Below, one piece after another: positions 1-64,000 of a stretch of 64,000 nucleotides of DNA. Numbering within the stretch: position 1 is the stretch's first letter; every line of letters starts with the position of its first letter. Below the pieces are notes generated by a model. That model ran no database searches, was not told the DNA's origin, and saw only the letters and a list, made by a program, of their open reading frames with translations. Source of the stretch: Asanoa hainanensis (GTDB lineage: Bacteria; Actinomycetota; Actinomycetes; Mycobacteriales; Micromonosporaceae); the NCBI RefSeq assembly GCF_900188485.1, contig NZ_FZPH01000002.1, forward strand, positions 496,001 through 560,000, given 5' to 3'. The position numbers and the translations under genes are program-made.

Positions 1-300
1 GGCCGCCCAGGCGACGGCCAGGCTGGCGATCAGCACCAGGATGTCGAGGAAGGCGTTGTCGGGCAACAGAACCGTGCCAACCAGGCTCGCGAACCAGGCA
101 ACAGCCACCACAATGGACAACACGACGGTGGCCGGTGTGCCACCGAGCCCGAGCCGGTCGAGAATGCCGTCGAGCCCACCGTCGGTCTCGGTGTCGAGAC
201 CGCCCGCCAGCACGACGATCCAGTAGCAGACGACGACCGCGAGCAGGACGGTGAACACCACGGATGGAAAGCCCAGCGCCGTGTCGATGAAGTCGCCCAC
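1..300 (-). CDS. YqiJ/DUF1449-like membrane protein, 3' part missing
   Basis: The first 100 codons of a minus-strand gene run off the left edge. Translation begins at a GTG (298-300) preceded by a G-rich ribosome site (GGGGGTGG in the transcript). The start reads MGDFIDTALGFPSVVF, followed by hydrophobic segments at about residues 9-31, 57-76 and 82-100, with an acidic loop rich in Asp and Gly between the first two. This pattern resembles the N-terminus of the YqiJ/DUF1449 family, whose members carry a C-terminal OB-fold (outside the window) and often sit beside flotillin genes. The family call is by eye. It is probably the last visible gene of the minus-strand group that starts at 1573. Confidence 0.6.
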   Translation of the reverse strand, partial: MGDFIDTALGFPSVVFTVLLAVVVCYWIVVLAGGLDTETDGGLDGILDRLGLGGTPATVVLSIVVAVAWFASLVGTVLLPDNAFLDILVLIASLAVAWAA

Positions 301-357
301 CTGTCGAAACCACCCCCATGAATGTTCCTCAGGATGATGGCACGGGCACACAAGCGA

Positions 358-385
358 GGGGTCATCCGAATGGACGGATGACCCC
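358..385 (-). terminator. 11-bp perfect stem-loop after the 244-aa gene
   Basis: GGGGTCATCCG (358-368) and CGGATGACCCC (375-385) are perfect inverted repeats with a 6-nt loop. The hairpin starts 15 nt past the stop codon of the minus-strand gene ending at 400. There is no T-tract, as is common for actinobacterial hairpin terminators. It may end that transcript or separate it from the YqiJ-like gene. Confidence 0.55.
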
Positions 386-399
386 AGGCAGGGAAGCTG

Positions 400-1134
400 T
401 CAGGCGGACGGGCGCGGCGCCGGCTGCCGGACGACGGCGGCGACCGGGTCGACCTCGGGCGGCGGGCGGTCGGGTCGCGGGACGGGGTCGTTGGCGATGA
501 TCGGCCCCAGGCCGTCGATCGCCTGGACGAACAGATGGACGCCGGTCACCCGCATCACCGCGACACCGAGCAGCATGGCCTTCGCGGCGTCGTCCAGCGT
601 CTTGTCGTCGACCAGCGCGACGACGTCCGCGGACAGGCGCTGCTGCTCTTCCTTCGAGGCGCCTTCCAGGAGGTTGAGCGCGAAGGCGGGCAGGACGCCG
701 TAAGCCTTGTCGAACGAGACCTTCGGCATCATCCGCTTCGCGATCATGCTGCGGCGTTTGGCCTGGGCCCGGTCGACCTGGCGGTCGCTGATCGCGAGCA
801 GCCGGTCGAGCAGGCCGCTCGGGCTCCAGTTGACGGTCGACCCGCGCTCGGAGCCGGCGAACAGCTTGGTGCGGAACAGTGCCACGGCGCCGAGCCCGCC
901 GACGAGCACGCGCACCAGATCCTGCGCCTGGCCCGTCTGCCCGAAGGTCCAGCCGAAGATGCGGATGATCGCGAGGGCGGAGGCGCTGGCCGCGCAGTTG
1001 ATGAGGACGTAGAGCAGGGCGGCCGGGCGGATCAGCGAACGACCGGGGTCGTCGCGGTATCGGCTGGCCAGTTCGGCCGCACCGACCGCTCCGCCGATCG
1101 CGGACGCGAGCGCGTAACAGGTGAGGGCGTCCAT
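400..1134 (-). CDS. Hypothetical membrane protein, 244 aa
   Basis: I do not recognise this protein. Three hydrophobic segments lie in the N-terminal half (about residues 4-23, 37-58 and 73-92). They are followed by a soluble, charged region (about 100-220) containing a KRRSMIAKRMMPK basic stretch, then a Pro-rich tail (DRPPPEVDPVAAVVRQPAPRPSA). It starts 4 bp after the stop of the 144-aa gene, so the two are almost certainly cotranscribed and coupled. The topology suggests a membrane-anchored protein with a cytoplasmic C-terminus. Its function is unknown; the divergent serine protease homologue at 1835 may be a partner, inferred from position only. Confidence 0.8.
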   Translation of the reverse strand: MDALTCYALASAIGGAVGAAELASRYRDDPGRSLIRPAALLYVLINCAASASALAIIRIFGWTFGQTGQAQDLVRVLVGGLGAVALFRTKLFAGSERGSTVNWSPSGLLDRLLAISDRQVDRAQAKRRSMIAKRMMPKVSFDKAYGVLPAFALNLLEGASKEEQQRLSADVVALVDDKTLDDAAKAMLLGVAVMRVTGVHLFVQAIDGLGPIIANDPVPRPDRPPPEVDPVAAVVRQPAPRPSA

Positions 1135-1138
1135 GCGG

Positions 1139-1573
1139 TCAGCCGTCGCGGTTGATGCCGCGGATGAACTGGCTGAACGAGCCGGTCACGGCAACGGTGG
1201 ATTCGGCGTCCAGGTGCTGGCCGTAGGTCGCGCGGTGCAGCAGCGCGTAGGGGGCGTCCGGGCTTTCGCCGCTGATGTCGTCCAGGATCTGCCGCAACCC
1301 GTCGGCGGCGGCGTCGTCGGCCTCCAACAGTTGGCCGAACCTCCTTGTGCATTCGAAAAGCAGTCCCGATTTCAGGCCGATGGAGTTGCCCGAGCGGAGA
1401 AGCTGTTCGCGCATCTCGTCCAGCTCCTCGGTTATCGCGGCCCGCTCGCCGGCAGACGTGCGATCGAACAGATGGACAACCGCCGTTTTCGTCTTTCGCC
1501 AATTGTGCGTGGGCATCTGGGAAATGACCGCTGCCGCGGCCTGAGTCGCCAACATGACGGCATAAGCGTCCAT
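1139..1573 (-). CDS. Hypothetical protein, 144 aa
   Basis: Family not recognised. The protein begins MDAYAVMLATQAAAAVISQMP, a short hydrophobic stretch that may be a membrane anchor, and continues as a mostly helical, charged soluble protein (about residues 35-144) with a possible amphipathic helix around AGERAAITEELDEMREQLLRS. It is the first gene of a minus-strand group with the 244-aa membrane protein 4 bp downstream. Its start faces the start of the SDH-type protease gene across a 261-bp divergent promoter region. Confidence 0.75.
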   Translation of the reverse strand: MDAYAVMLATQAAAAVISQMPTHNWRKTKTAVVHLFDRTSAGERAAITEELDEMREQLLRSGNSIGLKSGLLFECTRRFGQLLEADDAAADGLRQILDDISGESPDAPYALLHRATYGQHLDAESTVAVTGSFSQFIRGINRDG

Positions 1574-1770
1574 TTGCGCTTGCCTCTCCCGATCGGGCCG
1601 GCGGCTCTCTCGAATCTAAGCGCACGGTCACGCAAAATCCAGAACCCGCGAAGGTGGCGTTCTCCCCCGAACGGCGTAGCCCGTTCGTGCTCGGATGATT
1701 CTCGCGCATCGCGATGGGGATGTCGCACAAATCGCGCGCAACACGGCATCGGCCGACTCGTTGTCCGAGG

Positions 1771-1799
1771 TGCCTGGTCCCCGTACGGGGGACATGGCA
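1771..1799. promoter_or_regulatory. Dyad-symmetric operator-like site upstream of the SDH protease gene
   Basis: In the 261-bp divergent gap (1574-1834), TGCC..GTCCCC-GTAC-GGGGGAC..GGCA forms an interrupted inverted repeat ending about 35 bp upstream of the ATG at 1835. The outer TGCC/GGCA and inner GTCCCC/GGGGAC halves match. It could be a regulator site or an mRNA leader hairpin; no binding protein is suggested by the neighbours. The rest of the gap holds no gene that I can support. Confidence 0.4.
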
Positions 1800-1834
1800 C
1801 GGATCGTCGGCAACGAAGGTGATGGGGGAGGAAG

Positions 1835-2719
1835 ATGACTGACACTTGGCAAAGACCTCAGCTTGCGGCAAGCCTCAAGCCGTCCCGTTCGCCGCTCTTT
1901 GTCGCGCAACATTCGGAACGCTATGCCCGCCAGGCGCTGATCGGCGAATACGAGGACCGGTACGGCGTAACGCTGATCGTTATGATCGACGCCATTTTCG
2001 CGGCGAACGTCACCTATCTCGAAGAGTTGTTGTTCGACGCGGAGGTCGGTCGGCCGCTGCACCTGATGATCGCCTCGCCCGGCGGCGACGGCGAGGCGGC
2101 GGTGCGGATGGTGCGGTCCATCAGGACCCGGTGCAGCCAGCTCACGGTGATCGTGCCCGACCTGGCGAAATCCGCCGCGACCCTGATCTGTCTCGGTGCG
2201 GATCGCATCCTGATGGGGCCCGCCGGCGACCTGGGTCCCGTCGACCCGCAGTTCCAGATCAGGCGGAGCCTCGTCAGCGCCCGCGAGATCGTCGCGGCCG
2301 TGGCGGAGGCCGAGGCGCGGATCAAGGCGGCCCCCGACACCTATCCGCTGTTCGCCGCGCTGCTGAGCGACGTCAACCTGTTGATGGTCGAGCAGGCCCG
2401 CAGCGCGATCCAACGGTCGGAGGGCCTCGTCCGCGAAGCCCTCAGCTGCTGCACCGGCCGCGGTGAGGACCTGATCGACCAGCTGACCGCCGCGCTCAAG
2501 CGGCCGCTGATCGACGAGGTGTCCACGCACAACACCGTCGTCCCCGCCGACGCGGCCGCGAAGCTGGGCCTGCCGGCGGAAGCGGCGGACGTCACCGGGG
2601 ACCAGTGGCATCTCCTCTGGAGCCTATGGACCCGGTATTTCCTCCTGGGTTGCTTCCCCGCCGGCCAGAATGCCGTGTACGAAGGCCGGCGGGTCTCGCA
2701 CGTCGAGGAGCCGGCATAG
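1835..2719 (+). CDS. SDH/SppA-type ClpP-fold serine protease homologue
   Basis: This is a 294-aa ClpP/crotonase-fold protein of the serine dehydrogenase proteinase (SDH, SppA-like) type. SPGGDGEA (residues 81-88) matches the oxyanion-loop motif. PDLAKSAATLICLGAD (109-124) holds the probable nucleophile Ser113, and the following GPAGDLGPVDPQ (128-139) is typical of the family. A Lys or other base cannot be assigned by eye. There is no signal peptide, so it should be cytoplasmic. The start is supported by a strong GGGGGAGGAAG site just before the ATG. It is divergent from two hypothetical genes encoding membrane-linked proteins, and converges tail-to-tail with the amidohydrolase gene, leaving a single base between the stop codons. 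Confidence 0.8.
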   Translation: MTDTWQRPQLAASLKPSRSPLFVAQHSERYARQALIGEYEDRYGVTLIVMIDAIFAANVTYLEELLFDAEVGRPLHLMIASPGGDGEAAVRMVRSIRTRCSQLTVIVPDLAKSAATLICLGADRILMGPAGDLGPVDPQFQIRRSLVSAREIVAAVAEAEARIKAAPDTYPLFAALLSDVNLLMVEQARSAIQRSEGLVREALSCCTGRGEDLIDQLTAALKRPLIDEVSTHNTVVPADAAAKLGLPAEAADVTGDQWHLLWSLWTRYFLLGCFPAGQNAVYEGRRVSHVEEPA

Positions 2720-2720
2720 G

Positions 2721-4244
2721 TCAGCAGGCGCACCGGGCGGCGGTCACCGCGGAACCGGGCACCGCTGCCGCGGCCGCCTTCCGGACCTTGTCGAGCATCG
2801 CTTGGCGGGCCGCGGGGTCGATCACCCGGCCACCGACGACGACCGAGTTGATCCGGGTCGTGTTGCGGATGTCGCGCAACGGGTCCGCGTCCAGCAGCAC
2901 CAGGTCGGCGACGTTGCCGCGTTCGATCGTGCCGCGGTCGCGGGCGCCGAGGTAGCGGGCCGGCTCCAGCGTGGCGGTCTGCAGCACCCGCATGTTCGAG
3001 AGGCCGGCCTGGGACAGCCGGGCCAGCTCGTCGTGCAGGCTGAAGCCGGGCACCAGGTAGGCGGTGCCGTTGTCGGTGCCCGCCATCAGCGGCACGCCGG
3101 CGCGGTCGAGGTCGTGCACGAGGCGCAGCCGGCGCTCGAAGATCTCCCGGCCACGGGCGTCCTGTTCCGGCGTACGGCCGTCCAGGTAGATCATGTCCAG
3201 GGCGTACTGCCAGAACTCCTGCGTGGTGGCCGGGACGTAGGCATAGCGCGGATCGTTCATGGGTGTGTCGCCGGGCAGGTCGGTGAACGTGTGCAGCACC
3301 AGCGTCGGGGTGACCCGGGTGCCGTTGCGGGCCAGCCGCGCGAAGACGCCGGCCGCCTTGTGCCGGTCGAAACTGCGGGCGGCGGCGTACTCGTACGGGT
3401 GCATCTTGTTGAGCCAGCCGTTGTATTCGCCGCCGGCGATCGGCACCGACGTGATGGCGCGGCGCAGCTCGTCCTCGCGGCTGGACGTGTCGTACCAGAC
3501 CTGGAAGAGGTGTTCGACGCTGGCCAGCCCGGCGTCGCTGGCCTCGGTCAGCTGCACGAAGTCGGAGACGTGCCCGAGGAACGGAATCCGTTGCCGGCGC
3601 GCCTCGTCGGCGATCGCGTAGAACGACGCGCGCGACAGTCGAGTGTAGACCTTCACGAAGTCGGCGCCCGCGGCCTTCTGCGCGCGGACGGTGGCCCGCG
3701 CCTCCGCCGGCGTGGCGACCGCGATGTACGGCGCACCGAGCCCCTCCCACAGCGACGGCGATCCGTCGACGATCGGGCTGCCGATGGTCCACCGGGGTCC
3801 GAGCCGGGTGCCCGCCTCAACCTCGTGGTTCCACCGGGTGACGTCCGCGTTGGCGCTCATCTCGCGGACGGTGGTGATGCCGTTGGCGATGTTCAGCGGC
3901 GGCTCGATCGCCTCGCCGTCGAACGTGTGGTTGTGCATGTTGGCCAGGCCCGGAATGAGGAACTTGCCGCGCCCGTCGATGACGTCCGCGCCGGGTGGCA
4001 CGCCCACGCGGCGGCTCGGCTCGACGGCCAGAATGCGCCCGTCGCGCAGCAGCACCGTCATGTCCCGCTGTGCGGGCGCACCGGTCGCGTCGATGACGGT
4101 CACGTGCGTGATGGCGGTCACCCGGTCGGCGGCGGACCGCTCCCGCGGCGTCGCGCTGGCCCGCCCGGTGCCGACCGCCGCCCCGGCGGCCAGCCCGACC
4201 GCACCGGCGAGCACCGAACGACGGGAGAAGTTGCTGCGCTGCAT
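2721..4244 (-). CDS. Exported amidohydrolase family protein (Tat signal)
   Basis: The protein is 507 aa from the ATG at 4244, which has GGGGTG upstream; a GTG at 4253 is an alternative. MQRSNFSRRSVLAGAVGLAAG is a twin-arginine signal. The metal-dependent amidohydrolase signature follows: the HxH motif in LANMHNHTFDGEA, histidines in FLGHVSD and SVEHLFQ, and Asp in LMAGTDNG. The C-terminus has the usual DLVLLDADPLRDI segment. Members with this architecture hydrolyse cyclic amides or imidazolones, or act as prolidases; the substrate cannot be told from sequence alone. The enzyme should fold in the cytoplasm and be exported by Tat. Flanking genes do not suggest a pathway. Confidence 0.88.
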   Translation of the reverse strand: MQRSNFSRRSVLAGAVGLAAGAAVGTGRASATPRERSAADRVTAITHVTVIDATGAPAQRDMTVLLRDGRILAVEPSRRVGVPPGADVIDGRGKFLIPGLANMHNHTFDGEAIEPPLNIANGITTVREMSANADVTRWNHEVEAGTRLGPRWTIGSPIVDGSPSLWEGLGAPYIAVATPAEARATVRAQKAAGADFVKVYTRLSRASFYAIADEARRQRIPFLGHVSDFVQLTEASDAGLASVEHLFQVWYDTSSREDELRRAITSVPIAGGEYNGWLNKMHPYEYAAARSFDRHKAAGVFARLARNGTRVTPTLVLHTFTDLPGDTPMNDPRYAYVPATTQEFWQYALDMIYLDGRTPEQDARGREIFERRLRLVHDLDRAGVPLMAGTDNGTAYLVPGFSLHDELARLSQAGLSNMRVLQTATLEPARYLGARDRGTIERGNVADLVLLDADPLRDIRNTTRINSVVVGGRVIDPAARQAMLDKVRKAAAAAVPGSAVTAARCAC

Positions 4245-4313
4245 GGCTGGCACCCCTTCGCGTTTGGGTTGTGCCTCTTACGATCGCCCGCGCACCGGCC
4301 CGGGGTCATTGCC

Positions 4314-4629
4314 GTGAGCGGGCGTATCGACGGTAGGGAAAGCCCCACTAATCCGGTTGTGCCCTCGCTGGGTGTGGCCGTTGAGCTGTCCCTCGCCGTA
4401 CCCGATGCCGATCTGGACCGGTTGGCCACGCTCGAGGACGGCAACCTGTCGGCGGCGATGGAGTCCGCCAGCCAGTTCCTGGTCAACTTCGACCGGATCG
4501 CCCCGCCCGGCGTGCGACCCGGCGTCGAGCTCGGCAACGACCCGGCGGTGCTCCGGGCCGAGATCCCCCGCGGGCAAGGACGACCCGATGGAAGACCTGC
4601 GGCGACTCATCCGCCAGACATTCCCGTAA
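4314..4629 (+). pseudogene. Small unknown gene with an apparent +1 frameshift
   Basis: One frame reads from GTG at 4314 (or 4359, 4374) through VELSLAVPDADLDRLATLEDG and onward to PAVLRAEIP. It then continues out of frame, while the next frame supplies a natural end, AGKDDPMEDLRRLIRQTFP, stopping at 4629. The joint is a run of five Cs (about 4566-4570); removing one C gives a continuous protein of about 85-105 aa. Without the correction the first frame runs on for more than 160 nt, into the next gene. I do not recognise the family. The change could be a sequencing error or a true recent mutation. Confidence 0.55.
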
Positions 4630-4705
4630 GTTCATCTCTTGCACGCTCGCGGGCCGTGACCGGCCTCCAGGATCGGCGGACCACCGATCTCAGGAGGAAT
4701 ACGCC

Positions 4706-6760
4706 ATGTCCCGATGGCAACGACGTGCCGTGACGGCACTCGCCGCCACCGTGGCCCTCAGCGGGGTGGCCGGTCTGACCGCCGGCACCGCCCCCGCTTC
4801 GGCCAAGCCCACCAAGACCTTCGACCTGCAGGCGCACCGCGGCGGCATCGGCCTGCGGGTGGAGAACACCCTCGCATCGTTCGGCAACGCGCTCCAGCTC
4901 GGCGTCTCCACGCTGGAGCTCGATGTGCAGATCACCGAGGACGGGCAGGCGGTGGTCACCCACGACCGCAAGACCACTGGTGCGAAGTGCGCGGACACCG
5001 CGCCGGCGTTCCCCGGTGACCCGAAGTTCCCGTACATCGGGAAGTACATCAACACGCTGTCGCTGGCCCAGGTGCGCACGCTCGACTGCGGCAGCCTGGC
5101 CCAGCGCGACTTCCCTGGCCAGGTGGTGGTGCCGGGTGCGCGGATGCCGCTGCTCAGCGAGGTCTTCGCGCTGGTCAACCGCTACCAGGCGCGCGACGTC
5201 AAGCTCAACGTCGAGACCAAGGTCGAGGCGGGCGCGCCGTCCGAGACCGCGCCACGCGAACAGTTCGTGCAGGTGACCGCCCGCGAGGTGCGCGCCGCCG
5301 GCCTGCTCGGCCAGGTCACCATCCAGAGCTTCGACTGGGGCTCGCTGATGCGGATGCGCCAGGTCGAGCCGCGCTTGCCGCTGGTCGCCCTGGGCAACCC
5401 CGCGATGAACCAGACCGGGCAGCCCGGCAAGTCGCCGTGGCTGGGCGGGCTCGACATTGACGACTTCGGTGGCGACCCGATCAAGGCGATCAAGAGCTTC
5501 GGGGCCTCCGCGTTCTCGCCGGTGCACGGCGACCCGCAGAACGGCAAGGTGACCGACGCCAACTACAAGCCGTACGTCACCAAGGCAATGGTCGACCACG
5601 CGCACAGGAACGGCATCAAGGTCATCCCGTGGACCGTCGACGACGTGCCCACGATGACCAAGCTGATCGACGATGGCGTCGACGGCATCATCACCGACTA
5701 CCCGGACCGGCTGCGCACCCTGCTCGGTCAACTGCGGTTCAAGCTGCCCAAGGCGTACGCGTCGCCGTTCGACGTGCAGGCGCACCGCGGCGGCCGGGCC
5801 GACCTGCCGGAGAACACCCTGCCGGCGTTCGCCCAGGCGCTGTCCAACAAGGCGATCTCCACGCTCGAGCTGGACACCGGCGTCACGAAGGACGGCAAGT
5901 TGGTCGTGCTGCACGACCGGACGATCAACGGCTCGCACTGCGTCGACACCGCACCGGTCAAGCCGCGCGACAAGATGTTCCCGTACGTCGGCAAGCTCGT
6001 GCACGACCTGACCCTGGCCCAGATCAAGACGATCGACTGCGGCACGAAGACGTTGCCCGAGCTGCCCGACCAGGTGGCCGTGCCCGGTGCCCGGATCCCG
6101 ACGCTCGACGAGGTGTTCGCGCTCGTCAAGGGCAGCGATCGGCCCGACGTCCGGATGAACATCGAGACCAAGATCAGCCCCACCGCGAACGACACCGAGG
6201 CGTTCGGCCCGTTCACCGCCAAGTTGGTCAAGGCGATCCAGAAGGCCCGCTTCGAGGACCGGGTCACGATCCAGTCGTTCGACTGGCGCACGATCATCCG
6301 GGCGCGCGAGCTCGACCAGAAGATCGAGACGGTCGCCCTGGTCTGGCAGTACGGCTCGGCCGAGTGCGCCTCGCTCGCCGACGAGTGCTCGCTGCAGGCG
6401 GTCTACGGCGACAAGTCGGTCAAGAGCCCGTGGACCGGCGGCCTGGACTGGTGGAAGTACCGCGACCTCGGCAAGCTGGTCCGCGCCGCGGGCGCCGGCA
6501 CGGTCTCCGCCAACTGGCAGGTGCACGACCCGACGCAGGGCACGGTCGTCAACTCCGACTGGTACCTGCGCCAGGACCCGAGCTACTACTTCGGCCCCGA
6601 TGTCCCGGTGCTCCAGCGGCGCGACAAGCTCAAGGTCGTGCCGTACACCGTGGACGATCCGGCCGTCATGCAGCGGGTGATCGACCTGGGCGTCGACGGC
6701 ATCGTCACCGACAACCCCCGGCTGCTGATCCACGTCGCGATCCGTAACGGCCTGCGCTAG
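4706..6760 (+). CDS. Secreted tandem glycerophosphodiester phosphodiesterase
   Basis: This 684-aa protein has a Sec signal peptide (residues 1-33, ending APASA) and two complete GDPD TIM-barrel domains (about 38-340 and 355-684). Each has the AHRGG start (His44; His360), an ENT box, the metal-binding ExD (ELDVQ; ELDTG) and a downstream catalytic His (VTHDR; VLHDR), so both halves look catalytically competent. Family members hydrolyse glycerophosphodiesters to glycerol-3-phosphate and an alcohol. A secreted form would scavenge phosphate or glycerol from lipid or teichoic-acid debris. An AGGAGG ribosome site lies 8 nt before the ATG. The halves share the Phe-Pro-Tyr-(Ile/Val)-Gly-Lys insert after the catalytic His, so they arose by internal duplication. 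It is monocistronic, with a bidirectional terminator behind it. Confidence 0.92.
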   Translation: MSRWQRRAVTALAATVALSGVAGLTAGTAPASAKPTKTFDLQAHRGGIGLRVENTLASFGNALQLGVSTLELDVQITEDGQAVVTHDRKTTGAKCADTAPAFPGDPKFPYIGKYINTLSLAQVRTLDCGSLAQRDFPGQVVVPGARMPLLSEVFALVNRYQARDVKLNVETKVEAGAPSETAPREQFVQVTAREVRAAGLLGQVTIQSFDWGSLMRMRQVEPRLPLVALGNPAMNQTGQPGKSPWLGGLDIDDFGGDPIKAIKSFGASAFSPVHGDPQNGKVTDANYKPYVTKAMVDHAHRNGIKVIPWTVDDVPTMTKLIDDGVDGIITDYPDRLRTLLGQLRFKLPKAYASPFDVQAHRGGRADLPENTLPAFAQALSNKAISTLELDTGVTKDGKLVVLHDRTINGSHCVDTAPVKPRDKMFPYVGKLVHDLTLAQIKTIDCGTKTLPELPDQVAVPGARIPTLDEVFALVKGSDRPDVRMNIETKISPTANDTEAFGPFTAKLVKAIQKARFEDRVTIQSFDWRTIIRARELDQKIETVALVWQYGSAECASLADECSLQAVYGDKSVKSPWTGGLDWWKYRDLGKLVRAAGAGTVSANWQVHDPTQGTVVNSDWYLRQDPSYYFGPDVPVLQRRDKLKVVPYTVDDPAVMQRVIDLGVDGIVTDNPRLLIHVAIRNGLR

Positions 6761-6767
6761 CGCCGTT

Positions 6768-6809
6768 CCGCTGAGCGCCTCCTACCTGTTGGGGGGGGGC
6801 GCTCAGCGG
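6768..6809. terminator. Bidirectional 12-bp stem terminator with G9 run in loop
   Basis: CCGCTGAGCGCC (6768-6779) and GGCGCTCAGCGG (6798-6809) are perfect inverted repeats between convergent genes. The right arm includes the stop codon of the minus-strand gene. The 18-nt loop includes most of a G9 homopolymer (6791-6799), a likely site of length variation. Confidence 0.7.
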
Positions 6810-8359
6810 CGGTGTAGGGCGACCACCGCGATGTCGTCGCCGACCGGGGGAGTGGCCAGGGCCAGCAGATGGTCGGCGTAGCGGTCCAGGTCCGGGTTCA
6901 CCTCGATGGCGGCCGTCGCGAGCTCGGCCAGGCCGTGGTCGATGTCGTGGGTTCGGCGCTCGATCAGGCCGTCCGTGTAGAGGACGAGCGTGCCGCCCGG
7001 TGGGAGGACCAGGTCGAGGTCGCCGGGGCGGGGCGCGTCGATGCCGAGCAGCGGTGCCGGGTGCTCGACGAACGTCGCCGTGCCGTCAACGACCAGCACC
7101 GGTGGCGGGTGGCCGGCGTTGGCCAGGCGGATCCGGCCGGTCACCGGGTCGAGCATCAGCACGCAGATGGTGGCCAGCTCGCCCGGCAGCAGCTTGCGGA
7201 GCAACCGGTCGGTCAGCGCCAGCAGGGCCGCCGGTTGATGGCCCTCGACCGCGTACGCCCGGACCGCGTGCCGCAGCTCGGCCATGACCGTGGCGGCGTA
7301 GAGGGAGTGGCCGGTGACGTCGCCGATCGCGGCCAGCAACTGCCCACCGATCATCGTCAGCTCGTAGAAGTCGCCGCCGACCTCGGTCTGGGCGCTGGCG
7401 GGCACGTAGCGGACCGCGAGATCGTAGCCCGGCACCGCGGGAATCCGTTGCGGCAACAGGCTGCGCTGGAGGGTGAGCGCGATCCGGTGCTCCTCGTCGT
7501 ACGTCCGCTGTGCCTCGACCGCGGCGGCCACCGCCTGCACCAGCAGCCGCAGCACGTCGGCCTGGTCGCGCAGGGCCGCGGCGGGGACGGCGACGTGCAG
7601 CGGCGGGCGGTCGGCGCGGATCCGGGCGGTGCCGACCGCGACCTCGTCGCCCGGCCAGTCGAGTTGCGGCCACTGGTCCCGCGGGTCGCTGCGGACCAGG
7701 GCACCGACCGGCACCAGGACGGCCGCGGCGGGCCATTCCTGGATGACCGGGGTGCCCGCCGGGCCGGGGACGGCGGCCACCAGGCGGTCGCCGGCGGAGC
7801 TGCCCGCGGTGACCGTGTCCGCGGCCACCACCGCGCCGCTGGCGAAGATCTCGGCCGCCCCGAGCGCGGCCGCGGTCAACAGCTCCGTGAGGGTGCGGGC
7901 CGAGTTCACCGCGACCGTCGTCTCGGCCAGCCGGGTCAGTCCCGCGGCCAGCGTCTCCGCCTGTCGCCGGGCCCGGTAGTAGCGGAGCACCGCGTGCGCG
8001 GTCGCGATCAGCTCGTCGGGCTCGATCGGCTCGGCCAGGTACGCGTCGGCGCCGCGGGTCAGCCCCTGGGCCCGGTCGGCGACGTCGACGGCGTGCGCCG
8101 ACACGTGGATGACCGGGGTCGCCGCCAGCGCCGGATGCGACTTGATCCGCTCGGCCACCTCGAAGCCGCTCATGTCGCCGAGCCGCACGTCGAGCACGAC
8201 CAGGTCGATGTCGCCGTGCTCGATCCGCTCCAGCGCGGCCGCGCCGCTGTCGGCCTCGACCACGGTGAGCCCGGCCCGGGTCAGCCAGCGGACCAGCAGA
8301 TAGCGCTTGGCGTCGCTGTCGTCGACGACCAGCGCGGTGGCGGACTCAGGATGTTCCAT
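6803..8359 (-). CDS. Receiver domain-PP2C (SpoIIE/RsbU-type) phosphatase
   Basis: This 518-aa protein starts with a response-regulator receiver (residues 7-125) having the acidic pair Asp13-Asp14 and the phospho-acceptor Asp57 (LVVLD57V). A linker/GAF-like region follows (about 140-285), then a SpoIIE-type PP2C domain (about 300-518) with VGGDFYE and IGDVTGHS metal-binding motifs. Phosphorylation by a kinase would control dephosphorylation of a STAS-domain antagonist, as for RsbU. It is the last gene of a six-gene operon and overlaps the upstream histidine kinase by 14 bp, so that kinase is the obvious partner. Confidence 0.9.
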   Translation of the reverse strand: MEHPESATALVVDDSDAKRYLLVRWLTRAGLTVVEADSGAAALERIEHGDIDLVVLDVRLGDMSGFEVAERIKSHPALAATPVIHVSAHAVDVADRAQGLTRGADAYLAEPIEPDELIATAHAVLRYYRARRQAETLAAGLTRLAETTVAVNSARTLTELLTAAALGAAEIFASGAVVAADTVTAGSSAGDRLVAAVPGPAGTPVIQEWPAAAVLVPVGALVRSDPRDQWPQLDWPGDEVAVGTARIRADRPPLHVAVPAAALRDQADVLRLLVQAVAAAVEAQRTYDEEHRIALTLQRSLLPQRIPAVPGYDLAVRYVPASAQTEVGGDFYELTMIGGQLLAAIGDVTGHSLYAATVMAELRHAVRAYAVEGHQPAALLALTDRLLRKLLPGELATICVLMLDPVTGRIRLANAGHPPPVLVVDGTATFVEHPAPLLGIDAPRPGDLDLVLPPGGTLVLYTDGLIERRTHDIDHGLAELATAAIEVNPDLDRYADHLLALATPPVGDDIAVVALHRR

Positions 8360-9692
8360 CGGGTCTCGCAGCCGGCAGCTGGATGGTGAACGTGCTGCCC
8401 GCCCCGGGCTCGCTGATCACGCTCATGGCGCCGCCGAGCAGGGTGACCAGGCGGCGGGCGTACGGCAGCCCGAGGCCGGTGCCCTTGGCCCCGGTCGGCG
8501 ATCGGCCGGGCACCTGGTAGAACTCCTCGAAGATCCGGTCCTGCAGCTCGGAAGGGATGCCGACGCCGGTGTCGACGACCCGGATCAGCCAGTCGTCGCC
8601 GTGCTGCTCGGCGGACATCCGCACCTCGCCGGCGGCGGTGAACTTGAGCCCGTTGTGCAGCAGGTTGCGCAGCACCTGGGCGAGCAGCACCTCGTCGGAG
8701 CGGATCGTCGCGGGCGGCTCGGGGTCGCTCACGACCAGCTCGACGGCGCCGGTGGCCATCGCCCGCACGGTGCCGCGCAGTTGGCTGAACAGCAGGCGCA
8801 GGTCCACATCGGACCAGTCCGGCTCGATCGTGCCCGACTCGGCCTTGGCCAGGTCGAGCAGGTCGTTGACCAGGCGCAGCAGGTCGTCGGAAGAGCTGCG
8901 GATCAGGGCCACCTGGCGGGCCTGGTCGTCGGTCAGCGGGTCCGACTCCGGGTCGTCCAGCAGCCGGGCCAGCCCGATCACGGCAGTGACCGGTGCGCGC
9001 AGCTCGTGGCTGACGTTGGCCAGGAACCGGGTCTTCGCCTCGCTGGCCGCCCGGAGCTGCGCGGACCGCTCGTCCAGCTCGGCGTAGAGCGCGACCACGC
9101 CGCGGTTGGTCTCCTCCAGCTCGTCGGAGAGCTGGGTGTAGAGCGCCAGTACGCCGCGGTTGGTCTCTTCCAGCTCGGCGTTGAGCCGGGCCAGGTCGTC
9201 GCGGTGGGCGCGGGTCTCCTCGAGTGCGGTGAGCAGTTGCTCGTTCTGCTCCGCCATCTCGTCGAGCGGCGTACGCGGGGCGGACGCGGCCAGATCGGCC
9301 CGGATGCGGTCGAGGCGGTCGGGCGTCAGCTCCACCCCGCCCGGGATCCGCCGGCTCATCCGCACCACCGTCGTCGTCGGTCCGTCGTCGATCGTCAGGC
9401 TGTCGACCAGCCGGCCGAGACTGGGCAGCTGCGCCGCCTGGCCCGGGCCGATCGCGACGACCTCCACCTGAAGTTTCCCATCGTCGACCGCAAACCACAC
9501 TTCGGCGGCGGTCGCCGCTGGTCCGCCGTGGTCGGTGAACAGGGTGCGGCCGACCTCGCTGAGCGCGGTCGCGAGCCGCACCTGGTCCTGATGCTCCAGG
9601 CCGACCGCCGCCGCCACCTCGCGGGCTCGCTGGCGGGCCACGAACACATCGGATTCGGAACGCAGCGCGAGGTGCTGCAGGCGGGTTGTCAT
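8346..9692 (-). CDS. Sensor histidine kinase of the stressosome operon
   Basis: The protein is 448 aa from the ATG at 9692, which overlaps the stop of the upstream gene; a longer upstream frame lacks support. Residues 1-115 resemble a degenerate HATPase-like regulatory domain. A coiled-coil (about 140-215) contains a duplicated ELEETNRGV-ALY unit (about 173-189 and 190-206). HisKA follows, with SHELRAPV (His229), then an HATPase_c domain with DTGVGIP and GTGLGLPYA boxes. There are no transmembrane segments, so it is cytosolic. Coupling to RsbRST genes upstream and to the receiver-PP2C gene downstream suggests that it relays a signal into that phosphatase. Confidence 0.88.
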   Translation of the reverse strand: MTTRLQHLALRSESDVFVARQRAREVAAAVGLEHQDQVRLATALSEVGRTLFTDHGGPAATAAEVWFAVDDGKLQVEVVAIGPGQAAQLPSLGRLVDSLTIDDGPTTTVVRMSRRIPGGVELTPDRLDRIRADLAASAPRTPLDEMAEQNEQLLTALEETRAHRDDLARLNAELEETNRGVLALYTQLSDELEETNRGVVALYAELDERSAQLRAASEAKTRFLANVSHELRAPVTAVIGLARLLDDPESDPLTDDQARQVALIRSSSDDLLRLVNDLLDLAKAESGTIEPDWSDVDLRLLFSQLRGTVRAMATGAVELVVSDPEPPATIRSDEVLLAQVLRNLLHNGLKFTAAGEVRMSAEQHGDDWLIRVVDTGVGIPSELQDRIFEEFYQVPGRSPTGAKGTGLGLPYARRLVTLLGGAMSVISEPGAGSTFTIQLPAARPDGTS

Positions 9693-10711
9693 CGGCCGGC
9701 CCTCGCCACCAGCACGCACGCGTCGTCGCGGCGCACGCCGGCATCGCGTACGAGGGTGGCGGCGATCACCTGCGGCGAACGTCCGCGCAGGCCGGGGTAG
9801 TCGTCGAGGCTCCACCGGTCGACCACGCCGTCGGAGTGCATGACCAGCAGGGCACCCGGGGACGCGGGATAGCTGAACTCGCGGACCGCGCGCCGCTGGT
9901 GTCCGGCGATGCCGGGCAGCGAGACCAGGCCGCGCCGGGTGGTGTCGTCGACGAGGAAGCCGGAGACGTTGCCGAGACCGGCGTACCGGACCTGTTCGTC
10001 GTCGAGTTGGGCGACCGCGACGGCGGCGCCCCTCGTGTGCCGCACGGAGCGGTGCAGATGCTCGACCACCGCTGCCGGTGGCCCGGCCGGCGCGGTGTGG
10101 AACGCCTGCACCACGGCAGCGGTCGCGGCTGCCGCCAACGGCCCGTGCCCGAGTCCGTCGCAGACCAGCACCTGGGTGTGGCCGTCGGCGGCGCGCGTGG
10201 CGTAACCGTCGCCGCAGACCTCTTCGCCGCTCATCGCCCGGCTGACGGCGGCCGCCCGGGCGGGGGCCGGGGCGGGACCGGGCCAGACCTGGGCGACGGA
10301 GACGGTGCCGCGGCCCGCGAACGAGCTCATGTCGAGCCAGCCGGCCTGGCGGGCGATCGCGCCGAGACCGATGCCCAGCGTGCCGGCGGTGGAGTGGCCG
10401 TCCCGGGCCGACCGCGTGACGTCGCCCATCCCGGGCCCGGCGTCGACCGCGACCAGCTCGACGCCCGCGAGGTCGCCGGAGCGCACCGGCCGCACCAGCA
10501 ACCGACCGTCGTCGGCGTGCTTCACGAGGTTGCTCGCCAGTTCCGTGGCGAGGATGCCGAGCCCGCCGACCTGGTTGGCGTCGAGCCCGACCTCGGCGCC
10601 GAGATCCTGTGCCGCGTGGCGGACCGCGCTGACCGCGCTGGGCTCCTCGAGCCGGAACCAGAGTCCGCCGTCGACGAGCCCGCTGTCGCGGGTCACCGTT
10701 ACCGCGCCCAT
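9689..10711 (-). CDS. ATPase-PP2C fusion (RsbT/W-like plus RsbX-like)
   Basis: This 340-aa protein has two parts. Residues 13-140 form a GHKL ATPase related to RsbT/RsbW, with ELASNLVKHA (N box) and DAGPGMGDV (G1 box). Residues about 155-340 form a compact SpoIIE/RsbX-type phosphatase with CDGLGHG and HSDGVVD. In Bacillus, RsbX dephosphorylates RsbR and RsbS to reset the stressosome. Here a kinase-like module and a phosphatase module share one chain, so it could set the phosphorylation state of the STAS proteins in both directions (inference). It overlaps rsbT by 13 bp and the histidine kinase by 4 bp. Confidence 0.88.
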   Translation of the reverse strand: MGAVTVTRDSGLVDGGLWFRLEEPSAVSAVRHAAQDLGAEVGLDANQVGGLGILATELASNLVKHADDGRLLVRPVRSGDLAGVELVAVDAGPGMGDVTRSARDGHSTAGTLGIGLGAIARQAGWLDMSSFAGRGTVSVAQVWPGPAPAPARAAAVSRAMSGEEVCGDGYATRAADGHTQVLVCDGLGHGPLAAAATAAVVQAFHTAPAGPPAAVVEHLHRSVRHTRGAAVAVAQLDDEQVRYAGLGNVSGFLVDDTTRRGLVSLPGIAGHQRRAVREFSYPASPGALLVMHSDGVVDRWSLDDYPGLRGRSPQVIAATLVRDAGVRRDDACVLVARAGR

Positions 10712-11118
10712 TTCGTGACGGTGATCCGGGTGCCCTGGCCGGCCGCCGTGTCGATGTCGAACTCGTCGACGAGCCGGCGTGCTCCGCTGAGCCCGAGGCC
10801 GAGCCCGCCGCCGGTGGTGTAGCCGTCGGTCAGGGCCAGGTCGAGGTCCGCGATGCCGGGTCCGTCGTCGCTGAACACGATCCGGATGCCCCTGCGCCGG
10901 CCGCCGTCGACCACGGTCACCTCGGCCCCGCCGCCCCCGCCGTACACCAAAGTGTTGCGGGCCAGCTCGCTCGCGGCGGTGACCAGCTTGGTCTGGTCGA
11001 CCAGCGACAGCTTCGCCGCGACCGCGACGGTGCGCACCAGCTGGCGCACGCGGACCACGTCCTCGTCGGCGGCGATGGTGACGACCTGCGGCTCGCCGAG
11101 CCCGACGTCCGTCGTCAC
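10699..11118 (-). CDS. rsbT: RsbT-like serine/threonine switch kinase
   Basis: The protein is 139 aa starting at GTG 11118, whose codon overlaps the rsbS stop by 4 nt. It is a single GHKL ATPase domain with ELARNTLVYG (N box, residues 51-60), DDGPGIADLD (84-93) and a GGGLGLGLSG lid. RsbT phosphorylates RsbR and RsbS in the stressosome; once released, it activates an RsbU-type phosphatase. Its order directly after rsbR and rsbS matches the classical module. A longer frame upstream is open but lies inside rsbS, so the GTG is preferred. Confidence 0.9.
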   Translation of the reverse strand: MTTDVGLGEPQVVTIAADEDVVRVRQLVRTVAVAAKLSLVDQTKLVTAASELARNTLVYGGGGGAEVTVVDGGRRRGIRIVFSDDGPGIADLDLALTDGYTTGGGLGLGLSGARRLVDEFDIDTAAGQGTRITVTKWAR

Positions 11119-11546
11119 GGCGTCGCCGTCGGGCCGAAGCTGTCGAGGTCGGCCAGGTCGAGACCCAGGTCGAGACCCAGGTCGGGTTCGTCCGCCCTGG
11201 ACTGGGCCAGCAGCTCCATGCCCCGCTCGACGTTCAGCGCGGTGCGGATGCCGTCCAGCGAGAGGCCGAGCTCGACCAGCGTGATCGCCACGGCGGGCCG
11301 CATCCCGACCACCACCGTCTCCGCGTCGAGCACCCGGGAGATCGCGGCGATCGAGGAGAGCATCCGGCCGACGAACGAGTCGACGATGTCGAGCGCGGTG
11401 ATGTCGATGATCACGCCGTGGCAACCGGTCGCGACGATCCGGTCGGCGAGGTCCTCCTGGAGCGCCAGCGCGGTCTGGTCCTGCATGTCGACCTGGATCG
11501 AGACGAGCAGGATGTCACCGATCTTGAGGACCGGGACGCGTTCCAT
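11115..11546 (-). CDS. rsbS: RsbS-like STAS scaffold protein
   Basis: This 143-aa STAS-domain protein closely follows RsbS, with IDITALDIVDSFVGRML (residues 47-63; Ser57 is the likely RsbT target) and AETVVVGMRPAVAITLVELG. It forms the stressosome core with RsbR and sequesters RsbT until phosphorylated (family knowledge). The C-terminus carries a short acidic repeat, DLGLDLGLDLADL, which is beyond the usual STAS fold and may be a local addition. The ATG overlaps the rsbR stop by one base (TGATG). Confidence 0.92.
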   Translation of the reverse strand: MERVPVLKIGDILLVSIQVDMQDQTALALQEDLADRIVATGCHGVIIDITALDIVDSFVGRMLSSIAAISRVLDAETVVVGMRPAVAITLVELGLSLDGIRTALNVERGMELLAQSRADEPDLGLDLGLDLADLDSFGPTATP

Positions 11547-12397
11547 CAGTTGCTCCTGCCCTTGCGGCTCGCCTCGATCATGCGCAGGGCGTGGCGCAGC
11601 GCGTCGGCCAGTGTCGCCTTCGTGGCGATGTCGCCGAACTCGATGCCGAGGGCGACGATCGTCTGCGCGATCTGCGGGCGGATGCCGGAGATGATGCACT
11701 CGGCGCCCATCAGCCGGGCCGCCACCACGGTCTTCAGGATGTGCTGCGCGACCTGGGTGTCGACGGCGGGCACACCGGTGATGTCGATGATGGCGTACGG
11801 CGAGCTGGTCTCGACCAGGGTTTCCAGCAGCCGTTCCATGACGACCTGGGCGCGCGCCGAGTCGAGCGTGCCGACCAGCGGGATCGCGACGACGCCCTCC
11901 CACAGCTTGACCACCGGGGTGGCCAGCTCCAGAAGCTGCTCGGCCTGGTCGGCGATCAGCTCCTCGCGGGTCTTGGCGTAGGTCTCGAAGGTGAACAGGC
12001 CCAGGTCGTCGATCATCAGCCCGGCCGCGATCAGGTCCGCGAGCACCTGCGGGTCGGCTCCGCGCGTGTCGACCACGTCGAAGAGCGCCTTCTTCAGGCC
12101 GAACACGGTGATCGCCGTCTCGGAGGCGCTGAAGCCTTGACGGGCGCGGCTGCGCGACAGGTCGACGAGCGCGGCGCGCAGGGCGCCCGAGCCGGCGGCG
12201 GCCAGGTCGAAGTCGCCGGAGCGCAGTGCGTCGAGGGTCGCCCGGTGCAGATCCTGCACCTGCTTGAGCAGCTCGGCCCTGGTCAGCCGGCCGCGCAGGG
12301 AGACCGCGATCGTGTCGGTCCAGCTCGCCGTCAACTTGTCGGCATGGGTGTCGAGCAGCGCCGCGATCCGGCCGCTCTCCTCCGCGGTGAGTCCCAT
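11546..12397 (-). CDS. rsbR: RsbR-like stressosome sensor (RsbRD_N plus STAS)
   Basis: The protein is 283 aa from ATG 12397. Residues 1-145 look like an RsbRD-type N-terminal helical sensor domain, and residues 160-283 form a STAS domain with PAVDTQVAQHILK (Thr214) and GIRPQIAQTIVALG (Thr246). Both threonines sit where RsbR paralogues are phosphorylated by RsbT. It is the first gene of the six-gene operon; upstream is a 118-bp gap shared with the divergent ADP-ribosylglycohydrolase gene. No sigma factor, RsbV or RsbW gene lies in the window, so the downstream output is elsewhere. Confidence 0.9.
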   Translation of the reverse strand: MGLTAEESGRIAALLDTHADKLTASWTDTIAVSLRGRLTRAELLKQVQDLHRATLDALRSGDFDLAAAGSGALRAALVDLSRSRARQGFSASETAITVFGLKKALFDVVDTRGADPQVLADLIAAGLMIDDLGLFTFETYAKTREELIADQAEQLLELATPVVKLWEGVVAIPLVGTLDSARAQVVMERLLETLVETSSPYAIIDITGVPAVDTQVAQHILKTVVAARLMGAECIISGIRPQIAQTIVALGIEFGDIATKATLADALRHALRMIEASRKGRSN

Positions 12398-12515
12398 CCA
12401 TACCCTCCCCGGTAACGGTCCGGTCGCTCTGGGGGCGGCCAGCCGGGCAGACGCTACCACCGCCGCGTCAATTCCGTGCCTGGCAGCAACTACCTCGATA
12501 TCTAGGATCAATCGG

Positions 12516-13550
12516 ATGTCATATCGGTCACGGGTACGCGGGTGTCTGCTGGGCGGCGCGATCGGGGACGCACTGGGCAATCCGGTGGAATTCCTTTCTA
12601 CGCACCGGATTCGGGAACGATTCGGCGCGGACGGGTTGGTCGACCTGCTCGGCGATCCCGCACTGATCACCGACGACACGCAGATGACGCTGTTCACCGC
12701 CGAAGGGCTGATCCGGGCGGACGTCCGCGGCAAGGATGTCGCTCTTGTCGTCTACCGGGCCTATCTGCGTTGGCTCGACACCCAACACCGGTCCGGTCCG
12801 CCGGATGACGCCGACGGCTGGCTGGCCGGTCACGCGTTCCTGTACGCCCGCCGCGCGCCTGGCAACGCCTGCCTCTCGGGCCTGCAGTCGGGGCGGATGG
12901 GCACTCCCGCCGACCCGGCGAACCCGGACTCCAAGGGCTGCGGCGCGGTGATGCGGTCGGCACCGTTCGGCCTGAATCCACGATGGACCGTGGAGGAGGC
13001 GTTCGGTGCCGCGGTCGAGTGCGCGGTGCAGACCCACGGACATCCGTCGGGCTATCTGGCGGCGGGCGCGTTCGCGGCGATCACGCACCGGCTCGTGCTC
13101 GCCGATCTGGGGTTGGCCGCGGCGATCGAGGGAACCCTGGAGTTGCTCCGGCGCTGGCCGAAGCACGAGGAGGTCACCGCGGCCCTGGAACAGGCGCTGA
13201 CGCTGGACCGGGCGGCGACCCCGGAACGGGTGGAGACGCTCGGCGGCGGCTGGGTGGCCGAGGAGGCGCTGGCGATCGCCGTCTACGCGGCGCTGGCCCA
13301 CCCCACCGACGTGCGGCGCGCGCTGCTGGTCGCGGCCAACCACTCGGGTGACAGCGACTCGACCGCGGCGATCGCCGGCAACCTGCTCGGCGCGTGGCAC
13401 GGCGAAACGGCCCTGCCGGCGGACTGGGTGTCGCGCCTGGAGGGCCGGGCCACGATCGCGGCCGTGGCGGACGACCTGGCGAGCGAGTTCCTGCACGGGG
13501 CCGACCTGCACACCGACGACGAGTGGACGACCCGCTATCCGGGCAGCTGA
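12516..13550 (+). CDS. ADP-ribosylglycohydrolase family protein
   Basis: The 344-aa protein starts at ATG 12516, and MSYRSRVRGCLLGGAIGDALGN is the conserved family N-terminus. Metal-binding residues appear in ITDDTQMTLFTAEG (residues about 50-63) and in HSGDSDSTAAIAGNLLGA near the C-terminus. This dinuclear-metal family removes ADP-ribose from proteins, nucleic acids or small molecules; DraG and ARH are characterised members. It is cytoplasmic with no signal. It is monocistronic and divergent from the stressosome operon. The substrate cannot be deduced. Confidence 0.92.
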   Translation: MSYRSRVRGCLLGGAIGDALGNPVEFLSTHRIRERFGADGLVDLLGDPALITDDTQMTLFTAEGLIRADVRGKDVALVVYRAYLRWLDTQHRSGPPDDADGWLAGHAFLYARRAPGNACLSGLQSGRMGTPADPANPDSKGCGAVMRSAPFGLNPRWTVEEAFGAAVECAVQTHGHPSGYLAAGAFAAITHRLVLADLGLAAAIEGTLELLRRWPKHEEVTAALEQALTLDRAATPERVETLGGGWVAEEALAIAVYAALAHPTDVRRALLVAANHSGDSDSTAAIAGNLLGAWHGETALPADWVSRLEGRATIAAVADDLASEFLHGADLHTDDEWTTRYPGS

Positions 13551-13557
13551 GGTTTTT

Positions 13558-13579
13558 CCGGGGGCGGGCCCACCCCCGG
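13558..13579. terminator. 7-bp GC stem-loop between convergent genes
   Basis: CCGGGGG (13558-13564) and CCCCCGG (13573-13579) form a stem with an 8-nt loop in the 39-bp gap after the ADP-ribosylglycohydrolase stop. A T5 run lies on the left flank. It is likely a terminator for one or both convergent transcripts. Confidence 0.55.
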
Positions 13580-13589
13580 ACAACCTCGA

Positions 13590-13826
13590 TCACGCCGGAT
13601 GCACGGCGAAGCGCCGGGCGTCCGGGTCGATGGCGGCGATGCGCACCGGGACGATCGCGCCCTCCTCGAGCGGGGCCGGCCACTCGCGCAGCGGCGCGAA
13701 GCCGTCGACCTCGCCGATGCGGACGAACGCGCCGAACGGCACGACGCTCACCACGTCGCCGTGGACGACCGAGCCGACCGCGTAGCGGGCGACGAACGCG
13801 GACCAGGCCGCGTCGGTAACAGACAT
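13590..13826 (-). CDS. Small S1-domain RNA-binding protein
   Basis: This 78-aa protein is a nearly bare S1 OB-fold: VGSVVHGDVVSVVPFGAFVRIGEVDGFAPL, ending with IAAIDPDARRFAVHP. S1 domains bind single-stranded RNA; stand-alone copies are often linked to translation or stress adaptation. The start at 13826 is chosen because a very strong SD (GAGGAGGTGA) lies 8-9 nt upstream; a frame nine codons longer would swallow that SD. The leader contains a perfect anti-SD copy (see the regulatory feature), so translation may be controlled by RNA folding. Confidence 0.85.
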   Translation of the reverse strand: MSVTDAAWSAFVARYAVGSVVHGDVVSVVPFGAFVRIGEVDGFAPLREWPAPLEEGAIVPVRIAAIDPDARRFAVHPA

Positions 13827-13835
13827 GTCGGAATT

Positions 13836-13878
13836 CACCTCCTCTCGAAACACGCCTGCGAAAGCGGTGGAGGAGGTG
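13836..13878 (-). promoter_or_regulatory. Leader with SD and perfect 9-nt anti-SD
   Basis: On the minus strand the leader of the S1-domain gene carries CACCTCCTC (plus-strand 13870-13878) and, 25 nt later, GAGGAGGTG (13836-13844), which is the gene's own SD. The two are exactly complementary over 9 nt and would form a GC-rich hairpin hiding the ribosome site. An opening signal such as temperature, ligand, protein or antisense RNA could then switch translation. The complementarity is direct observation; the function is inference. Confidence 0.55.
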
Positions 13879-13988
13879 CGCCGGCGGGCCGCGGGCCCGC
13901 GGCGCGATCAAGAGATGGCCGGGTAACCGATCTCAGCGGGCCCTGTCAGAAGGGCCGACCCGGCAGTCACCCTGCCATCTTAAGTTGA

Positions 13989-15446
<1,458 letters not shown>

Positions 15447-15511
15447 CTATCGGTTTCGATCGAAGATCGGTCATCCCGAATTGACGGGTAGTGCCAAGTG
15501 ATGGATTCGCG

Positions 15512-16834
15512 TCAGGCCGGGGCGATGTTCTGGTTCAGGTGGAAGACGTTGGCCGGGTCCCAGGTCCGCTTCAGGGCGGCCAGCCGCGCCAGCTTCGCCG
15601 CGGGGAAGGCCCGCCGGACGCCGGCGGCGCCCTCGTCGCTGAGGGTGTTGAGATACATCCCGCTGGAGTACGGCGTCAGCGGTGCGACCGCGGTCCGGGC
15701 GGCCGCCATCCGGTCGGCGTCTTCGGCAGGGTCGTCCCAGCGGGCCGCCGCGACGAGCTCGAAGAGCGTTCCGCGCTGGCCGTACGCCGCGTCGTCGTCC
15801 GGCACGTCCTGGATCGCGCCGCCGTAGGCCTGCAGCGACATCGCCGGCCGCAGCGCCTCGGCGCCGCCGCCGCGCTCGACCAGCGCGGCCGCCGCCTCGG
15901 CGGGCAGCCGGTCGAGGTAGAGGCCCTTCCAGTAGCGGCGGAAATGGTGTCCGTCGACCGCGTCGTCGATCGTCTGGAGCTCCAGATAGGACAGCTCGCG
16001 CACCGTCTCCCGGCGGGCGCGACCGAGCCCGGCCAGCTCCCGGGTGAGCCGGCGCCCGCGCTCGGGGTCGCCGACCCAGACGAAGCCGACGTCGACCCCG
16101 TCGGCGCCGACCGTGGCCTGGTAGGTGGCTTCCCGGGGCGCGGCAGCGCTGAGCTCCCGCCAGCCTTCCAGCACCGCGGCACCGTCGGCCGGATCGAACA
16201 GGTAGCTGGCGAGCAGGGCTCGGGTGCCGACCTCGTGGAGCTGGAACTCGAACGAGGTCACGATGCCGAAGTTGCCTCCGCCGCCCCGCAGGCCCCAGAA
16301 CAGCTCCGGGTGCTCGGTGCGGCTCGCGGTGACCACGGCTCCGTCGGCGGTGACCACCTCGTACGACACGACGTTGTCGCAGGACAGCCCGTACCGCCGG
16401 GCCAGCCAGCCCATGCCGCCGCCGAGGGTGAGGCCGCCGACGCCCGTGTGTGACACGTTGCCGGCCGTGGTGGCCAGGCCGAAGCGCTGGGCCGCCCGGT
16501 CGAGCGCACCGAGCAGGGCGCCGCCCTGCACGCGGGCCCGGCGGGTGCCCGGGTCCACGGTCACGCCGCCCATCGGCGTCAGGTCGATCATCAGTCCGTC
16601 AGCCGGCACCGCGAGCCCGAGCACGCTGTGGCCACCGCACCGGACACCGATCTCCAGGTCGCGCTCGCGGGCGTGGCGGACGGCGTTGACCACGTCGGTG
16701 ACCGTGCCGCAGCGCACGATCAGGGCGGGCCGGCGGTCGACCATCGCGTTCCAGACGGAACGGGCTTCGTCGTAGCCGGCGTCGCTGGGGTGGAGGACCT
16801 GACCGGTGAGGGATGTCGTCGTCATGTCACTCAC
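15512..16834 (-). CDS. FAD-linked oxidoreductase (BBE-like)
   Basis: This 440-aa protein of the PCMH-type FAD-binding family has a berberine-bridge-enzyme C-terminus. IGVRCGGHSVLG (residues 62-73) supplies His69, the usual covalent FAD attachment site. TGVGGLTLGGGMGWL is the second FAD-contact loop, but the Cys used for bicovalent flavinylation in many BBE-like enzymes is absent (NVSHTG). The C-terminal WDPANVFHLNQNI motif is typical. Members oxidise sugars, alkaloids or antibiotic intermediates; the substrate is unknown. Its start faces a MocR regulator gene 38 bp away, so that regulator probably controls it. A Met at codon 4 is an alternative start. Confidence 0.88.
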   Translation of the reverse strand: MSDMTTTSLTGQVLHPSDAGYDEARSVWNAMVDRRPALIVRCGTVTDVVNAVRHARERDLEIGVRCGGHSVLGLAVPADGLMIDLTPMGGVTVDPGTRRARVQGGALLGALDRAAQRFGLATTAGNVSHTGVGGLTLGGGMGWLARRYGLSCDNVVSYEVVTADGAVVTASRTEHPELFWGLRGGGGNFGIVTSFEFQLHEVGTRALLASYLFDPADGAAVLEGWRELSAAAPREATYQATVGADGVDVGFVWVGDPERGRRLTRELAGLGRARRETVRELSYLELQTIDDAVDGHHFRRYWKGLYLDRLPAEAAAALVERGGGAEALRPAMSLQAYGGAIQDVPDDDAAYGQRGTLFELVAAARWDDPAEDADRMAAARTAVAPLTPYSSGMYLNTLSDEGAAGVRRAFPAAKLARLAALKRTWDPANVFHLNQNIAPA

Positions 16835-16872
16835 GGTGCCAAGAATCGGTACTGAGAATAAGCTCCGATTCC

Positions 16873-18270
16873 ATGGTGGGATCCTGGACCAATTCCGGCG
16901 CCGCGAGCGACCTGCTGATTCCGCTCGACCGGGCGGCCCCGGTCGCGCTGCACCGCCAGATCGAGACGGCGATCCGCGAGGGAGTCCGCTCGGGCCGGCT
17001 GCCGTTGGGGGCCTCCGTGCCGCCCACCCGGACGCTCGCGGCCGACCTCGGCGTGTCCCGTGGCATCGTCGTCGAGGCCTACCAGCAACTCGTCGCCGAG
17101 GGCTACCTCAGCAGCCGGCCCGGCGGATACACCACTGTCGCGGCGGGCCCGTCGCCCGCGCCGCCCCAGGCGCCGGTGCGGGTGCCGCCCGAGGTGCGGA
17201 TCGACTTCGGGTACGGCCGGGCCGACGTCGCGCACTTCCCGCGCGCTGCCTGGCTGCGGTCGCTGCGGCGGGTGCTGACCCAGGCGCCCGACGACCGGTT
17301 CGGCTACGCGAGCGGCGGCGGTGTGCCGGAGCTGCGGCTCGCCCTGGCCGACTATCTCAACCGCGTGCGCGGCACGAACGCCGCACCGTCCAATGTGGTC
17401 GTCACCAGCGGTTTCGCCCAGGGCATCGCGCTGGTCGTCCAGGTGCTCGCCCGGCGCGGCGCCCGGCGGATCGCCGTCGAGGACCCGTCGGCCGACGACG
17501 ACGCCCGGGAGCACGCCCGAGCCGCCGGCCTCGAGGTGGTCGGGGTGCCGGTCGGCCCCGACGGCGTCGACGTCGCCGCCCTGGCCGGGGTGTCGGCGAA
17601 CGCGCTGGTGCTGACCCCGTCACACCAGTGGCCGACCGGCGGCGTGCTGCCGCCCCCGGCCCGGGCGGCGGTGCTGCGCTGGGCCCGGGAGCACGACGCC
17701 GTCGTGGTGGAGGACGACTACGACGCCGAGCACCGCTACGACCGCGCGCCGGTCGGAGCCCTGCAGGGCCTCGGGCCCGACCGGGTGGTCTACGCGGGCA
17801 CGGCGAGCAAGACCCTCGCACCCGGGCTGCGGATCGGCTGGCTCGTCCCGCCGGCCTGGCTGGTCGACGAGCTCGCCGCGGCCAAGGTGCGGGCGGACCG
17901 GGGCTCGTCCGCCGTCGACCAGCTCGCGCTGGCCGATTTCCTCGCGCACGGCGAGTTCGACCGGCACCTGCGCCGGATGCGTCCCGTCTACCGGCGCCGA
18001 CGGGACGCGCTGCTGGCCGGTCTGGCTCGGCACCTACCCGGGTTCCGCCCCGCCGGCGTGGCGGCCGGCCTGCACCTGGTCGCCTGGCTGCCGCCCGGGC
18101 TCACCGAGGACGAGGTCGTCGCCGCCGGCCGCTCCGCCGGGGTCGGCGTCGGCGGCGTCGGTCGTTACCGGCTCGGTCCCGGTCCCGAGGGACTGATCTT
18201 CGGGTACGCCACCCTCGACCCGCCCGCGATCGAGGAAGGGCTGGCCCTGCTCTCCGGCGCCCTCCACTAG
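16873..18270 (+). CDS. MocR/GntR transcription regulator with aminotransferase domain
   Basis: The protein is 465 aa. Residues 18-85 form a GntR winged helix (LHRQIETAIREGVRSGRLPLG, then LGVSRGIVVEAYQQLVAEGY). Residues 105-465 are a fold-type I aminotransferase domain with VVEDDYDAEHRY and GTASKTLAPG, in which Lys313 is the PLP lysine. MocR proteins sense PLP or amino-acid derivatives through this domain and usually regulate a divergent neighbour; here that is the FAD oxidoreductase, starting 38 bp away. The start at 16873 is chosen because longer frames enter the shared promoter region. Confidence 0.9.
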   Translation: MVGSWTNSGAASDLLIPLDRAAPVALHRQIETAIREGVRSGRLPLGASVPPTRTLAADLGVSRGIVVEAYQQLVAEGYLSSRPGGYTTVAAGPSPAPPQAPVRVPPEVRIDFGYGRADVAHFPRAAWLRSLRRVLTQAPDDRFGYASGGGVPELRLALADYLNRVRGTNAAPSNVVVTSGFAQGIALVVQVLARRGARRIAVEDPSADDDAREHARAAGLEVVGVPVGPDGVDVAALAGVSANALVLTPSHQWPTGGVLPPPARAAVLRWAREHDAVVVEDDYDAEHRYDRAPVGALQGLGPDRVVYAGTASKTLAPGLRIGWLVPPAWLVDELAAAKVRADRGSSAVDQLALADFLAHGEFDRHLRRMRPVYRRRRDALLAGLARHLPGFRPAGVAAGLHLVAWLPPGLTEDEVVAAGRSAGVGVGGVGRYRLGPGPEGLIFGYATLDPPAIEEGLALLSGALH

Positions 18271-19475
18271 GCTCGCGACCTCTCCGGCCGCGAGGTCGTA
18301 CGCGGTGTAGGCGCCCTGCCCGGCCGCAGTCGTCGCGATCACCGTGGCCAGCCCGAGCCGGCGTTGGAAGAACGACTGCTTGACCCGCCAGCCGATCACC
18401 GCGTCGCGGCGCAGCGCGGCCGTCTGCCGGGTGGCCACGCCCGAGCGGACCACCAGATAGCCGTCGTGCACGGCCTGGCCCAGGCTGCGGTACGCCAGGA
18501 CGGCGCCGGCCGTGGTGACCACCAGCAGGGCGGGGAAGACCCACGCGAACGACGGCCCGCCGGCGATGACCGCGACGGCCGTAGCGATCGCGGTCAACAG
18601 CAGCGCCCGCACCAACCGGCGGCGCAGCGCGGCGGGCGGGGCCGGGCGCAGCGCCCGGGTCAGCGCGTCGGTGCGCAGGATCTCGGCGGCGACCGCGCGG
18701 GCGACGGAGACCGGGCCGCGGGGCACGGCGTTCCTGCTCAGCCGGAAGTTCCAGTGGCTCGTGACGAAAAACCGACGACCAGCCCGCCGCAGCCGAGGAG
18801 GAGGAAACCCACGGCGCCGAGCGCGATGAGCCACCCGGTGTGCGCGCCGCCGGCCAGGTCGCGGGCGTGGTCGAGCGCGTCGTAGCCGAACAGCCGGCCC
18901 AGCCAGTAGCCGCCCCAGGTCAGGCCCGCACCAGCGAAGACGACCCAGATGCTGAGGACGTTGTAGAGGACCCAGTGCGGCTCGAACTGGGCCAACAGGT
19001 GGCCGGTGGGTTTGTCCGGCTCCTCGCTCGGTATGGCCGTCGCGTCGAGCATCTCGTGCAGGCGCTGTGCCGTGGCCGCCGACACCGCGTCGATCCGCAG
19101 GGCGGCCGTCGCGCCGGCTACACCGGTCAGCCCGGCGCCGACGGTGACCACCCGCAGCCCGAACAGCCGGTGGGTCAGCCGCGCGTCGCTGCCGACGCTG
19201 CGGATCCGGTCACGGGCGATCCAGCGCTCGTTGCGGACGAACAGCCCGCTGCGCACCTCGACCCGGTCAGGGGTGATCCGGTAGCGGGTCGTGGCCCAGC
19301 GGGCCAGGTCGGCCGCCGCCCGCAGCACGCCGACCACCGCCACCACGAGCGCCGGCCAGGCATCGCCCGGGTCCAGGCCCAGCACGCCCGCCGCGATGGC
19401 CGTCGGCACCAGGGAGACCGCGGCCCGCACCAGGTCGACCGCGATCACCTTGCGGTCGAGCCGCTGCCAGGTCAC
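18034..19475 (-). pseudogene. YdbT-like PH-domain membrane protein, frameshifted
   Basis: The N-terminal half (19475 down to about 18771) reads MTWQRLDRKVIAVDLVRAAV with two membrane segments, a bacterial PH domain (TTRYRITPDRVEVRSGLFVR) and two more membrane segments near LYNVLSIWVVFAGAGL and LIALGAVGFLLLGCGGLVV. That frame then ends after 14 odd residues. The next frame resumes with FFVTSHWNFRLSRNAVPRGP, two more membrane segments and a second PH domain (HDGYLVVRSGVATRQTAALR). The junction is a run of five As on the plus strand (18767-18771); a sixth would restore one frame. The corrected frame runs to 18034, overlapping the MocR 3' end by 237 bp antisense, so the true C-terminus is uncertain. 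It is cotranscribed with the 163-aa PH protein by a 4-bp overlap. Confidence 0.7.
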
Positions 19476-19963
19476 GTCGCGTCACCGGCCGTGCGGCCGA
19501 CGATCGCGGTGAGTCGGGCCGCCAACTCGGTCGCCTCCGCGTCTGGCAGCGCGACCAGCTGGACCGGCCCGCTCGCCGACGCGGTGGTCACGGTCACGGT
19601 CGCCAGGCCGAGCCACCGTTGCAGCGGGCCGCGGGTGGCGTCGACGGTCTGGATGCGGGACAGCGGCGCGACGCGCCACTCGCGGACGAACCAGCCGGAC
19701 AGGGCGTAGACCGCGTCGTCCGTGGCCTCCCACCGGTGCACCCGGTAGCGCAGGGAGGGCACGACGGCGGCGTGCACGACGTCGACAATGGCCAGTGCCA
19801 CCAGCAGCGGGCCGAGCCAGGGTCGCCAGGACTCGACGAAGGCGAAGACGACGAGCCCCGCGGCGAGCGGCACGACGGCGCTGATCACGTCGCGCACCGT
19901 CCACCAGAGCACGGCCTTGGGCGCGACGCGGTGTCGAGGTGGAAACAGTCCGAGTTCCCCCAT
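19472..19963 (-). CDS. YdbS-like PH-domain membrane protein
   Basis: The protein is 163 aa from ATG 19963, with the longer upstream frame rejected as basic low-complexity sequence overlapping the divergent kinase gene. Two hydrophobic segments (about residues 22-42 and 50-70) precede a bacterial PH/YdbS domain with YRVHRWEATDDAVYALSGWF and PLSRIQTVDATRGPLQRWLG. YdbS/YdbT pairs are membrane proteins of unknown function; in Bacillus they affect sensitivity to some antimicrobial peptides. It overlaps the frameshifted YdbT-like gene by 4 bp (ATGA), so the two proteins probably work together. Confidence 0.85.
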   Translation of the reverse strand: MGELGLFPPRHRVAPKAVLWWTVRDVISAVVPLAAGLVVFAFVESWRPWLGPLLVALAIVDVVHAAVVPSLRYRVHRWEATDDAVYALSGWFVREWRVAPLSRIQTVDATRGPLQRWLGLATVTVTTASASGPVQLVALPDAEATELAARLTAIVGRTAGDAT

Positions 19964-20079
19964 GCGCACAGGGTGGGGGACGGTCGCAAGCCGCGCAGCT
20001 ATCCATCGGCTAGCGCGCTTGGCCGGTCGGCCAGGATTACTGGTCGAGCGACGCGCGGCGGGCGTCGTACCCTCGCGGC

Positions 20080-21351
20080 ATGAGCGCGACCCGGCCGAAA
20101 TCCTTCCGTTCGCCGCGGTGGCTGCTGCCCGCGGAGCTGGCCGGGGTCTCGGTCGACGAGCCACGCCGGCGGCGCACCGTCCGGGACTGGGTGGCCGACG
20201 CGGCGCTGTTCGTCTTCGCGCTCGGCTTCCTGGTGGCCGACTCCGGCGGGGCGCCGTACTACGGCGACGCGGTGCCGCAGTGGTTCCACACGGCCGACCC
20301 GTTCGTCAGCCTCGCCGCCTGCGTCGCGCTGTGGTGGCGGCGGCGGTTCCCGTTCGTGGTGGCCGGCGTGGTCTTCATGGCGTACCTGATCGGCGACAGC
20401 ACCTTGGGTGCCGCGCTGGTCGTCGTGCTCACCGTCGCCGTGCACAAGGGCTGGCTAGCCGCGGTGCTCGTGGCGGACGCCTTTCTGGTGCCGTCGCTCT
20501 GGTTCAGCTTCGCTCACCCGCCGCCGAACGTCGCGTGGCAGGCGATGGTGGTGATCGTGTTCCTGATGTTCGTCACACCGCTGGTCTCGGGGATGGCCAT
20601 CCGGTTCCGCCGGCAGGTCGTGGTCAGCCTCCGCCGCGACGCCGAATGGGCGGCGCGCGACCACGACCGGCGGCTGGCCGACGCGCGCCGGGCGGAACGG
20701 GAGCGGATCGCCCGGGAGATGCACGACACGCTCGCCCACCGCATCTCGCTGATCTCGGTGCACGCCGGGGCGCTGTCCTACCGCAGTGCCCAGGCCGAGG
20801 CCGGTGCCGGGCGACCACTGGACGCCTCCGACGTCGGTGCCGCCATCGACGTCATCCACGGCAACGCCCGGCGCGCGCTGGTGGAGCTCGGTGACGTGCT
20901 GGCGGTGCTGCGCACCGGTGACGAGGCACCGGATCCCGGCGACGTCGGGCCGCCGCAGCCCCAGATCGGTGACATCGAACGGCTGGTCGCCGACGCGGAG
21001 GCGGTGGGGCAGCGGGTCACCGTCACCGTCGAGTGCGAGCCGACCGAGAGCCTGCGCGGCGCGGTGCAGCGCACCGTCTACCGCACCGTCCAAGAAGGAC
21101 TGACGAACGCCCGCAAGCACGCACCGGGTACGGCGGTCGAGGTCTCGGTCACCGGCACGCCCGGCAACGGCGTGGTGGCCGTGGTGCGCAACCCGTTGCC
21201 GGTCGGCGGTGCGCCGGTAAGCGCCATACCCGGCGCCGGTGTCGGGCTGGCGGGGCTCGCCGAGCGGGTCGCCCTCGACGGAGGCACGCTGGAGCACGGC
21301 CCGGACGGGGGCAGCTTCCGACTGGTCACCCGGCTACCGTGGCCGGCATGA
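20080..21351 (+). CDS. NarL-family sensor histidine kinase
   Basis: This 423-aa kinase has a membrane N-terminus of about five to six hydrophobic segments (residues 35-180). The HisKA_3 dimerisation box EREMHDTLAHRI has the phospho-acceptor His215. A HATPase_c domain holds QEGLTNARKHAPG (N box) and GAGVGLAGLAERVALDGG. It pairs with the LuxR-type regulator, whose ATG overlaps this stop by 4 nt (ATGA). The stimulus is unknown; kinases of this topology in actinobacteria often sense envelope stress or antibiotics. It starts about 115 bp from the divergent PH-domain gene pair. Confidence 0.9.
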   Translation: MSATRPKSFRSPRWLLPAELAGVSVDEPRRRRTVRDWVADAALFVFALGFLVADSGGAPYYGDAVPQWFHTADPFVSLAACVALWWRRRFPFVVAGVVFMAYLIGDSTLGAALVVVLTVAVHKGWLAAVLVADAFLVPSLWFSFAHPPPNVAWQAMVVIVFLMFVTPLVSGMAIRFRRQVVVSLRRDAEWAARDHDRRLADARRAERERIAREMHDTLAHRISLISVHAGALSYRSAQAEAGAGRPLDASDVGAAIDVIHGNARRALVELGDVLAVLRTGDEAPDPGDVGPPQPQIGDIERLVADAEAVGQRVTVTVECEPTESLRGAVQRTVYRTVQEGLTNARKHAPGTAVEVSVTGTPGNGVVAVVRNPLPVGGAPVSAIPGAGVGLAGLAERVALDGGTLEHGPDGGSFRLVTRLPWPA

Positions 21352-22004
21352 GCCGACCGGTGCGGGTGCTGCTCGTCGACGATGACGCCCTGGTGCGGGC
21401 CGGGTTGCGGCTGATGCTCGGTGGCGCGCCCGACATCGAGGTGGTCGGTGAGGCTGTCGACGGTTCGTCGGTGCCGGACCAGGTGCGCCGCACGCAGCCG
21501 GATGTGGTGCTGATGGACGTGCGGATGCCGGTGGTCGACGGGATCACGGCTACCCGGGCGCTCGGCCGCGGTCCGGCGGTCATCGTGCTCACCACCTTCG
21601 ACGCCGACGCCACGGTGGTCGAGGCGCTGCGCGCGGGTGCGGCCGGCTTCCTGCTCAAGCACACACCGCCGGAGCAGATCGTCGAGGCGGTGCGGCGCGC
21701 GGCGGCCGGCGAGCCGGTGCTCTCGCCGAGCGTCGCGCGCACGCTGATCGACCACGTGGCCGCCGGCGGTGACCGGGCCGGCAGCACGCGCCGCGACCGG
21801 GCCCGGGAACGGCTGGCGGTGCTCTCCGAGCGCGAGCGCGCGGTGGCCGCGGCGGTCGCCGAAGGGCTGTCCAACGGCGACATCGCCGAGCGGCTCTACA
21901 TGTCGGTCGGCACCGTCAAGGCCCACCTGTCCAGTGCGCTGACGAAGCTGGACCTGACCAACCGCATCCAGTTGGCCCTACTGGCCCACGACGCCTCGGA
22001 CTGA
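21348..22004 (+). CDS. NarL/LuxR-family response regulator
   Basis: The protein is 218 aa. The receiver domain occupies residues 5-120, with Asp11-Asp13, phospho-acceptor Asp57 (VVLMDVRMP), Thr in VLTTFDAD and Lys in FLLKHTPP. The LuxR helix-turn-helix occupies about 150-218 (LSERERAVAAAVAEGLSNGDIAERLY). It is the cognate regulator of the upstream kinase by overlap. The target is not evident, but the divergent PH-domain operon is a candidate. Confidence 0.92.
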   Translation: MSRPVRVLLVDDDALVRAGLRLMLGGAPDIEVVGEAVDGSSVPDQVRRTQPDVVLMDVRMPVVDGITATRALGRGPAVIVLTTFDADATVVEALRAGAAGFLLKHTPPEQIVEAVRRAAAGEPVLSPSVARTLIDHVAAGGDRAGSTRRDRARERLAVLSERERAVAAAVAEGLSNGDIAERLYMSVGTVKAHLSSALTKLDLTNRIQLALLAHDASD

Positions 22005-22008
22005 GCGG

Positions 22009-22446
22009 CTACTTCGGTCGGCGGGCGACCACTTCGTCGTCCTCCTGCTCGCCCGTCTCCGCGAAGCCCAGGCTCGCGTACAACGCGCGGGCCGCGGTGT
22101 TGTCCGGCTGATAGGAGAGCGCGAAGCTCGGCGCGTCGATCTCGGCCAGGGCCGCACTGACCGCCGCCCGCCCGTAGCCCTTGCCCTGGTGCGCGGCGTC
22201 GACCGTGATGCCGCCGAGCCAGGCCGCGCCGTCGTCCGGGTCGATGGCCCACATCAGGAAGCCGACGACGCCGCCGTCGGTGGTGGTGATGGCCAGCGGG
22301 CGCCAACCGACCGGGCTGTAGTGGCAGAGCGCGAGGTAGTACGCCGGCTCGGCGACCCAGGCACGTTGTGCCGGGCTCACGGATAGCCCGGCGACCGCGC
22401 GCCAGTTGTCGGCGTCGACCGGTGCGAGGGTGACGGAGATGTCCAT
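22009..22446 (-). CDS. GNAT-family acetyltransferase
   Basis: This 145-aa single GNAT domain starts at ATG 22446. The acetyl-CoA loop is GITVDAAHQGKGYGRAAV, matching the Q/R-x-x-G-x-G/A signature, and the C-terminal YQPDNTAARALYASLGF motif is typical. The strand WLGGITVDA and the loop resemble spermidine/diamine N-acetyltransferases, but the substrate is unproven. It converges with the response regulator (4 bp between stops) and is divergent from a second GNAT gene 54 bp away. Confidence 0.88.
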   Translation of the reverse strand: MDISVTLAPVDADNWRAVAGLSVSPAQRAWVAEPAYYLALCHYSPVGWRPLAITTTDGGVVGFLMWAIDPDDGAAWLGGITVDAAHQGKGYGRAAVSAALAEIDAPSFALSYQPDNTAARALYASLGFAETGEQEDDEVVARRPK

Positions 22447-22500
22447 GCCGGCGATCGTGCCACCTCGGAATCCGGTTGCGCCCACTGGTAGACAGGTCGC

Positions 22501-23412
22501 ATGACGACCGTCCGGCCCGGCACCCCCGACGACGCGGCTCCGCTTCTCGCGATCCGCGCCCAGGTCTTCCCCTGGCAGGTCAACACACCGGCCGGGCTCC
22601 GGCACGGCTGGGCGCTCTCGGCCCGCAACGCCAAGGGCGCGTTGTTCGCGGTCGACGACGAGCGCGGCCTGGCCGGCTTCGCCCGGGCCGACCTCAACAT
22701 CTGGACCTCGGAGGAGGGCGCGGCCGGCACCGCGGTCATCGTGCGGCCGGACGCCCGCGGCCGGGGCATCGGCACCGCGCTGCTGGCAGCGGCCGAGGCG
22801 CACCTGCGCTCGGTCGGTGGCCGCAAGGTGGTCGGCTACGCCGTCGACGAGCCCGCCACGCTGCGGTTCGTCGAGAAGCACGGCTACACGCTCAACCACG
22901 AGGCCCGCTACCAGCGGCTGCTGCTCGCCGACCTGCCGCCGGCGCCGGCGATCCCGGCCGACGTCACCACCGCCAGCTTCGCGGAGATCGGTCCGGAGGC
23001 GGTGTTCGCCGTCGACAGTGAGTCGATGCTCGACGAGCCGTCCGACACCCCGTTCGACAAGGTCGAATACGACGACTGGTTCGAGGACATCTGGCACGAC
23101 CCCAACGTCGACCACGACCTGAGCCTGGTCGTGCTGGTCGACGGCGTGCCGGCGACCATGACCTATCTTTACGCCGACCGCGAGTCCGGGCGGTTCATGT
23201 CGACCGGCACCGGCACCCGGCGTGCCTACCGGGGTCGGGGCCTGGCCAAGATCGCCAAATCGGTCGCATTCCGGGCGGCACGGGACGCCGGGTTCACGGC
23301 GGGATACACCGGCAACGACGAGGTCAACAAGCCGATGCTGGCGATCAACGAGTGGCTGGGCTACCAGCCGATCGGCGCCGAGCGCTCGGCCGTGAAGACG
23401 CTGGCAGAGTAA
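22501..23412 (+). CDS. Double-GNAT acetyltransferase
   Basis: This 303-aa protein has two GNAT halves. The first (residues 1-140) has VRPDARGRGIGTALLAAAE. The second (about 155-303) has the RAYRGRGLAKIAKSVA loop and ends with NKPMLAINEWLGYQPIG. Both acetyl-CoA loops look intact. Paired-domain GNATs in actinobacteria include mycothiol synthase-like enzymes; the overall length fits, but the active-site pattern does not let me assign a substrate. It ends in a strong hairpin starting just behind the stop codon. Confidence 0.88.
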   Translation: MTTVRPGTPDDAAPLLAIRAQVFPWQVNTPAGLRHGWALSARNAKGALFAVDDERGLAGFARADLNIWTSEEGAAGTAVIVRPDARGRGIGTALLAAAEAHLRSVGGRKVVGYAVDEPATLRFVEKHGYTLNHEARYQRLLLADLPPAPAIPADVTTASFAEIGPEAVFAVDSESMLDEPSDTPFDKVEYDDWFEDIWHDPNVDHDLSLVVLVDGVPATMTYLYADRESGRFMSTGTGTRRAYRGRGLAKIAKSVAFRAARDAGFTAGYTGNDEVNKPMLAINEWLGYQPIGAERSAVKTLAE

Positions 23413-23413
23413 C

Positions 23414-23437
23414 CCGGGCCCGGCGTCCGGGGCCCGG
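23414..23437 (+). terminator. GC-rich hairpin terminator
   Basis: CCGGGCCC (23414-23421) and GGGCCCGG (23430-23437) form an 8-bp stem with an 8-nt loop, starting 2 nt after the TAA of the double-GNAT gene. There is no T-tract. Confidence 0.55.
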
Positions 23438-23501
23438 ATCCGGGGTTCGCGCCGGACGGCCTGGTGATCTTCCTACCGTGGAAAACGGGGGGAGATCGGC
23501 C

Positions 23502-24590
23502 ATGCTTCGTACTGCCTTGTCCCTCGCGCTCCTGGCACCAACGCTGCCCTTCACGGCGGCGCCCGCCGCGGCCCAGCCCGACGCCAGCCAGGTGGACGTG
23601 GCGATGACCAGCGACGGCAGCCAGGAAGCCGAGTATCGCGTCGTGGTGCGCAACCGCACCGAGGCGCCCACTGACCTGACGGTCCGGCAGAGCGTGCCGG
23701 ACGGTGCCCGCGTGACGGCCACGAGCCCGGCACCCGGGCCGGGCGGTTCGCCCGGTCCGGGGTCGCCGAGCGAGCTCGTCTGGACCGTCCATCTTGGACC
23801 GTACGAGAGCACGACGCTCACCACGACGGTCGCGCCTTCCCAGGGTGCGTCGATCTCCGGTGCGGCGTGCGCCTACGTCGGCCTGGCCGGCCAACCGGTC
23901 GACTGCTCCGCGTCGGTCTGGACGCCCGCGGACCCGGGCGCGACCGCGAGCCAGGAGAACCGGTGGCAGCTCTGGTGGCTGCCGGCCCTCGCCACGCTGC
24001 TGGTCGTCGCGTCCGTCCTGTTCGCCCGGTACGGCTGGCCACGCGCGGCGCGTCGGGTCGCGGCCCTCAGCGACAAGGGCCGGGCCGGCGTCGCCGTGCT
24101 GACCGCGATCGTCCTGCTGGTCGGGCTCGGCGTGCTGGCCGCGGCACTGGCGGTGCCCAGGCTGGCCGCGACGGCCGCCGGAGCGCAGCGCACACCCGCG
24201 TCCGGCTGGCTGGGCCCGGTGGTCACCGGCGCGCTCGGCACACCGCTGCGAGAGAACGCGTTCGAGTTCACGGCGTACAGCTTCACCTGCGCACCGGCGG
24301 GCGGCGGGCAGCGCTGCACGGCGGTCGTCGGGATGACCAACCACAGCGCGGCGCCCGAGTACTGGCACCCGTCGCTGCAACGGCTGGCGGTCGCCGGCGA
24401 GGCGCCCGTGTCGACGGACGTGATGGCGACCCGGGCCCTCAACGGCGGCCGGGACGTGTTCGACGCACCGGTCGTGCCCGGGCACCGGCTGCTGGCGCAG
24501 CTCTCCTGGTCGCTGCCGGCCGCCGCCGACCCGACCACGCTCGAACTGCACAGCGGCGCGTTCGCGCAGGGGGTACGGATCAGGGTGTGA
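23502..24590 (+). CDS. Exported membrane-anchored protein of unknown function
   Basis: This 362-aa protein has a signal peptide (1-24, ending AAAAQ). An extracytoplasmic beta-rich region (about 25-145) follows, with YRVVVRNRTEAPTDLTVRQSV, a DUF11-like conserved-repeat style. Transmembrane segments lie at about 158-174 and 197-222. A C-terminal domain (about 235-362) contains two Cys pairs (FTCAP and QRCTA) and FEFTAYSF. A GGGGGGAG ribosome site precedes the ATG. The C-terminal domain may be exposed on the surface. No known function; it is flanked by unrelated genes and overlaps the convergent DUF2332 gene by 11 bp. Confidence 0.75.
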   Translation: MLRTALSLALLAPTLPFTAAPAAAQPDASQVDVAMTSDGSQEAEYRVVVRNRTEAPTDLTVRQSVPDGARVTATSPAPGPGGSPGPGSPSELVWTVHLGPYESTTLTTTVAPSQGASISGAACAYVGLAGQPVDCSASVWTPADPGATASQENRWQLWWLPALATLLVVASVLFARYGWPRAARRVAALSDKGRAGVAVLTAIVLLVGLGVLAAALAVPRLAATAAGAQRTPASGWLGPVVTGALGTPLRENAFEFTAYSFTCAPAGGGQRCTAVVGMTNHSAAPEYWHPSLQRLAVAGEAPVSTDVMATRALNGGRDVFDAPVVPGHRLLAQLSWSLPAAADPTTLELHSGAFAQGVRIRV

Positions 24591-25524
24591 CCCCGAACCA
24601 GGTCATCGCCTGGCCGTGCCCGCGGGAGTAGGCCAGTGGCGTGCCGTCCAGGGTGAGCACGTTGTGGAACCCGTCGGTCGGCGGCGCGGGCAGGTCGTCG
24701 AGGCCGAGCACCCAGGGCTCCTCCACGGCCAGCCAATGACCGGGCAGCCCGCGCACCACGTCGACGAACGCTTCGCGGCGCGGCCGGGGCACCTGGTAGA
24801 GAACGGCGCTGTGGAAGACCACCAACGTCGCGTCCGCCGGCGCCTGGGCGGCCAGCGCCGGCAGGTCGTCGACCAGGTCGCCGCGGACCAGCAGCGGCGG
24901 GTCGGCGGCGGCCACCGCGGCCGCGGCGCGCAGGCGGTCGCGGCGGTGCTGGTGCTCCGGCCAGATCAAGGCGTCGAGCCAGGCCACGTCCTCCGGATCG
25001 GTCACGTCGAGCGGGTTCAGGTCGAGGCCGGCCCGCCAGACCACCTCCGGCAGCGCGGCCGGCACGGTGATGCCGGTGGCGGCGCAGTCCAGCACCGGAT
25101 CGCCGTTGCCGACCGCCTGGTCGCCGTAGCGGTAGGCGTACCGGTCCGGGTAGAGGCAGAGCCCGGCCGACGCGCCGACCTCCAGCAGGGCGAGCGGCTG
25201 AGGCAGGGAGGCCAGCACGGGCAGCAGCACCGCACACCGGCCGGCTTCGTTCGTCTGCGTCGCCCGGGACCGCATCGCCGGCTCGATCGTCGGCCAGTTC
25301 GCCAACACGTACGCCCGGAAGGTCTCGGGATCCTCGACGGGGCCGCCCAGCCAGCGCACGACGCCGAAGAGCAGGTTGGGCTGGCGTTTGGCCTCCGGGA
25401 GCTGATCGAGCAGCGCGAGCAGCTCGTCGTCCGTGGAGACCGCGTTGGACAGCCGTTCGTAGGCGGGTGAGACGCCGTGCGCCTCACCCGCCGCGAACTT
25501 CGCGTAGACCGTGGCAGTCGTCAT
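24580..25524 (-). CDS. DUF2332 family protein
   Basis: This 314-aa actinobacterial DUF2332 protein has the characteristic FAAGEAHGVSPAYERLSNAV start and LLPVLASLPQPLALLEVGASAGLCL, which looks like an S-adenosylmethionine-type nucleotide loop. DPEDVAWLDALIWPEHQHRRDRL and LVVFHSAVLYQV follow. The biochemical role of the family is not established. It lies 19 bp downstream of the GH16 gene on the same strand, so it could be the last member of the amino-sugar operon, although it has no obvious link to sugar uptake. Confidence 0.88.
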   Translation of the reverse strand: MTTATVYAKFAAGEAHGVSPAYERLSNAVSTDDELLALLDQLPEAKRQPNLLFGVVRWLGGPVEDPETFRAYVLANWPTIEPAMRSRATQTNEAGRCAVLLPVLASLPQPLALLEVGASAGLCLYPDRYAYRYGDQAVGNGDPVLDCAATGITVPAALPEVVWRAGLDLNPLDVTDPEDVAWLDALIWPEHQHRRDRLRAAAAVAAADPPLLVRGDLVDDLPALAAQAPADATLVVFHSAVLYQVPRPRREAFVDVVRGLPGHWLAVEEPWVLGLDDLPAPPTDGFHNVLTLDGTPLAYSRGHGQAMTWFGVTP

Positions 25525-25543
25525 GACCACCATGATCGCGTAC

Positions 25544-26707
25544 TCAGCAGGGGCCGAGGTCCCGCCATTGCGCGGTCCAACCGGGCTCGGAGCCCTGCGT
25601 CCACCAGTTGGCCTGCCAGAGCCGGAGCTGGCCCTGCCGGTTCGGGTGCTTCACCCGCTGGCCTTCGAGGTAGACCGTGCCCCAGTTCCAGGCGGGCGCG
25701 CCGGAGCAGTTGACCGGGTTCTGCGTCGGCGGGTTGGTGGGGTTCTGCGTGGGTGGATTCGTGGGCGGGTTCGTCGGGTTCTGGGTCGGTGGGTTGGTGG
25801 GGCAGGTGCCGTTGCCGACCGTGTCCGTGTGCGCGGTGCCGGCCGAGCGCAGCCCGGACACCCGGGTGGCGACCTGCGCCGGCGTCAGCGCCTCGCTGCC
25901 CGCGTAGTAGAGCCAGTCGACCTGCTGGTTGTAGACCGCGCGGCCGCCGGTGTGCGTGGCCAGGTCGATGAACCACAGGTTGAAGTTGATCGACATGTTG
26001 GTCTCGGGGTAGTACTGGTCGCCGTGGTCGGCCACCTGCACGCCGTCGACGTAGTACTTGACCCGCCCGGCCGAGACGTTGAACTGCAGGTTGTGCCAGC
26101 CGTTGAAGCTCTGCCGCTGCTCGGTGTGGGTGTTGACGGCCTGCCAGGGCTCGTTCTGGTACGTCTCCCAGGTGGTCTGGTAGAAGATCGGGCCCTGCTC
26201 GCCCCACCCGCCGTTGGGCAGGTACTCGAAGTCGATCTCGCCGTAGTTCGGGTCGAGGTCGCGTTCCAGCGGGGTGATGGTGAAGAACGTCTCCACCAGG
26301 TGGTCGCCGTCGTTGCCCGACACCGGTGCGTCGGCGAACTTCACGCGGGCGGCGTACGTGCCTTCGAAGAACTTGCGCTGATGGAACAGCTCGGCATGCG
26401 AGGTGCCGCCGGCCGTGCCGTCGGTGGCGGCGGCGAGCTGGAGCACCTTCTGGCCGTCGACGGTCGGGAAGGTGATGTTCGACGCCGGCCAGGCGGCGCC
26501 GGGCACGCCGGGGCCGCCGGTGTTGGTGCGGACGGTCCAGTTGCGGGCGGCGATCGCCGGGTCGCTCGACGACGAGTAGGTGAAGTCGTCGAACAGCGCG
26601 CCGCACGGTGCGGCGGCGGCGGGTCCGGCGGCGCTGACGGCGGCGATGCCAGCCACCAACAGGCTGGCCGCCGCGGCTGCCCCTAGCAGTTTGGGGACAC
26701 GGGACAT
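25544..26707 (-). CDS. Secreted GH16-like glycoside hydrolase with CBM5/12
   Basis: The protein is 387 aa from ATG 26707, chosen because AGGAGG lies 7 nt before it; an upstream TTG frame is weaker. A signal peptide (1-33, ending AAAA) is followed by a GH16-type beta-jelly-roll (about 38-265) with GEIDFEYL. Glu157, Asp159 and Glu161 fit the ExDxE catalytic pattern. A Pro-Thr-Asn linker of NPPTQNPT repeats (about 288-330) leads to a CBM5/12 chitin-binding-type module (CSGAPAWNWGTVYLEGQRV ... WWTQGSEPG). The enzyme probably cleaves a beta-glucan or chitin-associated polysaccharide outside the cell. It sits 57 bp downstream of the importer permease gene, and is likely part of the same regulon. 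Confidence 0.85.
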   Translation of the reverse strand: MSRVPKLLGAAAAASLLVAGIAAVSAAGPAAAAPCGALFDDFTYSSSSDPAIAARNWTVRTNTGGPGVPGAAWPASNITFPTVDGQKVLQLAAATDGTAGGTSHAELFHQRKFFEGTYAARVKFADAPVSGNDGDHLVETFFTITPLERDLDPNYGEIDFEYLPNGGWGEQGPIFYQTTWETYQNEPWQAVNTHTEQRQSFNGWHNLQFNVSAGRVKYYVDGVQVADHGDQYYPETNMSINFNLWFIDLATHTGGRAVYNQQVDWLYYAGSEALTPAQVATRVSGLRSAGTAHTDTVGNGTCPTNPPTQNPTNPPTNPPTQNPTNPPTQNPVNCSGAPAWNWGTVYLEGQRVKHPNRQGQLRLWQANWWTQGSEPGWTAQWRDLGPC

Positions 26708-26779
26708 GAGCTTCCTCCTCAAAGGACAGAAGCGAACAAGGGGGTACGCGCTGCGTTGCGCGCGGGTTGAGCCGGGGCG

Positions 26780-27589
26780 TTACCTGACCGCCCCCGCGGT
26801 CAGGCCGGATCTGATCTGCCGTTGGAAGATGACGTAGGCGGCCAGCACCGGGAGCATCGCGATGGTCAGGCCGGCGAACAGGCCGCTCCAGTCGGAGCGG
26901 TAGCCCTGGCTCACCGACAGCGCGGCGAGCCCTTGGGCCAGGACGTAGCGGTCCGGGTCCGGGTTGAGCACCAGCGGCAGCAGGTACTGGTTCCACAGGC
27001 CCAGGAAGTTGAAGATGGCGACGGTGACGAGGCCGGGGCGGGCCAGCGGGAGCATCACCCGGAAGAACACACCCCAGTGCGAGCAGCCGTCGAGGAACGC
27101 GGCCTCGGCCAGTGCCGTGGGCAGCGTGCGGAAGAACGCGTGCAGGAAGAAGATGGTGAACGGCAACGCGTACGCGGTGTAGACCAGGATCAGCCCGGGG
27201 TACGTGCCGAGCAGGCCGAGCTGCTTGACCACGAAGAACAGCGGCACCAGGGCCAGGAACACCGGGAACAGCATGCCGGCGACGAACCCGAAGTAGAGCA
27301 ACCTGTTGCCACGGAACGGATAGCGGGCCAGGGCGTACGCGGTGGTGGCCCCGAACAACATGGTCAGCAGCAGCGCGCCGCCGACCACGAGCGCGCTGTT
27401 GCCGAAGTACCGCCCGATCTCCGCCTGGTTCCAGGCTCGCGACCAGTTGTCGAAGTGCGGCGTCGCCGGGAGCGACCAGGGCGAGGTGAGGATCTCCCGA
27501 TCGGTCTTGAGCGAGCTGACCACGGCCCAGAGCAGGGGAAGCGTGACCACCGCCGCCCAGGCGACCAAGAACGCGTGCGCGCGCCTCAT
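26780..27589 (-). CDS. Carbohydrate ABC transporter permease (NgcG-like)
   Basis: This 269-aa MalG-type permease has six predicted membrane segments. The EAA loop AEAAFLDGCSHWGVFFRVMLPLARPG docks the ATPase. It ends with YVIFQRQIRSGLTAGAVR, as in sugar permeases. It overlaps the upstream permease by 4 nt. No ATPase gene is present; such importers commonly use the shared MsiK ATPase in actinobacteria (family knowledge). Confidence 0.9.
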   Translation of the reverse strand: MRRAHAFLVAWAAVVTLPLLWAVVSSLKTDREILTSPWSLPATPHFDNWSRAWNQAEIGRYFGNSALVVGGALLLTMLFGATTAYALARYPFRGNRLLYFGFVAGMLFPVFLALVPLFFVVKQLGLLGTYPGLILVYTAYALPFTIFFLHAFFRTLPTALAEAAFLDGCSHWGVFFRVMLPLARPGLVTVAIFNFLGLWNQYLLPLVLNPDPDRYVLAQGLAALSVSQGYRSDWSGLFAGLTIAMLPVLAAYVIFQRQIRSGLTAGAVR

Positions 27590-28500
27590 GCCAGCTCCAC
27601 CTTGTCGCGCCGGCCCGCCCGCATCGCCAGCACGGCGAGGGTGAGGGTGAGGAAGAACAGGGCCACGCCCATCGCGGCCGCGTAGCCGAACTTGGAGAAC
27701 GTGAACGCGTTGCGGTAGAGCCCCAACCCGATCACCTCGGTGGCGTTGTCGGGACCGCCCGGGCCCACGGTCATCACCTGCACGACCGCGAACCCGTCGA
27801 GCGCGAGCACGCCGAGGTAGACGAAGGCCACCTGCACGGTGTCGCGCAGCAGCGGCAGCACGATCCGCCACAGGGTGGCCAGCTTGCCTGCCCCGTCCAG
27901 CACCGCAGCCTCGATGATCTCGGTGGGTATCGCCGCCATCGCGGCCGCGAACAGCACCATGTAGAAGCCGACCGACGACCAGACCAGCACCGCCATCACC
28001 GCCCACAGCGCGAGGTGCGGGTCGCCGAGCCAGGTGCGGGCCAGGCCGCCCAGTCCGATCCCGCGGAGGAGGCCGTTGAGCAGCCCGTCGTTGGGGTGGT
28101 ACACGAACTGCCAGAGCAGCGCGATGATCGGCAGGGACAACAGCTGCGGGAAGAAGTACGCGGTCTGGTAGGTCGAGGCGCCACGGATCGCCGAACCGCG
28201 GCGCCCCCCGAACGTGACCAGGACCGCCAGCAGCAGCCCGAGCGCGATGGTGACCACCGGCACGACGAGGAGCATCAACCCGTTGTTGCGCAACGCCGCC
28301 AGGAACAGCGGATCGCCCACGAGGCGGGTGAAGTTGTCGAGACCGACGAAGTTCACCTGGCCGGACACGCCGGTCCAGTCGGTCAGCGACAGATAGAACG
28401 CCTGCGCGTACGGGGAGAGCACGAACACCGCGTACAACGCCAGCGCGGGCAGGATCGCGCCCGCGAGGAAGCGGTATCGGCCGTGCCGGTCGTGGGACAT
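27586..28500 (-). CDS. Carbohydrate ABC transporter permease (NgcF-like)
   Basis: This 304-aa MalF-type permease has a short cytoplasmic N-terminus (SHDRHGRYRF) and six hydrophobic segments. The EAA loop is IEAAVLDGAGKLATLWRIVLPLLRD. It begins 2 bp after the binding-protein stop and overlaps the second permease by 4 nt. Together with the lipoprotein it forms the membrane pathway for amino-sugar or chito-oligosaccharide import, by analogy with NgcEFG. Confidence 0.9.
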   Translation of the reverse strand: MSHDRHGRYRFLAGAILPALALYAVFVLSPYAQAFYLSLTDWTGVSGQVNFVGLDNFTRLVGDPLFLAALRNNGLMLLVVPVVTIALGLLLAVLVTFGGRRGSAIRGASTYQTAYFFPQLLSLPIIALLWQFVYHPNDGLLNGLLRGIGLGGLARTWLGDPHLALWAVMAVLVWSSVGFYMVLFAAAMAAIPTEIIEAAVLDGAGKLATLWRIVLPLLRDTVQVAFVYLGVLALDGFAVVQVMTVGPGGPDNATEVIGLGLYRNAFTFSKFGYAAAMGVALFFLTLTLAVLAMRAGRRDKVELA

Positions 28501-28502
28501 CG

Positions 28503-29918
28503 CTACCGCTGGTACTTCTTGACCGCGGTGTCGGTGGCGACGGCGTCGGCCGCCTTCTGCACCCGGTCGGACCACTGCGCCGGCGTGATCCGCCGGGTGG
28601 CGAGCTCGCCGGTGGCGTCGTCGACGGCCTTGGCGAGCGGCGCGTACCAGGTCCGGAACCGGTAGGTGAAGGTGTTGGGGCCGGCCGCGTCGACCGCCGT
28701 CTTCACCGAACCCAGGCCGCTGCTCAGGGTCAGCCCTTCCAGCGCGCCGGCCACGCTCGGCATCGTGCTGTTGAGCTCGGCGAACCGCTTGGCCGCGGTG
28801 GTGGAGAACAGGATGCGCAGGAACTCGAGGCCGCCGCGCGGGTTCTTGGCCTTGGCCGGCACGATGAACGACTCGCTGCTGGCGGCCTGGAGCGCGGTCT
28901 GTGGCAGCTTGTCGCTCCCCGAGAGCGCGGGCGCCGGCGCCATCACCATGTCGAACCCGGCGGGCGTGATGCCCTTCTGCTCGGCCTCCAGCCACGATCC
29001 ACAAGGGATGATCGCGACCTGGCTCTGCGACCATGCCGCCTGCGCCTCGGTGTGCGACAGCGCCTCGCTGCCGGACAGGATGTAGCCCTTGCCGGCCAGC
29101 TCGGCGATCGCGGTGGCGGCGTCGACCAGGCCCGGCTGCTTCCAGGCGTTGGGTTCGAGGTTGTCGACGGCCTTGACCAGGTCGGGCCCGCCCGCCTTGG
29201 CCGCCATCGCGAGCAGCGGGTCGTTCAGGTATTCCGGGTACTTCCCCTGGTAGGTCCACGGCGCGACGCCGGACTTCTTGATCTGGTCGCAGAGTGCCAG
29301 CATCGCGTCCCAGGTGGTCGGGAACGTCCAGCCGTTCTTGTCGAACAACGGCTTCGAATACCAGAGACCCCAGACGGTGTACGTGAAGTTGAGCGTCTGG
29401 ACCTTGTCGTCGAACGTGCCGTCGTCGACCACGCCCGGCAGCAGCGTGTCGCGGACCTTCTTGGCCGGGTCGTCGAGCGAGGGTGCGTCGAGCAGATCGG
29501 CCAGGTCGCTCAGCTTGCCGGCTCCGACGAGCGTCGCCAGGTCGAGCCGGCCGGCGCCGGTGTTGTCGACCACGTCGGGCGGGGTGTCGGCGACGAACCT
29601 CGGCTGCAGCGCCTCGCCGACCTTCTGGATGCCCTTGTGGTCGACGGTGGCGCCCCGGTGGCGCTGCTGGTAGAGCGACTCCGCGTTCACCGCGTACTCG
29701 TCGCCGTAGCCGCCCTTGAAGATGACCACCTCGAGCGGGGTCTTGTCGGGCACGCCGAGCGGGTTGTCCGCGGTCTTCGTCCCCGCGGCGGCTTCGTTCG
29801 CGTCGTCGTTCCCTCCGGTGACGCATCCGCCGAGCACCGGCAGGGCCGCACCGGCCACCGCCGCACCCAGCACGGCGCGCCGGGTCGGGTACCGTCTGAG
29901 CTGGGAAGAGGGGTTCAT
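28503..29918 (-). CDS. NgcE-like sugar-binding lipoprotein
   Basis: The protein is 471 aa from ATG 29918, with AGGTGAGGA upstream. The N-terminus combines a twin-arginine motif (PTRRAVLGAA) and a lipobox (LPVLGGC, Cys32). The mature part is a family 1 solute-binding protein with PLEVVIFKGGYGDEYAV, a WSQSQVAIIPCGSWLEAEQ segment and a C-terminus ending RVQKAADAVATDTAVKKYQR. These resemble NgcE, the GlcNAc/chitobiose-binding lipoprotein of Streptomyces. Substrate assignment is inferred from that resemblance and from adjacent SIS, RpiR and kinase genes. It acts on the outer face of the membrane. Confidence 0.85.
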   Translation of the reverse strand: MNPSSQLRRYPTRRAVLGAAVAGAALPVLGGCVTGGNDDANEAAAGTKTADNPLGVPDKTPLEVVIFKGGYGDEYAVNAESLYQQRHRGATVDHKGIQKVGEALQPRFVADTPPDVVDNTGAGRLDLATLVGAGKLSDLADLLDAPSLDDPAKKVRDTLLPGVVDDGTFDDKVQTLNFTYTVWGLWYSKPLFDKNGWTFPTTWDAMLALCDQIKKSGVAPWTYQGKYPEYLNDPLLAMAAKAGGPDLVKAVDNLEPNAWKQPGLVDAATAIAELAGKGYILSGSEALSHTEAQAAWSQSQVAIIPCGSWLEAEQKGITPAGFDMVMAPAPALSGSDKLPQTALQAASSESFIVPAKAKNPRGGLEFLRILFSTTAAKRFAELNSTMPSVAGALEGLTLSSGLGSVKTAVDAAGPNTFTYRFRTWYAPLAKAVDDATGELATRRITPAQWSDRVQKAADAVATDTAVKKYQR

Positions 29919-29940
29919 TGGCGTGTCCTCACCTTCCTGG

Positions 29941-30699
29941 TTAAGAGGCGGTACGCCGGATGCGCCCGGCGTACCGCGCTTCAAGCTGTCTGTTGTGTTC
30001 GTCGCCGCCGGGCACGTTGTACGAGATGTAGATCGGTGGCGTTTCGCCCGCCGCGACGATCCGGGCGACCACCTCGCACACGAGCTGTTGCGCTAGCAGC
30101 GCGCCGGTGACCGAGGAGATCGCGCCGGTCCTGACCTGGGTGTCGCCTAGTTGGATCGCCGCGTCACCGAACGGCGCGGCATTGTCGAGCACCACGTCGG
30201 CCAGGTCGGCCAGCCGTGCTCCGGACGGGTGCTTGGGCTCGACCACCATGGTGTGGGCCAGCGACGTGACCGCGATCAGGCGGTGCCCGTTCTCCTTGAC
30301 CAGCCGGGCCAGCTCGACCACCACGCCGTTGATGCCGGAGTTCGAGGCGATCACGAAGATGTCGTCGGGCTTGACCGGCGCGAGCTCGTAGAGGCGCCGG
30401 GCCACCGTCGGGTCGCGCTCCAGGAACGGGTCGTTCAGCACGGCCGGGTCGGCACCGCCGAACAGCACCAGGTCGCGCAGCGCGATCTTGTTGCTGGGCA
30501 CCAGGCCGCCGGCCCGGCCCGCGATCTCCATCGCCAGCGCCTCGGAATGGCCGGCACCGAACGCCTGCACCACCCCGCCGGCCCGCAGCGCTTCGGTGAC
30601 GAGGTCGGCGGCTTGGCGTACCGCGTCGCCCTGGGTGGTCGCGACCTGGTCGATCGCGGCCTGGACGGCCGCGAGATAGCTTTCGGCGCCGATCGTCAT
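29941..30699 (-). CDS. SIS-domain phosphosugar-binding protein (UPF0309-like)
   Basis: This 252-aa protein is a SIS-domain isomerase-type protein. VVQAFGAGHSEALAMEIAGRAGG and VIASNSGINGVVVELARLVKENGH are the sugar-phosphate loops; VPSNKIALRDL and GDTQVRTGAISSVTGALLAQQLV are family hallmarks. It may bind or isomerise an amino-sugar phosphate such as GlcNAc-6-P (inference). The start codon overlaps the rpiR stop by 4 nt and the importer starts 22 bp downstream, so these genes are one operon. Confidence 0.88.
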   Translation of the reverse strand: MTIGAESYLAAVQAAIDQVATTQGDAVRQAADLVTEALRAGGVVQAFGAGHSEALAMEIAGRAGGLVPSNKIALRDLVLFGGADPAVLNDPFLERDPTVARRLYELAPVKPDDIFVIASNSGINGVVVELARLVKENGHRLIAVTSLAHTMVVEPKHPSGARLADLADVVLDNAAPFGDAAIQLGDTQVRTGAISSVTGALLAQQLVCEVVARIVAAGETPPIYISYNVPGGDEHNRQLEARYAGRIRRTAS

Positions 30700-31592
30700 G
30701 ATCCCTCCGGTGTTCTGGTGCGCTTGCGGGGCAGGCGGTGCGCGTCGACCGCGCGGGCGGTCACCTCGAACGCCTCGGTGGTGCGTTCGTAGGTGCGTTG
30801 CGCGACGGCGACGTAGATCAGGTCGAGCACGAGCAGTTGGCTGTGCAACGCCGACAGGGCGGCGAGCCGGAACGTGGTCTCCTGCACGGCGGTGGTCATC
30901 ACGACATCGGCGACCTCGGACAGCGGCGACCGCGGGAACGAGGTGATCGCCACGGTGAGCGCGCCGTGGTCGGCCGCCTCGCTGAGCACCTCGATCACCT
31001 CGCGGGTCCGGCCGCTGTGCGACAGCCCGATCGCGACGTCGCCCGGCCCGAGCAACGCGGCGTTGGTCAGCGCGGTGTGCGGGTCGGAGCGGTGCCAGCA
31101 GGGCACCCGGATCCGCTCGAGCCGGAACGCCATCTCCCGGGCGGCGTTGCCGGAGCTCCCCAGGCCGAACAGCTCGACCCGCTGCGCCGTGGCGACCGCG
31201 GCCGCGACCCGCTCGACCGCGGCCAGGTCGACCCGGCCCGCGGTGTCCTGGATGGCCCGGGCGTCCGCGCTGGCGACCACGTCGAGCACCCGGTCCAGCG
31301 GCGCGTCCGGGGTGATCTCGTGGTCGATGTCGGTGTCCCAGCGGGCCTGTGCCGCGCGGCCGGTCTCGGTGGCGACCGCGACCCGCAGCTCGGCGTAGCC
31401 CCGGTAGCCGAACAACCGGCAGAACCGGGTGATGGTCGCGGTCGACGTGCCGGCACGCTCGGCGAGGTCGACGATCGTCGTCCGCGCCGTCTCCTCGGGT
31501 TCGCCGAGGATCTGCTCGGCCACCCGCTGGAGGGCGTCGGGGAGCGTCGGCAGCTCGGTGCGCACCCGGCCCAGCAGCCCGGTCTCGGCCAT
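30696..31592 (-). CDS. RpiR/MurR-family transcription regulator
   Basis: This 298-aa regulator has an N-terminal HTH_6 domain (residues 1-75, VDLAERAGTSTATITRFCRLFGY) and a C-terminal SIS sugar-phosphate-sensing domain (about 125-260, FGLGSSGNAAREMAFRL and GLSHSGRTREVIEVL). Members bind inverted repeats and respond to sugar phosphates. It is first in the operon rpiR-SIS-importer-GH16 and divergent from a sugar kinase gene, so it probably represses both directions from the 111-bp intergenic region. An AAGGAA ribosome site lies 10 nt before the ATG. Confidence 0.92.
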   Translation of the reverse strand: MAETGLLGRVRTELPTLPDALQRVAEQILGEPEETARTTIVDLAERAGTSTATITRFCRLFGYRGYAELRVAVATETGRAAQARWDTDIDHEITPDAPLDRVLDVVASADARAIQDTAGRVDLAAVERVAAAVATAQRVELFGLGSSGNAAREMAFRLERIRVPCWHRSDPHTALTNAALLGPGDVAIGLSHSGRTREVIEVLSEAADHGALTVAITSFPRSPLSEVADVVMTTAVQETTFRLAALSALHSQLLVLDLIYVAVAQRTYERTTEAFEVTARAVDAHRLPRKRTRTPEGS

Positions 31593-31628
31593 GCGGTCAT
31601 TCCTTTCGCTGTCGCTCGGTGATGAACA

Positions 31629-31658
31629 AAATTATTGTCACTGAGGCACTCGCGTCAA
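31629..31658 (-). promoter_or_regulatory. Candidate promoter of the rpiR operon
   Basis: On the minus strand TTGACG (plus-strand 31653-31658) is followed 18 nt later by TAATTT (31629-31634), a good fit to a housekeeping promoter. The segment is strikingly A/T-rich for this genome. The -35 element overlaps one arm of the inverted repeat at 31653-31687. Confidence 0.5.
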
Positions 31659-31687
31659 GATGTTTGACATAGACTCTTGTCTTGACG
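31653..31687. promoter_or_regulatory. Inverted repeat, candidate RpiR operator
   Basis: CGTCAAGA (31653-31660) and TCTTGACG (31680-31687) are perfect 8-bp inverted repeats separated by 19 bp, between the divergent regulator and kinase genes. The left arm covers the -35 box of the rpiR promoter. This is the arrangement expected for an autoregulating SIS-type repressor. Confidence 0.5.
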
Positions 31688-31703
31688 GCGCGGGTCGCGC
31701 AGC

Positions 31704-32624
31704 ATGTGTCTCGTGACGTTGGTGATCGGCGGGGACTGCGGCGGCACGAGCACCCGCGTCGTGGTGACCACACTGGACGGTGCGGTGGTCGGCCGCGGCC
31801 GCGGTGGGCCAGGCAACCCGGTCGCCCGCCCACCGGCCGAGGCGGCGGCCGCCCTGGTCGGTGCGGTGCGTGATGCCCTCGCCGGGCTCGACCCCACGGA
31901 CGTGGTCGGTGCGGTGGTCGGTGTGGCCGGCTACAGCCGGCTGACCACGGCGGAGGGCGCTGCGGCCTACGCGTCGGCATGGTCTTCGACCGGCGTGCCG
32001 GTGCCGTTGCGCACGGTCGGCGACGCCGTGGTGGCCTACGCCTCGGGCGCGGGTGACGTGCCGACCGGATCGGTGCTGATCGCGGGCACGGGCGCCATCG
32101 CCTGCGAGATCGTTGACTGGACGGTCGGCCGGAGGGTCGACGGCATCGGCTGGCTGCTCGGCGACGAGGGCTCGGGCTTCTGGTTCGGCGTGGCTGCGGC
32201 CCGGCACACGGCACACGCCCTGCACGCCGGCACCGGCGGCGCCCTGGTCTCTTCGGTGCACGCCGCGGTCGGCGGCACCGGCCCGGAAGGCTTCGTCAGC
32301 GCCTTCTACGCCCTGGCCCGCGACAAGATGGCCGCCCTGGCCCCCTTGGTCTTCGAGGCAGTCCGTCTTGGTGACCCCGCTGCTGCCACGATCCTCGAAG
32401 ACGGAGCCGACCGGCTGGCCGCGACCCTGCTCGCGCTGCCACCGGGCGACGGTCCGATCGTGTTGGCGGGTGGGCTACTGATCGCGGTCCCTGAGTTGCG
32501 GTCGGCGGTCGAGGCCAGGCTCGACCGCACCGCACTCCTGGCGGGCGACGCCGCCGAGGCCGCCGCCCGCCTTGCCGCCCTACAGGTGGATGCGGGTGTT
32601 CTTCGGGTCGTAGAGGGGGCGTAG
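31704..32624 (+). CDS. BadF/BadG-type N-acetylglucosamine kinase
   Basis: This 306-aa ASKHA-fold kinase starts VIGGDCGGTSTRVVVTTLDG (phosphate 1 motif), with SVLIAGTGAIACEI (phosphate 2) and DGIGWLLGDEGSGFWFG, which is typical of GlcNAc kinases. The C-terminal PIVLAGGLL matches the adenosine loop. It would phosphorylate the sugar imported by the Ngc-like transporter to its 6-phosphate, which could be the effector of the divergent RpiR regulator. A GTG nine nt downstream (31713) is an alternative start. Its 3' end overlaps the convergent dehydrogenase gene by 45 bp. Confidence 0.85.
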   Translation: MCLVTLVIGGDCGGTSTRVVVTTLDGAVVGRGRGGPGNPVARPPAEAAAALVGAVRDALAGLDPTDVVGAVVGVAGYSRLTTAEGAAAYASAWSSTGVPVPLRTVGDAVVAYASGAGDVPTGSVLIAGTGAIACEIVDWTVGRRVDGIGWLLGDEGSGFWFGVAAARHTAHALHAGTGGALVSSVHAAVGGTGPEGFVSAFYALARDKMAALAPLVFEAVRLGDPAAATILEDGADRLAATLLALPPGDGPIVLAGGLLIAVPELRSAVEARLDRTALLAGDAAEAAARLAALQVDAGVLRVVEGA

Positions 32625-35033
32625 GGAGCAGCGGGCCGGGGCGATGCGGTCGGCTACCTCGACCGTCCACTCGCCGCTGTCCAGCCACGCCTGGTCCAGG
32701 GCCGCGCCGTCCGGGCGGTCCAGCATCGCCAGGCCGACCGCGCCGCCCAGGGTGAAGCCGTACGAGGCCGCCCGGATGTAGCCCACCGGGACACCGTCGC
32801 GGCGGACGATCTCGCCGTGGAACATCAGCGGTTCCGGGTCGGTCAGCAGCACCTGGACCAGCCGGCGGCTCAGCGGGCCGGCGGCCTTGCGGGCCAGCAC
32901 CGCGTCGCGGCCGACGAAGCCGCCCGGCTTGTCCAGGGCGACCGCGAAGCCGAGGCCGGCCTCCAGCACCGAGTCCGTGTTGTCGATGTCGTGGCCGTAG
33001 TCCCGGTAGCCCTTCTCCATCCGCAGACTGGACAACGCCTTCAGGCCGGCGTGCCGCAGACCCACCGCCGCGCCGGCCGCGGTCAGCCGGTCGTACACGT
33101 GGTTGGCCTGCTCCGCCGGGATGTAGAGCTCGTAGCCGAGCTCACCCAGGTAGGTGATCCGGACGCACAGCACCCGCGCGAAGCCGAGGTCGATCTCGCG
33201 CGCGGTGCGGAACGGGAACACCTCGTTGGACAGGTCGGCACTGGTCACCGACTGGAGCAACTCGCGCGAGCGCGGCCCCTGGATGTTGAGCTGGGCATAG
33301 CCGCCGGTGACGTCCGTGACGAAGGCGTGCCGGCCGGCGAACGCCCGCTCCATCATGGACAGCGCGTGCCGGTGGGCCGTGTCCGAGGCGACCACCCAGA
33401 ACCGGTCGTCTGCCAGCTTCGTGACGGTGAGGTCGGCTTCCAGGGTGCCGCCCTCGTTGAGCCACTGGGTGTACGTGATCCGGCCCGTTTCGCCGTTGAC
33501 CGCCCCGGCCGAGAGGTGGTCGAGCGCGGCGCCCGCCTCGTCGCCCTGCACCAGGTATTTGGACATGAACGACATGTCCATCAGGATCACGCCCTCGCGG
33601 GCGGCCCGGTGCTCGTCGGCCCAGTAGGGGAACCAGTTCTGCCGGCCCCAGGACAGCTTTTCGACGCGCGCCTCAAGGCCTTCCGGCGCGTACCAGTCGG
33701 CGCCTTCCCAACCGCTCACGTCGCGGAAGTAGGCGCGTTGCTCGACCAGTCGCGCATGGACGGGCGAGAGCTTCGCGCCGCGCGCGGTCTTCATCGACAG
33801 GCCGGGGAAGTGGGTGGCGTAGACCTTGCCCAATGACTCGACGGTACGCGTCGCGCGATAGTCCGGTGTGGACTGATAGCGCTCCAGGCGGTCGATGTTC
33901 ATTCCCGTCACGTCCACGTCCGGCCGTCCGTCGACGATCCACTGGGCCAGCGCCCGGCCGATCCCGCCGCCGGTCAGGATGCCGATCGAGTTGAGCCCGG
34001 CCGCGACGAAGTAGTTGCGCAACTCGGGCGCCTCGCCGAAGACCGGCGAGAGGTCCGGGGTGAACGACTCGGGGCCGCAGAAGAAGGTACGCACGCCCAC
34101 CTCGCCGGTGATTGGCACGCGGGCCATCGCCTTTTCGAGATAGGGCGCCATCCGGTCCCAGTCGGGCGGGATCGTGCCGAACGAGAACGTCTCCGGCACC
34201 CGGTCGACGTGCCACGGCGCGCACTCCGCCTCGAAGAGCCCGACCATCAGGCCGGCGCCCTCCTCGCGGTAGTAGCCGTACGACGACGGGTCCTCCAGCA
34301 CCGGCAGGTCGCCGGACACGCCGTCGATCGGCTCGGTGATCAGGTAGTAGTGCTCGGCGGCCTGCAGCGGGATGTTCACGCCGGCCTGCTCGCCGAGCTG
34401 GCGCGCCCACATGCCGGCGCAGTTGACGACGTACTCGGCCTCGATGTCGCCCTGCGGCGTGCGTACCCCGGTCACGGTCTTGCCGTCGCGCAGCACGCCG
34501 GTGACCGGAACGCCCTCGATGATCGTCGCCCCGCGCAGCCGGGCGCCCTTGGCCAGGGCCATCGCGACGTCGACGGGGTTGGCCCGGCCGTCGTCGGCGA
34601 CGTAGAAACCGGCCAGCAGGTCGGCGGTGTTGGCGAGCGGGAACAGCTCCTTGACCTCGCCGGGGCTGATCTCCTGCACGTCGATGCCGCAGTAGCGGTT
34701 GAAGGCGGAGACCCGGCGATATTCCTCGAGCCGGTCCGCGTCGGCGGCCACCTCGATGAACCCGACCTGCTTGAGCCCGGTCGCCTGGCCGGTCTCGGCC
34801 TCCAGCCGGGCGTACAGGTCGCGGGTGTATTTGCGCATCTCGGTCGAGGTCTCCGACAGCGAGCCGAAGGTGACCATGAGCCCGGCCGCGTGCCAGGTGG
34901 TGCCCGAGGTCAGTTTGTCCCGTTCGAGCAGCACGACGTCGGTCCAGCCGGCCGCGGCCAGGTGGTACGCGACCGACGTGCCGATCACCCCACCGCCGAT
35001 CACCACGACGCGCGCACGCTCCGGAATACCCAC
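32580..35033 (-). CDS. Dimethylglycine/sarcosine dehydrogenase-like FAD enzyme
   Basis: The protein is 817 aa from GTG 35033 (GAGAGGTGGCGAA upstream). An N-terminal DAO domain (residues 5-370) has the FAD motif VVVIGGGVIGTSVAYHLA, the TTWHAAG loop and AGLNSIGILTGGGIG. It is followed by FAO_M and folate-binding GCV_T domains (about 430-810), with YLGELGYELYIPAEQ and FVGRDAVL. This is the architecture of dimethylglycine and sarcosine dehydrogenases, which oxidise N-methyl groups and pass formaldehyde to tetrahydrofolate. It would act in glycine betaine/choline breakdown; no other genes of that pathway are adjacent. Confidence 0.9.
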   Translation of the reverse strand: MGIPERARVVVIGGGVIGTSVAYHLAAAGWTDVVLLERDKLTSGTTWHAAGLMVTFGSLSETSTEMRKYTRDLYARLEAETGQATGLKQVGFIEVAADADRLEEYRRVSAFNRYCGIDVQEISPGEVKELFPLANTADLLAGFYVADDGRANPVDVAMALAKGARLRGATIIEGVPVTGVLRDGKTVTGVRTPQGDIEAEYVVNCAGMWARQLGEQAGVNIPLQAAEHYYLITEPIDGVSGDLPVLEDPSSYGYYREEGAGLMVGLFEAECAPWHVDRVPETFSFGTIPPDWDRMAPYLEKAMARVPITGEVGVRTFFCGPESFTPDLSPVFGEAPELRNYFVAAGLNSIGILTGGGIGRALAQWIVDGRPDVDVTGMNIDRLERYQSTPDYRATRTVESLGKVYATHFPGLSMKTARGAKLSPVHARLVEQRAYFRDVSGWEGADWYAPEGLEARVEKLSWGRQNWFPYWADEHRAAREGVILMDMSFMSKYLVQGDEAGAALDHLSAGAVNGETGRITYTQWLNEGGTLEADLTVTKLADDRFWVVASDTAHRHALSMMERAFAGRHAFVTDVTGGYAQLNIQGPRSRELLQSVTSADLSNEVFPFRTAREIDLGFARVLCVRITYLGELGYELYIPAEQANHVYDRLTAAGAAVGLRHAGLKALSSLRMEKGYRDYGHDIDNTDSVLEAGLGFAVALDKPGGFVGRDAVLARKAAGPLSRRLVQVLLTDPEPLMFHGEIVRRDGVPVGYIRAASYGFTLGGAVGLAMLDRPDGAALDQAWLDSGEWTVEVADRIAPARCSLRPLYDPKNTRIHL

Positions 35034-35094
35034 TTCGCCACCTCTCCGAGTCCGACGATGGTAAACACAGCGCCGTGCGGAATGAGGTGGACGC

Positions 35095-35895
35095 GTGAAG
35101 ATCACGACGCGGAACGCGACGTTCCAGCAGTGGCTGGCGCTGCTGACCAACCGGAGCAAGCGGCACCGGGCGGGTGAGTTCCTGGTGCAGGGGGTACGCC
35201 CGATCAGCCTCGCGGTCGAGCACGGCTGGGAGGTCCGGCAGTTGATCTTCCCGGCCGGGCGCCGGCTCTCCGAGTGGGCGGCGGCGCTACTCGACAAGGT
35301 GCCCGAGCCGGTCGAGATGGATCCTTCGCTGCTGGCCGAGCTGGGTGAGAAGGAGGAGGCGGAGCTCGTCGCCGTGGTCGGGCTGCCGCCGGACCGGCTG
35401 GACCGGCTGGGCCACCACGTCCCGGACCGGGCGGGCGCGCCGCTCTACGTGGTGTTCGACCGGCCGACCTCGCCCGGCAACCTCGGCACGCTGATCCGGT
35501 CGGCGGACGCCTTCGGTGCCGAGGGGCTGATCGTCAGCGGGCACGCGGCCGACCCGTACGACCCGCGGGCGGTGCGGGCCAGCACCGGATCGATCTTCGC
35601 GTTGCCGGTGGTGCGGATGGGCGGGGCCGCGGACGTGCTGGACTGGGCGGCGCCCCTGCGGAAGGTCGGCACCGACGAGCGGGCCACGGTCGACGTGGCC
35701 GACGCCGACCTGCGCGGGCCGACCCTGCTGCTGGTCGGCAACGAGACGCAGGGGCTGAGCAGCGCCTGGCGGCAGGCCGCCGACGCGATGGTGCGGATCC
35801 CGATCGGCGGCGCGGCCTCGTCGCTCAACGCGGCCGCGGCCGCCACGATCGTGCTGTACGAGGCGGCCCGGCAGCGTACCCGCGCGATCCCCTAG
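35095..35895 (+). CDS. TrmH/SpoU-type RNA 2'-O-methyltransferase
   Basis: This 266-aa SPOUT methyltransferase starts at GTG with an AATGAGGTGG site upstream. The N-terminal substrate-binding domain (1-100) precedes the knot domain with motif 1 SPGNLGTLIRSADAFGAEG, motif 2 LLVGNETQGLS and motif 3 RIPIGGAASSLNAAAAATIV. It methylates a ribose in rRNA or tRNA; the exact site is unknown. It overlaps the convergent methyltransferase gene by 4 bp. Confidence 0.92.
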   Translation: MKITTRNATFQQWLALLTNRSKRHRAGEFLVQGVRPISLAVEHGWEVRQLIFPAGRRLSEWAAALLDKVPEPVEMDPSLLAELGEKEEAELVAVVGLPPDRLDRLGHHVPDRAGAPLYVVFDRPTSPGNLGTLIRSADAFGAEGLIVSGHAADPYDPRAVRASTGSIFALPVVRMGGAADVLDWAAPLRKVGTDERATVDVADADLRGPTLLLVGNETQGLSSAWRQAADAMVRIPIGGAASSLNAAAAATIVLYEAARQRTRAIP

Positions 35896-36644
35896 CGGAC
35901 CGCGACCACGGCGGCGTCGGTGCCGCCGCGCCAGGCCAGGCCTACCTCGGTGAAACCCGCCTCGCGCAGAACGGCCTCGTGCCAGGTCGCCGGCGGGGTC
36001 CAGTCGTGGTGCTCCGTGCTGGAGAAGATCTTCTTGCGCTCGGCGTACGGCGCCGCCAGGACCTCGTCCCTGCTCACCAGGTCCCACCAGCCCGGCCAGG
36101 ACGTGGCGGCGCCGGCGGCATAGCGGGCGTTGCGGCGCTCGCGGGCCCGGTCGCGCAGGGTCTTGCTGAGGCCGGGCAGCCCCTCGTCGGGCATGTGGTC
36201 GGCGTTGATCACCACGCCGCCGGGCCGGAGCACGTGGGCGATCTCGCCGTAGAGGGCGGCCAGGCGGTCCTCGTCGAGCCAGTGCAGGGCGGTGGCGCTC
36301 AACACGGCGTCATAGCCGTCGTGCGGCAGGGCCCCGGTCCAGGCCGGGTCGCGCAGGTCCGTGGTCACGATCGCCGTGCGGTCGTCGAGGCTCGCGCGGG
36401 CGATGGTGAGCAGCACCGGGTCGATGTCGACCAGGGTGGTGGTGCCCCGGGGGAAGCGGCGGAGCGTCCGCAGCGAGATCGAACCCGTGCCGCCGGCCAG
36501 GTCGAGCACCCGGGGCGCCGGGCCGGCGACGGCCTCGACGATGTCCAGCATCGCGGTGAACCGCTCCTCGCGGTCCGGGAGGAACGCCTCTTGTTGGCGG
36601 TCCCAACTCTCCTGCCAGGCCGATGCGTCAAGGTAAGGACTCAT
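35892..36644 (-). CDS. SAM-dependent class I methyltransferase
   Basis: The protein is 250 aa from ATG 36644; a longer frame starts in poorly supported basic sequence. Motif I, VLDLAGGTGSISLRTL (residues 46-61), and an acidic end of strand 2 (TTLVDIDPVLL) bind S-adenosylmethionine. The SATALHWLDEDRL and VLRPGGVVINADH segments are typical of the methyltransferase 25/11 type. No substrate can be assigned. It is divergent from the MoxR-type ATPase gene. Confidence 0.85.
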   Translation of the reverse strand: MSPYLDASAWQESWDRQQEAFLPDREERFTAMLDIVEAVAGPAPRVLDLAGGTGSISLRTLRRFPRGTTTLVDIDPVLLTIARASLDDRTAIVTTDLRDPAWTGALPHDGYDAVLSATALHWLDEDRLAALYGEIAHVLRPGGVVINADHMPDEGLPGLSKTLRDRARERRNARYAAGAATSWPGWWDLVSRDEVLAAPYAERKKIFSSTEHHDWTPPATWHEAVLREAGFTEVGLAWRGGTDAAVVAVR

Positions 36645-36739
36645 ATTCGTCACACTAGTTACACGCGTCGCGCGGTGTCCAGCCGGTGTTCGCTCGGAGC
36701 GAAAACGCCGCGACACGATCGCGAGATAGCGTCGGTCGG

Positions 36740-38140
36740 GTGACAGAGAACCTGCCTCGCACGGTCGGGGAGTTGCGGGCCGCCGGCTACACGTATCGGA
36801 CGGTCAAGGAAGAGCTCCGGGCCAACCTGCTGGAGCGGATGCGCACCGGCCAATCCCGTTTTCCCGGCATCGTCGGCTACGACCAGACGGTGCTGCCCGA
36901 GGTCGAGCGGGCCATTCTGGCCGGTCACGACATGGTGCTGCTGGGCGAGCGCGGCCAGGGCAAGACCCGGTTGATCCGGTCGCTGGTGGACCTGCTCGAC
37001 GAGTGGACCCCGGTGATTCCCGGCTCGGAGCTCAACGAACACCCGCTGCATCCATTGACCCCGTCGTCCCGCCGCGCTGCCGCCGAATCCGGCGACGAGG
37101 CACCGGTCGCCTGGCTGCACCGCTCGATGCGCTACGGCGAGAAGCTGGCCACGCCGGACACCAGCGTCGGTGACCTGGTCGGCGACGTCGACCCGATCCG
37201 GGTCGCCCAAGGCCGCACCCTCGGTGACCCCGAGACCATCCACTTCGGACTCGTGCCGCGCACCAACCGGGGCATCTTCGCCGTCAACGAGCTGCCCGAC
37301 CTCGCCGAGCGGATCCAGGTGAGCCTGCTCAACGTGCTGGAGGAGCGGGACATCCAGATCCGCGGCTACCAGCTCCGGCTGCCCCTCGACGTGCTGCTGG
37401 TGGCCAGTGCCAACCCCGAGGACTACACCAACCGTGGGCGGATCATCACGCCGCTCAAGGACCGGTTCGGTGCCGAGATCCGCACGCACTACCCGCTGGA
37501 GCTCGACCTCGAGCTCGACCTGGTCCGCCAGGAGGCCGCGCTGGTGGCCGCCGTACCCGATCACGTGCTCGAGGTCGTGGTTCGGTTCGCCCGTGCGGTC
37601 CGTGAGTCGCCGTCGGTCGACGCCCGGTCCGGTGTCTCCGCGCGGTTCCCGATCGCGGCGGCCGAGACGGTCGCCGCCGCCGCGCTGCGCCGCTCCGGCC
37701 TGCTCGGCCTCGGTGCGGACGAGGCGGTGGCCCGGATCGGCGACGCCGAGTCGGTGACCAGCACGCTGCGCGGCAAGGTCGAGTTCGAGAGCGGCGAGGA
37801 GGGCCGGGAGATCGAGATCCTCGGCCACCTGCTGCGCACCGCGACCGCCGAGACGTTCCGCGCCCGGCTGGCCGGGCTCGACCTGTCGAGCTTCGTCAAC
37901 CTGGTCGCCGAGGGCGAGATCGTGGAGACCGGCGAGCTGGTGCCGGCCGACGAGATCCTCCGCCAGGTCGGCACGCTGCCCGGGCTGGCCAAGGTGCTCG
38001 ACCGGCTGGGTCTGGGCGACGCGCCGACCCGCGGCGAGGCGGCCGCCGGCGTCGAGTTCGTACTCGAGGGGCTGCACCTGACCCGCCGGATGTCCAAGGT
38101 CAGCGGCGAGGGACGCACGATGTACGGCAGCCGCGAATGA
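36740..38140 (+). CDS. MoxR/ChlI-type AAA ATPase
   Basis: This 466-aa ATPase starts at GTG 36740. Walker A is GERGQGKT (residues 69-76), and a Walker B-like segment lies in GIFAVNELPDLAERIQVSLLNVLEERD. The ASANPEDYTNRGRIITPLKDRFG segment is the sensor 1/arginine finger region typical of Mg-chelatase ChlI/MoxR proteins. The ATPase overlaps the downstream VWA gene by 4 nt (ATGA), the classic MoxR-VWA pairing in which the ATPase and the VWA protein mount metals or remodel a protein complex. The client is unknown. Confidence 0.9.
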   Translation: MTENLPRTVGELRAAGYTYRTVKEELRANLLERMRTGQSRFPGIVGYDQTVLPEVERAILAGHDMVLLGERGQGKTRLIRSLVDLLDEWTPVIPGSELNEHPLHPLTPSSRRAAAESGDEAPVAWLHRSMRYGEKLATPDTSVGDLVGDVDPIRVAQGRTLGDPETIHFGLVPRTNRGIFAVNELPDLAERIQVSLLNVLEERDIQIRGYQLRLPLDVLLVASANPEDYTNRGRIITPLKDRFGAEIRTHYPLELDLELDLVRQEAALVAAVPDHVLEVVVRFARAVRESPSVDARSGVSARFPIAAAETVAAAALRRSGLLGLGADEAVARIGDAESVTSTLRGKVEFESGEEGREIEILGHLLRTATAETFRARLAGLDLSSFVNLVAEGEIVETGELVPADEILRQVGTLPGLAKVLDRLGLGDAPTRGEAAAGVEFVLEGLHLTRRMSKVSGEGRTMYGSRE

Positions 38141-40089
38141 AGCGCAACCGGTATGGGGCGTGGTCGGGCGGTCCTGATCCGTTGGCACCGCCCTACGACG
38201 TGCGCGCGGCCGTCGATGATGTCGGCGCCGAGGTCTTGGAGGGCGGGTCGCTGCGGGAGGCGTTGCGCAACCTGTTGCGGCGCGGTCCCGGCTCCGTCGG
38301 TGGCCTCGACGACCTTCAGGCGCGGGCGCGCCGGATGCGCCGGGACGCGATGCGCCGGGGGCAGCTCGACGGGGCGGTGACGCGGGCGCAGCAGCTGCTG
38401 GATCAGGCTCTGGCCGCGGAACGGGAGGCGCTGGCTTCGCGGGACGACGACGCGGCTCGCTTCAACGAGGCGGTTCTGGACAATTTGCCCCGGTCGACCG
38501 CGCGGGCTGTCGAGGAGCTGTCCGACTACCAGTGGGCCAGCGAAGAGGGTCGGCAGCGTTATCAGGAGATCCTCGACGGGCTGCGGCGTGAGGTGGTCGA
38601 GCAGCGGTTCCGTGGCATGCGCGAGTCGCTCCAGGACCCGGCCGCCCAGCAGGCCGTCGCGGAGATGATGCGCGACCTCAACGCCCTGCTCGCCGCACAC
38701 GCTCGGGGCGAGGACACGACCGACCAGTTCGCGGAGTTCATGCGCCGGCACGGCGACTACTTCCCGGAGCAGCCTTCCACTGTCGACGAGCTGGTCGACG
38801 CGTTGGCGCGGCGGGCGGCGGCCGGCGAGCGGCTCATGCGGTCGTTGTCGCCGCAGCAGCGCGACGAGCTGGCCTCCCTGATGCAGCAGGCGTTGGGCAA
38901 CGGCGACCTGGCCCGCGAGATGGGCGCGCTCAACGACAACCTGCGCGCGCTGCGCCCGGATCTGGCCTGGGACCGCCGGGAGAAGATGCGGGGGGAGGAG
39001 CCGCTCGGGTACGGCGAGGCGACCGGTGCGCTGGAGGAGATCGGCGAGCTGGACGACCTGATCGACCAGCTCGGCCAGGAGCATCCGGGCGCGACCCTCG
39101 ACGACGTCGACGTTGAAGCGGTGTCGCGGGCTCTTGGGCGCTCGGCGGCCGACGACGTGCGCCGGCTGCAGGAGCTCGAGCGCGAGATGCGGCGGCAGGG
39201 GTGGGTCACGCGTACCGCCGAGGGTCTGACGTTCTCGCCGAAGGCGTTGCGCCGGCTCGGCGGCACCGCTCTGCGCCGGGTGTTCGCCGACCTCACGGCC
39301 GGCCCGCGCGGGCAGCACGACCTGCGCTCCGCCGGCGCGGCGGGGGAGGTGACCGGGGCCTCCCGGGCCTGGGAGTACGGCGACGAGCAGCCGCTGGACG
39401 TCGTCCGCACGGTGACGCGGGCGGTGGCCCGGCGCGGCGCGGGCGTACCGGTCTCGCTGGAGGTCGAGGACTTCGAGGTCGTGGAGACCGAGCGCCGCGC
39501 CTCGGCTGCGGTGGCGCTCTGCGTCGACCTGTCGTTCTCCATGGTCTCCGAGGGCCGCTGGGGCCCGATGAAGCAGACCGCGCTGGCCCTCTCGCACCTG
39601 GTGGCGACCCGGTTCCCGCAGGACGCCCTGCAGATCATCGGTTTCGGCCGCTCGGCGGCGACGCTGTCGCAGGCGGAGCTGGCCGCGATCGAGCCCGACT
39701 ACGAACAGGGCACCAACCTGCACGACGCGCTCCGCCAGGCGGGCCGGCACCTGCGCAAACACCCCGGCGCCGAGCCGGTCGTACTCGTGGTCACCGACGG
39801 CGAGCCGACCGCGCACGTGGACGAGGACGGCTATCCGGTGTTCCGGTGGCCCCCGACCCGAGAAACGATCACGGCGACGGTACGGGAGGTCGACCGGCTG
39901 ACCCGGTACGGCGCCACCCTCAACCTGTTCATGCTGGGCGAGGACGCCGGACTGCGCCGGTTCGTGGACGCGGTGGCCCGCCGCAGCGGAGGCCGGGTCT
40001 TCACCCCGTCGTCCGACGACCTCGGCGCGTACGTCGTCTCGGACTACATCCGCGCCCGCCGCGGCCGCCGGGGGAGCCGGGCGGCTTAG
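38137..40089 (+). CDS. VWA-domain partner of the MoxR ATPase
   Basis: This 650-aa protein has a long charged helical N-terminal region (about 30-430) with many coiled-coil-like stretches. A C-terminal von Willebrand A domain (about 455-630) follows, with an intact MIDAS motif VDLSFSM (Asp464, Ser466, Ser468), a Thr in EQGTN and VVTDGEPTAH. It is cytoplasmic and coupled to the AAA ATPase by an ATGA overlap. It probably acts as the metal- or partner-binding adaptor of the ATPase. Behind the stop is a 265-bp repeat-rich gap. Confidence 0.9.
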   Translation: MKRNRYGAWSGGPDPLAPPYDVRAAVDDVGAEVLEGGSLREALRNLLRRGPGSVGGLDDLQARARRMRRDAMRRGQLDGAVTRAQQLLDQALAAEREALASRDDDAARFNEAVLDNLPRSTARAVEELSDYQWASEEGRQRYQEILDGLRREVVEQRFRGMRESLQDPAAQQAVAEMMRDLNALLAAHARGEDTTDQFAEFMRRHGDYFPEQPSTVDELVDALARRAAAGERLMRSLSPQQRDELASLMQQALGNGDLAREMGALNDNLRALRPDLAWDRREKMRGEEPLGYGEATGALEEIGELDDLIDQLGQEHPGATLDDVDVEAVSRALGRSAADDVRRLQELEREMRRQGWVTRTAEGLTFSPKALRRLGGTALRRVFADLTAGPRGQHDLRSAGAAGEVTGASRAWEYGDEQPLDVVRTVTRAVARRGAGVPVSLEVEDFEVVETERRASAAVALCVDLSFSMVSEGRWGPMKQTALALSHLVATRFPQDALQIIGFGRSAATLSQAELAAIEPDYEQGTNLHDALRQAGRHLRKHPGAEPVVLVVTDGEPTAHVDEDGYPVFRWPPTRETITATVREVDRLTRYGATLNLFMLGEDAGLRRFVDAVARRSGGRVFTPSSDDLGAYVVSDYIRARRGRRGSRAA

Positions 40090-40354
40090 CCGCCGCTGCG
40101 GGTCGCCGTGCGGCACGGCTGAGCCGCGCGGTCTGGCACCGCCCTTGGTGGTCGCGAAGCCGGACGGCTCAGCGTGCGCTCCGCGGTCGCGGAGATGCGC
40201 GGTTCGCGCTTTGCCGCGCGGCCTGAGCGCTTTGTGACGCGGGCCGCGCGGCTTGGCCCGTGTCCTCTGGTCGCGGAGTCGGGCGGCTTGGCCGCCTTGT
40301 AGTCGCGGATCCAGGCTGCGTAACCGCCCCCTGCTGCCGGGGCGGCCTCGCCGC
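40090..40354. repeat. Tract A: degenerate repeats in a convergent gap
   Basis: The 265-bp gap between convergent stops is built from imperfect copies of a motif related to GGTCGCGGAGTCGGGCGGCT (for example near 40150-40172, 40189-40212 and 40269-40290). Copies are interspersed with GCGCGGCYTGRSC. No gene or clear terminator stem stands out. It is the first of six such gaps, each with a different unit. Confidence 0.6.
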
Positions 40355-41071
40355 TTAGCCGCCGGCGGTGGTCGGGGGCGGCGAGGCCGGCGCGGTGGCC
40401 GGTGGGGTCGCCGGTGGTGGCGGTGCGTCGTCGCTGGCGAAGACGCCGGTCGCGAACAGGATGCCGAGGAGGATTCCGATGGCACCGATCGCCACCGCGC
40501 CGATCATCATCGGGTCGCGGGCGGGCGGCGGGGTGCCGGGGCGGCCGCCGCGGGCGGACCGGCCGCCGCCGCTAGCTCCGCCGCCGTAGACCGGGCCGCC
40601 GGCCGGAGGTCCGCCGTAGGTCGGGCCTGACCCGCCGTAAGTGGGTCCGCCGCTGGTGGGGCTGCCGTAGGTGGGTCCGCCGCTGGTGGGGGAGCCGTAA
40701 GTCGGCCCGCCACTGGTGGGTGTGCCGTAGTTAGGCGCGCCACTGGTGGGGCTGCCGTAGGCGGGCCCGGGGCTGGTCGGGGTGCCGTAGGTGGGTCCGC
40801 CGCTCGTGGGGCTGCCGTAGGTCGGGCCGCTGCCCATGGCGCTGTCGTAGACCGGGCCGCCACTGGTCGGGCTGCCGTACGTGGGCCCCGGGCTGCTCGG
40901 GGTGCCGTAGGTCGGGCCGCCGCTCGTGGGGCCGCTGCTGGTGGGGCCGCCGTAGACGGCTCCGCCGCTGGTGGGTTCGGGGGCCGCACTGGCCGGCGCG
41001 GTCGGGTCGCCGTAGCCGGGGCCGCCGTACACCCGGCCGCCCGGTCGCTCCTGCGGTTGCATGGCAGGCAT
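40355..41071 (-). CDS. Repeat-rich tail-anchored membrane protein
   Basis: This 238-aa protein is built from about ten copies of a decapeptide-like unit (consensus PTSGGPTYGS) at residues 38-150. A Gly-rich stretch and basic region (SARGGRPGTPPPARDP) come next, then one transmembrane helix (MIGAVAIGAIGILLGILFATGVF, about 190-212) and a Pro/Ala/Thr tail of 25 residues. The repeats are hydrophilic and probably intrinsically disordered in the cytoplasm, with the short tail outside. I do not know a function. A second Met at codon 4 is an alternative start. Confidence 0.7.
   Translation of the reverse strand: MPAMQPQERPGGRVYGGPGYGDPTAPASAAPEPTSGGAVYGGPTSSGPTSGGPTYGTPSSPGPTYGSPTSGGPVYDSAMGSGPTYGSPTSGGPTYGTPTSPGPAYGSPTSGAPNYGTPTSGGPTYGSPTSGGPTYGSPTSGGPTYGGSGPTYGGPPAGGPVYGGGASGGGRSARGGRPGTPPPARDPMMIGAVAIGAIGILLGILFATGVFASDDAPPPPATPPATAPASPPPTTAGG
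40618..40960 (-). repeat. In-frame tandem DNA repeats coding PTSGGPTYGS units
   Basis: Approximately 30-bp units, in frame within the membrane protein gene, encode PTSGGPTYGS-like decapeptides with variants ending GTP, SSP or NYG. High nucleotide identity between adjacent units (for example 40640-40730) suggests recent expansion and possible copy-number variation. Confidence 0.75.
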
Positions 41072-41077
41072 AGTCGC

Positions 41078-42064
41078 CTATCGTGGCACTCTCTCGCCAG
41101 TGGGATGGCGGAACGTGCGACGGTACGTGGTCGGGGACACACCGATCGCCGCGTGCAGTTGTTGCCGCAACGCCGCTGCCGTGCCGAAGCCGGCGTGCCG
41201 GGCCACCTGGTCGACGGCCAGCACCGTGGTCTCCAGGAGCCGCCGCGCGTGGTCGGTGCGCTGCTGCAACAGCCAGCGGGCCGGGCTCAACCCGGTCTCC
41301 TCGCGGAACCGCCGGGTGAACGTCCGCACACTCATGTTGGCGTGCGCGGCCATCGCGGCCAGCGTCACCGGCTCGTCGAGCCGTTGGAGCGTCCAGGAGC
41401 GGGTCGCCGCCGTGGACGCCGCGCCGTCGCCGGCCGGCAGCGGCCGTTCGATGAACTGCGCCTGGCCGCCGTCGCGCCAGGGCGGCACCACGCAGCGCCG
41501 GGCGGCGGTGTTGGCCACTGCCGAGCCGTGGTCCCGGCGGATCACGTGCAGGCAGAGGTCGATCCCGGCGGCCACCCCGGCCGAGGTGAGGATGTCGCCG
41601 TCGTCGACGAACAGCACGTCCGGGTCCAGGTCGACGGCGGGGTGGAAACGGCGGAACCGATCCGCGTACGCCCAATGCGTGGTGGCCTTGCGTCCGTCGA
41701 GCAAGCCGGCGGCGGCCAGCACGAACGAGCCGGTGCAGATCGACATGACCCGGGCACCGCGGGCGTGGGCCGCCCGGAGCGCGTCGGTGATCTCGGGATC
41801 CAGGGTGCCGGACGTCAGCGCCGGCCCGTCATGGATGCCGGGCACGATCACCGTGTCGGCCGTCTCGGTCAGCGCCAGGTCGTGGTCGGGGTGCACGGTG
41901 TAGCCGGCGGTGCAGCGGACCGGCCGCCCACCCGCGGTGCACATGCCCACCTCGTAGAAGTGCTGGCCGGCGTCGTCGCGGGCGGTGCCGAAGACCTGCG
42001 CGGGGGTGCCGAGGTCGAGGCCGACCACGTGGTCGACGGCGAGGACGGCGATGCGATGGGTCAT
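41078..42064 (-). CDS. GlxA-type AraC-family regulator (DJ-1/PfpI domain)
   Basis: This 328-aa regulator has an N-terminal DJ-1/PfpI-like domain (residues 1-190) with the nucleophile-elbow Cys in MSICTGSFVLAAAGLLDG. Two C-terminal AraC helix-turn-helix motifs follow (LAAMAAHANMSVRTFTRRFREE; VDQVARHAGFGTAAALRQQL). GlxA-family regulators sense small metabolites through the amidase-like domain. It is divergent (60 bp) from an MFS transporter gene, which is its most likely target. Confidence 0.9.
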   Translation of the reverse strand: MTHRIAVLAVDHVVGLDLGTPAQVFGTARDDAGQHFYEVGMCTAGGRPVRCTAGYTVHPDHDLALTETADTVIVPGIHDGPALTSGTLDPEITDALRAAHARGARVMSICTGSFVLAAAGLLDGRKATTHWAYADRFRRFHPAVDLDPDVLFVDDGDILTSAGVAAGIDLCLHVIRRDHGSAVANTAARRCVVPPWRDGGQAQFIERPLPAGDGAASTAATRSWTLQRLDEPVTLAAMAAHANMSVRTFTRRFREETGLSPARWLLQQRTDHARRLLETTVLAVDQVARHAGFGTAAALRQQLHAAIGVSPTTYRRTFRHPTGERVPR

Positions 42065-42124
42065 GGCCGAATTATTGCGCATGATGGCTGTCGGGCCACT
42101 CGCGGAGCGTACCCGGGATCGCTC

Positions 42125-43420
42125 ATGCTCTTTCTCGTGCGCCGTCTCGTTCATCCTGCCTGGCTCGTGGCCGCCGTCGCCTTCGTCGCGTTGATCGGCG
42201 CGGCCGGGTTCCGGGCCACGCCCAGCGTCATGCTCCACCCGCTGCACGAGGAGTTCGGCTGGCAGCTGGCGACGATCTCCGCCGCCGTGTCGGTCAACCT
42301 GCTGCTCTTCGGCCTCACCGCGCCGTTCGCGGCCGCGCTGATGGACCGGTTCGGCATCCGCCGGGTGGTCGCGGCCGCGCTGGTGCTGGTCTCGCTGGGC
42401 AGCGGGCTGACGGTGTTCATGCGCACCAGTTTCGAGCTGATCCTGCTCTGGGGCGTGCTGGTCGGCGTCGGCACGGGCTCGATGGCGCTGGCGTTCGTGG
42501 CCACGGTCACCGGCCGTTGGTTCGTCAAGCGCCGGGGCCTGGTCACCGGCGTGCTCACCGCCGGCGGTGCGACCGGCCAGTTGATCTTTCTGCCGGTCCT
42601 CGCGTACCTGATCGAGCAGTCGAGCTGGCGTACCGCCTCGCTGGTGGTCGCCGGCGCCGCGCTGACCGTCGTACCCCTGGTGCTGTGGCTGTTGCGTGAC
42701 CACCCGAGCGACCTCGGGCTGCCCGCCTACGGCGCGACCGAGGTCGTGCCGCCGGTGCCGGCCGGCGGCGCCGCCCGGCGCGCGCTCGGTGCGCTGCGCG
42801 ACGCGTCCCGGACCCGCGCGTTCTGGCTGCTCGCCGGGGGCTTCGCGATCTGTGGCGCGACCACCAACGGCCTCGTCGGTACCCACTTCATCCCGGCGGC
42901 GCACGACCACGGCATGACCGAGACGACCGCCGCGTCGCTGCTCGCGCTGGTCGGCCTGTTCGACATCGCCGGCACGATCGCCTCGGGTTGGCTGACCGAC
43001 CGGTTCGACAGCCGGATCCTGCTCGGCGCCTACTACGCGCTGCGCGGCGGCTCGCTGCTGCTGCTGCCGGCGCTGTTCGGCGACGTCGTGCGCCCGTCGA
43101 TGGTGGTGTTCATCCTGTTCTACGGGCTGGACTGGGTCGCGACGGTGCCGCCGACGGTGGCGCTGTGCCGCGAGTACTTCGGCGATCGCGGCGCCGTCGT
43201 GTTCGGCTGGGTGTTCGCGTCACACCAGATCGGCGCCGCGGTGGCGGCGTCGGCGGCGGGCATCGTGCGCGACCAGCTCGGCAACTACGACCTGGCCTGG
43301 TACGTGGCCGGGCTGCTGGCCATCGGCGCCGCAGGGCTGTCGCTGATGCTGTTCCGCCGCCGGGGCGCCGTGGCTTTCGCTCCCGCTATGGCTGGAGCAC
43401 CCGGATCCGTTCCACGGTGA
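42125..43420 (+). CDS. MFS transporter
   Basis: This 431-aa major facilitator has twelve hydrophobic segments with a central cytoplasmic loop (about 195-225). The RFGIRR loop and the second-half GWLTDRFDSRILLG match the MFS signature between helices 2-3 and 8-9. The N-terminal HEEFGWQLATISAAVSVN pattern is typical of monocarboxylate/oxalate-type transporters. The substrate is unknown; the divergent GlxA regulator probably controls it. Its 3' end overlaps the convergent 74-aa gene by 35 bp. Confidence 0.9.
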   Translation: MLFLVRRLVHPAWLVAAVAFVALIGAAGFRATPSVMLHPLHEEFGWQLATISAAVSVNLLLFGLTAPFAAALMDRFGIRRVVAAALVLVSLGSGLTVFMRTSFELILLWGVLVGVGTGSMALAFVATVTGRWFVKRRGLVTGVLTAGGATGQLIFLPVLAYLIEQSSWRTASLVVAGAALTVVPLVLWLLRDHPSDLGLPAYGATEVVPPVPAGGAARRALGALRDASRTRAFWLLAGGFAICGATTNGLVGTHFIPAAHDHGMTETTAASLLALVGLFDIAGTIASGWLTDRFDSRILLGAYYALRGGSLLLLPALFGDVVRPSMVVFILFYGLDWVATVPPTVALCREYFGDRGAVVFGWVFASHQIGAAVAASAAGIVRDQLGNYDLAWYVAGLLAIGAAGLSLMLFRRRGAVAFAPAMAGAPGSVPR

Positions 43421-43610
43421 CCAGCGCCTGAAGCCGGCCGAGCGGCGTGCCGTCGCGGGCCAGCTGCTGGCCTTCGAGCCAGACCTCGCCGTCGTAGAAG
43501 CCCGACAGGTCGTCGCGCACCTTTTCCACGCGGAGGAACAAGGTGTGCGGTGAACCGGTGAACTTCCAGGTGCCCGGCGGGCATTCGATCACATTGCCAG
43601 CGTCGATCAT
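43386..43610 (-). CDS. Small beta-rich hypothetical protein, 74 aa
   Basis: Starting at ATG 43610, the protein reads MIDAGNVIECPPGTWKFTG, then LFLRVEKVRDDLSGFYDGEVWLEG and ends VTVERIRVLQP. Alternating hydrophobic residues suggest a single beta-barrel or sandwich. I do not recognise a named family. It is divergent from the XRE regulator gene (174 bp between starts) and may be its regulatory target; small proteins often accompany WhiJ/DUF397 loci. Confidence 0.65.
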   Translation of the reverse strand: MIDAGNVIECPPGTWKFTGSPHTLFLRVEKVRDDLSGFYDGEVWLEGQQLARDGTPLGRLQALVTVERIRVLQP

Positions 43611-43784
43611 GATTGCCCCCGGCCCGCCGGTGGATTTCGCCGCTTCCGACTGGTCATGTGTTGAATGTTGGGCTTGAGCCTTCCCAAACGCAATGTTGCG
43701 GAGCAGAATTCCGCCCACGCGGTACGAAGACGCAATGATCTGCTGGTGTCCACTACGGAATCGCTGTGTCGGGGAGGAACGAAC

Positions 43785-44672
43785 ATGCCGACCGAAGACC
43801 ACGGTTCGACCGTTCCACGCCGGCAACTCGGCCGATATCTGAGAAGGGCTCGCGAAGAGGCCCAGGTCACGGTCAAAGCGGCGGCGGACGCATTGGAATG
43901 GTCGACGCCCCGAATCTGGCGCATCGAAAACGGAACAGTAGGCATGCGCGCCCTCGACGTCAAGGCGATGTGCGAGCTTTACGGTGCGTCCGACGATCTG
44001 ACGACAGCGCTGGTGGCGCTCGCCCGCGAAACCAAATCGAAGGGCTGGTGGCAGTCGTACGGGGACGCACTGCCGAGTTGGTTCGAGTTGTACGTCGGCC
44101 TGGAGTCGGCGGCGAGCCGGATTCGCTATCTGCAGACCGACATCGTGCCGGGCCTTTTGCAGACGAAGGCCTATACGCGTGAGGTGATCGCCCTGGACCA
44201 TCCGGAGTTGGGGCCGGAGGAGCAGGAAAAGCGGTTGGCGGTCCGGATGGAGCGGCAGAACCTGCTGGTCCGGCGCGTGCCCGCGGCGCCGTCGCTGGAG
44301 GTCATCCTGAGCGAGGCGGTGTTGCGTCGCCCGATCCAGGACCGCGAGGCGATGGTCGGGCAGATTCGGTATCTCGCCGAGGCGAATGAGCGGCCAAATG
44401 TCACCGTGCGTTATCTGCCGCTCTCCGTCGGTCTACACCATTGGGCATCGACGGGCGGTTTCGCCATTCTCGACTTCCCCGAACAACGCGGCCGCGATCC
44501 CGAGCCACCAACGGTCTACAGCGACGGCCCGACCGGCGCTCTCTACCTCGACAAGACCCGAGAGGTGGATATGTACGAGTCAATCTGGCGAAGCGCTTCC
44601 GAGCGAGCGTACGACCGTGCACAATCGACTCGCGCAATCCGGGCGCTCTCGGAGGAGTTGTACAATGAGTGA
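43785..44672 (+). CDS. WhiJ/Scr1-like XRE regulator (DUF5753)
   Basis: The protein is 295 aa from ATG 43785 (GGGAGGAACGAAC upstream). It has an N-terminal HTH_31/XRE domain (residues 13-70, LGRYLRRAREEAQVTVKAAADALEWSTPRIWRIENG) and the C-terminal DUF5753 domain (about 90-285) with IVPGLLQTKAYTREVI and a FAILDFPE segment. Such proteins are abundant in sporulating actinomycetes and pair with DUF397 proteins, in a manner likened to toxin-antitoxin systems. The stop overlaps the DUF397 ATG by 8 nt. Confidence 0.92.
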   Translation: MPTEDHGSTVPRRQLGRYLRRAREEAQVTVKAAADALEWSTPRIWRIENGTVGMRALDVKAMCELYGASDDLTTALVALARETKSKGWWQSYGDALPSWFELYVGLESAASRIRYLQTDIVPGLLQTKAYTREVIALDHPELGPEEQEKRLAVRMERQNLLVRRVPAAPSLEVILSEAVLRRPIQDREAMVGQIRYLAEANERPNVTVRYLPLSVGLHHWASTGGFAILDFPEQRGRDPEPPTVYSDGPTGALYLDKTREVDMYESIWRSASERAYDRAQSTRAIRALSEELYNE

Positions 44673-44865
44673 CGAAGCAGTCACCTGGACGAAGTCGACT
44701 TATAGCGGTGCCAACGGCGGATGCGTCGAATGGGCAACGCTGGACAGCGAGATCGGCGTCCGCGACTCGAAAGACAAGACCGGCCCCGTCCTAACCTTCA
44801 GCCGCACGGCCTGGCAGTCCTTCGTGGACGCCACCAGCCGCGGCGACTACAGGCCGGACGCGTAA
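44665..44865 (+). CDS. DUF397 small partner protein
   Basis: The 66-aa protein is a textbook DUF397: WTKSTYSGANGGCVEWA, then GVRDSKDKTGPVLTFSRTAWQSFV. DUF397 proteins are thought to bind and modulate the adjacent DUF5753 regulator, as proposed for the WhiJ locus. The ATG lies inside the regulator gene, so translation is coupled. Confidence 0.92.
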   Translation: MSDEAVTWTKSTYSGANGGCVEWATLDSEIGVRDSKDKTGPVLTFSRTAWQSFVDATSRGDYRPDA

Positions 44866-44893
44866 CGCACGTCGGCCGACCGCACGGCACGCA

Positions 44894-44922
44894 CGAGACC
44901 CGCGAGATACTCGCGGGTCTCG
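44894..44922. terminator. Perfect 13-bp hairpin after DUF397
   Basis: CGAGACCCGCGAG (44894-44906) and CTCGCGGGTCTCG (44910-44922) form a 13-bp stem with a 3-nt loop, 29 bp after the DUF397 stop, between convergent genes. It probably terminates transcription from one or both sides. It also lies inside the in-frame extension described for the next gene. Confidence 0.7.
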
Positions 44923-45002
44923 TCGTCCGTCGAGTAGATCAACGTGCCCCGCTCGCTCTTGGCGTTCCAGGGCCGCCAGGTCCTGGTCCATGAGGGGTGA
45001 CG

Positions 45003-46157
45003 CTAGTCGAGCCGCCAGGTGTCGCTTTCGGTGGCGACCAGAAGGCGGACGTTCGCGGCCGCGCAGATCTCGTGCCAGGCCCGGTCTTCGAGCTTCGTGA
45101 CCAGCAGGTACGCCTGGGTGCGGCCGTCGGCGTCGAGGCGGTGCCGGTAGTCGAGGATCTGGCCGAGACCCAGCCGCAGCCGGTCGGTCTCGCTCGGACC
45201 CAGCGTGGTGCGGGCCTCCACGACGTGCAACCGGCCGTCCGGGGTGCGCCAGGCCAGGTCGGCCCGGGGGCGGGTGGGCTGGAACGGCTTGATGTCGATG
45301 TCGTTGAGCTTGGTCATCAGCAGGACGAGCAGGCGGTCGCGCTCGTCCCGGGCGGCCTCGTGCGCTTCCGCGCCGGCGGCCTGCCACTCCGGGAACGCTC
45401 CTAGCGCCTCGCGGCTCCCGTACCCGTGCGTCTCGTCCAGGGCTGGAATGGCCAGGTCCGCCGGGTCGGGCAGGGACAGCGCCTCGGCCGCGGCCCAGGC
45501 TTCCTCGGCCAGTTCCGGGTCGTAGCTCTTCTGCCACGCGAACTGGCCGGTGGCGACCAGGCGGGCGTTCATCAGCCGGATCGCCTCGCCGACCGCGGGC
45601 TGGTCGAGGAACCACAGCAGGCCGTCGATGTCGGGGCAGTGGTAGACGGTCGCGTCCTCGGCGAACGTGCGCAGCCCGTCGGTGCGCCGGGTGATGCCGA
45701 ACTTGTTGAGGTCCTCGGCGCGCAGCGAGCCCTCGGCGAGAGCCCGGCTGACCGGGGTGTCGGCCATCCGGAAGATGGTGGTGATCCGGCCGTCGTCGAA
45801 GTAGCTGATTTCGGCCGCCCAGCACATGCCGACGGTCAGCCGGAACCAGCGTTCGGCGCCATTCGCGTACGGGGTGAGCAGCCAGTGCTGACCCGCGGAC
45901 TCGGCGGCGGCCGGGATCGTGGTGCGGATGATGATGCCGGCGATGCCGAGGGCGACCTCGCGCAGGCTCTTCGCGTCGGCGTCGTTGATCGCCCGGATCA
46001 GGCCCGGCAGCCGTGGTCCCGCGGACGGGAGTGCGCCGAACGGCTGCGGTTCGCCATCGGCCCGGACCACCCAGTCGGCCAGGGCCTCGCGAGTCATGTA
46101 GGACCAGAAGCCGGACGTACGGTTCGCGAACTCGGCCGCCAGCGACTGGCTGTTCAT
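45003..46157 (-). CDS. Hypothetical protein with nuclease-like C-terminus
   Basis: This 384-aa protein starts at ATG 46157. The N-terminal two-thirds is of no family I recognise, with WLLTPYANGAERWFRLTVGM and AEISYFDDGRITTIF. The C-terminal part has PRADLAWRTPDGRLHVVEART, then LRLGLGQILDYRHRL and YLLVTKLEDRAWHEICAAANV. The D-x-x-W...V-E-A pattern followed by helix and strand resembles a restriction-endonuclease-like (PD-(D/E)XK) fold, which is inference. After its TAG stop the same frame stays open for 51 more codons (see findings). Confidence 0.7.
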   Translation of the reverse strand: MNSQSLAAEFANRTSGFWSYMTREALADWVVRADGEPQPFGALPSAGPRLPGLIRAINDADAKSLREVALGIAGIIIRTTIPAAAESAGQHWLLTPYANGAERWFRLTVGMCWAAEISYFDDGRITTIFRMADTPVSRALAEGSLRAEDLNKFGITRRTDGLRTFAEDATVYHCPDIDGLLWFLDQPAVGEAIRLMNARLVATGQFAWQKSYDPELAEEAWAAAEALSLPDPADLAIPALDETHGYGSREALGAFPEWQAAGAEAHEAARDERDRLLVLLMTKLNDIDIKPFQPTRPRADLAWRTPDGRLHVVEARTTLGPSETDRLRLGLGQILDYRHRLDADGRTQAYLLVTKLEDRAWHEICAAANVRLLVATESDTWRLD

Positions 46158-46266
46158 GACGCTCCAGAGGGGAAGACACGGGAAATGCGATAATTGCAGG
46201 CAGGAGCCCGGTGTCTCCACTTTGTCCTTCCTTTGAGGGACAGGCCCGTTTTCACCTGTCCGGGGG

Positions 46267-47565
46267 TCAGCGCGGCCAGACGCCGAAGCTGAAAGGGCCC
46301 GCGCACAACACGTGTGCGACGCTCGTCACACAGTTCGGGGACGTGGTCCAGTCCTCGGAACGACCGATCACGCGGGTACGCGCCGTGCGCGCGTCGAACA
46401 GCCCGATGAGCTGTTGGCGCGGGCCGTCGTACCGCCAGACCAGAAGTTCCGAACCGTCGATGACGCCGAGCGGCCGCCACGGCGCCGGGTTCGCGCGGAC
46501 CTGGCCGTTGCGGGGATCGAGGACCACCGCGCCTGGTCCGTCGAAGCCCACGAATGTCTCCGCGACGAACATGTGCTGGTCGTCGACCGGCACCGACACG
46601 TAACGCTCGCCGACCTTCCAGGCCTGCCGGCCGGTCAGCCGGTCCAGCGCGACCGTGCCCCGGTCGTTGAGGTGGCAGACGTAGCGGCCGCAGTCGCCGA
46701 ACCCGGAGAAGATCCCGATGAGGGGGATGGGCCGACGCCAGAGCCGCCGGCCGTCACCCGCGTCGTACGCGGAGATCATGTTCTCGTCGTCGACAACGAT
46801 CGCGGTATTGCCGGCGACGGTGGCGCTGACCGTCGCCGCGGTGGTCTGCCGCGGCACCTCGGCGACGATCTTGCCGCTGTTCAGGTCGCGTATCCGGAGC
46901 CGGTCCGCCACCACCTCGACCTGGTCGGAGTGCAACGGCCCGGCCACGCCGGCGACCACCGCGGTCGGCTCCATCTCGACCGTCCAGAGTGGGGTGCCGT
47001 CGGCGACCGCCAGCCCGCGCAGCGGTATCGCGTCACCGTCCATGGGCCCGTTGACGACGAGCACGTCGCCGGTGCGGCCGACGAAGCGGGTCTGCCGTTG
47101 CCAGCGGACCGCGCCGGTCGCGGCGTCGAGCACCTCCACCGTGGGGCGCTGACCGACGTCGACGGTGGCGATGCCGAGCCGGTCACCCGCGAGGACGAAG
47201 AGCGACGCGAGGCCGACGACCCGCCGCGACCAGAGCTGCGTGCCGTCGCTGAGCCGGTAGGCGCGCACCGTGTTGTTGCCGGAGACGTAGGCGCGGCCGC
47301 TGTCCAGCGCCATCGCCTCGGCCGTACCTGCCCGCACGAAGACGGGTTCGAGGGAGTCGGGCCGCACGACGCCGGCGAAGTAGACGGTCGCGGCGACGGC
47401 GCACCCCACGGCGGCGGCCGCGGCCACCCGGGTGCGCGTGCGCCAGGGGCGTGGTTCGGGCGGCTGCCAGTCGGTGTCGCGCTCGATCTCGATGACGCGC
47501 GCGTGCCGACCGGCCGGGCCGGTGCCCGCCGCCGGCCGGTTGCCGACCTCGCCCCTGCTGGTCAT
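46267..47565 (-). CDS. Membrane-anchored PQQ-like beta-propeller protein
   Basis: This 432-aa protein has a cytoplasmic N-terminus (about 1-45), a transmembrane helix (RVAAAAAVGCAVAATVYFAGVV, about 46-68) and an extracytoplasmic propeller (75-432). The propeller is built from repeats such as AYVSGNNTVRAYRLSDGTQLWS, VEVLDAATGAVRWQR and ISAYDAGDGRRLWRR. These PQQ/WD-like blades bind partners or polysaccharide rather than necessarily PQQ. Cysteines near GDCGRYVCH and PNCVTSVAHVLC could form disulfides. Its leader holds a terminator-like hairpin (47640-47680), suggesting transcription attenuation. The gene lies 109 bp upstream of the hypothetical nuclease-like gene on the same strand. Confidence 0.8.
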   Translation of the reverse strand: MTSRGEVGNRPAAGTGPAGRHARVIEIERDTDWQPPEPRPWRTRTRVAAAAAVGCAVAATVYFAGVVRPDSLEPVFVRAGTAEAMALDSGRAYVSGNNTVRAYRLSDGTQLWSRRVVGLASLFVLAGDRLGIATVDVGQRPTVEVLDAATGAVRWQRQTRFVGRTGDVLVVNGPMDGDAIPLRGLAVADGTPLWTVEMEPTAVVAGVAGPLHSDQVEVVADRLRIRDLNSGKIVAEVPRQTTAATVSATVAGNTAIVVDDENMISAYDAGDGRRLWRRPIPLIGIFSGFGDCGRYVCHLNDRGTVALDRLTGRQAWKVGERYVSVPVDDQHMFVAETFVGFDGPGAVVLDPRNGQVRANPAPWRPLGVIDGSELLVWRYDGPRQQLIGLFDARTARTRVIGRSEDWTTSPNCVTSVAHVLCAGPFSFGVWPR

Positions 47566-47639
47566 CGCATCATTGCGCCCCTGCTGTAGTGAAGCGCGGG
47601 GAACGACGAGGGTCCATGAGCCGAACGGCGGACGTTAAA

Positions 47640-47694
47640 ACTCCCGCACCGCGGCGCCGATGCCCGCCGCGGTCGGGAGTCTTGACCGTCTCCC
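47640..47694 (-). promoter_or_regulatory. Terminator/antiterminator-like leader of the propeller gene
   Basis: On the minus strand a strong stem (ACTCCCG, bulge, then an 8-bp CGCCGCGG/CCGCGGCG helix; plus-strand 47640-47680, 8-nt loop) is followed by TTTTAA, an intrinsic terminator. Just upstream in the transcript, GGGAG (47690-47694) can instead pair with the CTCCC of the terminator's first arm (47675-47679). This gives two exclusive structures 75-130 nt before the start codon. No coding gene lies upstream on this strand to need a normal terminator. The ligand or factor is unknown. Confidence 0.5.
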
Positions 47695-47810
47695 ACCGAT
47701 GCAGCCCGCGAGCGGTACATCGACAGGGACCTGGTTAGGAAGTCGACTGCCCGGTGAATGGATGCGCCAAACCTCGTTCGCGCCATTAATCGAACGGGTA
47801 TGGATGGGGC

Positions 47811-48200
47811 ATGGAGCACTTCACGATAGCCGCGGTGGCCGACCAGAGCCCCGACTTCCGCCGGGTACTGGCCACGGGCAAGCACACACAGCTCGTCATC
47901 ATGACCATCCCGCCGAACGGGGAGATCGGTGAGGAGGTGCACGAGACCACCGACCAGCTGTTGACCTTCGTCAGCGGCGTGGGCGAGGCGCGGGTGGCCG
48001 GCGAGAAGAAGGCAGTCAACCCCGGCGATCTGGTCTTCGTGCCCGCCGGCACCAAGCACAACTTCGTCAACACCGGCCCCAACCCCTTGGTGCTCTACAC
48101 GGTGTACGGCCCACCGGAGCACGCCGCGGACGCGATCCATCGGACGAAGGAGGAGGCCGACCGGCTGGAGGAAAGCGGCCAGGACGAACCACCGGCGTAG
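47811..48200 (+). CDS. Single-domain cupin protein
   Basis: This 129-aa cupin has motif 1 GEIGEEVHETTDQLLTFVSG (His/Glu metal ligands) and motif 2 VNPGDLVFVPAGTKHNFVNTG (His). The C-terminus is a charged helix. Such small cupins are often annotated as mannose-6-phosphate isomerase-like, but the function is not fixed by the fold. It ends in the repeat-rich gap, tract B. Confidence 0.9.
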   Translation: MEHFTIAAVADQSPDFRRVLATGKHTQLVIMTIPPNGEIGEEVHETTDQLLTFVSGVGEARVAGEKKAVNPGDLVFVPAGTKHNFVNTGPNPLVLYTVYGPPEHAADAIHRTKEEADRLEESGQDEPPA

Positions 48201-48373
48201 GCGTTCAGCTTCGCTAGCTGGCCGTCGGCGGTCATTTCGAGTCGACGGTCCCTGGTGTCGACGGTTTAGCGGCGGTCGGCGGTCATCCGCGCCGGCGGCC
48301 GTGGCTCGCCGGCCGCGGTAGTCGGCGTCGCCGGTCGTGGCTCGCGGGCCGCGGTAGTCGGCGTCGGCGGTCT
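48201..48373. repeat. Tract B: 36-bp direct repeat in a convergent gap
   Basis: Two tandem 36-bp copies (48301-48336 and 48337-48372) differ at only two positions; both contain GGCCGCGGTAGTCGGCGTCG. The preceding 100 bp carries shorter related pieces (GTCGGCGGTCAT twice, near 48225 and 48275). The tract fills the whole gap between the cupin and the LigD-like stop codons, and no gene is seen in it. Confidence 0.7.
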
Positions 48374-49447
48374 CTAGCCGGTGTCGACGCGTAGCCAGTC
48401 GTTGGTGCGGCGGCCTGGTGTGTAGCCGGCGTTTAAGCGTTTGGCGATGACACCGGGCAGGCCCTGTTCCTGGGCGGCGGCGAGGGCGAACTCGCCGCCG
48501 CCGTGGAAGGTCGGGGGCGTCTGCCAGGCCGGGCCGGACAGCGCCAGGCCGTCGAGCAGTTCGCGCCGCTGGGCGTACGGCAGGTCGGTCGTGTGCCGTC
48601 CCTCCAGCCAGAGCAGGTCGTAGACGAGGTAGCTGACGACCAGCCCCGGCGGTGGTCGGCGTCCGTTGACGGTCTTCGGGGCAGGTCGGACCCGGCCCTG
48701 CCGGTCGAACGCGACGATCTCACCGTCGAGCACCGCCTCGGTGGGTGCCAGGGCCGCCCCGAGCTCGCGGACCGCCGGGTAGCTGGCACTGATGTCCTGG
48801 TCGGAGATCGAGGTGAGGCGCACCCGCCCACCGGAGACGTAGGCGACCGCGCGCGTGCCGTCCCACCACATCTCGAAGGCCCAGTCGTCGTCAGGTGTGG
48901 GAAGCGCGTCGGCGGGAGTCGGCCGGGAGGGCCGGACCAGGTCGGGCAACGGCTCCCACGCGTCGGCCGGCGGCGACATGCGGCGGATCATCCACTCTTC
49001 GCGCTTGCCGGGCTCGGGCCGCGCGGTGCGGAACAGCACGTAGCGCCCCGACGCCCGCTGGCCGCGCAGCGTGAACATGACCTCGTCCGGCTTCCACTTC
49101 TCCGTCTCGTACGTGCCGGTGTCGAACACCGTCATCCGCCCACCGCCGTACTCGCCGGCCGGGATGTCGCCGTGGAAGTCGAGGTACTCCATCGGGTGGT
49201 CTTCGGTGTGCACGGCGAGGTGGTTGCGCACCTGGTCGCGAGGTAACCCGCGGGGCACGGCCCAGGACACCAGCACGCCGTCGCGCTCGAGCCGCAGATC
49301 CCAGTGCAGCGCCCGAGCATGGTGCTGCTGGATGACGAACCGGTTGCCCGGACCCGACTGCCGTGGTGCTTTCGCCGGCACGGGTTCAGGGGTGCGTCCC
49401 GCATCACGCTTGCGCCGGTATTCGTCCAGCCGGTCGGCCATGGTCAT
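48374..49447 (-). CDS. LigD-type phosphoesterase with degenerate ligase domain
   Basis: This 357-aa protein starts at ATG 49447 (or 49441). Residues 36-155 form the 3'-phosphoesterase domain of LigD-type repair proteins, with FVIQQHHARALHWDLRLE (His42, His48, Asp50) and TEDHP (His84) intact. Residues 185-357 follow the ATP-dependent ligase adenylation domain, with LDGEIVAFD and GVIAKRLNAGYTPGRR. However, the nucleotidyl-transfer Lys is replaced by Trp194 (FEMWWDG instead of the usual FEMKWDG), motif V reads DWLRVD, and no OB-fold follows. It can hardly ligate DNA. It may trim 3' ends in double-strand-break repair or play a structural role. Confidence 0.85.
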   Translation of the reverse strand: MTMADRLDEYRRKRDAGRTPEPVPAKAPRQSGPGNRFVIQQHHARALHWDLRLERDGVLVSWAVPRGLPRDQVRNHLAVHTEDHPMEYLDFHGDIPAGEYGGGRMTVFDTGTYETEKWKPDEVMFTLRGQRASGRYVLFRTARPEPGKREEWMIRRMSPPADAWEPLPDLVRPSRPTPADALPTPDDDWAFEMWWDGTRAVAYVSGGRVRLTSISDQDISASYPAVRELGAALAPTEAVLDGEIVAFDRQGRVRPAPKTVNGRRPPPGLVVSYLVYDLLWLEGRHTTDLPYAQRRELLDGLALSGPAWQTPPTFHGGGEFALAAAQEQGLPGVIAKRLNAGYTPGRRTNDWLRVDTG

Positions 49448-49520
49448 ATTGTCGGGGATGACCCGGCGCCGCGCATCGCCGCGGACGGCATGCCAACCTG
49501 ATGAACGGGTAGGGAAGCTC

Positions 49521-50306
49521 ATGAGCTCATCGACCGCGCAACCAACCGTCACGCTGCCCGGCGACGTACGGATGCCGCTGCTCGGCTTCGGCACGTGGCA
49601 GGCACACGGAGAAAGCGCGCACCGGGCCGTGACCGTGGCGATCGAGGCCGGATATCGGATGATCGACACAGCCACCGCGTACGGCAACGAGGACCTGGTC
49701 GGCCGAGCGATCGCCGACAGCGGCGTGCCGCGCGAGGACATCTTCATCACCACAAAACTCCCCGCCGAGCGGGTCGGCCGAGAACAACGCACGATCGACG
49801 AGAGCCGCCAGATGCTCGGCGTCGACCAACTGGACCTCTGGCTCATCCACTGGCCACCATCCCGCGGCGGCCTGGTCGACACCTGGCACCGCATGATCGA
49901 GATCCGCGACGCCGGCCAAACCCGCGCGATCGGGGTCAGCAACTACTCGCTGGCCCAGATCGACGAACTGATCGCCGCAACGGGCGAAGCGCCGGCGGTC
50001 AACCAGATCAAATGGGGCCCGAGACTCTGGGACACCGCGGAAGTCCAGGGTCACCACGAGCGCGGCGTAGTGCTCGAGGGCTACAGCCCATTCAAAACCA
50101 CCCGCCTGGGCGACCCGGTGCTCAACCGCATCGCCGAAACCCACCGCGTCTCCCCGGCCCAGGTAGTCGTCCGCTGGCACATCCAACATGGAATCGTGTG
50201 CATCCCGAAGTCGGTGACGCCAGCCCGCATCCGATCGAACGCGGACGTCTTCGGCTTCGAGCTCTCCGACGAAGAGATCGCCGCCATCGACGCGATGGGC
50301 CAGTAA
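49521..50306 (+). CDS. Aldo/keto reductase
   Basis: This 261-aa AKR (family 5-like) starts at ATG 49521 (AGGGAAG upstream). The active-site residues are Asp-Tyr in AGYRMIDTATAYGNE, Lys in FITTKLP and His in LWLIHWP. The C-terminal IPKSVTPARIRSNADVFGFELS binds NADPH. It reduces aldehydes or ketones; a physiological substrate cannot be named. It starts 73 bp from the divergent LigD-like gene. Confidence 0.92.
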   Translation: MSSSTAQPTVTLPGDVRMPLLGFGTWQAHGESAHRAVTVAIEAGYRMIDTATAYGNEDLVGRAIADSGVPREDIFITTKLPAERVGREQRTIDESRQMLGVDQLDLWLIHWPPSRGGLVDTWHRMIEIRDAGQTRAIGVSNYSLAQIDELIAATGEAPAVNQIKWGPRLWDTAEVQGHHERGVVLEGYSPFKTTRLGDPVLNRIAETHRVSPAQVVVRWHIQHGIVCIPKSVTPARIRSNADVFGFELSDEEIAAIDAMGQ

Positions 50307-50741
50307 CCTCGCCACCCCGACCCGCGCCCGGGTCCGTCCAGCGCAGGACGTCGGCCTGCGCCTGGGTCCGCGGAGCGTGCCGGCCTTGCCTCGGTCCAGG
50401 ACCGCGGAGCGCGCCAGCTGGCCTCCGCGCGGGTCCGCGCACTGGGCCACGCTGACCACCGCCTCGGTCTGCGGCGCGCCGCCCCGACGTCTGCGAAGCG
50501 TGTTGGCCTGGCCTCCGTCGGGGTCTGCGGAGCGCGCGACGCTGGCCTGCGCGTGGGTCCGCGGAACGGGCCGCCCTCCGGCCCGCCTGGGCTGCGGCGC
50601 CGGCAGCGCTGGCCTCCGCCCGGTCCGCGCTGCACGCTGCGCGGACCGGGCATGGCGGCGTCGCGCCGTGTCGGCTGTCGTGTGGGTGCCCGGTCGGGCC
50701 ACGCAGTCGCGGCAGACCCTCTGACCTCCGGCCCCGGTGCG
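50307..50741. repeat. Tract C: degenerate ~34-bp repeats, 435-bp convergent gap
   Basis: The whole gap between the aldo/keto reductase and monooxygenase stops is made of imperfect units of roughly 33-40 bp with the core GGGTCYGCGGAGCGYGC and an often following GCTGGCCTCCGCG (for example at 50376, 50406, 50443, 50513 and 50547). Long frames through it on either strand are repeat artefacts. I see no gene or RNA here. Confidence 0.65.
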
Positions 50742-51962
50742 TCATTGCGTCTTCATTGGGTCTCGGGTCATGGGGTAGTCGTTCAGCGTGATGGCGTTGG
50801 CCGCCGACTGTAGGTTGCCGGTGAGTGCGGCCTTTCCCGGGAGCTTGGTCATCGTGCGGATGACCTGGTTGCGCATCCAGATGCCGGCGCGGGAGCCCGG
50901 CGCGAAGCCACGGTCGCCGCCGGGTGGGCGCTTGAGGTTGCGGGTGACGTAGTCGCGCATGCCCGACTCGTAGGCGCGGAACGCCGCGATCGGGTCTGCC
51001 GCCGTGGCGAGCTCGCCGGCCAGCACGTAGGCACCGACCAGGGCCATGCTCGTGCCCATGCCGATCGAGCCGGCGAACGCGGCGTCGCCGAGCAGGGTTG
51101 CGCGCCCCTGTGACCAGTGGTCGAGTTGGGCGGCGGCGGAGCGGCTGAAGTAGAAGTCGTCGGCTCGCCACATCTGGTCCAAGAGGTGTGGGATCTCCCA
51201 GCCCTCGTCGGCGAACACCTGCGCCAGCAACGCCTTCTGCTCCACCTGGTCGCGGCGGTCGTGGCCGAGCGCCGGCGCCCACCAGGAGAACATCGCGCGC
51301 ACCTCGCCGTCGTTGCCGACGGGATAGAGCAGCAGCACGCGCCCGCCGACCCCGTTGCCCGCCGGGAGGTTGTACATCACCTCCCAGCCGGCCAGGTCGA
51401 GCGAGGTGTGCGCGGGGAAGTAGGACACGTACATCCCGAGGTCGCGTACGGGCTGGCGGTTGTGGCGGAAGGCGAGCGCGCGTACGCCGGAGCGCAGGCC
51501 GTCGGCGCCGACCACCGCGTCGAAGGTGCGCGGCGGCGCCCGGTGAAACGTGGCGGTGATGCCGTCGGCGCCGTCGTGCAGTGCGGTGATGTGGTCGTCG
51601 AAGAGGTATTCGGCCGCGGGTGCGGCGTCGTGCAGGATGCGGACCAGGTCGTCGCGAAGGATCTCGATCTCGGCCACCACTCCGCCGGAGTCGCCGAAGT
51701 CGTCGCCCGACATGCGCGCGACCGGGGCGCCGCGACGATCGACGTACATGATGCCGTGGGTGCCGGTGTGTTTGGCCCGGATGGCATCGAGAATGCCCAT
51801 CCGCTCGACGACGGTGCGCGCGGCGCCGCGGATGTCGATGGCCTGGCCGCCCGAGCGAAGGGCGGGCGCGCGCTCGACGACGGTCGCGTCGATGCCGTGC
51901 CGGCCGAGCCAGTGGGCCAGTGCGAGCCCGCCGATGCCTGCTCCTGAGATGAGGACGTTCAT
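50742..51962 (-). CDS. FAD-dependent aromatic-ring-type monooxygenase
   Basis: The protein is 406 aa from ATG 51962 (GGGAGG upstream). The Rossmann FAD motif is MNVLISGAGIGGLALAHWLGR, followed by ELARR-like ILRDDLVRIL and the second FAD motif GRATLLGDAAFAGSIGMGTSMAL. It belongs to the group A flavin monooxygenases (PHBH-like), many of which are drug- or antibiotic-modifying. It is divergent from a GntR-TetR regulator; the shared promoter carries a perfect 10-bp inverted repeat, so its expression is probably induced by the substrate. Confidence 0.9.
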   Translation of the reverse strand: MNVLISGAGIGGLALAHWLGRHGIDATVVERAPALRSGGQAIDIRGAARTVVERMGILDAIRAKHTGTHGIMYVDRRGAPVARMSGDDFGDSGGVVAEIEILRDDLVRILHDAAPAAEYLFDDHITALHDGADGITATFHRAPPRTFDAVVGADGLRSGVRALAFRHNRQPVRDLGMYVSYFPAHTSLDLAGWEVMYNLPAGNGVGGRVLLLYPVGNDGEVRAMFSWWAPALGHDRRDQVEQKALLAQVFADEGWEIPHLLDQMWRADDFYFSRSAAAQLDHWSQGRATLLGDAAFAGSIGMGTSMALVGAYVLAGELATAADPIAAFRAYESGMRDYVTRNLKRPPGGDRGFAPGSRAGIWMRNQVIRTMTKLPGKAALTGNLQSAANAITLNDYPMTRDPMKTQ

Positions 51963-51992
51963 GTCGGTGCCTCCCGGTCGCGATGTGCTGCG

Positions 51993-52022
51993 TACAACGT
52001 ACATCGGGATGCGTACGTTGTA
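51993..52022. promoter_or_regulatory. 10-bp inverted repeat operator in the divergent promoter
   Basis: TACAACGTAC (51993-52002) and GTACGTTGTA (52013-52022) are perfect inverted repeats with a 10-bp spacer, 31 bp from the monooxygenase start and 64 bp from the regulator start. A separate palindrome GCACTAGTGC (52058-52067) sits just before the regulator's ribosome site. TetR- and GntR-type dimers bind such sites. Confidence 0.6.
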
Positions 52023-52085
52023 TAGCGCACTAGCCACGCCGGTGGTACGCTCATCACGCACTAGTGCAAAGGAGGATCGAGGGTC

Positions 52086-53105
52086 ATGGTGGAAGAAGCG
52101 CCCTACCGGCGGATCGCGGCCGAGATCCGGGAGCGCATAGCTCGCGGCGACCTCGCGCCCGGCGACCGCATCCCGTCGACGCGCGAGATCACTCGCGACT
52201 GGGGCGTGGCGATGGCGACGGCGACCAAGGTGATCGGCGCGCTACGCGACGCCGGGCTGGTGGAGACCAGGTCGGGCGCCGGCAGTGTCGTCATCGAGCG
52301 CAGTGCTCCGCCCGTCGAGATGGTCGTCCAGCCCGAGGTCCCGCCGCACGCCGGCGGTTTCCATGGTCCGGCCGCACCGCGGCTGCGCCGGTCAGCCGAC
52401 GGGGAGCTCAGTCGCGAACGGGTCGTCCGCTCGGCCGTCGCGATCGCCGATGCCGAGGGCCTGTCGATGTTGACGATGCGGCGGGTGGCCGCCGATCTGG
52501 GCGTGGCCACGATGTCCCTCTACCGGCACGTCCCGGGCAAAGACGAGCTGATCCTCGCCATGATCGATGCCGTTTTCGGCGAGGCGCCGCTGCCCGCCGA
52601 CCGCCCTGAGCACTGGCGCGACCGGCTGGAAGCGGCGGCGCGCCAGATGTGGCGGGCGTTCGCCGCGCACCCGTGGGCCGCCGACCCGTTGTCGCTGACG
52701 CGTCCGCAGCTGCTACCCAACCTGCTGCCCTATTCGGAGTGGAGTCTCGACACCTTGCACACACTGGGGTTCGGCGTCGACGAGATGATGCACATCCACC
52801 TATCGGTCTTCGGCCATGTGCGATCCAGTGCCATGAGCCTCGATTCCGAGCTACGGGCTCGCGCCGACACCGGCGTCACCAACGACGAGTGGGCCGACAT
52901 CCACGGCGGCGAGATCGAGGCCGTCCTCGGCGCGGCTCCACCGGAGCGGTCCGCCGGTCTGCGCTTCGTCGCCGAGCAGGGCTTCGACTACGACATCGAG
53001 GCGGTCTTCGAGTCGGGCCTACGCCTGCTGCTCGACGGCGTCGCGGTGGCCCTGGCCCGCCGGGAGGTGAACGGCGATGAGCAGGTGGACCTGTCCGTCG
53101 TGTGA
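52086..53105 (+). CDS. GntR-TetR fusion transcription regulator
   Basis: This 339-aa protein has two complete DNA-binding domains. Residues 5-73 form a GntR winged helix (YRRIAAEIRERIARGDLAPGD, then WGVAMATATKVIGALRDAGLV). After a linker, residues 108-155 form a TetR helix-turn-helix (SRERVVRSAVAIADAEGLSM, then VAADLGVATMSLYRHVPGKDEL). A TetR_C-type ligand domain (about 165-335) completes it. It probably controls the divergent monooxygenase. Two HTHs could read the two palindromes in the promoter. An AAAGGAGGATCG ribosome site is strong. Confidence 0.9.
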   Translation: MVEEAPYRRIAAEIRERIARGDLAPGDRIPSTREITRDWGVAMATATKVIGALRDAGLVETRSGAGSVVIERSAPPVEMVVQPEVPPHAGGFHGPAAPRLRRSADGELSRERVVRSAVAIADAEGLSMLTMRRVAADLGVATMSLYRHVPGKDELILAMIDAVFGEAPLPADRPEHWRDRLEAAARQMWRAFAAHPWAADPLSLTRPQLLPNLLPYSEWSLDTLHTLGFGVDEMMHIHLSVFGHVRSSAMSLDSELRARADTGVTNDEWADIHGGEIEAVLGAAPPERSAGLRFVAEQGFDYDIEAVFESGLRLLLDGVAVALARREVNGDEQVDLSVV

Positions 53106-53493
53106 GCGCGAGTTCGGCCCCGCCAACCAGTCGCACGTGTGTGTGCCGGCCGGCACGATCGACGAGACCTTCGCCCCACACCGGCCCGAATGGCGTCAGA
53201 TCTTCGACGCCATCCTGGCGCACACCGAAGAGCTCGGGCCCGTCCACACCGACGCCGTGAAGGTCGGCGTCTTCCTCAAGACCGAGCGCACGCTGGCGGA
53301 GGTCCGCCCGCGCGCCCGGGCCGTCGACCTGATGCTGGTGCTGCCGCATTCGATCGACGACGCACGGATACGTCGCATACTGCCGAAGTCCGCCGACCTG
53401 GTGGCAAACGTGGTGGCCCTAACCGCCGTCCGCGACGTCGACGACCAGGTCCGCGCCTGGCTGACCGAGGCCTACCACGCCGCCACGGGATAA
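53077..53493 (+). CDS. DUF5655 protein with N-terminal zinc ribbon
   Basis: This 138-aa protein overlaps the regulator by 29 bp in another frame. The N-terminus MSRWTCPSCEREFGPANQSHVC has a possible zinc site (Cys6, Cys9, His20, Cys22). The remainder matches DUF5655, with VHTDAVKVGVFLKTERTLAEVRPRARAVDLML. The function is unknown. It is likely cotranscribed with the GntR-TetR gene. Confidence 0.85.
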   Translation: MSRWTCPSCEREFGPANQSHVCVPAGTIDETFAPHRPEWRQIFDAILAHTEELGPVHTDAVKVGVFLKTERTLAEVRPRARAVDLMLVLPHSIDDARIRRILPKSADLVANVVALTAVRDVDDQVRAWLTEAYHAATG

Positions 53494-53939
53494 CCCGCGG
53501 CGCAACCGGATGGGGAGGATGCCGTGATTCGGGTCTGACGCGGACAGATCAGCTAAGGAATGTCCGCCGCACCGGCAACGAGCGGCGTTCGCGACACCGG
53601 TCCCGGGCGGTACGAGCGGGGCCGGTCCTGGGCGGCGCAGCGGCGCAGTTTGGGCCGAGTTCGCCGCGCTGGCCTCGGGCGGGGTTGCGTGCTCGCATCG
53701 GGGCGGCGTTTGCGGCGCTGGTCTTCGGCGGCGTTGATGGCGCCGGCTTGGGCGGCAATTCGTGGCGCCGGTCTTGGGCCGAGTTCGCCGCGCGGGTTTC
53801 GGGGAGCGCTGCCGCGCTGGTCTTGGGCGGCGTTTTGTGGTGCCGGTCCCGGGCGCGGTTTGCCGCGCCGGTCTCGGGCGCGGCTCGCCGTGGCGGTGTC
53901 CACCACGACGGCGCGCCCGCGACCGGCACTATCGATCGG
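53494..53939. repeat. Tract D: about twelve ~25-bp degenerate repeats
   Basis: In the 446-bp gap between convergent stops, units of 22-27 bp follow each other from about 53602 to 53905, near the pattern GGCGGCGTTTGCGGCGCTGG followed by TCTTG. Clear examples lie near 53703, 53729, 53753, 53829 and 53855. Units differ by substitutions and small indels and are not multiples of three. The flanking 100 bp is non-repetitive with no gene seen. Confidence 0.7.
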
Positions 53940-55328
53940 CTAACCCACGGCGCAGGCTGAGCCATTGAGCGCGAACGAAGACGGAGACACATAACCGCCG
54001 CCGTGTGTGCCCTGATAACCGAAGGTGGTGCTCGCCCCGGGGGCCAGGGTTCCGTTCCAGGTCAGGTTGCGCGCGGTCACCGCCGACCCGTTCGTGGTCA
54101 CGGTGGCGTTCCAGCTGTTCGTGATCGTCTGGCCGGAGGGGAGGTTGTAGGTCAGCGTCCAGCCGTTCACGGTGCTCGTGCCGGTGTTGGTCACCGTTAC
54201 GTCCGCGGTGAAGCCGTTGCTCCACGGGTTGGCCGCGTAGCGGACGCGGCAACCGGAGCCGCCTCCACCGGATCCCGCCAGGGTGGTCGCGGTGCGGCCG
54301 GGCGACGTGGCGGAGACGTTGCCGGCGGCGTCACGGGCGCGCACGGTGAAGGTGTAGGTCGTGCTCGCGGAGAGCCCGCTCGCCGTGAAAGACGTGCCGG
54401 ACGTGCTGCCGGCCAGCGTCGCCGTGCCGGTGCCCTGCTGGCGATAGACGTCGTACCCGGTGACGCCGACGTTGTCGGTGGACGCTGCCCACGAGAGCGC
54501 GACGCTCGACGCGGTGACGGTGCCCGCGGTCGGCTGGCCCGGTGTCGTCGGCGCCTGTGAGTCCGGGCCCGGCCCGGTGCCGCCGCCGTTCACCGCGGCC
54601 GAGAACGCGCTCACGCCGAGCCCGACGCCGCCGTTCCACGGTTCGAAGCCCGCCTGGATGCTGGTCAGGTACCACGAATTGGTGATCGCCCCGCGCGACC
54701 GCACGTCGGCGATGAAGTCCAGCACGCTGAAGTTCCACGAATTGATCGGCGACGGTGCCACGTACGACAGGACGTTGTTTGCTCCGTTGCTGCCCTGCCA
54801 GACCTCCCACGTCCGGCCGCCCACCGTCGCCGAGCCGACCGGGCCGCCGATCGGCTGGATCGGGCCCTGCCGGTTGAACCAGATCATGATTTCCATCTGG
54901 TTGACCCCGTCGGTGCGGGGGGAAGGGTCGAGCCAGATGTCGTACGACGCGTTGTAGGTGCCGCCGGCAAACACGTAGTTGATCGACGAGGTGGCGCTGC
55001 TGATCCGGCTGACCTGCATCGGCAGGTTCGTTCCGGGCGAGCAGTTGGTGTAGTGGCAGCCCAGGAACACCGACGGGTACGACAGCGGCGCGCCGTTCGT
55101 GGCCGCCGAGCCCTGCTGGGTGGTGATGCTGAAGCCGGTGTCGGTGACGTTGACGCACTGCTGAGCGCTGGAGCCCCAGCGGTTGTTCTGCACCACGTAC
55201 CGGCCCTGGATGGTGGTCGATCCGTACTGCTCGCAGATCAGCGTGTCGGCCTGGGCCGGCGACGCCACGACCAGCGCGGCGGTCGCGACCAGAGCGACGG
55301 TCACGGCGGCGCGGACAAGTCTGCGCAT
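53940..55328 (-). CDS. Secreted GH12 endoglucanase with FN3 and CBM2
   Basis: The protein is 462 aa. A signal peptide (1-27, ending AQA) precedes a GH12 catalytic domain (28-248) with CEQYGSTTIQGRYVVQNN, nucleophile Glu146 in NQMEIMIWF and acid/base Glu229 in AGFEPWNGG. A fibronectin type III domain occupies about 260-345 (LSWAASTDNVGVTGYDVYR). The C-terminus (about 358-462) is a CBM2 cellulose-binding module (CRVRYAANPWSNGFTADVTV). It hydrolyses internal beta-1,4-glucan bonds outside the cell. A CebR/CelR-type palindrome lies 30 bp upstream, so cellobiose probably induces it. Confidence 0.93.
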   Translation of the reverse strand: MRRLVRAAVTVALVATAALVVASPAQADTLICEQYGSTTIQGRYVVQNNRWGSSAQQCVNVTDTGFSITTQQGSAATNGAPLSYPSVFLGCHYTNCSPGTNLPMQVSRISSATSSINYVFAGGTYNASYDIWLDPSPRTDGVNQMEIMIWFNRQGPIQPIGGPVGSATVGGRTWEVWQGSNGANNVLSYVAPSPINSWNFSVLDFIADVRSRGAITNSWYLTSIQAGFEPWNGGVGLGVSAFSAAVNGGGTGPGPDSQAPTTPGQPTAGTVTASSVALSWAASTDNVGVTGYDVYRQQGTGTATLAGSTSGTSFTASGLSASTTYTFTVRARDAAGNVSATSPGRTATTLAGSGGGGSGCRVRYAANPWSNGFTADVTVTNTGTSTVNGWTLTYNLPSGQTITNSWNATVTTNGSAVTARNLTWNGTLAPGASTTFGYQGTHGGGYVSPSSFALNGSACAVG

Positions 55329-55357
55329 GCTGCTCCTTCCGGGGACGAGGGAGGAGA

Positions 55358-55371
55358 TGGGAGCGCTTCCA
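55358..55371. promoter_or_regulatory. CebR/CelR-type operator (TGGGAGCGCTTCCA)
   Basis: This 14-bp site differs at one base from the TGGGAGCGCTCCCA palindrome bound by CebR/CelR LacI-family repressors in cellulolytic actinobacteria. It lies 30 bp upstream of the GH12 ATG. No CebR gene is in the window. Confidence 0.8.
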
Positions 55372-55474
55372 TCGACACTAGTCTACGTCCAAGGGGATAG
55401 ATAGAGGTCCCGACAGCGAGTAATGTTCTGGCTTCATTGGGTGGCCCCTCGACCGCCTCGGAGGCTTCGTCCAC

Positions 55475-56584
55475 ATGCTCCCGTCTACGCTGCGCGTCCT
55501 CGTCGTCGGCGCCGGCATCGCTGGTCTCGCTGTGGCCCGGGCGCTCCGCCTGGCTGGCTACCGCCCCGACGTCGTCGAGAAGCTGCCCGCCACCACCGTT
55601 CCCGGCGCCGGGATCTTCCTGCCGGGCAACGCCGCGCGGGCCCTGCGTGACCTCGGCCTCGAAGACCCGGTCCAGCCACTCGGTGACGTGGTCGAGCGAC
55701 AACGCTTCCTCGACGAGAGCGGCAGCGAGCTCTGCGAGGTCGACCTCGGCAAGCTCTGGGCGGGCGTGGGCGAGTGCCGTGCCCTGTCTCGCGGCGAACT
55801 GCAGCGCGTGCTGCTCGCGTCCGTCGACGGTGAGGTCCGCTACGACACCCCCCTGGCCCGCCTCGACGTCGACACCGACGGCTCCGCGCGCGCCACGTTC
55901 GGTGACGGCTCGATCTCGTCGTACGACCTGGTGGTCGGCGCGGACGGCCGCAAGTCGGCGGTGCGCGCCCTCGCCGCGTTAGGCGGGCCGGCCCGCCCGG
56001 TCGGCCAGGTCGTCTACCGCAGCGTCGTCTCCGGTGGGCCCGCGATCGCCGAGTGGACCGCCCTGCTCGGCCTTCGTTCGGCCTTCATCGTCATGCCGAT
56101 GGGTGACGGACGCCTCTATCTCTACGCCGACGAGCCCGGCACGAGCGCACCGGCCGACCCGCTGGCGCGGCTCCGCGAGGTGTTCGCCGACTTCGGCCCG
56201 CCGGTGCCGGACATCCTCGACGCGGTCGACAAGGTGCAGGTCGCGCTTACCGACGAGGTCGAGATCGCGTGCTGGTCGCGTGGCCCGGCGCTCCTCGTCG
56301 GCGACGCCGCGCACGCCACGTCGCCGACCCTGTCCGAGGGCGCGGCCATGGCGCTCGAAGACGCGGTGGTCCTGGCCGAGGCACTCGGCAACGCGGGGTC
56401 GGTGCCCGAGGCACTCCGCCGCTACGAGAGCCGCCGCCGCCCCCGCACGAAATGGGTCCTGGACCGCACCCGCGACCGCGACCGCACCCGCGACGTCACG
56501 CCGGCCCTGCGCGACCCGCTTCTCCGCGGCCGAGGCGGCCGCATCTTCCGGGAGCACTACCGCCTCCTGGTCGATCCGGTCTAA
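55475..56584 (+). CDS. FAD-dependent monooxygenase
   Basis: This 369-aa group A flavoprotein monooxygenase has the FAD motif LRVLVVGAGIAGLAVARALR, the DG motif DLVVGADGRKSAVR and the second FAD motif GPALLVGDAAHATSPTLSEGAAMALED. The C-terminus is short and basic (DRTRDRDRTRD). It differs from the monooxygenase at 50742 and is not adjacent to a regulator. It is followed at once by an 18-bp tandem repeat. Substrate unknown. Confidence 0.9.
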   Translation: MLPSTLRVLVVGAGIAGLAVARALRLAGYRPDVVEKLPATTVPGAGIFLPGNAARALRDLGLEDPVQPLGDVVERQRFLDESGSELCEVDLGKLWAGVGECRALSRGELQRVLLASVDGEVRYDTPLARLDVDTDGSARATFGDGSISSYDLVVGADGRKSAVRALAALGGPARPVGQVVYRSVVSGGPAIAEWTALLGLRSAFIVMPMGDGRLYLYADEPGTSAPADPLARLREVFADFGPPVPDILDAVDKVQVALTDEVEIACWSRGPALLVGDAAHATSPTLSEGAAMALEDAVVLAEALGNAGSVPEALRRYESRRRPRTKWVLDRTRDRDRTRDVTPALRDPLLRGRGGRIFREHYRLLVDPV

Positions 56585-56601
56585 GGACCAAGCGACCCGA
56601 C

Positions 56602-56744
56602 GCGAGCCGGGGTTTGGATGCGAGCCGGGGTTTGGATGCGAGCCGGGGTTTGGATGCGAGCCGGCGCTCTGGCGCGAGCCAGCCCTTGGGTGGGAGCCGG
56701 GGTTGGAGGTGAGCCGGCGCTTGGACGCGAGTCAGCGCTCCGGT
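56602..56744. repeat. Tract E: 18-bp tandem repeat, about eight units
   Basis: Three perfect copies of GCGAGCCGGGGTTTGGAT (56602-56655) are followed by about five increasingly divergent copies (56656-56744). The exact-to-degenerate gradient is typical of a minisatellite growing at one end. It lies 18 bp after the monooxygenase stop and is part of a 478-bp gap (56585-57062); the rest of that gap has no gene that I can see and should contain the ctaD promoter. Confidence 0.85.
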
Positions 56745-57062
56745 GCGAGGCTGGTCGACGACGGCGGTTCCCGGTCCACGTGGTCCAGGGGAAGCGACCC
56801 GCCCCGCGCGAGACGGCAGCCACCGACAAGGCCGAGCTGACGCGGATCTAGGCCCCCGTACACCCTGGTGCGTCAGATCTGTGATCTTTCGCCCGCGTTC
56901 CGTGACCGACTTTCCGGGCAACCCGGGAAGCGTCCCTAACGGAGCCCCGACCCGCTCCGGCCAGCGCGGGTGTCAAGAGAGGTTCTCACCACCCAGCGCG
57001 GGAACCCGCAGATGCGAGGACTATTCTGCCTCCGACACAAACGACGATTGCGGAGGCCTGTG

Positions 57063-58817
57063 GTGACCACCGTTGCACCGAAGCCGATCGTGACCCGGCC
57101 CTGGCCGGTCCGCCAGCCGGTGAAGGGCTCGGCCTTCGCGCGCCTGCTGCGCACGACCGATGCGAAGCAGATCGGGATCATGTACATGGTCACGAGCTTC
57201 GCGTTCTTCCTCATCGGCGGGTTGATGGCGCTGCTGATGCGCGCCGAGCTCGCTCGGCCCGGCATGCAGTTCCTGTCGCCGGAGCAGTACAACCAGCTGT
57301 TCACGATGCACGGCACGATCATGCTGCTGTTCTTCGCGACGCCGATCGTGTTCGCGTTCGCGAACTTCGTGGTGCCGTTGCAGATCGGCGCCCCGGACGT
57401 CTCGTTCCCGCGCCTGAACAGCTTCGCCTACTGGCTGTACGCGTTCGGCGGCTCGATCGCGCTCGGCGGCTTCTTCACCCCGGGCGGCGCCGCTGACTTC
57501 GGCTGGTTCGCCTACGCGCCGCTGAGCAGTGTCGAGCACACGCCGGGTGTCGGCGCCAACATGTGGATCGTCGGTCTGGCCATCTCCGGTCTGGGCACGA
57601 TCCTCGGTGGTGTCAACATGATCACCACGATCCTGACGCTGCGTGCCCCGGGCATGACGATGTTCCGGATGCCGATCTTCACCTGGAACATCCTGGTCAC
57701 CAGCCTGCTGGTCATCATGGTCTTCCCGCTGCTGGCGGCGGCGCTGTTCGCGCTGGCGGCAGACCGCATCCTCGGTGCGCACGTGTACGACGCGGCGACC
57801 GGCGGACCCATGCTCTGGCAGCATCTGTTCTGGTTCTTCGGCCATCCCGAGGTCTATATCGTCGCGCTGCCGTTCTTCGGCATCATCAGCGAGGTCATCC
57901 CGGTCTTCTCCCGCAAGCCGGTCTTCGGCTACAAGGGCCTGGTCGGCGCGACCATCGCGATCGCGGCGCTTTCGATGAGCGTGTGGGCGCACCACATGTT
58001 CGCGACCGGCCAGGTGCTGCTGCCGTTCTTCAGCTTCCTGAGCTTCCTGATCGCCGTACCCACGGGCATGAAGTTCTTCAACTGGATCGGCACGATGTGG
58101 CGCGGCCAGATCAGCTTCGAGACTCCGATGCTGTTCGCGATCGGCTTCCTGGTGACGTTCCTCTTCGGCGGTCTCACCGGCGTCCTGCTCGCCAGCCCGC
58201 CGATCGACTTCCACGTCTCCGACACGTACTTCGTCGTCGCGCACTTCCACTACGTGCTCTTCGGCACGATCGTGTTCGCCGTCTACTCGGGCATCTACTT
58301 CTGGTTCCCGAAGATGTTCGGCCGCATGCTCGACGAGCGCCTGGGCAAGATCCACTTCTGGCTGACGTTCATCGGCTTCCACACCACCTTCCTGGTGCAG
58401 CACTGGCTGGGCGCGGAAGGCATGCCCCGGCGGTACGCGGACTACCGGCCGGACGACGGCTTCACCACGCTCAACGAGATCTCCACGATCGGCGCCTTCG
58501 TCCTGGGCATCTCGACGCTGCCGTTCCTCTACAACATCTGGAAGTCCTACAAGGCCGGGCCGGTCGTGCTGGCCGACGACCCGTGGGGCTACGGCAACTC
58601 GCTGGAGTGGGCGACCTCGTCCCCGCCGCCGCTGCGCAACTTCGACAAGATGCCGCGGATCCGGTCCGAGCGCCCCGCGTTCGACCTGAAGTTCCCGGAG
58701 CTAGCCGCCGGCCGCTCGGTAGCCGGCCCGCCGGAAGGCGGCGCCAAACCGCTGACCACCGAGTCCGACGGCGGCGCCAGCTACCAGGAAGACACCGCGA
58801 GCAACGTCGACCGCTAG
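57063..58817 (+). CDS. ctaD: Cytochrome c oxidase subunit I
   Basis: The protein is 584 aa from GTG 57063, with GGAGG 7 nt before it; an ATG at 57012 lacks such a site. Twelve membrane helices carry the haem and copper ligands: His83 in [22 protein letters not shown] (CuB His and cross-linked Tyr), [11 protein letters not shown] and [14 protein letters not shown]. This is the catalytic subunit of the aa3-type terminal oxidase, acting in the cytoplasmic membrane. No ctaC, ctaE, ctaF or qcr genes are adjacent, as is usual for actinobacterial ctaD. The C-terminal tail (about 550-584) is hydrophilic. Confidence 0.95.
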
Positions 58818-58827
58818 CTAGCGCTCG

Positions 58828-58883
58828 AACGAAAGAAGCGGCGCGCAGGCCCAGACACGGGTCGGCGCGCCGCTTCTTTCGTT
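58828..58883. terminator. Bidirectional intrinsic terminator with 18-bp perfect stem
   Basis: AACGAAAGAAGCGGCGCG (58828-58845) and CGCGCCGCTTCTTTCGTT (58866-58883) are perfect inverted repeats with a 20-nt loop. The purine/pyrimidine ends give U-rich 3' sides on both strands. The site separates ctaD from the convergent membrane-protein gene and touches the latter's stop codon. Confidence 0.85.
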
Positions 58884-59437
58884 CAGACGATCAGCACGAT
58901 CGCCGCAACACCGAGGATCACGTCAACGACGAAACACCATTCGGCGTACGAGCGAGGCACGACTCTGTTGACCCTGTGGTGATAGGCGTCCCAGGCCGCG
59001 TGCGCGAGCAGCCCGAGCGAGATCAGCACCCCTCCGAACACCAGCGATCCGGCCTCGATGGCGATCACCGCCACGGCGGCGAACAGCACGGCGGCGACCA
59101 CCTGAAGGCCGAAGCCGGGCGCCCGCCGCACGGTACCCAGCACCACGAAGACGACGGACGCGACCAGCAGCGCGTACGCCACGTTCAGCTCGAAGATCCG
59201 CAACGGCCCGACCGCGACGGCGCCGATCAGCACGGCCGGCCAGGTGATGCCCGGACGGCTGAACGATGCGGGCACCAGATAGGCGAGCGGACAGAGGACG
59301 AGCAGGAAAGCCAGGCCGCGTACGTCGTCGAGGCCGTACAGCGTCACCGCGACCAACGGGATCGCGGCCAGGGTGGGCCATCGCCGGGCCAGCCACCGCA
59401 GCAGCGACGGGTTCTGGTCGGTCGTCGTGGAAGTCAT
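58883..59437 (-). CDS. Hypothetical integral membrane protein, 184 aa
   Basis: This protein has about six hydrophobic segments over residues 20-184 (for example LVAVTLYGLDDVRGLAFLLVL, VLLVASVVFVVLG and CFVVDVILGVAAIVLIV). HAAWDAYHHRVNRVVPRSYAEW near the C-terminus has clustered His and Asp residues on one side of the membrane, which may bind a metal or haem. I do not recognise a named family. It is divergent from the second GlxA-type regulator (91 bp), so it could be controlled by it. Confidence 0.75.
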   Translation of the reverse strand: MTSTTTDQNPSLLRWLARRWPTLAAIPLVAVTLYGLDDVRGLAFLLVLCPLAYLVPASFSRPGITWPAVLIGAVAVGPLRIFELNVAYALLVASVVFVVLGTVRRAPGFGLQVVAAVLFAAVAVIAIEAGSLVFGGVLISLGLLAHAAWDAYHHRVNRVVPRSYAEWCFVVDVILGVAAIVLIV

Positions 59438-59528
59438 GACCCCGACCGTGCCAGCGGGCCCGCGCGGCGGAAACGGTACGCGATCGACAGGTCCGATTCC
59501 CTGGGATCGGCGGCCTAAGGTCAGGGAT

Positions 59529-60545
59529 ATGGAGCCTCGTCACATCGTGATGGTCGGGTACGACGGTGCCGAGCTGCTCGACATCGCCTGCGTCACGTCG
59601 ACCTTCGGGCTGGCCAACGCGATCGGCCAGCTCCGACCGGGCTATCGCGTCTCGCTGGCCACCCCCGGCGGCCACCCGATCCGCTGCGACAGCGGCCTGG
59701 TGCTGCAGGCGGAGCTGGCCCTGGAGCGACTAACCGGCCCGCTGGACACCGTGATCGTCTCGGGCGGTTTCGGCCACGAGGCGGCGGCGGACAACGCCCT
59801 GGTGGTCGCCCACGTGCGCCGGCTGGCCCGGGAGAGCCGCCGGATCGCGTCGGTCTGCACCGGCGCGACGGTCCTCGCCGCGACCGGCCTGCTGGACGGT
59901 CACCGCGCGACCACCCACTGGCGGTTCGCGCCGCGACTGGCGAGCCGCTATCGCGACGTCCGCGTCGACCCCGCACCGATCTTCATCCGCGAGGGCCGCA
60001 TGGCCACCGCCGCCGGCGTCACCAGCGGCCTGGACCTGACGCTGGCGTTCGTCGAGGAGGACCACGGCCCCGAGTTGTCGCGCCAGGTCGCCCGAGACCT
60101 GGTCACGTACCTGCAAAGACCGGGCAACCAGGCACAGATGAGCGTGTACGTGGCCCCGCCCGCCCCCGAGAACGACCTGGTCCGCCGAGCCGTCGACCAC
60201 GTGGTCAGCCACCTGGACACGGACCTGTCCACGGCGCGCCTGGCCGACGCGGTCGGGGTGAGCGCCCGCCATCTGACCAGGCTGTTCCTGCGCGCGCTAG
60301 GCGACCCACCGGCCCGCTTCGTCCGCGCGGCCCGCGTCGACGCGGCGGCGCGGTTGCTTGACTCGACCGACCTCCCGATGCCCGAGGTGGCGGCCCGCAC
60401 GGGCTTCGGCTCGGTCGAAGCGTTGCGGCAGGCCTTCGTGGTCCGCTTCGGCATGCCGCCGGCGAAGTTCCGCGCCGTCTCCCGCCGCCCGGCGACCGAC
60501 CACCCGGACCAAGACAGAGCAACGGCTGACTCGAAACCTGCGTAG
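59529..60545 (+). CDS. GlxA-type AraC-family regulator (second copy)
   Basis: This 338-aa protein has an N-terminal DJ-1/PfpI-like domain (residues 3-185) with Cys in IASVCTGATVLAATGLLDG. Two AraC helix-turn-helices follow: LADAVGVSARHLTRLFLRAL and MPEVAARTGFGSVEALRQAF. It has the same architecture as the regulator at 41078 but is a distinct protein. Its likely target is the divergent membrane-protein gene or its own promoter. It is followed by repeat tract F. Confidence 0.92.
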   Translation: MEPRHIVMVGYDGAELLDIACVTSTFGLANAIGQLRPGYRVSLATPGGHPIRCDSGLVLQAELALERLTGPLDTVIVSGGFGHEAAADNALVVAHVRRLARESRRIASVCTGATVLAATGLLDGHRATTHWRFAPRLASRYRDVRVDPAPIFIREGRMATAAGVTSGLDLTLAFVEEDHGPELSRQVARDLVTYLQRPGNQAQMSVYVAPPAPENDLVRRAVDHVVSHLDTDLSTARLADAVGVSARHLTRLFLRALGDPPARFVRAARVDAAARLLDSTDLPMPEVAARTGFGSVEALRQAFVVRFGMPPAKFRAVSRRPATDHPDQDRATADSKPA

Positions 60546-61009
60546 TCAGCAGGCCGCCTGCTCTACTACCGAACCCGTAACGTTCCTCCGCCGTGCGTTG
60601 TGTGCCGTTTCGAACACCGGCCCGCGCACCCAGACCCGCGGCGGCGCCGGTCTCGTTGCTGGCCGCGCGCGTCATCGCCGATCCGCAGGCCAACGGCGTG
60701 GCCTTCGCGCTGGTGTAGCCGGCCTTCGCGGAAGCGGTGGTTGATTGGTCTCGTCGGCCTGACCGACCCGGAACACAAGACGCCGTGCGACTTGTGCGGT
60801 CCCGGCCCGTGCGGCTCGTGCGGTCCCGGTCCGTGCGGTCCCGGTCCGTGCGGTCCCGGTCCGTGCGGCCCTTGCGGTCCCGGTCCGTGCGGCTCGTGCG
60901 GTCCCGGTCCGTGCGGTCCCGGTCCGTGCGGCCCCGACCCGCGCCTCCGTAGTGGCCGGTGCCAGTCCCTGGCCACGCAGCGATCCAAAACGCGAACGCC
61001 CGCCCGGCC
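60546..61009. repeat. Tract F: 15-bp tandem repeats in a convergent gap
   Basis: In the 464-bp gap, 60794-60940 is a tandem array of GTGCGGTCCCGGTCC with a few 9-bp short forms (GTGCGGCTC). All units are multiples of three, so every frame is open across it; one frame reads Cys-Gly-Pro-Gly-Pro repeats. No ribosome site or conserved flank supports a protein. The left 250 bp contains no feature I can support. Confidence 0.75.
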
Positions 61010-62233
61010 TTACTCCGCGACGACCAGCGCCGGTTCGGCCCCCCGCTGCGCGGGCACCCCGGACGCCGGTGGCCGGCGGCGCGACAGATAGACCGGCAGC
61101 ACGGCCACGGCGACCAGCAACCCCACGACCCCCGTGGCCACGAAACCCCAGCGCGGCGACGAAAGGTCGATGACCCACCCAGCCAAGGGAGCGCCCAGTG
61201 CCAACCCGACCGTGATCGCCGAGCCGTGCAACCCCATCGCCTCGCCGCGGACCGATGGCGGTGCCAGGTGGGAGACCGCGTCGGCCGCGGCCGCCAGCGT
61301 CGGGGCGCACAACGCCCCGGCGGGCACCAGGACCAAGGCCAGCAGGAACCACTGCGGACCCGCCAGCGCGACCAACGCCGTGCCAAGCCCCAACGCACCC
61401 AGCAGGACCACCAGCGACGGCGCTCGGCTCAGTGACCCGTAGACGAACCCGCCGATCAGTGAGTAGACGCCCCACAGGGCCAGCACCACGCCGGTCCAGC
61501 TGATCTGGTCGGCTTCGCGGAGGACCGCGACCACCGTCACGTCGGTGCCGCCCAGCATCAGCGTCGTCGCGGCCGCGATGGCCAGGATCGCGATCATTCG
61601 CGGCGTCAGCCAGGACCGCCGCGGCGGCACCGGGCCCGAAGCGACCTCCGACTCCGCGCGGACCGGTGGGTTGAAGACGAAAAGCGCGCTGCCCGCCAGC
61701 ACCACGCCCGCGCCGATCGCCCACATCGTGGCGTGCGGCGACACCGTCGTCGCCATCAGGACGGCCAGCGCCGGGCCGACCATGAAGGACAGCTCGACGG
61801 ACATCGAGTCGAGGGCGTACGCCGGGCGGCGCCGGTCGGGCGGCACCAGCGCGGCCAGGGACTGTCGGACCACCGAGAACACCGGCAGCGTCAGCACCCC
61901 GGCGGCCAGGGCCAGCCCGAGCAGCAGCGGGTACGGCAACGAGCCCGCCACCGACCACCACACACCCTCGGCGATCGTGCAGACCGCGAGCACCGGGCGC
62001 AGGCCCCGCCGGTCGACCATGCGGCCGAGCAGCGGTGCGCCGACCGCCGCGCCGATCGTGGACGCGGTGGCGACCAGGCCCGCGGCGAAGTAGCCCCGGT
62101 GGAGCTCCTCGACCACGTGCAGGGTCAGGGTCACGGCCGCGGCGACCGACGGGATGCGGGCCAGGATGGCGACGAGGATGAGCGGGCGGACGCCGGGCAG
62201 TGCCAGGACGGACCGGTAGGGGGCGAGCCTCAC
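61010..62233 (-). CDS. MFS transporter
   Basis: This 407-aa major facilitator starts at GTG 62233, overlapping the pncA stop by 4 nt (GTGA). Twelve membrane segments are visible with a central loop (about 190-215, FNPPVRAESEVASGPVPPRRS). The GRMVDRRGLRPVL loop and SVRGEAMGLHGSAITVGLALG are typical of drug/metabolite exporters. Coupling to nicotinamidase is unusual and could point to transport of nicotinate or a related pyridine (inference), but it may be coincidental. Confidence 0.88.
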   Translation of the reverse strand: MRLAPYRSVLALPGVRPLILVAILARIPSVAAAVTLTLHVVEELHRGYFAAGLVATASTIGAAVGAPLLGRMVDRRGLRPVLAVCTIAEGVWWSVAGSLPYPLLLGLALAAGVLTLPVFSVVRQSLAALVPPDRRRPAYALDSMSVELSFMVGPALAVLMATTVSPHATMWAIGAGVVLAGSALFVFNPPVRAESEVASGPVPPRRSWLTPRMIAILAIAAATTLMLGGTDVTVVAVLREADQISWTGVVLALWGVYSLIGGFVYGSLSRAPSLVVLLGALGLGTALVALAGPQWFLLALVLVPAGALCAPTLAAAADAVSHLAPPSVRGEAMGLHGSAITVGLALGAPLAGWVIDLSSPRWGFVATGVVGLLVAVAVLPVYLSRRRPPASGVPAQRGAEPALVVAE

Positions 62234-62811
62234 GCGGGTTTGAGCACGGGACTGCCGACGAGCGTGACGCCCGCCTCGCGTAGTCGCTCGAGCGCGACCT
62301 CGGTGGTCTCCGGCAGGACGCCGGCGGTGAGGTCGAGCAGCACGGTGGTCTTGAAGCCCAGGCGGGCCGCGTCGAGGCTGGTCGCCCGGACGCAGTGGTC
62401 GGTGGCCAGACCCACCACCTCGACCTCGTCGACGTCGCGGTCGTGCAGCCAGGTCGCCATGCCGGCGCCGTCGTCGGTGTGGCCCTCGAAACCGCTGTAG
62501 GCGGCCGCGTGCTGGCCCTTCTTGAAGACGGCCTCGATGCGGTCGGTCGCCAGGTTGGGGTGGAAGTCGGAGCCCGGCGTGCCGGCCACGGTGTGCGTGG
62601 GCCAGGTGGTGACGTAGTCGGGGTGGTCGCTGAAGTGGGCGCCCGGGTCGACGTGGAAGTCCTTGGTGGCGATCACGTGCGCCCACCGGTCGGGCTGGCC
62701 GGCCAGGGCGCGGGTGATCTCGGACGCCACGCCTGCCCCACCGGCCACGGCCAGCGTGCCACCTTCGCAGAAGTCGTTCTGCGTGTCGACGATGATCAGA
62801 GCGCGGGTCAT
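62230..62811 (-). CDS. pncA: Nicotinamidase
   Basis: This 193-aa isochorismatase-fold amidase has the catalytic triad Asp9 (IVDTQNDF), Lys98 (VFKKGQ) and Cys140 (GLATDHCVRATSLDA). Metal ligands are likely Asp51, His53 and a His in the following HFSDH. It deamidates nicotinamide to nicotinate in NAD salvage. pncB lies immediately upstream on the same strand (10-bp gap), giving the full nicotinamide to nicotinate mononucleotide route. It would also activate pyrazinamide. Confidence 0.95.
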   Translation of the reverse strand: MTRALIIVDTQNDFCEGGTLAVAGGAGVASEITRALAGQPDRWAHVIATKDFHVDPGAHFSDHPDYVTTWPTHTVAGTPGSDFHPNLATDRIEAVFKKGQHAAAYSGFEGHTDDGAGMATWLHDRDVDEVEVVGLATDHCVRATSLDAARLGFKTTVLLDLTAGVLPETTEVALERLREAGVTLVGSPVLKPA

Positions 62812-62821
62812 GAGCAGAACA

Positions 62822-64000
62822 CTAACTCGCGGGTACGACAGTGACCGGGACCGCCGGATCGCCCGCCGACAGCTTGAGCCCCTCCCACGGGATCGAGATC
62901 AATCCCTGCCGCAGGTGCTCCCGGGAGTCGGCCAGCGACGGCAGGTCGACGGGCTCTCCGCCGACGACGTACGGGCGCTGGAGCAGCCGGTCGCCGGTGC
63001 GCTGCTCGGGCGCTCCCTGGGAGACCACGATCTCCTCGGTGGCCGTGCCGGTCGGCTTGTGGCGGCGTACCGCGGTCTTGCGCCCGCCGATCGTGGCCTT
63101 GTGTTCGGAGCGCTTCACCACCGGCCGCCCGTCGACCTCGACCAGCTTGTAGACCAGGCCGGCGGTCGGCGCGCCCGAGCCGGTGACCACGGACGTGCCG
63201 GCGCCGTAGATGTCGACGGGCTCGGCGGCGAGCGCGGCGATCGAGTACTCGTCGAGGTCCCCGGAAACGATGATCTTGGTCTCGGTGGCGCCCAGCGAGT
63301 CGAGCAGCTCGCGGGAGTGGTGGGCCAGCACGGAGAGGTCGCCCGAGTCGATCCGGATCGCCCGCAGGTCGGGCCCGGCCACCGCGATCGCGGTGCGGAT
63401 GCCCTGCGCGATGTCGTAGGTGTCGACGAGCAGCGTGGTGCTCTTGCCCAGCGCAGCGACCTGTGCGGCGAACGCCGTGGCCTCGTCGTCGTGCAGCAGC
63501 GTGAACGCGTGCGCGGCGGTGCCGGCGGTCGGGATCCCGTACCGCATGCCGGCGGCCAGGTTGGAGGTGGAGGAGAAGCCGGCCAGGTACGCGGCCCGCG
63601 TCGCGGCCACCGCCGCCTCCTCGTGCGCCCGGCGCGAGCCCATCTCGATCAGCGCCCGGCCGCGGGCAGCGGTGACCATGCGGGCCGCCGCCGCCGCGAT
63701 CGCGCTGTCGTGGTTGAGCACCGACAGGGCCAGTGTCTCCAACATCACGCACTCGACGAACGTCCCGGAGACGGTGAGGATCGGCGAGCCGGGGAAGAAC
63801 AGCTCGCCCTCGGCGTACCCCTCGATGTCGCCCTGGAAGCGGAAAGCGGCGAGCCAGGCGGCCGTCTGCTCGTCGACGACCGACCGTTCCAGCAGGTAGT
63901 CGATCTCCTCGGTGGAGAACCGGAACTCGCGGATCAGGTCGATCAGCCGCCCGGTGCCGGCGACCACGCCGTAGCGCCGGCCCGGTGGCAGTCGCCGCGC
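62822..64000 (-). CDS. pncB: Nicotinate phosphoribosyltransferase, 5' end outside window
   Basis: The visible 392 codons enter from the right edge (ARRLPPGRRYGVVAGTGRLID) and end at 62822. Conserved segments are IEMGSRRAHEEAAVAATRAA, LLVDTYDIAQGIRTAI, AIRIDSGDLSVLAHHSRELLD and VDIYGAGTSVVTG, which bind PRPP and nicotinate. The enzyme makes nicotinate mononucleotide from nicotinate and PRPP with ATP hydrolysis. It is the first visible gene of pncB-pncA-MFS. A GTG at 63967 is in frame, but conservation extends further upstream, so the true start lies beyond the window. Confidence 0.95.
   Translation of the reverse strand, partial: ARRLPPGRRYGVVAGTGRLIDLIREFRFSTEEIDYLLERSVVDEQTAAWLAAFRFQGDIEGYAEGELFFPGSPILTVSGTFVECVMLETLALSVLNHDSAIAAAAARMVTAARGRALIEMGSRRAHEEAAVAATRAAYLAGFSSTSNLAAGMRYGIPTAGTAAHAFTLLHDDEATAFAAQVAALGKSTTLLVDTYDIAQGIRTAIAVAGPDLRAIRIDSGDLSVLAHHSRELLDSLGATETKIIVSGDLDEYSIAALAAEPVDIYGAGTSVVTGSGAPTAGLVYKLVEVDGRPVVKRSEHKATIGGRKTAVRRHKPTGTATEEIVVSQGAPEQRTGDRLLQRPYVVGGEPVDLPSLADSREHLRQGLISIPWEGLKLSAGDPAVPVTVVPAS

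Follow-up and report, generated by a model that had tools for sequence, protein, structure and literature searches.

Tandem arrays between Asanoa genes as probable minisatellites born locally at gene 3' ends

Six intergenic gaps in a 64 kb stretch of an Asanoa genome (Micromonosporaceae), in the following called the window, had been predicted to be filled with short tandem repeats, each gap with a unit of its own. Satellites in intergenic DNA are not expected of compact bacterial genomes, as the introduction of a survey of prokaryotic satellites states (PMC6749651), and the locus raises the question of what these tracts are and why they lie where they lie. Genes were taken from our own caller and not from a curated annotation, and each gap was analyzed with Tandem Repeats Finder (TRF) and with a self-similarity score compared with first-order Markov shuffles of that gap. 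As outlined in Table 1, five of the six gaps hold true tandem arrays, in which units of about 10-100 bp follow one another head to tail to an extent not expected by chance, and for these the prediction could be confirmed. Gap 40090-40354, which had been counted among them, is GC-rich filler: TRF found no array, the shuffle p of its self-similarity was 0.04 and the z of its gapped self-alignment (1.8) was not above that of the array-free gap 18271-18737 (1.9). In the two relatives where the orthologous gap is traceable it measures -4 bp (G004) and 4 bp (G005). Screening of the 64 kb window with Rfam yielded 0 matches at gathering score.

Table 1. Gaps, arrays and adjoining features of the window, with p values of the self-similarity score against shuffles.
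Position	Feature	Repeat or structure	Neighbourhood	p
40090-40354	convergent gap	265 bp of GC-rich filler without significant tandem array		
40355-41062	protein gene (-)	coding 30/120 bp repeat, GGPTYGSPTS-type	next to 40090-40354	
48201-48373	convergent gap	36 bp unit, only 2.3 copies, at 48289-48372	cupin gene (+), LigD-like phosphoesterase/ligase gene (-)	2e-11
50307-50741	convergent gap	degenerate array 50353-50600, 34 bp, higher order 123 bp		2e-7
53494-53939	convergent gap	25 bp array 53616-53880, up to hairpin at GH12 stop	GH12 gene (-)	6e-11
53867-53927	hairpin	left arm 53867-53882 (= last repeat unit), right arm 53912-53927	by GH12 stop	
56585-57062	same-strand gap	18 bp array, TRF rows 56602-56749	array begins 17 bp past stop of FAD monooxygenase gene; COX1 gene downstream	printed as 0
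60546-61009	convergent gap	15/24/39 bp array 60783-60936		printed as 0

The repeat-coding gene adjacent to the filler deserves attention, since its missed orthologues look like gap arrays in three relatives (G001, G002 and G003). Undetected or decayed protein-coding repeats could in principle produce tracts of this kind elsewhere as well, and these three gaps are indeed examples; they were identified as look-alikes and subtracted from the final array counts. However, many of the observed periods, among them 5, 7, 16, 17, 19, 25, 47, 62, 64 and 71 bp, cannot be divided by three and the called reading frames stop before the window tracts, so that we regard a coding origin as very improbable.

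The layout of the confirmed gaps agrees with the prediction, four of the five lying between convergent stops and the fifth, at 56585, after a stop; by our gene calls the latter is a same-strand gap which extends to 57062. The convergent gaps in the first 40 kb of the window had been described as free of such tracts, and the sole convergent gap of 100-1000 bp in that part, 18271-18737, carries no array. The five arrays lie inside 12.9 kb and form a local cluster (p 0.006 when the arrays of the contig were reassigned at random within each gap class, the span having been picked afterwards), and convergent gaps with arrays amount to 4/7 in the window versus 5/24 in the rest of the contig. The window is therefore no fair sample, and the class counts were obtained without it, from 2.76 Mb of sequence that covers parts of six Asanoa genomes. 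These comprise 1.19 of 8.64 Mb of the genome of the window and stretches of five relatives (G001-G005), and only gaps of 100-1000 bp entered the rates.

In the six genomes, 28/114 convergent gaps carry arrays, compared with 27/401 in the tandem and 11/320 in the divergent class; for the genome of the window alone, the window excluded, the values were 11/42, 14/180 and 7/133, respectively. The class bias hence persists without the window, and the expectation that repeats are commoner in convergent than in tandem or divergent gaps proved true in all seven stretches from the six genomes, i.e. it was not refuted by the portion of the genome scored or by the relatives. The shuffle null is lenient (11/320 divergent gaps at p<1e-3) and random, a rerun on the contig having yielded 3 divergent gaps with arrays where there had been 4, and 6 tandem ones instead of 7; the comparisons between classes are independent of it. 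The one usable of three E. coli loci contained 0 arrays in 10 tandem gaps and 3 each of the convergent and divergent class, a sample too small to serve as a control.

A convergent gap is flanked by two gene 3' ends, and the rates were also expressed per 3' end. In gaps of 400-1000 bp these are equal for the convergent (0.139) and the tandem class (0.146), whereas convergent gaps lead at 200-400 bp (0.151 versus 0.092) and at 100-200 bp (0.071 versus 0.020). On contig C31 the rates per gap are closer together (convergent 6/18, tandem 9/56). Furthermore, in 14 of 17 tandem gaps of at least 250 bp with a TRF array the array lies closer to the upstream stop. From the equal rate in long gaps and this proximity it follows that the arrays are mainly a feature of gene 3' ends. 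A role tied to convergence, as originally proposed, is not borne out, since long tandem gaps match convergent ones per 3' end; a convergence-specific driver is likewise weakened by this equality, although the shorter gaps still favor convergence. The readings put forward originally, i.e. transcription barriers, condensin sites and by-products of replication-transcription conflict, gained no positive support.

On this basis we consider the tracts to be, more likely than not, minisatellites born locally in unconstrained DNA 3' of genes. The process would start from a small piece of sequence close to a gene 3' end, be it the gene tail, an arm of a terminator-like hairpin or other filler, which undergoes tandem duplication, slipped-strand synthesis or short-homology exchange being the probable mechanism; the array may then grow, diverge by point mutations and later be deleted or overwritten. 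Insertions would be purged where promoters lie, in divergent gaps and toward the downstream gene in tandem gaps, and tolerated in promoter-free 3' flanks; with two such flanks and no promoter, convergent gaps would be richest in arrays. Most likely, the tracts are by-products of unconstrained copying and not a dedicated device.

One such device would be a transcription barrier or terminator between converging genes. Terminator-like hairpins (p<0.01) are common in convergent gaps, occurring in 35/89 plain and 11/32 array-bearing ones compared with 15/320 plain divergent gaps, and a few arrays have units or arms that form hairpins. However, strong hairpins (p<1e-3) are rarer where arrays are present (5/32 versus 28/89 plain convergent gaps). 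RNA folding of gaps up to 500 bp unveiled no stability of the array-bearing ones above that expected from composition, the median z being -1.10 for 29 array gaps and -1.41 for 40 sampled plain convergent gaps; array gaps thus fold no better than plain ones against shuffles, and strong RNA structure was not found. Taken together with the locus-specific unit sequence and with several orthologous gene pairs that are separated by only 4-25 bp without any array, these data make a barrier function quite unlikely.

Local birth at gene 3' ends, which had been part of the original prediction, is supported and can be seen directly for a minority of the arrays. Among the 60 array gaps that have a 3' border, 7 contain a unit copied from the tail of the neighboring gene and 53 do not. 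At p<1e-4 tail copies were detected at 9/92 3' borders of array gaps, 3/557 of plain gaps and 2/1069 5' borders of all gaps. For example, the 71 bp unit of G004 at the 56585 gap includes the gene tail together with the stop codon. A hairpin arm was copied in one case: the unit of the array in gap 53494-53939 equals one arm of the hairpin by the GH12 stop (Table 1), and a similar hairpin is present at this site in all five species compared (G004 untraced). The eight arm-like places in this gap are inside the shuffle range (mean 3.4, maximum 9); the case is based on exact and 15-of-16 in-register copies and on the z of 5.1 for an extra arm copy, and not on the bare count. As a general rule hairpin seeding was rejected, the association of arrays with hairpins being weak overall (p<0.05 in 4/23 convergent, 1/21 tandem and 1/3 divergent arrays; 9/23 convergent at p<0.1). 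An extra arm copy in 10/15 convergent array gaps is partly circular, as a hairpin within an array has copies by construction. A hairpin seed noticed by eye at 50307 was also discarded, the automatic search having chosen another stem and the column-shuffle p being 1.0.

Comparison of orthologous gaps unveiled that arrays are gained, lost or swapped for arrays with different units, and yet recur at the same gaps. The gap at 50307 bears arrays in 5/6 species with different units, and measures 22 bp in G003; that at 56585 bears arrays in 4/6 species, while its 3' part ahead of the COX1 gene appears similar in all six by eye. At 48201 the gap is reduced to 25 bp in G001 and 4 bp in G002 and carries other arrays in G003 and G004 (G005 untraced), at 53494 none of the four traced relatives has an array at p<1e-3, and at 60546 the gap is 80 bp in G004, the only relative where it was traced. 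Convergent gaps with an array in either species align over a mean fraction of 0.38, 0.18, 0.02 and 0.00 with G001, G002, G003 and G004 (n 6, 2, 2 and 3), whereas plain divergent gaps align over 0.79-0.91. As had been anticipated, the units vary from locus to locus and there is no single dispersed family; at one locus they also vary from species to species. Remnants of a mobile or dispersed family resembling REP/BIME elements, which also favor gaps past gene ends according to PMC3733652, can for this reason hardly be entertained: instead of one palindromic family in many copies, each locus has its own unit, and the one tract searched genome-wide (56585-56840) matched only itself in its own genome among the 40 of 86 candidates scored.

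The recurrence at given gaps exceeds expectation. Convergent arrays are shared at the same gap in 15 species pairs versus 2.7 expected (p about 0.001), or 6.2 expected among gaps >20 bp (p 0.0035), and tandem arrays in 9 pairs versus 0.4-0.8 (p about 0.0005); 10 of the 15 convergent pairs stem from the 50307 gap, and the recurrence as a whole comprises six gaps. Pure neutrality predicts random sites, and both this recurrence and the cluster in the window count against it. Mutational hot spots would account for them: some gene 3' ends, through trapped supercoils, R-loops, head-on replication and transcription or forks stalled at hairpins, would actively generate tandem duplications which are reborn at the same gaps with unrelated units. 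In line with this, positive supercoils between convergent genes have been reported for E. coli and yeast (PMC8360656), and slippage at a hairpin has been described in vitro for replicative polymerases of archaea (PMC4134008). Convergent arrays are, moreover, T-rich on the leading strand in 16/20 cases (p 0.012, post hoc) compared with 34/76 plain convergent gaps; in tandem arrays the T-rich strand is the gene strand in 14/21 (p 0.19). The convergent and divergent arrays that entered this test were those from stretches other than C31. The array at 60783-60936 is T-rich and almost devoid of A on the + strand (30 T, 1 A). Nevertheless, long tandem gaps carry arrays as often per 3' end as long convergent ones, which tells against convergence as such being the driver, the association with hairpins is weak and the recurrence, limited to six gaps, could mirror which gaps are tolerant, so that active hot spots appear rather unlikely. 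Rather unlikely as well, and put forward tentatively, is the idea that certain gene 3' ends in bacteria serve as heritable nurseries of minisatellites irrespective of their sequence, whose place would be kept for the age of the genus while the repeat is repeatedly erased and re-seeded from the local tail or terminator arm, with an A-poor, T-rich leading-strand bias as the mark of copying.

Under the preferred reading of locally born minisatellites, a lineage that repeatedly makes them at recurrent places near gene 3' ends would offer a natural system for the birth of tandem repeats. It allows one to ask whether terminators and gene tails serve as seeds, and whether mutation pressure or tolerance governs the placement of repeats. 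It is also a warning that such tracts should not be read as regulatory devices.

Among known systems, intrinsic terminators are resembled by the hairpin beside the stop at 53494, present in the five species compared; unlike a terminator, the array there consists of extra single-arm copies, which cannot add complete hairpins. The satellites surveyed in PMC6749651 are tandem repeats of 10-200 nt as well, some of them intergenic, and the table of that survey includes the Actinobacteria Streptomyces coelicolor and Amycolatopsis; it demands at least four regular repeats, unlike the arrays here, and the word 'convergent' has 0 occurrences in its main text. REP and BIME elements lie mostly between unidirectional and convergent genes (PMC3733652). 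Like the present arrays, they favor gaps bordered by gene 3' ends, which is a habit in common and not kinship. REPs are palindromic families with many copies per genome, in contrast to the locus-specific units here. The MIRU-VNTR of mycobacteria are an example of bacterial intergenic minisatellites, or VNTR loci. These are alike in build, with head-to-tail units of 10-100 bp, an intergenic position and an unstable length; in contrast to VNTR loci, the arrays described here are many different single-locus, heavily diverged and 3'-end-biased tracts, which are replaced by new units at the orthologous gap in sister species.

The window comprises bases 496001–560000 of a 785 kb contig in a genome of 8.64 Mb. 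Among named species, Asanoa ishikariensis, A. iriomotensis and A. siamensis (family Micromonosporaceae) are the closest to it. Neither tRNAs nor Rfam matches were found in the window. Six gaps filled with locus-specific tandem repeats had originally been predicted. Five of them were recovered, each with a different unit (see table), but no significant array was found in 40090–40354 (self-similarity p 0.04; gapped z 1.8). The array gaps are clustered in the window (p 0.006), and the genes flanking the tracts include those for a cupin, a LigD-like phosphoesterase/ligase, an aldo-keto reductase, FAD monooxygenases, a GH12 cellulase with CBM2 and cytochrome oxidase subunit I. The single protein encoded at 48374–49522 combines a LigD 3'-phosphoesterase domain with an ATP-dependent ligase domain and has no Pfam polymerase domain match, and the regulator at 52086–53105 carries a GntR helix-turn-helix ahead of a TetR domain. 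Beyond the window, an island at ~630000–678000 of the same contig has low third-position GC in its longer frames (about 0.55–0.84), and a native codon model found few genes there; it is perhaps acquired DNA.

Tandem repeat arrays recovered in the window (coordinates are those of the gaps)
Feature	Coordinates	Repeat unit	Detection
array	48201-48373	own unit	TRF + shuffle-based self-similarity score
array	50307-50741	own unit	TRF + shuffle-based self-similarity score
array	53494-53939	own unit	TRF + shuffle-based self-similarity score
array	56585-57062	own unit	TRF + shuffle-based self-similarity score
array	60546-61009	own unit	TRF + shuffle-based self-similarity score

All gaps of 100–1000 bp were scored over 2.76 Mb (2,759,367 bases) of six Asanoa genomes: the contig carrying the window, the first 400 kb of a second contig of that genome (C31) and stretches of five relatives (G001–G005), with genes called by our own program. 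Arrays were accepted at p<1e-3, and the window itself was excluded from the class counts. This yielded array gaps in 31/117 convergent, 11/320 divergent and 27/401 tandem cases. Three of the convergent "arrays" (G001, G002, G003) turned out to be orthologues, missed by the gene caller, of the repeat-coding gene 40355–41062 and were removed. The product of this small gene has an extended GGPTYGSPTS-type repeat with one hydrophobic segment after it, and the number of repeats differs in the three relatives. After the removal, repeats were still commoner in convergent gaps (28/114) than in divergent (odds ratio 9.1, p 5e-10) or tandem ones (odds ratio 4.5, p 1e-6), as anticipated. Convergent gaps again came first at p<1e-5 (convergent 20/114, divergent 7/320, tandem 20/401) and at a TRF cover of at least 25% (19/114, 4/320 and 19/401), and they ranked highest in 7/7 stretches, counted with the three coding cases still in. 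Their lead was least clear on C31 (6/18, 4/43 and 9/56) and in G005 (2/9, 0/14 and 3/20). Outside the genus, a small sample of six short loci (three mutually orthologous Micromonospora, one Plantactinospora and two other family members, genes called with the Asanoa model) gave arrays in 3/10 convergent, 0/19 divergent and 1/21 tandem gaps.

Convergent gaps are bordered by a gene 3' end on both sides, tandem gaps on one side and divergent gaps on neither. Counted per 3' end, gaps of 400–1000 bp carry arrays equally often in convergent (0.139; 10/36 gaps) and tandem orientation (0.146; 12/82 gaps), with 1/44 divergent gaps affected. In tandem gaps of at least 250 bp with a TRF array, the array lies closer to the upstream stop in 14/17. 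From this equal rate and position it follows that the arrays belong mainly to gene 3' ends. In shorter gaps the convergent rate per 3' end is higher (0.151 vs 0.092 at 200–400 bp; 0.071 vs 0.020 at 100–200 bp). Such an excess would be predicted if promoters took up most of a short tandem gap, but it would equally fit a genuine influence of convergence.

The proposed local birth of the repeats at 3' ends was examined by seeking the last 36 bases of the adjoining gene inside the gap (p<1e-4). Such copies occur at 9/92 3' borders of array gaps, corresponding to 7/60 convergent and tandem array gaps, vs 3/557 3' borders of plain, array-free gaps; end copies at 5' borders amount to 2/1069 over all gaps and 1/50 within array gaps. 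Local birth thus gains support from a minority of gaps, none of these seven lying in the window. In G004 the orthologue of the 56585 gap (gaps are named by their first coordinate) has a 71 bp unit which takes in the final bases of the gene together with its stop codon. At the 53494 gap a hairpin adjoins the GH12 stop in 5/5 species traced. The left arm of this hairpin is what forms the 25 bp unit of the present genome, with a perfect match at 53867, 15/16 at 53842 and six more copies each matching at 11–13/16. Over all convergent arrays the hairpin association is modest (4/23 at p<0.05), and it was not seen for tandem arrays (1/21).

Orthologous gaps were paired via reciprocal-best flanking genes still adjacent to each other. 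The 50307 gap bears arrays with different units in 5/6 species; the remaining species has a gap of 22 bp. At 48201 the closest relative has a gap of 25 bp and another species one of 4 bp, yet two more have arrays in gaps of 349–439 bp. The 53494 array occurs in this genome only among five species traced, and the 40090–40354 filler is missing in both species traced (gaps of -4 and 4 bp). The mean aligned fraction of convergent gaps with an array in either species was 0.38, 0.18, 0.02 and 0.00 for G001–G004 (n = 6, 2, 2, 3), that of plain divergent gaps 0.91, 0.79, 0.84 and 0.82 (n = 27, 13, 18, 22); plain convergent gaps (0.93, 0.28, 0.94 and 0.71; n = 1, 2, 1, 2) are too few as a control.

Arrays nevertheless recur at particular gaps. 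For the 29 convergent gaps that could be followed in three or more species they coincide in 15 species pairs vs 2.7 expected (p ~0.001), or vs 6.2 when restricted to gaps >20 bp (p 0.0035). The 118 tandem gaps gave 9 pairs vs 0.4–0.8 expected (p ~0.0005) and the 31 divergent gaps 0 vs 0.03. The recurrence rests on six gaps (32625, 48201, 50307, 56585, 81962 and 103045 in window coordinates, the last two past the window end), three of which are the window's own array gaps, and the 50307 gap alone supplies 10 of the 15 convergent pairs. It may reflect either tolerance or mutation pressure.

Terminator-like hairpins occur in 11/32 convergent gaps with and 35/89 without arrays at p<0.01, and in 5/32 and 28/89 at p<1e-3. 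No extra folding of array gaps was found (median z -1.10, n=29, vs -1.41 in a sample of 40 plain gaps); the window arrays range from -0.3 to -1.7 when the better-folding strand is taken. From the dnaA position in G001, G003 and G004 we infer that the window's plus strand is the leading strand, an assignment transferred by synteny to G002 and G005. In a test conceived after the sequences were inspected, 16/20 convergent arrays of the six genomes are T-rich and A-poor on the leading strand (p 0.012), unlike plain convergent gaps (34/76 T-rich); for tandem arrays, T-richness on the gene strand holds in 14/21 (p 0.19).

Minisatellites at gene 3' ends form a genuine pattern, seen again across six Asanoa genomes, and are best explained by local duplication followed by decay in unconstrained DNA. 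Among the titles and abstract openings listed for such repeats, gene orientation, terminators, slippage and Asanoa genomes, none described gene-end arrays with changing units, which does not prove their absence from print. What stays of interest is that arrays recur at certain gaps and that the convergent ones show a strand bias.
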